From contig CAMBYC010000019.1 of NCBI GenBank assembly GCA_945871875.1, forward strand, positions 1 to 34,543: 34,543 bases of DNA, in the 5' to 3' direction. This document shows positions 1 through 34,543 of this stretch, piece by piece (positions within the stretch are counted from its first letter, which is position 1; every line of letters begins with the position of its first letter). Below the pieces are notes generated by a model. The model saw nothing but the letters and a program-made list of their open reading frames with translations, did not search any database and was not told the origin of the DNA. A program made the translations under genes and the position numbers. The DNA comes from Sphingobacterium thalpophilum (GTDB taxonomy: Bacteria > Bacteroidota > Bacteroidia > Chitinophagales > Chitinophagaceae).

Positions 1-114
1 ATAATCAGGTTGTAAAGCATGTAATGGTGTGGTAGCATCTGTTTGTTTGGTTTGCCCAAATCCAGTTATTACCTGTAACAGAATTAAGATTATCGAAAAC
101 AATATTTTACGCAT
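1..114 (-). CDS. N-terminus of a secreted/exported protein (truncated by window edge)
   Basis: Reverse strand from ATG at 114 reads MRKILFSIILILLLQVITGFGQTKQTDATTPLHALQPDY, a clear signal peptide. It lies downstream of the SusCD operon in the same orientation. The 'PLHALQPDY' start loosely recalls GH88/105-type enzymes, but too little is visible to call. Confidence 0.55.
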   Translation of the reverse strand, partial: MRKILFSIILILLQVITGFGQTKQTDATTPLHALQPDY

Positions 115-121
115 AACTATT

Positions 122-149
122 ATGAATTATAAATTATGAATTATGAATT
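122..149 (-). repeat. Heptad array R1 (unit TGAATTA on +), inverted arm of R2
   Basis: ATGAATTATAAATTATGAATTATGAATT; period 7; perfect 28-nt reverse complement of 303-330. Confidence 0.95.
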
Positions 150-302
150 TGGGGGTAAATTATAATTTTAAATTTAGGGAACTCAATACATTCACTCAAT
201 ACATTTTTCATATCTCACAAATTACAAATGAGGTCTTAGGACATACAACATAAGACTTACGACTTAACACTTTTAGTACGCGAACTCATACTAATAACTC
301 AC

Positions 303-330
303 AATTCATAATTCATAATTTATAATTCAT
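303..330 (+). repeat. Heptad array R2 (unit AATTCAT on +), inverted arm of R1
   Basis: AATTCAT AATTCAT AATTTAT AATTCAT; perfect reverse complement of 122-149. Confidence 0.95.
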
Positions 331-338
331 CCCCCCTC

Positions 339-2090
339 TTACCATTTAAACGGCAAATACCAATCTTTCCCCATAAGTTTTGCCCTTGCTGTTGACGCAG
401 AACCTGAGGAAACACCAGATTTTAATAACTTACTGTAAACTTTATCGGCAATAAAGGATGGATCATTTCTTCTAATGGCCACACGAAGCAAATCTGCCCA
501 ACGGGTTCCTTCAAATGCGTTTTCAAGTGCAGTTTCCTTAATCAAACCATTTTCGATAGTCAGCAAACTATCAGAAGCAGGCACATCAATATTTATCAAA
601 TTGGCTCTTGATCTAATTCCAATATTTCTATACCAATCGGCTCTATAATAAGGAACACCAGTGCTACCACTATTGCGTGCATCAAAATTGAATGGATACG
701 CTTCATTTAGAGTATTGTGAAAATTTGTAACATCAGATGTTGGTGCTGGATAAGCACCTGCAATTCCGCTGTTTAAAAGTCCCCAAGCCAAACGATATTT
801 TCCTACCCTATTTGCAGCTTCTGCAAAACGCATGTGCAACTGAGTTTGTCTAAACAAAAACCATTTGCCATTCTTTGTTAATAAATTGGTAGTAGGCAAT
901 GAATTGGTATAATTAATATAATTGTATAAATTTTTCATTGCCACTTGCTGACCACCAATAGTCATGGTACTCAATAATTTTCTTGCATCATAAGGTATAG
1001 ATCCGCCTTGAGCAGCTCTCTGAGTTTCTCCATCCCACAAGTCGTTTATTTCTTGGGATGGTTTTACCAAATAATTTCCTCCGATAGGTGAAAATAGTTT
1101 TATTAAAGTATTCTCTGGTTTGAACTTGCTATCAAAAGGAAGTACCCAAACCCATTCTCTATCAAAACCACTTGTACCAAACGGTTGTTCAAACATAATT
1201 CTCCACTGTGTGTTGTATATAAGTGTTGACGCATCTCCAGCTCTTGAATAACTGATGTAATGGTCTATATCGCCATTGCTGTCCCAACCTAATTTATATA
1301 AACTATAATATCTACCATCAACAACACCTTGTGTTCCTGTTTCCATTACTTGTCTATAGTTTTCTGATGCTTTCACATAATTGCCCTTCCACAAATGCAA
1401 ATCGCCTAAAACAACCTTTTTGTTTACATAAAACTTTTGTGTAGGATATCCATCTACAGTAATATTTAAGTTTGTACCTGCAGGATATACCTCTTTAAAG
1501 GGTAAGCGTTCTGTGAAGTTTATTAAGCTATCCAACAATACATCAAAAGAAAGCTTTGGAAAATTTGAAGCATTTTTAACGTCATCAACGTTTTTCAATG
1601 AACTTGTTACGTAAGGAACCTGACCAAAATGTATGCCCAATTGCAAATACAAAAAAGAACGTAAAGCTCCAATGTCTGAATAACGCTGGCTAAATTCTGC
1701 ATCATTCATCTTTTTTTCTTTCACCATTACTTGAAAACGCTCAAGTACGTCGTTACAATTGATGATGAGCTCATAAAAAGGTTTAGGGCTAGCGTAGGGA
1801 TTGTTTTCTGTTACGCTGTGTGTACTAATTTGTCGGAGGTTTTCATCTGCATTGTTAGTACAATCCAATAAATCGCCACGTAGTTCATTTAACACTACAT
1901 ACTGATCGGCTATGCCCATAAATTTTCCATAAATACCTATTACTGCAGCATCTGCATCATACACATTTTGGTAAGCCTGAGATTCATCTAGTTGGTCTTG
2001 GGGCTTGATATCGAAGATTTTTGTACACCCAGAAATACTCCACAACAAAAGAACATAAAATGTTGCACTTACTATATTTATTTTCTTCAT
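339..2090 (-). CDS. SusD/RagB-family outer-membrane nutrient-binding lipoprotein
   Basis: 583 aa; lipobox-like 'SISGCTKIFDIKPQDQLDESQAYQNVYDADAAVIGIYG' N-terminus and C-terminal 'ENAFEGTRWADLLRVAIRR' typical of SusD; lies immediately downstream of a SusC gene. Confidence 0.93.
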   Translation of the reverse strand: MKKINIVSATFYVLLLWSISGCTKIFDIKPQDQLDESQAYQNVYDADAAVIGIYGKFMGIADQYVVLNELRGDLLDCTNNADENLRQISTHSVTENNPYASPKPFYELIINCNDVLERFQVMVKEKKMNDAEFSQRYSDIGALRSFLYLQLGIHFGQVPYVTSSLKNVDDVKNASNFPKLSFDVLLDSLINFTERLPFKEVYPAGTNLNITVDGYPTQKFYVNKKVVLGDLHLWKGNYVKASENYRQVMETGTQGVVDGRYYSLYKLGWDSNGDIDHYISYSRAGDASTLIYNTQWRIMFEQPFGTSGFDREWVWVLPFDSKFKPENTLIKLFSPIGGNYLVKPSQEINDLWDGETQRAAQGGSIPYDARKLLSTMTIGGQQVAMKNLYNYINYTNSLPTTNLLTKNGKWFLFRQTQLHMRFAEAANRVGKYRLAWGLLNSGIAGAYPAPTSDVTNFHNTLNEAYPFNFDARNSGSTGVPYYRADWYRNIGIRSRANLINIDVPASDSLLTIENGLIKETALENAFEGTRWADLLRVAIRRNDPSFIADKVYSKLLKSGVSSGSASTARAKLMGKDWYLPFKW

Positions 2091-2141
2091 AACTGAAGGA
2101 CAATTTAAAATTCGAAAATTATTTTTACTTATTGAGATAGA

Positions 2142-5100
2142 TTATAATCCGATTCTAGCACCAATGGTTAGGGTTTTGTACATAGGATTATATCCCATAT
2201 CAATACCTTGAGCAAATATTGAGTTTGATGCACTGAATTCTGGATTAAAGCCTGAATATTTTGTTAGTGTAAACAGGTTGTCGCCACTCAAATAGATAGA
2301 TGCGTTTTTAATAAATTTATCTTTAAATGGAATTGCATAGTTGAGAGAAGCATTGCGCAAATTCAAGTAAGACCCATCTTCTATCCATCTGGTGCTGAAT
2401 CTGTTATTACCCAATGGATCTCCAAAAGTAGCCCTTGGCATGTTGGTAGATTGTCCCTCAGCTCTCCATCTATTTACTACACTATTTAATTGGTTTTCCA
2501 ATGTACTCGCAGATTCCAACTTGTAGCGTAAGTAATTGTAAACATCATTTCCTTGAGAAAAAACAAACAACGTGGTTAATGAAAAACGTCCAAAAACCAA
2601 TCTGCTGTTGATGCTTCCAAAGAAATCGGGAGTAGGGTTACCAATTACTTTTCTATCTTTTTCATCTATTATACGATCCCCATTGATGTCTTTAAACTTT
2701 ACATCTCCACCTTTAAAAGGACTAAAAGTGCCATCGGAGTTTTTCATTCTTAAATCTGCATTACTTGCTTCTAAGTTTGAGCTAAAAACACCATCCGCAG
2801 TATAGCCATAGAACAATGTTGCAACATTGTTGTTTTGGGTTAAAATCGTGGCATTGGCATATTGGGTGGTTAAACTACCGTTCGGAACGGATAATATCTT
2901 GTTTTTGTTTGAGGCAACTGTAGCTCCAATATCCCATCTCAACTTTTTCTTATTTACTACATTAATATTAAACCCTGCTTCAATACCAGTATTCAACATA
3001 CTTCCACCATTTGTAAGTACATTAGTAAAACCAGTTTGTGCTGCAATATTTTCATAAACCAACATATTTTCCGTTTTGTTGCGATATGCATCAACAGAAA
3101 GATTTATGCGCTCATTCCAAAATGCAAGGTCTAAACCTACATTAAACTTTTTATTTGTTTCCCACTGGATCGCAGGATTTGGAATTCCACTTCTTACCAA
3201 ACCTTGCATACCAAGTAAATTTTGGGAACTATAAGTTTGTCTGCTCGAGTAATTCCCAATATCATCATTTCCTGCGTAACTGTAATTGATACGCAACTTC
3301 AACATGTCAAAAGAAGATGTTGCCATAAATTTCTCAGAAGAAATCAACCAAGCAGCACCAAGAGATGGCATCAATGCAAAGCTGTTTCCTCCAATATTAA
3401 CTCCATTTGCAACTTGCTTACCAAATCTTGAAGAACCATCTAAAGCTGTATTAAAAGAGAAAAACAACTTGTTCTTGAATCCATAATCAAAATTGAAATA
3501 GGCATTCATCCAATTCCACTCTCCAATGCCACCACCCGTTTGGCGCAATGCATTGTTGCCGTTTTGTACACTGATAAGTTCATCTGTTGCAGAATTATAG
3601 CCCAATGTAAAATCTTGCTCCCCTTTATTATGCTGGTAGCGGACACCCAATCTCGACAACACATTATGATTTAAATTATAGGTTTTTTTAAACTCTAACC
3701 TTGAATCTGAGTAAATCGAAAACAACCTTTTTACCTGTGTACCCAATCTGCTATCAATTATAGCATTGGTTGTAGTATCATCAGCAACACCTTTTCTTGG
3801 TACAAAAATATTTTCTCTTATTTTATCATACACCACACCAAATAAAGTAGATGCCGAAATTGAATTACTGATGTCATAATTAAACTTATAAGAACCTAAA
3901 AATCTATAATAGCGGTTATAAGCTTGCATATTTTCAATCAAAACTGAGGGATTACTGAAACCCAATACATCTGTTTCATCAAGGTTGGGAGAAAAAATTC
4001 CTTTCTCATTCAATTCGTAAGCGGTTAAAAACGGCGACTTTGTTAACGCACCATACAAAGGGGCTGTCTTTTGTACTACACCTTGGTATTTTAGGTTGTT
4101 TTCATTGTATGTAAATGCAAGATTAGCTACTCCTGTGAATTTTTTTGAGAAATTAAATGCAGCATTAAACCTTGTATTGTAACGTTTTAAATCAGTATTT
4201 TTTATTACCCCTTCATTTTGGCTATACCCAACACTTAATGCATATTTTGCTATGTTATCACCACCAGTTACTTTAAGAAAAAGGTTTTGATTCATACTAT
4301 TGCTAAAAACATTTTTTTGCCAATTGGTATTGTTGTGGTATCTGTAATAGCTTTTGTTGTTGGTAGAATCATCAATCATATATGGCAATGCACCAATTGC
4401 AGCCGCAGACAAACCTCTGCTTTGTAACATTTCGTTTAGGTAGGTTCTATAATTGTTGGCATCCATAACTGGCATAAAATCGGGTGCTTGGTTAAAGCTT
4501 GTATAAACCCCAAAATCAATATTGGTTGCCTCTTGTTTTGCCTTTGAAGTTGTTATTATGATTGCTCCATTTGCTCCTTTGGTACCATAAATAGAAGATG
4601 CATCTTTAATTATAGTATAATTGTCAATATCTCCTACATTGATAAGAGAAAGTGGATTGGTATAATTGTTATCTATGATGCTTTTTCCATAATCGTTTAC
4701 ATCATACACCATTCCATCGATTACAAATAGCGGTGAATTGGTTGCATAAAGAGAATTGTATCCCCTTAAAAACAAGTTGGCACCAACCCCCGGTGTTCCT
4801 GAACGTCTGATGGCGTTTAATCCACTAACCTGACCTTGCAACAATGCATCTGGTGTTTCAAATGGTCTGTTCCATGAGCTATTGGCATCATACCCAGCAA
4901 CTGCAGCAGTTGAATTTCTTTTGGCAATACTTCCAAAAGGCAATACCACCTGCTCCTGAAAGGAAACGCTTGATTCGCTCAACAAAGCCGCTTCAATAGT
5001 GTTTCTCCCTTTCAATGAAATTACTTTTGTATCGTATCCCTCAGCAACTATTTCTAAATCCGCTGTATAAGATGGTACATTTAAAGTAAACGCCCCTTTT

Positions 5101-5330
5101 TCGTCAGTAATGGCTGCCGAAAAGTTTTTAACCGTGATATTAACTCCACCAATTCCCTTTTTTGTAGCAGCATCTGTTACAATACCTTTTAAAGGCAACT
5201 TGGTTTCTTTTTTTGCTGAAGATTGTCCAGTAGGTTTTAGCATTACTTGAGCAGACAGCTGCTGGGAAGCAAATAATACACCCGTCAACAATGTTGATGC
5301 GATCAGGTTATGCAATGTAGTCTTTATCAT
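2142..5330 (-). CDS. SusC/RagA-family TonB-linked outer-membrane receptor
   Basis: ORF track spans to 5357 using a TTG codon; the first ATG (MIKTTLHNLIAS...) at 5330 gives a standard signal peptide. CarboxypepD_reg-like domain (LKGIVTDAATKKGIGGVNITVKN), plug (LFVIDGMVYD..., IIKDASSIYGTKGANGAIIITTSK), long beta-barrel. Confidence 0.95.
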   Translation of the reverse strand: MIKTTLHNLIASTLLTGVLFASQQLSAQVMLKPTGQSSAKKETKLPLKGIVTDAATKKGIGGVNITVKNFSAAITDEKGAFTLNVPSYTADLEIVAEGYDTKVISLKGRNTIEAALLSESSVSFQEQVVLPFGSIAKRNSTAAVAGYDANSSWNRPFETPDALLQGQVSGLNAIRRSGTPGVGANLFLRGYNSLYATNSPLFVIDGMVYDVNDYGKSIIDNNYTNPLSLINVGDIDNYTIIKDASSIYGTKGANGAIIITTSKAKQEATNIDFGVYTSFNQAPDFMPVMDANNYRTYLNEMLQSRGLSAAAIGALPYMIDDSTNNKSYYRYHNNTNWQKNVFSNSMNQNLFLKVTGGDNIAKYALSVGYSQNEGVIKNTDLKRYNTRFNAAFNFSKKFTGVANLAFTYNENNLKYQGVVQKTAPLYGALTKSPFLTAYELNEKGIFSPNLDETDVLGFSNPSVLIENMQAYNRYYRFLGSYKFNYDISNSISASTLFGVVYDKIRENIFVPRKGVADDTTTNAIIDSRLGTQVKRLFSIYSDSRLEFKKTYNLNHNVLSRLGVRYQHNKGEQDFTLGYNSATDELISVQNGNNALRQTGGGIGEWNWMNAYFNFDYGFKNKLFFSFNTALDGSSRFGKQVANGVNIGGNSFALMPSLGAAWLISSEKFMATSSFDMLKLRINYSYAGNDDIGNYSSRQTYSSQNLLGMQGLVRSGIPNPAIQWETNKKFNVGLDLAFWNERINLSVDAYRNKTENMLVYENIAAQTGFTNVLTNGGSMLNTGIEAGFNINVVNKKKLRWDIGATVASNKNKILSVPNGSLTTQYANATILTQNNNVATLFYGYTADGVFSSNLEASNADLRMKNSDGTFSPFKGGDVKFKDINGDRIIDEKDRKVIGNPTPDFFGSINSRLVFGRFSLTTLFVFSQGNDVYNYLRYKLESASTLENQLNSVVNRWRAEGQSTNMPRATFGDPLGNNRFSTRWIEDGSYLNLRNASLNYAIPFKDKFIKNASIYLSGDNLFTLTKYSGFNPEFSASNSIFAQGIDMGYNPMYKTLTIGARIGL

Positions 5331-5357
5331 TACGAATATCTTTTTTTGTTCTTTCAA

Positions 5358-6800
5358 TTATAAGCTTGGTACAAGTTTGATATAATCACAAACCAATGGA
5401 TTTGCAGCTGCAGTAGTACTATTTGCTGCCACAAGAAATATATTCAAAATCGGTGCATACTTGGGTACAGAAAATTCACCGATATATATTTCATCTAATC
5501 TATTTAAGGCTATTGTTGTGTAAGGGAATGTTGTAGATGCAGCTGTTCCTATACCCAATTTTTGTGTAAATGTTACCGTTTGAAAATCATTTACCGCAAC
5601 CCAATAAGCCTTGTATTTGATAGATGGTATTTCTGGCAAATCATAACGAATATTGAATAATGCTATACCATGATTCAACACCAAAACATCTTTATAATCC
5701 AATCCAGTTAAAGTATTGAAACGTTCCCTAAAAAAAGTATTACTCCTTCTATCGTTGCTGGTTGCAGCATATTTTTCAGCTTCTACTACAATGGTTTTAA
5801 ATTTACTAGCAGGTTGTACATCCATTTTATTCATGATATAAACAATACCATTGCTGGTTTTGATTGTTTTCACAATATTGGCTTTATTAACAGGAAGTTT
5901 TGTTCCAAATTTAGAAAAAATGGTGTCTGGAATTGAAGCAGGATTGTATAAAGTATCTACTGCAAAATCTTTAACCACATTCCAACTGGTAACAAGTGTA
6001 TTGCTGTCTGTTGTATTTGTAGAAAAATAGGGAGTAAACTTTGTGATTTCCGCATCCCAAGTGGCATCTTCCAACATAAATAAGGTGAATTGCTTCTGTT
6101 CTTGCTTAAGGTCATGCACTTTATTCCAATATAAATTTGTAAATATTGAATCCGTTCCGGCTTGATAAATGGGCTCTCCTGTAGATGGCTTAATTCCTAC
6201 AACAACAGCATTGGTGAGGTCAAACACATTTCTAAACAATGACAACATGAATGTTTTTTGTTTAGATGGTGCATTGACATTGTTATTGATAAATTCCCAG
6301 CAATTTTCGAGTGCCGGTATAGATTGGTCCATAATCTGCAACAATCCGTTTGATGCGTAATTATCAGCGGTTTTGATGGTTGCATCTTCCAATTTAGATT
6401 TCATCATATTGGAGAATTTTCCATTGATCATGCTGATGCGGGTTGTTGCTGTCACATCGCTAGTTCTGTACAATTGAGTAGCAATATGATTGCCAACAAA
6501 CAATTTTAGCTTGATGGGATCATTAATGATGGCGGCATCTAAAGTGGCTAACGACTTGTTTACAGGTGCAAATACAGTATAATTCTTTGATGAACTGATT
6601 ACTTTGTCATATCCTGTTTGAGCCAAATATTTGGCAAAACTGCTTAAATCTGGATTTGCATTAATCAATTCAAATAGATTTTGCTTTAATGATGTATCGG
6701 TAATATCGTTTCTGGTATCATTTATTTTGCTGCATCCTAAAAGCATCGTTAACATGATGCTTACTGAATACAATAAAAAACTTTTATAGCTGCACTTCAT
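5358..6800 (-). CDS. Fasciclin (FAS1) domain lipoprotein with C-terminal CBM6-like beta-sandwich module
   Basis: LLGCSKIND lipobox; FAS1 signatures 'KNYTVFAPVNKSLATLD' and 'NGIVYIMNKMDV'; C-terminal module starts 'IVVEAEKYAAT' and ends 'VCDYIKLVPSL', as in CBM6-type sandwiches. Confidence 0.8.
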   Translation of the reverse strand: MKCSYKSFLLYSVSIMLTMLLGCSKINDTRNDITDTSLKQNLFELINANPDLSSFAKYLAQTGYDKVISSSKNYTVFAPVNKSLATLDAAIINDPIKLKLFVGNHIATQLYRTSDVTATTRISMINGKFSNMMKSKLEDATIKTADNYASNGLLQIMDQSIPALENCWEFINNNVNAPSKQKTFMLSLFRNVFDLTNAVVVGIKPSTGEPIYQAGTDSIFTNLYWNKVHDLKQEQKQFTLFMLEDATWDAEITKFTPYFSTNTTDSNTLVTSWNVVKDFAVDTLYNPASIPDTIFSKFGTKLPVNKANIVKTIKTSNGIVYIMNKMDVQPASKFKTIVVEAEKYAATSNDRRSNTFFRERFNTLTGLDYKDVLVLNHGIALFNIRYDLPEIPSIKYKAYWVAVNDFQTVTFTQKLGIGTAASTTFPYTTIALNRLDEIYIGEFSVPKYAPILNIFLVAANSTTAAANPLVCDYIKLVPSL

Positions 6801-6850
6801 TGCTGGATAATTTTAGTGTTTACTTTTAACTTTGTTTTTCTTTGGATAGA

Positions 6851-8542
6851 TTAAAAATAGATCATACTACCGTCGGGTCTGAAACGAGGCAAAATTTGAT
6901 CTTGATTTATGGGAATAAAATGAATCATGTCTAGGTTATTGTTGTTTTGTGTACCAACCAATGCTGTGATTCTTATCAATTGCTGTTGGGTAGTGGTAAA
7001 TTCTATTACCCCTACTTGCCTAGCAGCCCATAAATTACTTACGTTTTCGGTATATCTTTTCCATCCGATGGCTTCAATTTCTGCGTCAGTACCTGCAGGT
7101 CTAACATCAGTAAAATTCATTGTCCTTTGCATAAGAACACCATTTACGGTTACTTGACAAAGCATATTAGAACTACTGGATTGTTTTTGTTGTCTATAGC
7201 AAATCCAAACTTTATATTTTCCTTTTACAATTGGCGGTGTGCGCATTTCCCACCATATTGGTCTACTTGGTAAACCTAATGGCAACATATTTATATCTGC
7301 GTTGAATGCATAGTTAGTAATTGAACTTGCTGTAGAAAATACATAAGACATTACGTTGGTTCCAGCCAATGAGCCCCAACCCCAATAATGATCTTTAATA
7401 GGCTTATCTGCTTCTGTTGCTCTTACAAAATTGTAATTGGCTTTTTTATAATAAGCAGGCAATTTTTTTAACTCATCAAAAGAAGAAACATCCCAATACA
7501 AGGGTGCTGGCTTTCTGTATTTCACCATAAAATGTGCCGCGGCATCATGCCATACACCGTTTGTTGCAGCAATATCACTTTTGTCTCTTGTCAATACTAC
7601 ACCTGGCTCTACCACTCCATTGAATTCATCTTGATTTACCAACACATTCTGATTGATCAACTTGATACTAATAACCTCTTGTGGCAATAAGGTTTCATGT
7701 GTTGGAGTTGAGATAATATCTCCCAAAAACTTAAGCCCCATACTAATATGATAGGCAATATACATATTCAAACTGTCGTTTGGCAAAGTTGGATTTCCTG
7801 TTTTTGAATATTTTGCTTTTAATGATGCATAAGAGGTTATTCCACTATCCGCTAATGCCTTGTTGCTTTCAGCAAAAACCGTTAGCCAACGCTTGGATGA
7901 ATCAGCGTTAACAGTATTTAATCTTGTAAAAAAACCTGTTTCTTTCATTGCCTGGACAAATATTGAATAATTTACATTTTCCTCTAATTGGGTAGCAATT
8001 GTTTTTACTGCCGGACGCAAAACATTGTCTATCACATGAATTATACCATTTCCTACTTTAACATTTGAATTTAATACCAATGCTTGGCGATTGATTAAAT
8101 AACTTGAAGCACCATTTTTATTTGCTACTGATGTTACCAAATATTGACCATACATAGTAATAACGGGTAACTTTCCGTCTGTAAATGAACTGGTATAAAT
8201 GGTGTCTTCCAATAAATGTAAACGAACCATATCTTTTAATGTATTTAAATCAGCTACATCAACAGATGCTGCTCCTAAAGCAGTTAAGTAGTTATTAACA
8301 CCGCTATTGGTTGGTGCAAAACAAGTGTAAGACCCATAAGCATTTAAAAAAGCGGTATTGCCAGTTCTATCTAATATCTTCTTAAACAAAGAAAATGAAT
8401 CCAAGTGATTTTCTAAATATCCAACAATGTTTACATCACTGGTTGTAGTTTGTTGAATATCAAGCTTTTTACAGCCTATAGATGAAAAAATTATTGAAGT
8501 GGTAAGCACCAATCCTACAATAAGTATCGTTAATTTATTCAT
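6851..8542 (-). CDS. Fasciclin (FAS1) domain lipoprotein (two FAS1-like repeats) with C-terminal beta-sandwich module
   Basis: 'IGCKKLDIQQTTTSD' lipobox; 'GSYTCFAPTNSGVNNYL' and 'NGIIHVIDNVLRP' FAS1 H1/H2-type motifs; C-terminal region with 'KGKYKVWICYRQQ' and 'NNNLDMIHFIPI'. Confidence 0.8.
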   Translation of the reverse strand: MNKLTILIVGLVLTTSIIFSSIGCKKLDIQQTTTSDVNIVGYLENHLDSFSLFKKILDRTGNTAFLNAYGSYTCFAPTNSGVNNYLTALGAASVDVADLNTLKDMVRLHLLEDTIYTSSFTDGKLPVITMYGQYLVTSVANKNGASSYLINRQALVLNSNVKVGNGIIHVIDNVLRPAVKTIATQLEENVNYSIFVQAMKETGFFTRLNTVNADSSKRWLTVFAESNKALADSGITSYASLKAKYSKTGNPTLPNDSLNMYIAYHISMGLKFLGDIISTPTHETLLPQEVISIKLINQNVLVNQDEFNGVVEPGVVLTRDKSDIAATNGVWHDAAAHFMVKYRKPAPLYWDVSSFDELKKLPAYYKKANYNFVRATEADKPIKDHYWGWGSLAGTNVMSYVFSTASSITNYAFNADINMLPLGLPSRPIWWEMRTPPIVKGKYKVWICYRQQKQSSSSNMLCQVTVNGVLMQRTMNFTDVRPAGTDAEIEAIGWKRYTENVSNLWAARQVGVIEFTTTQQQLIRITALVGTQNNNNLDMIHFIPINQDQILPRFRPDGSMIYF

Positions 8543-8577
8543 TTTGTTAAAATTATTTTATGAAATATTTTAGGGGA

Positions 8578-10134
8578 TTATTTGTAAAAAGGATTTTGTA
8601 CCAACATATTATTGGTCTGAATTTCATAGAGGTAAATGGGCAAATAATGACTATTGTAATCTTTCATTTTTGCTTGTGCCGATTGCTGCATGTTAGATGG
8701 AACGCTTACAGCTATCATACTGAGTAAAATACTTAATCGCTCATAATTATTTCTTTTTGCATTACGCAACACATCAAACCATCTTTTTCCCTCAAAACAA
8801 AATTCTCTTGAACGCTCTTCTAAAATGAAATCTTGTATTAACTTTTTATCTGTTGCACTTGGCATTAAATCTGTTGCAGCTAAGGCATTTGCTCTTTTTC
8901 TAACAGTATATACTAAATCTAATGCTTCCTGCCCTCTTCCTAATTCGTTCAATGCTTCCGCCTTCATTAACAAAACATCCGCATATCTATAAAAAAACCA
9001 ATGTGCAGAACTTTGATCAGCTGAACGTAAACTGGTTGCTGTGGCACCTACATACTTCCATACTGTTGATGTAGCAGCTCTTACAGACCCCCCATCTCCT
9101 CTTATATCATAATTTTTATCGTTGGTGAAATCAATTGTGAAAACCCTATCCATCAAATCTGCTGCAGCTGTCCAACGTCTGCTAAAAACACTTGAAGAAA
9201 AAATATTGAAGAAGGGATTTAATCTTTGTTGACTGTATTGCAACTCAAAAATACTTTCGTTAGAATTTCCTTGAACATACAGGGTATTGAACCAACTGTC
9301 ATTGTATTCAATAAATGGTCCAAATGCTGTTGCACCTTTTATCAACCCAAACTTACCTGAAGCAATAATTTTATCACAATAAGCATCGCTTTCAGCATAT
9401 TTGTCTGTCCATAAATATACATCAGCAAGAATAGCATTTATGGTGTTGATATTAACCCTTCCTTTATCAGAAGCAACATCTCCAAAAGATTTTACAGCCT
9501 TGGTTTCTGCCAGTTTTAAATCTTCAATTATTTTATTCAACACTTCTGCTTTAGAAGTTTTTGGGATTGGCATGATGTTTTCATCACTTAATGTAGCATC
9601 TAATTTCAATGGTACATCTCCAAATGTTCTAACCAAATAGAAATACATCAACGCCCTAATTGTTAAAGCTTCACTTAAATAATTATCTAGCTGGGTTTGA
9701 GTAAATGTATTATCACTAACCAACACTTCTGGAGCTTTTTCAATTAATGTATTGCAAAAATTGATGGTGCGGTAAAAAGGGCGCCAGTTTGCATTAACAT
9801 TGGTGGGTTGAATATTATGATTGGAAAGAGCGATATCATCGGCTCCAGATGCAGTTGCAGTTGCAATGTGGTCTGCTCTTCCCTCACCCCATACAAAAAA
9901 CAACTCAGCCATAGACGGAATATATCCTGTTGTGCCATAAGTGCCAGTAGAATATTCCATCATCGAAGCATATATGCCTATTACAGAAGCCTGCACCTGT
10001 TCTTTTGTTTTCCAAAACTCTTCTTTAATAATTCCATCTTGTGGCTTCAATTCCAACCATTTTTGACAGCCGGAAAAGCCTACAACCAAAACCAATAACA
10101 GTAAATAATTTATAAATATTTTCTTTTTCATCAT
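8578..10134 (-). CDS. SusD/RagB-family outer-membrane lipoprotein
   Basis: 518 aa; 'GFSGCQKWLELKPQDGIIKEEFWKTKEQVQASVIGIYA', 'RYADVLLMKAEALNELGRGQEALDLVYTVRKRAN', 'FCFEGKRWFDVLR'. Confidence 0.96.
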   Translation of the reverse strand: MMKKKIFINYLLLLVLVVGFSGCQKWLELKPQDGIIKEEFWKTKEQVQASVIGIYASMMEYSTGTYGTTGYIPSMAELFFVWGEGRADHIATATASGADDIALSNHNIQPTNVNANWRPFYRTINFCNTLIEKAPEVLVSDNTFTQTQLDNYLSEALTIRALMYFYLVRTFGDVPLKLDATLSDENIMPIPKTSKAEVLNKIIEDLKLAETKAVKSFGDVASDKGRVNINTINAILADVYLWTDKYAESDAYCDKIIASGKFGLIKGATAFGPFIEYNDSWFNTLYVQGNSNESIFELQYSQQRLNPFFNIFSSSVFSRRWTAAADLMDRVFTIDFTNDKNYDIRGDGGSVRAATSTVWKYVGATATSLRSADQSSAHWFFYRYADVLLMKAEALNELGRGQEALDLVYTVRKRANALAATDLMPSATDKKLIQDFILEERSREFCFEGKRWFDVLRNAKRNNYERLSILLSMIAVSVPSNMQQSAQAKMKDYNSHYLPIYLYEIQTNNMLVQNPFYK

Positions 10135-10141
10135 TGTATTT

Positions 10142-13100
10142 TTAGAATCCAGCTACAAAGCCTATTGTGAAATTTTTTGCCGGTGGCGTCATAGAATAAT
10201 CATACGATACCCTAAATGGATCAGAACCCCTCATTGAAACCTCAGGATCTTGACCTAAATAATTGGTAAACGTAAACAGATTTTCTGCCGTTATATAAAA
10301 ACTCATTGATTTCATTTTCATCTTTGCCATTACTTTTTTATCTAGATTATACCTCGCCGTAATGGTTCTAAATCTTATGTATGATGCATCTTCTACATAA
10401 CGATCACTACCCAACCAATTGAAACCTCCAGCAATTAAAGCTCGTGGCATATCAGTAACATCTCCCTCTTTTTTCCACCTGTTCAATACAGCAGAACTTT
10501 GATTGTCAAAATAAAACATATTGGTAGTATTCATCTTGGTTCCATTGATTACATCATAGCCCAATCGATAACTAAAGAAAGAAGTAATTTTTAGATTTTT
10601 CCAAGTAATGGATGGACCAAATCCTCCAGACAATTTAGGATTACTGTTTCCTAAATACACCACATCCATATAATTAATATTGCCATCGTGATTGATGTCT
10701 TCATACATTGCATCTCCTGGCTGGAAAATATAATTTGTTTGAGGATAATTGAAACGAGTGTAAATAATCTGACCATTTGGACCAATAATAGAAGTTCCTT
10801 TTGCATCCGTAGCAATGGTAGAAGCCTTATCCTTATAAACCCCTTTATATTTATAGCCATAGAAAGAGCCAAATGGATTATTGATTTGCAACAATCGGAG
10901 GTATTCTCCATTTTTGGTTACATCGCCTCGTTGGTTTGGATAGAATGGAGAAATCTCTCTAATTACGTTTTGGTTGCCTGAAATGTTAAAATCAAATCCA
11001 ATAGATAAATTTTTAGATTTATAAGGAATTGTCCATACAGCCAATTCCCATCCTTGGTTATCCATTGTACCAACATTCATAAACAATGAATTGTAACCTG
11101 TATAAGATCCGATTTGTAACCCATCAAAAAAGAGGTTATTGGTTCTATTTCTATATATTTCTCCATCCATTCTAAATCTACCCTTAAACATGCTTAGGTT
11201 GTAACCAATATTGGTTCCTTCCAATGTTTGCCATCTAAGATTTTTTAATTCCATTCGGGATGGATAAATACCCGACTGGTCCAAATAACTATAATCGTAT
11301 GTATTGTAAGTGTTGTAAAAAAGGTAATCATATCTTGGAACTTCACCAGCAATACCATAACTGGCTCTAAAACTAAGGTCATCAAGTTGTTTAATATTTT
11401 TCAAAAATCCTTCTTCTGAAAGTCTCCATCTGAAAGACAATGATGGGAACAAGCCATAGCGATAGTTAGGTCCAAAACGAGAGTTTCCATCACCACGCAT
11501 GGTAACGTTGAAAAGATATTTATCCTTGTAGCCATATTGTGCACCAATTAATGCACCTATAGATCTTGTTTGCGATAATCCAGAAACAGCACGCAAATCT
11601 GCATTTTGTGTTCTAGATGCAATTGAAGGATCTATTAACAATGAAGATGCGGTATTAGAGGTCATTACTTCTTGATAAACAGCCCTATAATCGTTGGTAA
11701 GCACATTCATATATGCTTGTAAATTGTGATTGTCCGATTTAAATTGAGGGGTATAAATCAAACTGGCTTTTGTACCTACACTAAATGCGTCTATATCACC
11801 ATCGTAAGCTCTGTTAACAACCGTTTCGGTGTTTGGTCTTCCGGTGGCAATTTGCGGCAAAAAGCTTTTGTTTTTTGTGTTGTTGATATCAAATTGGATA
11901 TCGAAAGTTGCTTTTAATACTTTTTTCACAATATCATAATCTACCTGAAAGCGGGGAATAATCCTTTCACCTAAGATAGTATATTGTGCCTTTTCTGCCA
12001 TTGCAACCGGATTGTAAATACGGTTGTATTGACCTTGAATATTTGCGGCAGGTGAGAAGAAATTGGTGGTTAAATTGCCTTGAGGATCATATTCAAAAAC
12101 GCTCATATTGGGCATTTTGATATAAGCCATACCACGTATTGAAGCTTCTCCACTTGTTGAATTTGAACCTAAATAATTTCTTACTTGGTTAGAGTGTGTA
12201 AAAGAAAAACTGGTAAAGAACTTTATTTTTTCAGATACTGTATAATCTAAGTTGATACGCGTGCTAATACGTTGTAAACCAGTTCCTATTGTTATACCTT
12301 TTTGATCAAAAAAACCAATTGATGAAAAATATTTTGCTTTTTCGCCACCACCTGTTAAACTCACGGTATGGTCTTGTAAATATCCTGTTCTAGAAACTTC
12401 TTTGATCCAATTGGTATTGTTGCTGTAATTTTTGAACCAATAAGGATCGTTGGGATCGTAGTTAAATTCTCTATTAACGGTAGAATTGAGTGTTGTTCCA
12501 ATCCTATTCATAAATGCTTCTGGAATCAATGAAGAATATTGATCACCATTTAACAATGGAATAGGGTTTGGTACACCAGAAACAGAACCTTTAAATGTAT
12601 AGGTAATGGTTGGTTTACCGATGCTACCTCTTTTGGTGGTAATAACCAAAACACCATTTGCTGCTTTTGAACCCCAAATTGCTGTTGCTGCCGCATCTTT
12701 TAAAACTGTAATGTCCTTAATATCAGCTGGAGAAATATTCAACAATTGTGCATACCCTTGCTCGTCTGCTGTACCAAAGTTGAAATCACTTGGAATTTCA
12801 GTTTCGTATGGCATACCATCCAATACAATCATCGGTATACCTGTTGAATTAATGGAAGATACACCTCTGATTCTAATATTCATTGCTGCTCCCGGATCTC
12901 CACTAGTTGCGGTAATATCTACACCACTTAATCTTCCTTGCAAAGCCTGATCTATACTTGGTGCTTGCATCTCTTCTAAATCTTTTGCACTAATTTTTGC
13001 AACTGCAGTGGTTAGATTCTTCTCCTGAATATTCAACATTCCATTTGAAGTAGTTGGCCTTGCCGTAATGATTACTTCACCTAAATCTGATTGTGCATTT

Positions 13101-13414
13101 TCTAAAGTAAGATTTATGACATCTCTATTATTAATCCTTTGCGTAATCGTTTTATATCCAATATAAGATAACGAAATTCTATTTTTAGAATTTGTATTTT
13201 TTAATACATAATTTCCTTCAATATCGGTTCTTGTACCTTTTATAATACGATTATCTGCATCCAATTCTGAAACCGAAACATCTTGAAGCGGCTTACCTTC
13301 TTTGTCAACAATTTTTCCTTTTAAAAGCGTTTGAGATGAAGCACAAACACTAACAAGGGTAAACAGTATCGTAAAGGAAAATATCGTTAAAAATTTATTC
13401 CACATACTTTGCAT
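10142..13414 (-). CDS. SusC/RagA-family TonB-linked outer-membrane receptor
   Basis: 1090 aa; CarboxypepD_reg-like domain (LLKGKIVDKEGKPLQDVSVSE), plug 'LQGRLSGVDITATSGDPGAAMNIRIRGVSSIN...VLKDAAATAIWGSKAANGVLVITTKRG'. Confidence 0.97.
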   Translation of the reverse strand: MQSMWNKFLTIFSFTILFTLVSVCASSQTLLKGKIVDKEGKPLQDVSVSELDADNRIIKGTRTDIEGNYVLKNTNSKNRISLSYIGYKTITQRINNRDVINLTLENAQSDLGEVIITARPTTSNGMLNIQEKNLTTAVAKISAKDLEEMQAPSIDQALQGRLSGVDITATSGDPGAAMNIRIRGVSSINSTGIPMIVLDGMPYETEIPSDFNFGTADEQGYAQLLNISPADIKDITVLKDAAATAIWGSKAANGVLVITTKRGSIGKPTITYTFKGSVSGVPNPIPLLNGDQYSSLIPEAFMNRIGTTLNSTVNREFNYDPNDPYWFKNYSNNTNWIKEVSRTGYLQDHTVSLTGGGEKAKYFSSIGFFDQKGITIGTGLQRISTRINLDYTVSEKIKFFTSFSFTHSNQVRNYLGSNSTSGEASIRGMAYIKMPNMSVFEYDPQGNLTTNFFSPAANIQGQYNRIYNPVAMAEKAQYTILGERIIPRFQVDYDIVKKVLKATFDIQFDINNTKNKSFLPQIATGRPNTETVVNRAYDGDIDAFSVGTKASLIYTPQFKSDNHNLQAYMNVLTNDYRAVYQEVMTSNTASSLLIDPSIASRTQNADLRAVSGLSQTRSIGALIGAQYGYKDKYLFNVTMRGDGNSRFGPNYRYGLFPSLSFRWRLSEEGFLKNIKQLDDLSFRASYGIAGEVPRYDYLFYNTYNTYDYSYLDQSGIYPSRMELKNLRWQTLEGTNIGYNLSMFKGRFRMDGEIYRNRTNNLFFDGLQIGSYTGYNSLFMNVGTMDNQGWELAVWTIPYKSKNLSIGFDFNISGNQNVIREISPFYPNQRGDVTKNGEYLRLLQINNPFGSFYGYKYKGVYKDKASTIATDAKGTSIIGPNGQIIYTRFNYPQTNYIFQPGDAMYEDINHDGNINYMDVVYLGNSNPKLSGGFGPSITWKNLKITSFFSYRLGYDVINGTKMNTTNMFYFDNQSSAVLNRWKKEGDVTDMPRALIAGGFNWLGSDRYVEDASYIRFRTITARYNLDKKVMAKMKMKSMSFYITAENLFTFTNYLGQDPEVSMRGSDPFRVSYDYSMTPPAKNFTIGFVAGF

Positions 13415-13430
13415 GATTTGTATAGTTGGT

Positions 13431-15686
13431 TTAGTTAAATCTTAAATAATTGTCTAATAGGTGAATGGTACATCTCGTACTGAGGTTATTGCTTGATGTC
13501 ACAGTTACATTTGCTGTTCTGTTTTTCATATCACTCAACACGATGCTATTAGGCACTGAGTTGTTCACAAAAATGGTTGAAGGATCGCCATTTGCAAATT
13601 TGAACAATGTTTCAAAAGTTCCACTTTCAACTCCGTCTGTAGCTATGTTCTTTTTATTGAGGATATGGTAATAAATAAAATTAGCCACCAACTCTCTATC
13701 TGACAGCAATGGTGAAGTAAAATTTGGCACTTTGTTGGGTGCTGTACCTGTACCTGGCAATAATCCTGCATTTACAGCCGCTAATATAGCTTGGTTGTTT
13801 GGTACAAAAAAGGTATAAAAAGTACCTGAGGCTACTTGAGCAATTTCTCCAGTAGTAGCATTAAAAATGGGTGAACTCTTTAAATATTGCCAGTAAAAAT
13901 TGTAAGGTGAAGTGGTAGGTGTGCCCAACAATTCAATATGCTTACCAATGGTTCTTTCGCTGAATTCAAGTATTCTATCAAGATAATAAACCGTTCCGTT
14001 TTTTGCTGTTTTTTTATTTAAAATTGTTGCAGTATTTGAAGCATCTACATTTCCTGCGGCAACAATTTTGTTGGCATCAAACTTCAAAAATTCACCGGAA
14101 TAAGATTGTCCAACTCCCGGTGTAGCAAGAGATGTAATATCTCTTCCCGGAATAACGTGCATATTTAATATACGTTGCAATCTTACCAATGCAGATGATC
14201 CTGTTAAAGCAGCTCCACCACTTGGCGGTGTGTAGCGCCACTGCTCATTGATGTTATTGCTTACAGTTGGGTCTGCAAAATAACCTGCTGCATTAAATGC
14301 CGCATTACTAATTAAGAATAGGGTATATTTCTGACTGATATTAGAAATCTGGAATTTCAAATCTAAATTCAATAGACTTGACATCATAGAATATGTTGGA
14401 TCCAAATAAGCTCTACCATAAACACTACTGAAAACATTGGCTTCCTGCACTTTATTAGTGCCGTATAATATACCATTGCTCAATATTTTTTTATCCGTTA
14501 CATCTGTAGATGCATTAAAACGCGCTTCCTCTCCCAAAGCATTGAAAGTTGAAGCAAACTTAGATGGCCATACTGCAGTGCGCCACATGTGTGCATTAAT
14601 GAAATCGTATATTACATTGATTGGCAAATCTTCCAATTTTGAGTAATTCTCCAACAAAACAGTATTGATATAATTTAATAATGCTGCATTTTCAGGAATA
14701 AACATGGTGTAGGTATCTGCCTGACCATCATTATCTTGTTGCTTGAGGAAATTTTCGTTGTTTGGTGAAAAAGCAAGATTGGAATTGTACACCTTAGTAA
14801 ACACATCCGCAGCATTACCTGTAACACTGGCATAGTTCTGTGTTACTATTGGATTTAAAACATATTGAACAAGGAACTTATCCAATATTTTTTTGAATTC
14901 ACTGAAATTTGGATTTGATCCAATATATTGATCTAAACTTGGCAATGTTGAAATCACTCGATCTACCACATGAATTACGCCATTTTCTGCGGCAATATCT
15001 TTCTGCACAACTTTAGCATCAGCAACATTAAATCCGGTATAAGTAGATGAAGGATAAAAATAATTGTAATCAAATGCACTGATGGATTTGCCAGTCATGA
15101 AACCCGTTTCAAAAATAGGAATATACTTATTGTTGTTGTCGGCATCAATATAAAAGAAAGAACCTGAGTTGTTTCTGTTAGATGCAATTGCTTTTATTTT
15201 TGTGCCTTGAAGATTTGTTGCATCATACACCCCAGTATAACTAGCTGTTCTCCTTTTGAATGAAGAATTTTCTACCCAGCCTAAATTGCTTTGAAAATCA
15301 GAAATTCGATCTTGCTTGAAAGCATTGTAAACCAAACAATACGTTACAATTTTTCTACATGCATTGGAATCCAAAGCTTCCACATTTGCAATATTGTTTT
15401 GCTTTAAATACACTGTAAAAGCTGAATCATGAGGTGCGAAAATTGTCCAATAACCGGCAGTTGATAAAGTTTGCTTGTATCCAGCTTTATCAATCACTTT
15501 AAGCAAATTGGTAAAGTTGCCTTTCAACGTTAGTTGTTGATAAATTGGTGATTCCAAAGTGGCCGGACGTTCATAATACTGTTCAAACTTTTTGTTGCAA
15601 GAAAGAAATAAAACAGAACATACAATCAAAAATAAAAGCAGACCTTGTTTCAAAGGTGTAAATTTTTCCTTATAGATCATATACAT
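13431..15686 (-). CDS. Multi-FAS1 (about four repeats) fasciclin lipoprotein
   Basis: 751 aa; 'VLFLSCNKKFEQYYERP' lipobox; FAS1 motifs 'GYWTIFAPHDSAFTVYL','NGVIHVVDRVIS','DTYTMFIPENAALLNYI','NGTVYYLDRILE','TFYTFFVPNNQAIL','CTIHLLDNYLRF'. Confidence 0.9.
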   Translation of the reverse strand: MYMIYKEKFTPLKQGLLLFLIVCSVLFLSCNKKFEQYYERPATLESPIYQQLTLKGNFTNLLKVIDKAGYKQTLSTAGYWTIFAPHDSAFTVYLKQNNIANVEALDSNACRKIVTYCLVYNAFKQDRISDFQSNLGWVENSSFKRRTASYTGVYDATNLQGTKIKAIASNRNNSGSFFYIDADNNNKYIPIFETGFMTGKSISAFDYNYFYPSSTYTGFNVADAKVVQKDIAAENGVIHVVDRVISTLPSLDQYIGSNPNFSEFKKILDKFLVQYVLNPIVTQNYASVTGNAADVFTKVYNSNLAFSPNNENFLKQQDNDGQADTYTMFIPENAALLNYINTVLLENYSKLEDLPINVIYDFINAHMWRTAVWPSKFASTFNALGEEARFNASTDVTDKKILSNGILYGTNKVQEANVFSSVYGRAYLDPTYSMMSSLLNLDLKFQISNISQKYTLFLISNAAFNAAGYFADPTVSNNINEQWRYTPPSGGAALTGSSALVRLQRILNMHVIPGRDITSLATPGVGQSYSGEFLKFDANKIVAAGNVDASNTATILNKKTAKNGTVYYLDRILEFSERTIGKHIELLGTPTTSPYNFYWQYLKSSPIFNATTGEIAQVASGTFYTFFVPNNQAILAAVNAGLLPGTGTAPNKVPNFTSPLLSDRELVANFIYYHILNKKNIATDGVESGTFETLFKFANGDPSTIFVNNSVPNSIVLSDMKNRTANVTVTSSNNLSTRCTIHLLDNYLRFN

Positions 15687-15804
15687 GATTCTTTTAATGA
15701 ATTGATTTTCAAAAACCCAAAAGAATGATTAGCTTATAAAATGTGGTTGCGAATGTATTGTTTACAAAAAATCTATGTAAGAATTATAGATTCCAAGTTG
15801 GTTT

Positions 15805-15820
15805 ATGCATTTGAATGCAT
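15805..15820. promoter_or_regulatory. Palindrome ATGCATT-TG-AATGCAT in the divergent operon/GH105 intergenic region
   Basis: Perfect 7-bp inverted repeat with 2-nt spacer; a related TGCAT-G-ATGCA palindrome lies at 16039-16049. Confidence 0.4.
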
Positions 15821-16067
15821 CTTATACGGCAACATAAATTTGTTAGGCAATCAGTTTGGGGATTTAAAGTAATTTTAACATTTCTTTAAACTTAGATAAA
15901 TGTATATATAACACTACTAAAATCTATCCTGCACTATGCTGAAAAGGGAAAATATTTTACGCAATCGTTCCCGAACAATTTACTACTGTGTTTAAAGATT
16001 GAAATACAACCTTAAATTGTACTATATCATCAGCACACTGCATGATGCATAAAATATAGTATTGCCT

Positions 16068-16075
16068 TATATTTG
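16068..16075 (+). promoter_or_regulatory. Candidate Bacteroidota -7 element (TAnnTTTG) upstream of the GH88/105-like gene
   Basis: TATATTTG 26 nt before the ATG at 16102; no convincing -33 TTG at standard spacing. Confidence 0.4.
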
Positions 16076-16101
16076 AAACCAACGATTAACTTTATTTCAA
16101 T

Positions 16102-17223
16102 ATGAAAAAAATTACTGCACTATTTTTATTGGTTTCAATTAACGTTTCTGCACAAAAAATTCCCTCAAAACATAAAATTTTACAATCGCTTACCCTTGCC
16201 AATCAATATTTTATGCAAAAATGGCCCGATGCTGGAAAACCTATCTTCACCAACATTGAAAGACCAAGTAATATTTGGACTAGATCTGTGTATTATGAAG
16301 GATTGATGCAACTCTATGCAATTGATAAACAACAATCGTATTATGATTATACCTTACAATGGGGCGAAAAACACCATTGGGGTTTAAGAGGTGGAATAAA
16401 AACAAGAAACGCCGACAACCAATGTTGTGGACAGATATATATAGATATGTATTTATTGGACAATAAGCAACAGCCCGAAAGAGTTGCAGACATCAAAGCT
16501 TCTGTTGATTCTATGCTCCATACCAAAAAAATTGATGATTGGAATTGGGTTGATGCCTTACAAATGGCAATGCCTGTATATGTAAAATTGGGCAATCTAT
16601 ACAACGATACCAGCTATTTTAATAGAATGTATGAGATGTATGCATTCACCAAATACAAACATGGTGGCAATGGTTTATTCAACAATACTGAAAAACTATG
16701 GTGGAGAGATAAAGACTTTGTGCCACCTTACAAAGAACCCAATGGTGCAAATTGCTATTGGAGTAGAGGCAACGGTTGGGTATTAGCAGCATTGGTTAAA
16801 ACATTAGAAGCTTTACCCAAAACCGATCCACATTATGCCGAATACCTCAAAGATTATACGGATATGTGTGCCGCTCTTCTCCCCCTTCAACGTGAAGATG
16901 GCTATTGGAATGTTAGTCTTAAAGATCCCAACAACTTTAGTGGGAAAGAACTTTCAGGCACATCCCTGTTTATTTATGGCTTCGCATGGGGTATCAACAA
17001 TGGGATATTACCAAAAAAATCATATAAGCATGCAATTGCTAAAGCATGGAATGCAATGATTCAATCATCACTTCACTCCAATGGTAAATTAGGTTTCGTG
17101 CAGGGAACTGGTAAAGAACCTAAAGATGGTCAACCTTTAGATTTTAACAAAACCCCAGATTTTGAAGATTATGGATTGGGTTGCTTTCTGATGGCTGGAA
17201 CTGAAATCTATAAAATGAAATAA
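16102..17223 (+). CDS. Glycoside hydrolase family 88/105-like (unsaturated rhamnogalacturonyl/glucuronyl hydrolase)
   Basis: 373 aa, signal peptide; 'WTRSVYYEGLMQLYAI', 'WGLRGGIKTRNADNQCCGQIYIDMYLL', 'WWRDKDFVPPYKEPNGANCYWSRGNGWVLAALVKTLEALP', 'SGTSLFIYGFAWGINNGIL' match the GH105/YteR-type pattern. Confidence 0.88.
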   Translation: MKKITALFLLVSINVSAQKIPSKHKILQSLTLANQYFMQKWPDAGKPIFTNIERPSNIWTRSVYYEGLMQLYAIDKQQSYYDYTLQWGEKHHWGLRGGIKTRNADNQCCGQIYIDMYLLDNKQQPERVADIKASVDSMLHTKKIDDWNWVDALQMAMPVYVKLGNLYNDTSYFNRMYEMYAFTKYKHGGNGLFNNTEKLWWRDKDFVPPYKEPNGANCYWSRGNGWVLAALVKTLEALPKTDPHYAEYLKDYTDMCAALLPLQREDGYWNVSLKDPNNFSGKELSGTSLFIYGFAWGINNGILPKKSYKHAIAKAWNAMIQSSLHSNGKLGFVQGTGKEPKDGQPLDFNKTPDFEDYGLGCFLMAGTEIYKMK

Positions 17224-17315
17224 AACTGCAAGGGTGCTAATTTCACCTAGTAAAATCTTTTAAATCAAATAATTGAATACAGTTTTAGAACATACACCAA
17301 TAAGTACTATTTAAT

Positions 17316-18332
17316 ATGTTACCAATCATTTTCGGAACAAGCAGCTTGGGAAATCTTTATGAAGATCTCCCTTTTGACCAAAAGTTAGCTATTGTAAAAG
17401 CTTGTGTAGAAAGTTCTAATGGAGGCATTACGTTTTTTGATTCTGCCGGCAAATATGGAGCTGGATTGTCATTAAAGAGTCTGTCGGATTGTTTAGAAGC
17501 ACTTCAAGTTCCCCCAGAGAAAGTTTTAATCAGTAATAAATTGGGTTGGTATTCTATTCCAATGTTGGGTGATGTGCAACAATTTGAACCCGGTGTTTGG
17601 GTAAATCTCATCAACGATGCCGAACAACGCATCAGTTATGCTGGCATACTTGAATGTTTTGAACAGGGTAATGAATTTCTAGGCAATTACCCAGCACAAA
17701 TGGTATCCATCCATGATCCGGATGATTTTATTGATGCTGCAATCAACAATGATGAAAAAGCACATCGTTACTTACTTGTTTTAGAAGCATTTAAAGCATT
17801 AAAAGAACTTAAAGAAAAGGGTATTGTTCAATCTGTTGGTGTTGGTGCTAAAAACTGGAAAATTATCCAAAAAATAAGCCAAGATGTTGATTTGGATTGG
17901 ATTATGGTAGCCAATAGCCTTACTATACATTCCCATGATTCAGCACTGATTGAGTTTATCGCAGATATTTCATTGAAAAATATTCAAGTTTTCAATGCAG
18001 CAATTTTTAACGGTGGGTTTCTTACCGGAGGAGATTACTACAATTATGCATGGGTAAATCCAAACACTCCAGAAGGCACAACATTAATACAATGGCGTGA
18101 TGCTTTTTTTACACTCTGTAATGCGTGCAACATATTACCTGCTGAAGCTTGCTTTTATTTTAGTTCAAGAATTAAAGGGGTAAAAGCCATTGCACTAAAC
18201 ACTTATCTGCCAGAACAAATAAAATCCAACGCCGAAATGATTACTAAAATCATACCGGATACTTTTTGGCTTGCTTTGGTAGAACAAAAACTGGCAAGCA
18301 AAAGTCTTTTAAAAATTTTAGAGCTTTTATAA
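17316..18332 (+). CDS. Aldo/keto reductase (sugar 1-dehydrogenase-like)
   Basis: 338 aa; 'IIFGTSSLGNLYEDLP', 'FFDSAGKYGAGLSLKSL', 'QMVSIHDPDD', 'GIVQSVGVGAKNW' resemble the L-fucose/D-threo-aldose 1-dehydrogenase branch; exact substrate not determinable. Confidence 0.82.
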   Translation: MLPIIFGTSSLGNLYEDLPFDQKLAIVKACVESSNGGITFFDSAGKYGAGLSLKSLSDCLEALQVPPEKVLISNKLGWYSIPMLGDVQQFEPGVWVNLINDAEQRISYAGILECFEQGNEFLGNYPAQMVSIHDPDDFIDAAINNDEKAHRYLLVLEAFKALKELKEKGIVQSVGVGAKNWKIIQKISQDVDLDWIMVANSLTIHSHDSALIEFIADISLKNIQVFNAAIFNGGFLTGGDYYNYAWVNPNTPEGTTLIQWRDAFFTLCNACNILPAEACFYFSSRIKGVKAIALNTYLPEQIKSNAEMITKIIPDTFWLALVEQKLASKSLLKILELL

Positions 18333-18364
18333 CGATTGCACAAGTATCAAATTAATTACTTTTT

Positions 18365-18418
18365 ACTAACTACTAACAACTAACTACTAACTACTAACTA
18401 CTTATCACTAACAACTAT
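18365..18418 (+). repeat. Heptad array R3 (unit CTAACTA) running into the start codon of the alcohol dehydrogenase
   Basis: A CTAACTA CTAACAA CTAACTA CTAACTA CTAACTA CTTATCA CTAACAA CTATGA. Confidence 0.93.
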
Positions 18419-19427
18419 GATATCAATAATCTGTGTATCTCCTCATTTGTTAATCGAAAAAGAAGTTCCAGAACCAACAGTCAAAGAAGGGTTTTCAATC
18501 TTAAAACTAGAACGAATTGGCATTTGTGGCACAGATTTACATGGTTTTGAAGGAACACAACCTTTTTTTAGTTACCCGCGAATTTTGGGGCACGAGTTGG
18601 CAGCAACTGTTTTACAAACATCCATTCAAAGTTTATCTGTTGGCGATTTTGTAACCATCATACCCTATTTCAATTGTGGAAATTGTATTGCTTGTTCATC
18701 AGGGAAACCCAATTGTTGTGTACACATTAAGGTATTTGGTGTGCATATTGACGGTGGGATGCAGGAGTATATTTCGGTGCCAGATGCCTCTATTTTAGCA
18801 GGTAATGGATTAGGATTAGATGCCCTCGCTTTGGTTGAACCGCTTGCTATTGGTGCACATGGCATCAGGAGAGCAGGTGTACAAGCAGGAGAATATGTGT
18901 TGGTAATGGGTGCAGGACCAATAGGCTTAGGAACAATAGAAATGGCAAAAATCGCAGGAGCGAAAGTGATTGTGTTGGATGTAAACGAGCACCGATTGCA
19001 ATTTTGCACTACCCAGCTTGGTGTAGATGCAATTGTAAATCCATTGCAAGTAGATGCATTGGCAGCCATTCAGGAAATAACTGGAAATAATATGCCACAA
19101 GTGGTTATTGATGCCACAGGTAATTTAAATGCCATCAACAATGGCTTTAGTTATTTAGCACATGGTGGTAGATATGTGCTTATTGGTTTGCAAAATGGAG
19201 ATATCCAAGTTTCCCATCCTGCATTCCATAAACGTGAAGCCACACTAATGAGCAGCAGAAATGCTACTCGACAAGATTTTGATCTTGTAATGCAAAATAT
19301 TTTATCTGGTAGAATCAATCCAAATAAATACATCACCCATAAAGTTTCTCTCCATGAGGTTGTAGATCAATTTGCCTCTTGGCTTGACCCAACAAATAAA
19401 GTTATTAAAGCAATGATCGTGTTGTAA
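18417..19427 (+). CDS. Zinc-dependent medium-chain alcohol/polyol dehydrogenase
   Basis: 336 aa; 'IGICGTDLHGFEG', 'ILGHELAATV', 'CGNCIACSSGKPNCC' structural zinc motif, 'VLVMGAGPIGLGTIEMAKIAGAKVIVLD'. Confidence 0.92.
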   Translation: MISIICVSPHLLIEKEVPEPTVKEGFSILKLERIGICGTDLHGFEGTQPFFSYPRILGHELAATVLQTSIQSLSVGDFVTIIPYFNCGNCIACSSGKPNCCVHIKVFGVHIDGGMQEYISVPDASILAGNGLGLDALALVEPLAIGAHGIRRAGVQAGEYVLVMGAGPIGLGTIEMAKIAGAKVIVLDVNEHRLQFCTTQLGVDAIVNPLQVDALAAIQEITGNNMPQVVIDATGNLNAINNGFSYLAHGGRYVLIGLQNGDIQVSHPAFHKREATLMSSRNATRQDFDLVMQNILSGRINPNKYITHKVSLHEVVDQFASWLDPTNKVIKAMIVL

Positions 19428-19458
19428 TTGTTAATTGTTAATTGTAAATGGTAAATTA
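19424..19458 (+). repeat. Heptad array R4 (unit TTAATTG) beginning at the stop codon of the alcohol dehydrogenase
   Basis: GTAATTG TTAATTG TTAATTG TAAATGG TAAATTA; the TAA stop (19425-19427) is in the first unit. Confidence 0.9.
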
Positions 19459-19496
19459 TTGAATAATTTTTAATGTAGGGAATTAGGAATTATTGA

Positions 19497-19549
19497 ACCG
19501 AAGCTCCTTTGCTACTAAACTTGTTTGTAGTAAAGGAGCTTCGGTTTTT
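19497..19549 (+). terminator. Rho-independent terminator downstream of the zinc alcohol dehydrogenase
   Basis: ACCGAAGCTCCTTTGCTAC / GTAGTAAAGGAGCTTCGGT: ~19-bp stem with one G-U, followed by TTTTT. Confidence 0.9.
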
Positions 19550-19821
19550 GATTTTAATCTAATGAAGCACTTCTGCCAAGCCATAAAGACTATTTCTTAA
19601 GCTTTGAACATTGTTTTTACAATCAAGAACCAGTTCTCCAACTATTGAGAAAGTGTAAAAGATGGTTTCAAAATAGTATTCAGACTGGTAATCGATAGTA
19701 TGTAGACTGGTAAACAGTTGCAAAATTATGTTACAAAACATACAATCAATGAAACAAAGCTTCAACCTTAAATTGTTAATCTGTAAAATTATGTTGATAA
19801 GTATGCTAAACCATCTCCCAT

Positions 19822-19933
19822 AATTAACACTTAACCATTAACACTTAACCATTAACACTTGACCATTAACACTTGACCATTAACACTTGACCATTAACAA
19901 TTAACCATTAACAATTAACCATTAACAATTAAC
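19822..19933 (-). repeat. Heptad array R5, 16 units (NNTTRAC on +), overlapping the 3' end of the GH36-like gene
   Basis: AATTAAC ACTTAAC CATTAAC ACTTAAC CATTAAC ACTTGAC CATTAAC ACTTGAC CATTAAC ACTTGAC CATTAAC AATTAAC CATTAAC AATTAAC CATTAAC AATTAAC; also a 14-nt higher-order period. Confidence 0.98.
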
Positions 19934-22122
19934 CACGTGTTTCCCCCTGGCTGTATAGTTACTTCAACCTTTATATCTCCCGCTGTATTAATCGCTTTAA
20001 TTTGACTTTTCCCGTCTTTCTCTCTTACCGTAGCTTTGCCTTTTAAACCGGTATAATACAACGGAACCGTTATGGTTCGGGTGATGGTTTCTTTCAAAGG
20101 ATTGTACAACATGATCAACGCTTTTGTCGGCAAATCTGGATTAACGTGCATTATCCCATCCCAATCTCGGCCATCTGCTCTCCTTAAATGTATAATATCT
20201 GAATTCAAAATGTCTCGATACTTATTATACCAGTTGATTACTTTTATCACAGTTTGTTTGGTAGCTTCCGTATCGTATAACCTTGGACCCCGATAACAGG
20301 CTTGCACACCGGCTCCATAATATTGCATCATCAATTGTTCGTAATCATCAAGATGTTCTGACAATGGCTCCAATACGGCATCTGCTCCCCCACCCTGGTA
20401 TCTTGTTAATGGCACAAAGCCCCATCCCATTGATGGCGTTTTCTCCCATAATCCATCATAAATATTCTGACGATTTAAAATCTTTTGTTGTGCTCTAGAC
20501 AAAGAGAAATTTACTTCCCTATAACCAATGCCCGTTTTGTGGGTTCCATCTAAAAAATACCAATCTGGTGCATTTATGTAAATACCCCTCTCGTTACACC
20601 ACCTGTAAAACCCTTTCTGCAACTCCATTTGCTTCCATTGAGAATCTTCTAAACCTAAATGCCCTGGATGTTTTGTTGATGCACAAACATCACCGGGATA
20701 AGGTCCATCGTTTTCAAATATATCAAAGCCGGTTTCGGTGATGAAATATTGTAAAGTCTTTAAATAGTTTAAGCCCCATTTGCTGCCTAAACAGGGTGCA
20801 TTGCCAAAAAAAGCTCCAGCATCTGGTTTACCTGTTATTGGATCGATCACATCATCTTCATCACTGATTCTTCTTGAACTGAACAATGAATAACCCCCTA
20901 TCAAAATGTTTTTTTGATGTGCATAATTGGATAATTCTTTCCATCTTTTTACATTACCTGCGGAAGTATCTTCCATATTGCAATGGCTTCCAAAACTTAA
21001 AATCAAAGCTTCATAACCCGTTGCTGCACATTGATCGATGGCAGTTCTTACTTGTTGGTCGCTAGAACTTACCAAATGCATAAATATCGGATTCGCCATC
21101 ACCCAAGGTGCCACAACCCTATACATCTTTCTAATCGCCAATCCTCGTCTTTCTCTATCGTAACTGTCCATCAACAATTCATGGGTGCGTACCGATTTAA
21201 AGGTTTCACTGGGTTTAAGGGAAACGCGTTGTAGTTTCTCTGGATATACTTCCAACAAACAGGGTGTTTGATAATTGTAATTCACCTGAGAAGTATAGGC
21301 AGGATCAACATTCCAATGGGTGGTTTGATCGCTGATATCGTAACGCATGGCGTTGTTGAAAGCGTAATTGGTTTCTACATAAATACCATGTTGCTTTTTC
21401 ATTTGCTCAGGACTACCAACAACTGCACTTTCTTCTTCTACCAACGCCAATCGCTCATTAACAACCCTGTTGATATCAATTGAAACTTTGCTTTTATTTT
21501 CTATTGATAATGATTTCACCAACAATGGAATTCCATCATACAATGCATATTGAACGGTAATAATAATGTCTTTTAATTCTTTTAATGATGAATGAAACGT
21601 AAATGAAACCAATTTACCGTTTGTGCTGGTCTTCCCTGATATGGGTGTTTTTACTTTCCAATTGATATAAGGTTGTAATGGGGTAATTTTCATATCAACA
21701 AAATGAAAATCACTATCATTGGTTGTGAAACCATCAATCCATTGGGTTTGTAAATAAGCACGTTCTTTTTGTCCATGTAATCCGCCAATATTATAGGCTT
21801 TTCCATTAAGCTGAACAATTGCTTCGGGTTCGATGGCACGTAACAATTGTTGTCCAGAACTTTGGTTGCTATAATCAATACACGCTAAATTGGGTTGCAC
21901 ACGAAATGTACGTTTCAATAAACCATTGCTTAAAATGATATCCTTTCCATCGGCAGATTTATATACTTCGGCTTTTGTGGTTCTAGGTGAAATCAACCAA
22001 TCGGTTGTAACAGTATTGAAATTATTTTGAAACAAAGGCAATGAAGCAAGCTGTGTTTGAGCAATATTTACATTTACAATCAAAATAGCTGCAAATAATA
22101 GTAAGATTTGAATATTTTTCAT
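19915..22122 (-). CDS. Secreted glycoside hydrolase, alpha-galactosidase-like (GH36/clan GH-D-like) TIM barrel
   Basis: 735 aa with signal peptide; N-terminal beta-sandwich; barrel segments 'GYEALILSFGSHCNMED', 'TGFDIFENDGPYPGDVCAS', 'YINAPDWYFLDG'; family assignment by pattern only. Confidence 0.65.
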   Translation of the reverse strand: MKNIQILLLFAAILIVNVNIAQTQLASLPLFQNNFNTVTTDWLISPRTTKAEVYKSADGKDIILSNGLLKRTFRVQPNLACIDYSNQSSGQQLLRAIEPEAIVQLNGKAYNIGGLHGQKERAYLQTQWIDGFTTNDSDFHFVDMKITPLQPYINWKVKTPISGKTSTNGKLVSFTFHSSLKELKDIIITVQYALYDGIPLLVKSLSIENKSKVSIDINRVVNERLALVEEESAVVGSPEQMKKQHGIYVETNYAFNNAMRYDISDQTTHWNVDPAYTSQVNYNYQTPCLLEVYPEKLQRVSLKPSETFKSVRTHELLMDSYDRERRGLAIRKMYRVVAPWVMANPIFMHLVSSSDQQVRTAIDQCAATGYEALILSFGSHCNMEDTSAGNVKRWKELSNYAHQKNILIGGYSLFSSRRISDEDDVIDPITGKPDAGAFFGNAPCLGSKWGLNYLKTLQYFITETGFDIFENDGPYPGDVCASTKHPGHLGLEDSQWKQMELQKGFYRWCNERGIYINAPDWYFLDGTHKTGIGYREVNFSLSRAQQKILNRQNIYDGLWEKTPSMGWGFVPLTRYQGGGADAVLEPLSEHLDDYEQLMMQYYGAGVQACYRGPRLYDTEATKQTVIKVINWYNKYRDILNSDIIHLRRADGRDWDGIMHVNPDLPTKALIMLYNPLKETITRTITVPLYYTGLKGKATVREKDGKSQIKAINTAGDIKVEVTIQPGGNTWLIVNG

Positions 22123-22253
22123 TTAAAAACTTTAATGATTAAACTTTGATCAACATTTATTAAAAATAAGTCAAAAGATATGTAAGTTTTGTTTAAATTA
22201 AGCATCTTTTAGTATTCCAACATATTTTTAAATTTTACATTCAAAAGAAATTC

Positions 22254-23822
22254 ATGAGAAGATTTAGCGTTAAAACATTATTCATTCTTCTTGCACTCCC
22301 TTTTGCAGGAATAGCGCAACAAGAGCAACTCGATTTGGGTATGGTTGCAAAAATTAGAGATGAGGGTTTGAATCATTCACAAGTTATGGACATTGCGTTT
22401 CACCTTACCGATTTAAACGGCAATCGCCTTACCAATTCTCCAGGTTATAAAAAAGCCGCCAATTATGCACAAGCAACATTAAGTGGTTGGGGTATTCAAA
22501 ATGCAACAATAGAACCTTGGGGAGAATTTGGAAAAGGATGGCAATTGGAAAAAGCTTATTTCGCAATGACTGCCCCTTATTACAAAAACATTCTTGCTTA
22601 TCCTAAAACATGGTGTAAAGGTACAAAAGGACCTAAAGAAGCACAATTGTTGGTCGTTAATATTACAGATTCTTTATCACTATTGTCTTATGTAGGAAAG
22701 TTAAAAGGTGTAGTAATTATTCCAGACATCAAATACGATTACAAACAAAGTTTTAAAGCAGATGCCAATCGTTATTCAGAAGAAGAATTACAGAAAATGG
22801 CAGATGCAAAACCAATAGGTCCACGTGGTGGTGGCAGACCACAAGGTCAGGATACCGCACAAATGAGAAGGTATCGTGAACAAATGCAACGTGGTTTTGG
22901 TCCGATGCGCGTTTTAAACATTTTAAAAGCAATGGCATTGAAAGAAGGTGCCGTTGCAATATTAAGCTCTTCAGTAAAAAACCACGACGGAACAATTTTT
23001 GCTCAAGGTGGTGGTGCTTATAAAGGTGGAGATGCAGAAAACGTTTTGGATATGGTTGTTAGTGTAGAAGATTACAACACCATGCTACGAATAGCCAAAG
23101 CAGGTACAGAAGTAAAAGTTGAAACTGATGTAAAAACCAAGTTTTATACCGATGATCTTCAAGGATATAATGTGATTGCTGAAATTCCAGGTACTGATCC
23201 TTTGTTGAAAGATGAAGTAGTTATGATTGGTGCACACTTGGATTCTTGGCAAACTGGAACAGGTTCTACAGACAATGCTTCAGGATCAGCGGTAATGATG
23301 GAGGTAATGAGAATAATGAAAACCTTAGGTGTTAAACCACGAAGAACCATCAGAATTGGTTTGTGGAGTGGTGAAGAACAAGGTTTGTTGGGTTCAAGAG
23401 GGTATGTAAAAAAGACTTTTGGCGGAATGGCTCCTGCAGATCGTTTGTCGGCTTACGATAAATTCTCTGGTTATTTTAATATTGACAACGGCACTGGAAA
23501 GATTCGTGGTATTTATCTACAAGGCAATGAAGGTTGCAGATCTATATTCACACAATGGTTAGCACCATTTAAAGATTTAGGAGCTACAACCGTTACCATC
23601 AGCAACACTGGCGGAACCGATCACCAATCATTTGACGGCATTGGATTACCAGGTTTCCAATTTATTCAAGATGAAATCGAATATGATACAAGAACTCACC
23701 ATAGCAATATGGATGTTTACGACCATCTTATTGAATCAGATTTGAAACAAATTGCAACTATTGTAGCATCATTTGTTTACAACACTGCTCAAAGAGACCA
23801 AAAACTACCAAGAAAAAATTAA
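22254..23822 (+). CDS. Secreted M28-family metallopeptidase with PA-type insert
   Basis: 522 aa; signal peptide; 'VVMIGAHLDSWQTGTGSTDNASGSAVMMEVMRIMKT', 'RIGLWSGEEQGLLGSRGYV', 'GGTDHQSFDGIGLPGFQFIQD' zinc-ligand motifs. Confidence 0.93.
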   Translation: MRRFSVKTLFILLALPFAGIAQQEQLDLGMVAKIRDEGLNHSQVMDIAFHLTDLNGNRLTNSPGYKKAANYAQATLSGWGIQNATIEPWGEFGKGWQLEKAYFAMTAPYYKNILAYPKTWCKGTKGPKEAQLLVVNITDSLSLLSYVGKLKGVVIIPDIKYDYKQSFKADANRYSEEELQKMADAKPIGPRGGGRPQGQDTAQMRRYREQMQRGFGPMRVLNILKAMALKEGAVAILSSSVKNHDGTIFAQGGGAYKGGDAENVLDMVVSVEDYNTMLRIAKAGTEVKVETDVKTKFYTDDLQGYNVIAEIPGTDPLLKDEVVMIGAHLDSWQTGTGSTDNASGSAVMMEVMRIMKTLGVKPRRTIRIGLWSGEEQGLLGSRGYVKKTFGGMAPADRLSAYDKFSGYFNIDNGTGKIRGIYLQGNEGCRSIFTQWLAPFKDLGATTVTISNTGGTDHQSFDGIGLPGFQFIQDEIEYDTRTHHSNMDVYDHLIESDLKQIATIVASFVYNTAQRDQKLPRKN

Positions 23823-23834
23823 TTCATAAGTTAC

Positions 23835-23876
23835 GAAGTAGTAAGTAGTAAGGGGTAAGTAGTAAGGAGTAAGAAT
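23835..23876 (+). repeat. Heptad array R6 (unit TAAGTAG) downstream of the M28 peptidase
   Basis: GAAGTAG TAAGTAG TAAGGGG TAAGTAG TAAGGAG TAAGAAT. Confidence 0.95.
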
Positions 23877-23913
23877 TTGGTTTTTATAGAGATTTACTAA
23901 CTTGTCAACTCAA

Positions 23914-23941
23914 AATTAACTTACTACTAACTACTAACTAC
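23914..23941 (-). repeat. Heptad array R7 (unit TAACTAC on +) abutting the bidirectional terminator
   Basis: AATTAAC TTACTAC TAACTAC TAACTAC; inverted relative to R6. Confidence 0.92.
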
Positions 23942-23943
23942 TA

Positions 23944-23977
23944 AAAAAAAAGTCTCGCAATTGCGAGACTTTTTTTT
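23944..23977. terminator. Bidirectional rho-independent terminator between M28 peptidase (+) and tRNA-Ser (-)
   Basis: Perfect 34-nt palindrome AAAAAAAGTCTCGCAATTGCGAGACTTTTTTT. Confidence 0.93.
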
Positions 23978-23985
23978 GTGAAGGG

Positions 23986-24076
23986 CGGTGAGGGAGGGAT
24001 TCGAACCCTCGGTAAGGCTTTAAGGCCCTACGACGGTTTAGCAAACCGTTGATTTCAGCCACTCATCCACCTCACC
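23986..24076 (-). tRNA. tRNA-Ser (anticodon GCT)
   Basis: Reverse complement GGTGAGGTGGATGAGTGGCTGAAATCAACGGTTTGCTAAACCGTCGTAGGGCCTTAAAGCCTTACCGAGGGTTCGAATCCCTCCCTCACC+G: 7-bp acceptor stem, anticodon loop TTGCTAA, long class II variable arm, GGTTCGAATCC T-arm. CCA not encoded. Confidence 0.96.
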
Positions 24077-24190
24077 TACACTTATTTTAGGGGATGCAAA
24101 AATAACAAAAAAACTTTCCAATTACCAAATAAATTAAAACTTAGTATGAATACATGTAAAAATATATTTTCACTTCTTGAAGTTTATAAT

Positions 24191-25624
24191 TTAAACAGAT
24201 GCTGATTGAACTTTTTGTTGAAGCTCTAAAACACTTTCTCTGAATATATTATCTGTATCCATTAAATCTTTTACTTGTTGACAAGAATGGATTACCGTGG
24301 TATGATCTCTTCCACCAAAGTGGTTACCAATAGTTTTTAAAGAATTTTTAGTAAAAATCTTAGAAAGATACATGGTTATCTGGCGGGCTTGAACTATCTC
24401 ACGTTTACGTGTTTTTTGGAGCAATTTATCGTAAGGCAATTCAAAATAATCACAAACCATTTTCTGAATGGCATCTATTGTAACTTCTTTTGAAGTTGTT
24501 TTAACAATATTACGCAATACTTTTTTTGCCAACTCCAGATCAATTTCTCTTTTGTTGAGAGAAGATTGAGCAAGCATATTAATTAAAGAACTTTCTAAAT
24601 CTCTTACATTGCTTTGGATATTGTAAGCCAAATATTTTACTACTTCTGGTGGCATTTCCAAACCATCATTCTGCATTTTTTTGTATAATATTTCAATTCG
24701 CGTTTCATAATCAGGCATAACAAGATCGGTACTCAAACCCCATCTAAATCTGCTCAACAATCGTTCTTGAACACCCTCCAAATCTTTTGGTGATTTGTCA
24801 GAACTTAAAATCAACTGTTTGCCAGATTGGTGCAAATGGTTAAATATTGCAAAAAATGCATCTTGGGTTTTTTCTGCTCTGTTAAAAAATTGAATGTCAT
24901 CAATAATCAAAACATCAATCAATTGGTAAAAATGAATAAAATCATTTATTGCATTGTTTCTGCTATGATCTTGAAACTGGTTGATAAACTTTTCAGAACT
25001 TACATACAAAACCACTTTATTGGCGTGTAAGCGTTTCACTTCATTGCCAATAGCTTGAATAAGATGCGATTTACCTAAACCAACATTTCCATAAACAACC
25101 AATGGATTGAAAGAAGTTGCACCAGGCTTTTCTGCTACTGTTTTGCCTGCCCTACGTGCAACACGATTACAATCTCCTTCTACAAATGCATCAAAAGTAT
25201 TTGCAGGGTTCAATTGTGAATCAATCTGCATTTTCTTTAACCCCGGAATTACAAAAGGATTTTTAACAGGATTATTCATCACCAATGGAAAATCCATTTC
25301 ATTGTGGTTAAATGTCTTCATTCCGTTACCAGGAAGATTCATTGTTAGTGGTTTGTTTTTCTCATTCCCACTGTCAACCATAATTCTATACTCTAAACGT
25401 GCATCTTTACCCAATTGACGCTTTAAAGTTTTTGCCAACAGATTTACATAGTGTTCTTCAAGATATTCAAAGAAAAACTGGCTAGGCACTTGAATGGTTA
25501 AAACATTACCCTTTAAGGCAACCGGTTTTATTGGTTCAAACCAAGTCTTAAAATGTTGCCACTCAACTATGTCTTTAATAATCTCTAAACAAGCCTGCCA
25601 AATTTTTTCAAAAGAATTATCCAT
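24191..25624 (-). CDS. dnaA: Chromosomal replication initiator protein DnaA
   Basis: 477 aa; 'NPLVVYGNVGLGKSHLIQAIGNEV' Walker A, 'VLIIDDIQFF' Walker B, C-terminal 'FGGRDHTTVIHSCQQVKDL' DnaA-box binding signature. Confidence 0.98.
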   Translation of the reverse strand: MDNSFEKIWQACLEIIKDIVEWQHFKTWFEPIKPVALKGNVLTIQVPSQFFFEYLEEHYVNLLAKTLKRQLGKDARLEYRIMVDSGNEKNKPLTMNLPGNGMKTFNHNEMDFPLVMNNPVKNPFVIPGLKKMQIDSQLNPANTFDAFVEGDCNRVARRAGKTVAEKPGATSFNPLVVYGNVGLGKSHLIQAIGNEVKRLHANKVVLYVSSEKFINQFQDHSRNNAINDFIHFYQLIDVLIIDDIQFFNRAEKTQDAFFAIFNHLHQSGKQLILSSDKSPKDLEGVQERLLSRFRWGLSTDLVMPDYETRIEILYKKMQNDGLEMPPEVVKYLAYNIQSNVRDLESSLINMLAQSSLNKREIDLELAKKVLRNIVKTTSKEVTIDAIQKMVCDYFELPYDKLLQKTRKREIVQARQITMYLSKIFTKNSLKTIGNHFGGRDHTTVIHSCQQVKDLMDTDNIFRESVLELQQKVQSASV

Positions 25625-26143
25625 GTTTCTTCACTAAGTTTTTAAAGGTGACTTTATTTATATCATAAAACTAGAAAGTGATGTTAACCAAATATTAAAT
25701 TCATTACATCTCTGATTAACAATAAAACGCCTTCTAATTTGTATCTTTTTCAAAACATTTATTATTAAAACATTATAAAATCAACTTAATGAATTGTTTA
25801 ATAATGTTAAAATAATCATACCACACGAAACTAAATTTTACACAAAAAATCAACGCACAATTTTCAAGTGGGTAACGAATATAGATTCCAAAAAGTGAAT
25901 AAAAAATTTTTTAATTACCATTTTTTTAATTTTCATGATATTAAAATCTATATGTTTTGAGGTCAAAAAAATGAAGTTCAACGGTGGCTTATATTTCAGG
26001 AAAATTTCAGTTTTGATATTATAAAAATAAATATTTGATGAAATTTATTTTTTTTTAAATGGCTTTGAAATCTCAAAAACTTGATTAATTTCACCATACT
26101 ACATCCAATTTAGGATTTCTCTATTTTTACAAAAAATTGATTT

Positions 26144-26578
26144 ATGGCATTTGACATCACAGGAAAACTTATCCTGAAAAATGAAACGATTCAGCGAACT
26201 GAATCCTTCAAAACAAGGGAATTTGTAATTGAAACAAATGAGGACATTAACGGAAGAATCATCAATAATTACATAAAATTCCAAGTTGTTCAAGACAGAA
26301 CTTCATTATTGGACAGATATAATTTGGGTGACATGATGAAAGTGCATTTCAACATTAGAGGAACAAAGTGGGAGAAAAATGGTCAAACCAATTACATTAC
26401 CAATTTGGATGCTTGGAGAATTGAGCAAGATCTTGGAACAACAACTCCTCCCCCTCCACCAACCACTACCACATCTGCTCCTAGAGAAAATCCAATTGAC
26501 ACTAGCACACAACCAGATCCATTCCCTACTACAAAACCTGTAGCAAATGGTATGACTGGTGACGATCTTCCTTTTTAA
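26144..26578 (+). CDS. DUF3127-like small OB-fold-type protein with Pro/Thr-rich linker and SSB-like C-terminal tip
   Basis: 144 aa; 'DITGKLILKNETIQRTESFKTREFVIET...IKFQVVQDRTSLLDRYNLGDMMKVHFNIRGTKWEKNGQTNYITNLDAWRIE' matches the DUF3127 pattern; tail TTTPPPPPTTTTSAP...GMTGDDLPF. Confidence 0.85.
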   Translation: MAFDITGKLILKNETIQRTESFKTREFVIETNEDINGRIINNYIKFQVVQDRTSLLDRYNLGDMMKVHFNIRGTKWEKNGQTNYITNLDAWRIEQDLGTTTPPPPPTTTTSAPRENPIDTSTQPDPFPTTKPVANGMTGDDLPF

Positions 26579-26608
26579 CAATTTACATTTTCAGGACAAC
26601 TCCCTGAC

Positions 26609-28192
26609 ATGCAAAAGAATATAACCCTCAGATTAAGTCCTGAAGAATCAGACAATTCCCATTTAATTAAGCAGCAAATTGCTGCAATTGAAGCCATTGA
26701 TGCATCTGCCATTACTGGCTTTTTTTGTTTAAAAAAATCTTTAGATGCCCGAAGCAGACAGATTTGGGTGAATTTAACCTTGTCTGTTACCATTAATGAA
26801 CCTTTTATCAATAGGCCACTTACCCCCTTTCATTTTAAAGAGGTATTTAAAGCAACTAAAAAAGCTGTAATAATCGGAGCTGGTCCCGCAGGATTGTTTG
26901 CCGCACTTAAACTATTAGAGAAAGGTGTAAAACCGATTATATTAGAACGAGGTAAAGATGTTTCTTCTCGAAGAAGAGATCTTGCGGCATTAAACAAATA
27001 TGGTATCATCAATGAAAACAGCAATTATTGCTTTGGAGAAGGTGGTGCAGGAACCTATAGCGATGGTAAATTATATACAAGAAGTAAAAAAAGAGGCGAT
27101 ATAGATAGAATTTTACAATTGTTTGTCCATTTTGGAGCAGAAGAAAAAATTTTATACAAATCACACCCGCATATTGGTACAAATAAATTACCCCAGATTA
27201 TTGCCAAAATAAGAGAACAAATATTGCACTTAGGAGGCGAAATACATTTTGAACAACAAGTGGATGATTTTGAAGTTATTAACAATTCTATCGCTTCTGT
27301 AACAACCGCAAATGGGGATAAGTTTATAGGAGATTCTTTTATATTAGCTACCGGACATTCGGCAAGAGATATTTTTGAGTTACTGCATCAACAAAAAATT
27401 TTAATAGAAGCAAAACCATTTGCATTAGGGGTTAGAATTGAACATCCACAAGAACTAATCAATCAAATACAATACCATCGAACAACTTTGGATGATATTT
27501 TACCAGCAGCTGCATACAGTTTGGTAGAACAAGTAGAAGGAAAAGGTGTGTTTTCTTTTTGTATGTGTCCGGGTGGAATTATTGCACCTGCTGCAACCTC
27601 TGCAGGAGAATTGGTTGTAAACGGATGGAGTCCATCCAAAAGAAATAATCCATTTGCAAATTCAGGATTAGTAGTTCAGGTAGATGAACAAGAAGCGATG
27701 CAAACTTTCCGCAACAAACAATTCTACAATGGTGAAATTCCAAATGAGAGAGATCCATTGCTGTTGATGAAATTTCAAAGATTAATTGAAACGATTTCAT
27801 TTAATGCAGGCGGAGGAAATTTTAAAGCTCCAGCACAAAGGGTAAGTGATTTTGTTACAAATAAAGTTTCTGCAAACTTACCAATTTGCTCTTACCACCC
27901 CGGCACAGTTTCATCTAACCTCCATCAAATACTTCCCCCTTTTATAAGTGAAACGTTAAAAACTGGCTTGATTGCTTTTGGCAAAAAAATGAAAGGCTAT
28001 GTAACCAATGAAGCCATCATGGTAGCAACAGAAAGCAGAACATCTTCACCTGTTCGTATTCCTCGTGATCCAGAATTGCTTTCACATCCTCAAATTAAAA
28101 ATCTTTATCCTTGTGGTGAAGGTGCTGGGTATGCAGGGGGAATTGTAAGTGCCGCAATTGACGGAGAAAGGGTGGCAGAGAAAATTGGATAA
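26609..28192 (+). CDS. FAD/NAD(P)-dependent oxidoreductase (COG2509-like dehydrogenase)
   Basis: 527 aa; 'KKAVIIGAGPAGLFAALKLLEKGVKPIILERG' dinucleotide-binding motif, 'CFGEGGAGTYSDGKLYTRSKKRGD', 'LYPCGEGAGYAGGIVSAAIDGERVAEKI'. Confidence 0.92.
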   Translation: MQKNITLRLSPEESDNSHLIKQQIAAIEAIDASAITGFFCLKKSLDARSRQIWVNLTLSVTINEPFINRPLTPFHFKEVFKATKKAVIIGAGPAGLFAALKLLEKGVKPIILERGKDVSSRRRDLAALNKYGIINENSNYCFGEGGAGTYSDGKLYTRSKKRGDIDRILQLFVHFGAEEKILYKSHPHIGTNKLPQIIAKIREQILHLGGEIHFEQQVDDFEVINNSIASVTTANGDKFIGDSFILATGHSARDIFELLHQQKILIEAKPFALGVRIEHPQELINQIQYHRTTLDDILPAAAYSLVEQVEGKGVFSFCMCPGGIIAPAATSAGELVVNGWSPSKRNNPFANSGLVVQVDEQEAMQTFRNKQFYNGEIPNERDPLLLMKFQRLIETISFNAGGGNFKAPAQRVSDFVTNKVSANLPICSYHPGTVSSNLHQILPPFISETLKTGLIAFGKKMKGYVTNEAIMVATESRTSSPVRIPRDPELLSHPQIKNLYPCGEGAGYAGGIVSAAIDGERVAEKIG

Positions 28193-28303
28193 TTTAATAA
28201 CAAACTATAGTTGTTTAAAAATTGTAAAGCCAGAATTTACCACTCATAAAAAAATACACAGAACTTATACTTAACCGTTAAGATGTTAGTACATTTACAA
28301 TCT

Positions 28304-29239
28304 ATGGAACAGTTTCTTCAGGTGCAACACCTTAAAAAGCAATTTGAAACGCAGAAAGCGGTGGATGATATCAGTTTCACCATCAATAAAGGTTCAATAT
28401 TTGGATTATTAGGTCCAAACGGAGCAGGCAAAACAACTTTATTGCGAATGATTACAGGGATTTTTCTTCCTGATGAAGGTCAAATTTTAATGAATGGAAA
28501 ACCTTTTGACCCATCAAAAGATGTTTCTAAAATTGGCTACATGCCAGAAGAAAGAGGCTTGTATAAAAAGATGAAAATTGGCGAACAAGCCCTTTATCTT
28601 GCCCAATTGAAGGGTTTATCTAAAGCCGATGCCATGGCTAAAATCAAAGAATGGTTTATTAAATTCGAGATGCAATCTTGGTATAATAAAAAAGTGGAAG
28701 ATTTAAGTAAGGGTATGAGCCAAAAATTGCAGTTTGTTACTACAGTTTTACACAACCCCGAATTGATTATCCTTGACGAGCCATTTAGTGGTTTAGACCC
28801 TGTTAATGCAAATTTAATTAAAGACGAAATTTATAAACTTGCTAAAAGTGGTTCTACAATAATTTTCAGTACCCACAGAATGGAACAAGTAGAGGAAATT
28901 TGTGATCACATAATATTGGTTAATAAAGGTTCAAAAATTCTTGACGGCACAGTTAAACAAATTAGGCAAGATTTTAAAGAAGATTTATTTGCAATAGAGT
29001 TTGACAATCTGCTTTTGCCTGAGCATGCTGGCACACATCTTTTTCAAGTGGTAAATAAAATAGATCAGAAATTAATTATCAAAAGAAACGAAGGCTATAG
29101 CAACAACGATATCATTGAATATTTTATTAAACAGGGTTTAGAGATATCTAGTTTCAATGAAATTCTACCATCCTTAAATGATATTTTTATTCGTTTGGTA
29201 GAATCAACCCCAACTGCCAGACAATTTCAAACGGTTTAA
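28304..29239 (+). CDS. ABC transporter ATP-binding protein (NatA-like)
   Basis: ORF track starts at 28283, but ATG at 28304 (MEQFLQVQHLKKQF) is the better start. Walker A 'GLLGPNGAGKTTLLRM', signature 'LSKGMSQKLQFV', Walker B 'LIILDEPFSGLDP'. Confidence 0.94.
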   Translation: MEQFLQVQHLKKQFETQKAVDDISFTINKGSIFGLLGPNGAGKTTLLRMITGIFLPDEGQILMNGKPFDPSKDVSKIGYMPEERGLYKKMKIGEQALYLAQLKGLSKADAMAKIKEWFIKFEMQSWYNKKVEDLSKGMSQKLQFVTTVLHNPELIILDEPFSGLDPVNANLIKDEIYKLAKSGSTIIFSTHRMEQVEEICDHIILVNKGSKILDGTVKQIRQDFKEDLFAIEFDNLLLPEHAGTHLFQVVNKIDQKLIIKRNEGYSNNDIIEYFIKQGLEISSFNEILPSLNDIFIRLVESTPTARQFQTV

Positions 29240-29257
29240 CCCTAATAAAACAGTAAA

Positions 29258-30589
29258 ATGAACAAGATATTCGTAATTATACAAAGAGAATATTTAACTC
29301 GTGTAAAGAATAAAACCTTTATCATATCAACTTTTCTATTGCCGATAGTGATGGTATTATTTATTTTTGGTTCCACCTATTTTGCAATAAAATCTAGAGA
29401 AAAACAAAAAATAGCAGTTGTAAATGATCCTGGATTTTTTAAGAAATTCATGAAAAGTGATCCTAAATCAATCATTTTTGAATTTACAGAAGGCGTAGAC
29501 AGTTTGAATTATGAGTCGAAAGGGTATAATGGCATTTTATATTTACCCACATCAACTGGAAATAATAATTATGAATTGCGTTCAAACAAACAGTTTGGTA
29601 TAGAAGCCAATGAGTATGTAGAAAAGCAGATCAACAAAGCAGTAGAAAACAATTTGTTGCAACTAAGAGGTATTGATATTAATACAATAGATTCAATAGC
29701 TAAGGCAAATGATAATGCGGCAACTTTGAATAACGTAATAAGCGATGGTAAAGGCAAAACAAATGAATCTAATGCCGGTGTAGCTTATGGAGTTGGATAT
29801 GGAAGCGGCATATTGATTTACATTACCATGTTTATATTTGGTGCAATGGTAATGCGTGGTGTTGCAGAAGAAAAAATAAACCGAATAGCAGAAGTAATTG
29901 TATCCTCTTGCAAACCCTTTGAATTGATGTTTGGCAAAATAATTGGAATTGCTGCGGTTGGATTAACACAGTTTATTTTGTGGATTGTATTCATTTTTGT
30001 TATAATATCATCCATTCAATTTTTCTTGCCTTCAGAAATGATTCAACAAGTGCAAGAAACACAACAAGTGAGGCAACAAGTGCCGGGAGGTTCATCAGCT
30101 GCTATGATCACAAAAATTATGGAAGCAAAGAAAACTTTGGTAAACGGAGTAAATTGGCCATTGATCATTGTTTGCTTTTTGTTTTATTTTTTGGGTGGAT
30201 ATCTTTTTTATGCAGCATTGTTTGCAGCAATTGGCAGTGTAATCAATGAAGATCCTCAAGAAGCACAATCGCTTATGCTTCCGATAACAATGCCTATTAT
30301 TTTTGCATTTATAATATTAAACAGCGGTTTGCAAAACCCGAATAGTCCGATTGCGGTCTGGGCAAGTATAATTCCATTTACTTCTCCAATTGTAATGATG
30401 GGGAGAATTCCGTTTGGTGTTCCTGGTACTGTTCCAATTTGGCAATTGGCATTATCAATGGTAACACTAGTTGGAGGATTTCTTTTTACCACTTGGTTTG
30501 CTGGAAAAATTTATCGCACGGGTATTTTGATGTATGGTAAAAAAATCACATGGAAAGAAATGATAAGGTGGGTGGTAAGGGGTAAGTAG
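29258..30589 (+). CDS. ABC-2 type transporter permease (NatB-like)
   Basis: 443 aa; 'IIQREYLTRVKNKTFIISTFLLPIVMV' N-terminus; multiple TM segments; 'RGVAEEKINRIAEVIVSSCKPFELMFGKIIG' typical of this family; directly downstream of the ATPase. Confidence 0.92.
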   Translation: MNKIFVIIQREYLTRVKNKTFIISTFLLPIVMVLFIFGSTYFAIKSREKQKIAVVNDPGFFKKFMKSDPKSIIFEFTEGVDSLNYESKGYNGILYLPTSTGNNNYELRSNKQFGIEANEYVEKQINKAVENNLLQLRGIDINTIDSIAKANDNAATLNNVISDGKGKTNESNAGVAYGVGYGSGILIYITMFIFGAMVMRGVAEEKINRIAEVIVSSCKPFELMFGKIIGIAAVGLTQFILWIVFIFVIISSIQFFLPSEMIQQVQETQQVRQQVPGGSSAAMITKIMEAKKTLVNGVNWPLIIVCFLFYFLGGYLFYAALFAAIGSVINEDPQEAQSLMLPITMPIIFAFIILNSGLQNPNSPIAVWASIIPFTSPIVMMGRIPFGVPGTVPIWQLALSMVTLVGGFLFTTWFAGKIYRTGILMYGKKITWKEMIRWVVRGK

Positions 30590-30602
30590 TAAGTAGTAAG
30601 CC
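30562..30602 (+). repeat. Heptad array R8 (unit TAAGTAG) overlapping the last codons and stop of the ABC permease
   Basis: GATAAGG TGGGTGG TAAGGGG TAAGTAG TAAGTAG TAAGCC; stop TAG is 30587-30589. Confidence 0.93.
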
Positions 30603-30645
30603 ATTTTTTATTTTTAATATAGATATAATTAAAAAATAATTAAAG

Positions 30646-30678
30646 AGACGCGATTTATCGCGTCTTTTCTTTTTTGTA
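30646..30678 (+). terminator. Rho-independent terminator downstream of the ABC permease
   Basis: AGACGCGA-TTTA-TCGCGTCT stem-loop followed by TTTCTTTTTT. Confidence 0.9.
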
Positions 30679-30859
30679 ATTAAAATAAGATTAATCAATT
30701 GTTTTTGGTAAATGAGTTCTGTGATTAATATTTCAAAGTGTAAACTGGGCATGAAAACGATATTCTATAACCGTAGAATCTAAAAAATTTAATTAAATGC
30801 TGCTGATAATTAGCTTTTTACATCTAGTGCTTAGATGTAGTTTAATTTACAATATTGAA

Positions 30860-31807
30860 CTAAAAATTATAAAAACCTTGTATATCAGTAATCGCTGATT
30901 TAAATTCTTCCCATATTTGATTTATAATTTCACCAGCGGGTAGTATATCTTTTATTAAGGCACTTACCTGCCCTATTTCTAGTTCCCCGTCAATCATATT
31001 TCCTTCAAACATGCCCAATTTTGCCCTTCCTTTGCCTAAAATCTTTGATAATTCTTCTACACTAGCACCCCGAAGTTCAGCTTCCTCAATAATTTTATAA
31101 AATGCATTCTTTAACAAGCGAACGGGAACCAATTGCTTCATCATTAATTTAGTATCTCCCTCGTTTGCATTCACCACAGCTTGTTTAAAATTCAAATGCG
31201 ATGAAGCTTCCTCAGAAGCTACAAATCTCGTTCCTATTTGAACAGCGTCTGCACCCAAAACCATCGCCGCCAACATCTGCTTGCCTGTTGCAATTCCACC
31301 GGCAGCAATTACAGGAATTGAAACGGATTGTTTTACTAAAGGGATTAACACAAAACTCGTGGTCTCTTCTCTCCCATTGTGTCCACCTGCCTCAAAACCT
31401 TCTGCAACAATAGCATCACATCCTGCAGACTCTGCTTTCTGAGCAAAAACACTGCTGCTTACCACATGAACCACTTTTATTCCATTCTCTTTTAATCGAT
31501 CGGTCCAAGTTTTGGGATTCCCTGCTGAAGTGATTACAATTTTTACCCGCTCCTCTATTATTATTTTAATATGCTCCTCTATTTGTGGATAAAGTAGTGG
31601 AACATTAACACCAAAAGGCTTTGAGGTTGCTTCTTTACAAGCATTAATATGAAACCTCAAATTTTCTGGATGCATACTTCCACTTCCAATAATACCTAGC
31701 CCACCCGCATTGCTTACAGCACTTGCCAAACGCCAACCGCTTGCCCAAACCATTCCAGCTTGAACAATAGGATATTGAATATCAAACAATTGGGTTATTC
31801 TGTTCAT
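30860..31807 (-). CDS. Nitronate monooxygenase / FabK-like FMN protein
   Basis: 315 aa; 'YPIVQAGMVWASGWRLASAVSNAGGLGIIGSG', 'AIVAEGFEAGGHNG', 'PVIAAGGIATGKQMLAAMVLGADAVQIGTRFVASEEA'. Confidence 0.92.
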   Translation of the reverse strand: MNRITQLFDIQYPIVQAGMVWASGWRLASAVSNAGGLGIIGSGSMHPENLRFHINACKEATSKPFGVNVPLLYPQIEEHIKIIIEERVKIVITSAGNPKTWTDRLKENGIKVVHVVSSSVFAQKAESAGCDAIVAEGFEAGGHNGREETTSFVLIPLVKQSVSIPVIAAGGIATGKQMLAAMVLGADAVQIGTRFVASEEASSHLNFKQAVVNANEGDTKLMMKQLVPVRLLKNAFYKIIEEAELRGASVEELSKILGKGRAKLGMFEGNMIDGELEIGQVSALIKDILPAGEIINQIWEEFKSAITDIQGFYNF

Positions 31808-31833
31808 TAACTAAATCAACTTTTTTTACACAA

Positions 31834-32826
31834 TTAACCTAAATCAATCTCTGTATTGTCGCCAATGTTTAGCGTACGCGTTTCACCTTTTATTTCAGTA
31901 TCGCTTCCAATTAATGAAGCATTGAGCACTACATCATATAATTTTGAGAATGACCCAATTATAGAATCGCGTACAATTGAATAACTAATAACGGTTTGTT
32001 CACCAATAGCAACATTTGGGCCGATAATTGAATTTTTAATCACACTTCCCATAGCAATACTTACCGGTGGAATTATTATAACATTTTCAAAATCATGCTC
32101 TTCAGAAATAACACCACCAAATTTTTTCAACATCGTTGCATTGCTCTCTAAGATGTTTTCTTTTCTGCCACAATCAAACCAATTTTGCACTTTGAATGAG
32201 GTAAAATTTGCACCTCCTTTAATCATACATTCTAATGCATCAGTTAAACTGAATTCATCGTTTGATTTTAAACCAATGTTTAGGTTGTTTTCAAGACAAT
32301 CGAAGAGAAGGTTTGTTTCTAAAATTTTATACAACCCAACCAATGCCATATTAGACTTTGGAATCTGGGGTTTTTCAACAACATGGGTAATTAAACCCTT
32401 TTCATTTATTTCAGCAACCCCAAATAAACGAGGATCATCAACCTTTTTTAACCCTAAAACAGAACCTTCTTGATCTAAAAAAGCTTTAACTTCGTATTCA
32501 CAAATCGTATCTCCCAAAACAATAAAAACAGCATCATCTTGCACAATTTCTTTGGTAAGAAAAATGGCATGCCCTAAACCCTTTCTTTCGTTTTGCTGCA
32601 CAAAATGAAACTGCAAATGAGGATAATTCAATTTTACATAATCTTGAATTTTATCGCCCAAATATCCAATAACTAAAATAAACTCTTGTATTCCAGCATC
32701 TAGCAATTGGTCGATTATAATGCTCAATATATTTTTTCCAGCTAGCGGAATTAAAGCTTTAGGTTGGGTATAAGTATGTGGACGTAGTTTTGTACCGGCA
32801 CCTGCAACAGGGATTATAGCCTTCAT
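31834..32826 (-). CDS. Sugar-phosphate nucleotidyltransferase with C-terminal left-handed beta-helix
   Basis: 330 aa; 'MKAIIPVAGAGTKLRPHTYTQPKALIPLAGKNIL' NTP-binding motif; hexapeptide-like repeats in 'SVIKNSIIGPNVAIGEQTVISYSIVRDSIIGSFS'. Confidence 0.93.
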   Translation of the reverse strand: MKAIIPVAGAGTKLRPHTYTQPKALIPLAGKNILSIIIDQLLDAGIQEFILVIGYLGDKIQDYVKLNYPHLQFHFVQQNERKGLGHAIFLTKEIVQDDAVFIVLGDTICEYEVKAFLDQEGSVLGLKKVDDPRLFGVAEINEKGLITHVVEKPQIPKSNMALVGLYKILETNLLFDCLENNLNIGLKSNDEFSLTDALECMIKGGANFTSFKVQNWFDCGRKENILESNATMLKKFGGVISEEHDFENVIIIPPVSIAMGSVIKNSIIGPNVAIGEQTVISYSIVRDSIIGSFSKLYDVVLNASLIGSDTEIKGETRTLNIGDNTEIDLG

Positions 32827-32988
32827 AAAATTATAATTGATTCAATTCTTTGAGCAAAAGGAAACTTTTCGAGTGTTAAAAGTAATAAAGTTCTTTCTAC
32901 TTATAGATGAAATCTACTTAGATTTTCAATTTCTTAAAGATTTACACGCATTGTGTATATTTTTTTACTAATAATTTCTGTTACTAAT

Positions 32989-32996
32989 TATCTTTG
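32989..32996 (+). promoter_or_regulatory. Candidate Bacteroidota -7 element (TAnnTTTG) directly upstream of glyA
   Basis: TATCTTTG followed by CAAAATG; the ATG at 33001 is only 4 nt after the element. Confidence 0.5.
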
Positions 32997-33000
32997 CAAA

Positions 33001-34275
33001 ATGGATACCATAGTATTTGATTTAATACGAAAAGAACTTGAACGCCAACGCAACGGCATTGAATTGATTGCTTCTGAAAATTTTACGTCACATTCGGTGA
33101 TGATGGCAACGGGAAGTGTATTAACAAACAAATATGCAGAAGGATATCCGGGCAGAAGATATTATGGTGGTTGTGAAATTGTAGATGAAACTGAGCAATT
33201 GGCAATTGACAGAATTAAGCAGGTTTTTAATTGTGCTTATGCAAATGTTCAACCTCATAGTGGTGCACAAGCAAACGCTGCTGTAATGTTAGCGATTTTA
33301 AAACCTGGAGACGCTACTTTGGGATTAGATCTTGCTATGGGAGGTCATCTTACGCACGGATCTCCTGTAAACTTTAGCGGAAAAACATACAATGCCCATT
33401 TTTATGGTGTAATTAGAGAAACTGGTTTGATTGATTACGATATGCTTGAACAACAAGCAAGAACGCACAAACCTAAATTAATTTTTTGTGGTGCTTCTGC
33501 ATACAGCCGCGATTGGGATTATGCACGCATTCGTGCAGTAGCCAACGAAATTGGAGCATTGGTTTTGGCTGATATTGCTCACCCAGCGGGTTTAATTGCA
33601 AAGGGCCTTTTGGCTTCTCCTTTTAACCATTGTCATTTTGTTACCTCAACAACACATAAAACACTCCGTGGCCCTCGTGGTGGGATTATTTTGATGGGTA
33701 GCGATTTCGAAAACCCATTTGGATTGAAAGACCTCAAAGGAAATACCAGAATGATGAGTAACCTCCTTGATATGGCTGTTTTCCCTGGCACTCAAGGTGG
33801 TCCACTCGAACATGTTATTGCTGCAAAAGCAATCGCTTTTGGTGAAATCTTATCTGATGAATTCACTTCTTATGCTTTGCAAGTTCAAAAAAACGCCCAA
33901 GCAATGGCATCAGCTTTGGTAAAAAGAGATTACAACATCATAAGCGGCGGAACAGAAAACCATTTGATGCTCATCGATTTACGCAATAAATCTATTTCTG
34001 GCAAAAAAGCCCAAGAAACTTTAGACCGGGCTCATATCACTCTAAATAAAAATGCTGTTCCTTTTGATGACAAAAGTCCTTTTGTTACTTCAGGTATCCG
34101 CATTGGAGTGCCAGCAATTACCACGCGCGGCTTAGTTGAAAATGATATGGAAACTGTGGTAGATTTCATTGATCGCATAATGAAAAACATTGACAATGAA
34201 GAGAATGTAACAGTTGTTCGCAATGATGTCAAATCTTTTATGAGTAAATTCTCCTTATATCCTGAATTGCATTAA
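33001..34275 (+). CDS. glyA: Serine hydroxymethyltransferase
   Basis: '[53 protein letters not shown]', '[18 protein letters not shown]' PLP-Lys motif. ORF track starts at 32953, but the conserved SHMT N-terminus begins at [13 protein letters not shown] (33001). Confidence 0.97.
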
Positions 34276-34330
34276 TTTTATTGAACTAGTTCTATAATTG
34301 TAAACTAAAACAATTGTAATCTACTATATT

Positions 34331-34543
34331 ATGATACAACGAATACAAACTTTATGGCTGTTCCTTGCAGGTGTTGGTGGTTTATTAACTTATAAACTGC
34401 CACTTTGGACATGTCTATTGCAAGACAGTACCAATAAGTCTTTTTATGGAGCAGAAAACTTATTGTTGTTTGCACTAATTATTGTAACTAGCTTACTTGC
34501 TTTTTTCATTATTTTCTTGTTCAAAAATAGAAGTCGCCAAAAA
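34331..34543 (+). CDS. DUF4293-like small membrane protein (truncated by window edge)
   Basis: Frame from ATG 34331 stays open to the window end: MIQRIQTLWLFLAGVGGLLTYKLPLWTCLLQDSTNKSFYGAENLLLFALIIVTSLLAFFIIFLFKNRSRQK; the MIQRIQ start plus TM pattern is characteristic. Confidence 0.75.
   Translation, partial: MIQRIQTLWLFLAGVGGLLTYKLPLWTCLLQDSTNKSFYGAENLLLFALIIVTSLLAFFIIFLFKNRSRQK

What the first reader, a model, noticed from the sequence alone, without database searches (positions are those of the whole stretch)
122..30602. Dispersed family of 7-nt-period intergenic arrays with different unit sequences but shared architecture
Eight arrays (R1-R8 in features) share an exact 7-nt period but differ in unit: TGAATTA, CTAACTA, TTAATTG, CATTAAC/ACTTAAC, TAAGTAG, TAACTAC. 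What is conserved is therefore the period and composition, not the sequence. All are intergenic or at gene edges. Because 7 = 1 mod 3, a stop trinucleotide in each unit appears in all three frames across three units; several units (TTAATTG, CTAACTA, TGAATTA) carry stops on both strands, making the array a six-frame stop block. Heptanucleotide tandem repeats (STRRs) are known in cyanobacteria; I do not know of a functional description for this kind in Bacteroidota. Period, position and composition are read directly; a shared mechanism is inference.
Basis: partly seen in the sequence, partly recalled or inferred. Interest (0 to 1): 0.75.

Follow-up and report, generated by a model that had tools for sequence, protein, structure and literature searches.

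The report
Inward-pointing 7-letter repeats at gene edges
Short DNA words of exactly seven letters are repeated head-to-tail at the edges of genes all over this genome, nearly always pointing into the gap between genes and often forming the two arms of a hairpin; related repeats are known in a few bacteria, but the shared layout, its spread across many bacterial groups and its rapid rewriting between species had not been put together.

Summary
In 1.62 Mb of this genome, intergenic tandem arrays are almost all period 7, 14 or 21 (129 of 139); composition-matched shuffles give none of period 7.

The units share a degenerate motif (TAAYYMH / DKRRTTA) and obey a grammar: the C-free strand starts at the left gene edge and the G-free strand ends at the right gene edge, in all four gene orientations (FR 35: RF 1). 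Paired arms match in unit type, fold as hairpins, and pair G-C 175 times against C-G once. They concentrate between convergent genes.

The trait is sporadic: most genus mates lack it, a few distant genomes are full of it, and the grammar holds in 80 loci from many phyla. In sister species, orthologous sites differ by exactly 3x7 bp, or carry a different but again self-complementary hairpin, with the loop flipped at two sites. I read this as 7-nt slippage plus replication template switching at gene borders. Function is unproven.

The placement rule was reported for G-rich heptamers in Xanthomonas and Nostoc and credited to G-quadruplexes; these AT-rich units lack G-tracts, so that cannot be general. 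New variant of a known kind.

The parts
119..149 (+). F (C-free) heptamer array, unit TGAATTA; left arm of pair 1
   Evidence: 3 G and 0 C; hairpin z -4.4 with partner
150..293 (.). core (loop) of pair 1
294..330 (-). R (G-free) heptamer array, unit TAATTCA, 8 bp from the 3' end of the SusD-like gene 339-2090 (-); right arm of pair 1
18364..18417 (-). R (G-free) heptamer array, unit CTAACTA, ending at the start codon of the zinc-type alcohol dehydrogenase gene 18417-19427 (+); no F partner
   Evidence: 0 G and 15 C
19425..19457 (+). F (C-free) heptamer array, unit TTAATTG, starting on the stop codon of the gene 18417-19427 (+); left arm of pair 2
19495..19556 (+). ordinary intrinsic-terminator-like hairpin with T-run inside the core of pair 2
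   Evidence: sequence
19823..19935 (-). R array, period 14 = two heptamers (ATTAACA + CTTAACC), overlapping the 3' end of the gene 19915-22122 (-); right arm of pair 2 (same unit class as 19425-19457)
23836..23873 (+). F (C-free) heptamer array, unit TAAGTAG, 13 bp after the stop codon of the M28-peptidase gene 22254-23822 (+); left arm of pair 3
   Evidence: hairpin z -3.6
23919..23944 (-). R (G-free) heptamer array, unit CTAACTA/CTTACTA, next to a terminator-like hairpin of tRNA-Ser (23984-24076, -); right arm of pair 3
30574..30600 (+). F (C-free) heptamer array, unit GTAAGTA, overlapping the stop codon of the ABC permease gene 29258-30589 (+); no R partner

Best explanation
These are polar heptamer arrays at gene borders. 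Each array starts within a few bases of a gene edge, with its C-free strand running 5'->3' away from the gene. Two such arrays facing each other across an intergenic region form the arms of a hairpin around an unrelated core. I propose that they are made and remade by DNA replication. Seven-nucleotide slippage lengthens and shortens the arrays (shown as a 21-bp difference between sister species). Template switching on the hairpin copies one arm into the other and can flip the loop (inferred from arm matching and from flipped cores). Selection removes arrays from genes and promoters, which leaves them at gene ends, above all between convergent genes; there the hairpin may be tolerated or used as a border structure (inferred). 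The cause of the strict G/C polarity is not shown.
For: Period 7 only. Inward polarity FR 35: RF 1 in all four gene configurations; by base composition alone, 71 inward: 5 outward arrays within 20 bp of a gene. Partners match in unit (z = 5.8), while arrays more than 1 kb apart on a contig do not (z = 0.1). Longest exact arm match exceeds within-class swaps, p = 0.025. Predicted hairpins, median z -4.0. Orthologous site in G311 and G338: intergenic sequence nearly identical apart from a 21-bp = 3x7 difference in one arm. Locus A: four sister species hold an inverted repeat at the same site; the arms are quite different in G338, in G311/G337 and in G208, but self-complementary in each (34 bp with 0 mismatches in G208). 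Loop reverse-complemented between G311 and G337 at loci A and B. Template switching that creates hairpins, keeps stems matched and inverts loops is described in PMC8794818.
Against: Copying between arms was inferred, not caught in a dated series of strains. In other phyla and in G017 paired arms often differ in unit or even period, so pairing is not always present. Mismatches between arms are not enriched for G-T wobble (19 G-T/T-G, 14 A-C/C-A, 60 others), so there is no sign of selection on an RNA stem. The published template-switch explanation of stem asymmetry needs a fixed strand, which the orientation-independent polarity here does not offer. In the window three arrays lie beside ordinary terminators, so arrays are not simply the terminator. 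mutS and sbcD are present in this genome, so loss of either is not the cause.
Confidence: 0.5

Rival explanations
1. Selected border function: the arrays are bidirectional transcription-end or insulation elements (a hairpin, or a G-free C-containing tract read by Rho) that stop transcripts from entering the neighbouring gene.
For: Five-fold concentration between convergent genes; F pairs with R in predicted RNA; convergent regions with arrays have fewer terminator-like hairpins than those without, 4/26 against 24/51, p = 0.007; a hairpin is kept at the same site in four species although its sequence is replaced.
Against: The terminator deficit is confounded, because arrays take up about half of the searched sequence. 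Loops are long and no T-run follows. Three window arrays sit beside intrinsic terminators. No wobble enrichment. Most genus mates do without arrays.
Confidence: 0.25
2. Six-frame stop blocks: the units are kept because a 7-nt period puts stop codons into every frame of both strands, ending any read-through translation at gene borders.
For: 80% of arrays are six-frame stop blocks against 32% for unit-permuted and 17% for random intergenic DNA.
Against: Over distinct units the excess of stops is not significant. Xanthomonas GGGAATC heptamers with the same placement contain no stops (PMC4692102). Periods 8, 10 and 11 would serve equally well but are nearly absent here. It does not explain polarity or arm matching.
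Confidence: 0.1
3. REPIN-like mobile elements spread by a RAYT / Y1 single-strand transposase; fixed inward orientation would reflect its ssDNA recognition.
For: FR-only orientation; within genus g1 the five genomes tested that matched the array pattern all have PF01797, 11 pattern-negative ones have none, and G008, G020 and G047 are exceptions.
Against: Across 299 genomes of the order there is no association (about 33 of 48 array genomes have the family against 222 of 299 overall, my tally); array-rich G308 has none. None of the eight RAYT loci examined is flanked by heptamer arrays. Cores are not conserved.
Confidence: 0.05
4. G-quadruplex elements, as proposed for the Xanthomonas and Nostoc heptamers.
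For: Identical placement and inverted pairing (PMC4692102).
Against: The common units (GAATTAT, GAGTTAT, TAGTTAG, GGTTAAT, GAATTAG) have no G-tracts of three or more.
Confidence: 0.02

Closest known systems
GGGNATC / GGGGAYT heptamer repeats of Xanthomonas and Nostoc (Rehm et al. 2015, PMC4692102)
   Same: Heptamer arrays in intergenic DNA, G-bearing strand sense just after stop codons and antisense just before start codons; 70-75 inverted pairs in convergent orientation per Xanthomonas genome; mostly kept at the same site between species with varying length.
   Different: Units here are AT-rich with a TTA/TAA core and cannot form G-quadruplexes; strongly enriched between convergent genes; arms matched within a pair; most units carry stop codons on both strands; found across Bacteroidota and several other phyla.
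TAACTGA direct repeats of Beggiatoaceae, cyanobacteria and five Bacteroidetes (MacGregor 2015, PMC4679880)
   Same: Heptamer, intergenic, TAA-containing strand sense just upstream of start codons (the R orientation here); sporadic distribution; [quoted passage not shown]
   Different: That work follows one fixed unit mostly at start codons and reports a single inverted repeat in its main genome; here there are many units, mostly at 3' ends, and inverted pairs are the rule.
Long simple sequence repeats with heptamers as the commonest 5-11-nt class (Mrazek et al. 2007, as summarised in PMC4679880 and PMC4692102)
   Same: Period-7 excess in intergenic DNA, with polymerase slippage proposed as the cause.
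   Different: No polarity, pairing or arm replacement is described in those summaries.
Template-switch mutations that create and maintain hairpins (Monttinen and Loytynoja 2022, PMC8794818)
   Same: Perfect stems made in one event, arms kept matched, loops inverted in place; excess of 5'-G/3'-C and 5'-U/3'-A pairs.
   Different: Described for rRNA and microRNA stems, not for tandem arrays at gene edges; its asymmetry model needs a fixed strand.

Membership tests
Heptanucleotide long simple sequence repeats (LSSR) | tandem unit of 5-11 nt, more frequent than chance | tested here: met
   94 intergenic period-7 arrays in 1.62 Mb; 0.0 expected in a shuffle of the 1.22-Mb subset
Rehm GGGNATC-type G4 heptamers | heptamer tandem arrays, mostly intergenic | tested here: met
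Rehm GGGNATC-type G4 heptamers | G-bearing strand sense after stop codons, antisense before start codons | tested here: met
   64:4 within 15 bp of 3' ends, 17:3 within 15 bp of 5' ends
Rehm GGGNATC-type G4 heptamers | inverted pairs in convergent orientation | tested here: met
   FR 35, RF 1
Rehm GGGNATC-type G4 heptamers | G-tracts able to form a quadruplex | tested here: not met
   common units lack GGG; C-free strand is 25% G
Rehm GGGNATC-type G4 heptamers | under-represented between divergent ORFs | tested here: inconclusive
   12 of 154 divergent regions carry arrays, about the same as tandem regions (15/225, 16/218); convergent 36/107
TAACTGA repeats (MacGregor) | unit TAACTGA | tested here: not met
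   unit census of G000 lists ATTCATA, ACTCATA, ACCATTA, ACTACTA and others, not ACTGATA
TAACTGA repeats (MacGregor) | mostly just upstream of start codons | tested here: not met
   most arrays are at 3' ends
REP / REPIN with RAYT | RAYT gene present and flanked by the repeat | tested here: not met
   no order-wide association; no arrays at the eight RAYT loci examined
REP / REPIN with RAYT | conserved palindromic 20-40-nt unit | tested here: not met
   cores differ between elements
Intrinsic terminators | short-loop G+C-rich stem followed by T-run | tested here: not met
   median loop 40 bp, AT-rich arms; ordinary short-loop stems in the same genome lack the polarity
Phase-variable VNTR | copy number varies in unit steps between relatives | tested here: met
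   21-bp difference between sister species at one orthologous site
Phase-variable VNTR | variation switches expression of a gene | not testable with these tools
   no expression data

The most novel reading that the evidence does not exclude
All sporadic bacterial heptamer arrays (G-rich in Xanthomonas and Nostoc, TAACTGA in Beggiatoaceae, RRTTA-type here) are one phenomenon: a unit-independent, strand-polar hairpin generator at gene borders, driven by 7-nt slippage plus fold-back template switching, in which the C-free 5' arm / G-free 3' arm polarity is the signature of the replication mechanism rather than of any encoded function.
Probability: 0.3. Interest if true: 0.8.

Novelty: new variant of a known kind. 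Interest (0 to 1): 0.62.

Why it matters
The placement rule was published for G-rich heptamers and credited to G-quadruplexes. The same rule with AT-rich units, in at least a dozen bacterial groups, shows that quadruplex formation is not the reason. It leaves a sharp, testable question: what makes one strand of a gene-edge repeat free of C in every orientation (G-C to C-G 175:1), and why is the unit seven bases long? If replication template switching is the answer, these arrays would be a natural, genome-wide record of that process in bacteria, and a plausible source of ready-made hairpins at gene ends.

Tried and rejected
(1) Mobile MITE with a conserved core: cores in G000 share no obvious sequence. 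(2) RAYT/REPIN: promising within the genus, rejected order-wide and by lack of flanking arrays. (3) Loss of mismatch repair or of the SbcCD hairpin nuclease: mutS and sbcD are present in G000 and in several other rich genomes; sbcD is missing from rich and poor genomes alike. (4) G-quadruplex: sequence lacks G-tracts. (5) Directional growth of arrays from the gene side: no gradient of repeat purity along arrays (5' half 0.830, 3' half 0.834) and no longer degenerate tail on either side. (6) RNA-stem selection through G-U wobble: not enriched. (7) Orthologous M28-peptidase/dnaA region in genus mates: synteny not kept and protein identity about 75%, so intergenic DNA could not be compared there.
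Full report
CHECK OF THE OBSERVATION. The window is the whole of contig 19 of a 3.24-Mb draft genome, G000. SusD-like matches just under the Pfam cut-offs are consistent with Bacteroidota; I did not establish the family. I fetched about 1.62 Mb of the same genome. Intergenic DNA has match peaks at lags 7, 14 and 21, and coding DNA has none. Of 139 intergenic tandem arrays with periods 3-21, 129 have period 7, 14 or 21. First-order Markov resamples of the intergenic regions give no period-7 array and about 1 or fewer of the other short periods. The period is therefore really seven and not generic slippage.

An alignment of array profiles over rotation and strand finds one degenerate unit, A-Y-Y-M-H-T-A on one strand (fit 4.99 against 3.25-3.34 for units with permuted letters). 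The same consensus type comes out independently for two array-rich genomes of the order, G036 and G308. I call the strand with G and almost no C 'F' (25.0% G, 2.6% C) and its complement 'R'.

GRAMMAR. The order of neighbouring arrays in one intergenic region is FR 35, RF 1. F lies at the left edge and R at the right edge whether the genes are convergent, tandem or divergent. Within 15 bp of a gene 3' end the sense strand is F in 64 of 68 cases. By G/C content alone, 71 arrays within 20 bp of a gene point inward and 5 outward. Arrays occupy 36 of 107 convergent intergenic regions but only 7-8% of the others. Array-free convergent regions show no G/C polarity at their edges, and short-loop stems in array-free regions have none in their arms. 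Gene calls are simple longest-ORF calls, so 5' distances are approximate.

HAIRPINS. Partner arrays match in unit (mean profile similarity 0.784 against 0.619 for swapped partners, z = 5.8); consecutive arrays more than 1 kb apart do not. Twenty-one of 35 pairs fall into the same unit class against 8.2 expected, and within a class true partners share longer exact matches than swapped ones (18.8 against 16.3 bases, p = 0.025). Predicted RNA folds pair F with R (median 86% of the shorter arm, median z -4.0). Aligned arms contain 175 G-C and 1 C-G pairs, 349 T-A and 292 A-T. Mismatches also respect the rule: almost no C in the 5' arm and little G in the 3' arm. G-T wobbles are not favoured, so an RNA stem under selection is not indicated.

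DISTRIBUTION. A strict four-unit pattern occurs 252 times in G000 and in 6 of its 40 genus mates (1-27 matches); the other 34 have none. In 299 genomes of the order 48 have it; G036 (347), G308 (246), G331 (147) and G227 (81) are rich. In those 80 loci the order is FR 47, RF 4. By composition, arrays within 20 bp of a gene are 62 inward and 16 outward. The grammar is thus far wider than this genome. Octamer arrays occur in some relatives (G017, G088).

TURNOVER. Within one genus of the order (g109), G311 and G338 are about 91-93% identical in the loci compared. At one site both species have the same F and R arrays in nearly identical intergenic DNA, but the left array differs by exactly 21 bp. 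At locus A the flanks are 93-98% identical between G338 and G311 and 76-90% to G337 and G208. G338 has GAGTGAT-type arms; G311 and G337 have quite different arms with units of about 9-10 nt around a G+C-rich stem; G208 has a third, perfect 34-bp inverted repeat. Each hairpin is self-complementary, with the G-rich arm on the 5' side. At locus B G311 has a perfect 33-bp arm pair, G338 another unit, and G337 a related one; G208 has no arrays there. At both loci the loop of G337 is the reverse complement of that of G311, with at most a few differences. Whole arms change together and loops flip in place. Template switching in DNA replication is known to do just this (PMC8794818).

MECHANISM. Most likely: 7-nt slippage changes array length (shown once between species), and template switching on the hairpin keeps the arms matched and inverts loops (inferred from the patterns). 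Genes and promoters exclude arrays, so they collect at gene ends. Unexplained: the strict polarity. PMC8794818 offers an asymmetry towards 5'-G/3'-C and 5'-U/3'-A from intrastrand switching, and the arms here do show G over C and slightly T over A, but that model needs a fixed strand. Purging of start codons upstream of genes (the R strand has 0.2 ATG per 100 bp against 4.3 on F) would explain R before start codons, but not the convergent regions. Candidate functions are a border or termination hairpin and a six-frame stop block. Both have partial support and both have counter-evidence.

REJECTED CAUSES. RAYT/Y1 transposases follow the arrays within the genus but not in the order, and the eight RAYT loci examined have no arrays. 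mutS and sbcD are present in this genome.

PRIOR ART. Rehm et al. 2015 (PMC4692102) found the same placement and inverted pairs for GGGNATC heptamers in two Xanthomonas genomes, and the same placement for related repeats in Nostoc, and proposed G-quadruplexes while finding no function. MacGregor 2015 (PMC4679880) described TAACTGA arrays, including five Bacteroidetes, and suggested translational regulation. The finding is therefore a new variant of a known kind. What is new, as far as the searched library goes, is the AT-rich unit family, the polarity across phyla, matched arms, and site-by-site replacement with loop flips.

Noticed in passing
window 24194-25624 and 25625-26143: dnaA lies on the minus strand just beyond array pair 3 and tRNA-Ser, with a 519-bp AT-rich gap behind it; no cluster of DnaA boxes (one mismatch or fewer) lies in that gap, so an origin there is not shown.
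   Followed up: partly
L144 (G308) 14357-14630: R arrays repeat four times at an exact 80-bp spacing, a higher-order tandem repeat of array plus spacer.
   Followed up: no
L132 (G036) 4434-4828: A 395-bp array of about 19 copies of a 21-bp unit (AGGTTAATTGTTTAAGCTAAC), three heptamers long.
   Followed up: no
L291 (G017) 26-71 and 2210-2247; L280 (G088) 4256-4291 and 4330-4365: Octamer (8-nt) arrays in relatives; in L291 a G-free octamer array faces a C-free heptamer array across one intergenic region, so the polarity holds without complementarity.
   Followed up: partly
loci A and B of genus g109 (L321-L330): Cores contain a recurrent G+C-rich stem with a CATTGTC/CATTGAC motif that may be a separate small repeat family.
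   Followed up: no
genus g1 genomes, PF01797 search: The Y1 transposase family is present in the array-bearing genus members tested and absent from 11 others, an association that vanishes in the wider order; it may mark a shared history rather than a cause.
   Followed up: yes
L139, L154, L158 (G308), position 1: Three contigs of G308 begin inside a heptamer array, so the arrays break assemblies and counts in drafts are lower bounds.
   Followed up: no
G310 contig 1: More than ten near-identical copies of a Y1 transposase, suggesting an active IS200-like element.
   Followed up: no
window 23945-23980 and 30645-30670: Ordinary intrinsic-terminator-like hairpins sit close to two of the arrays.
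   Followed up: partly
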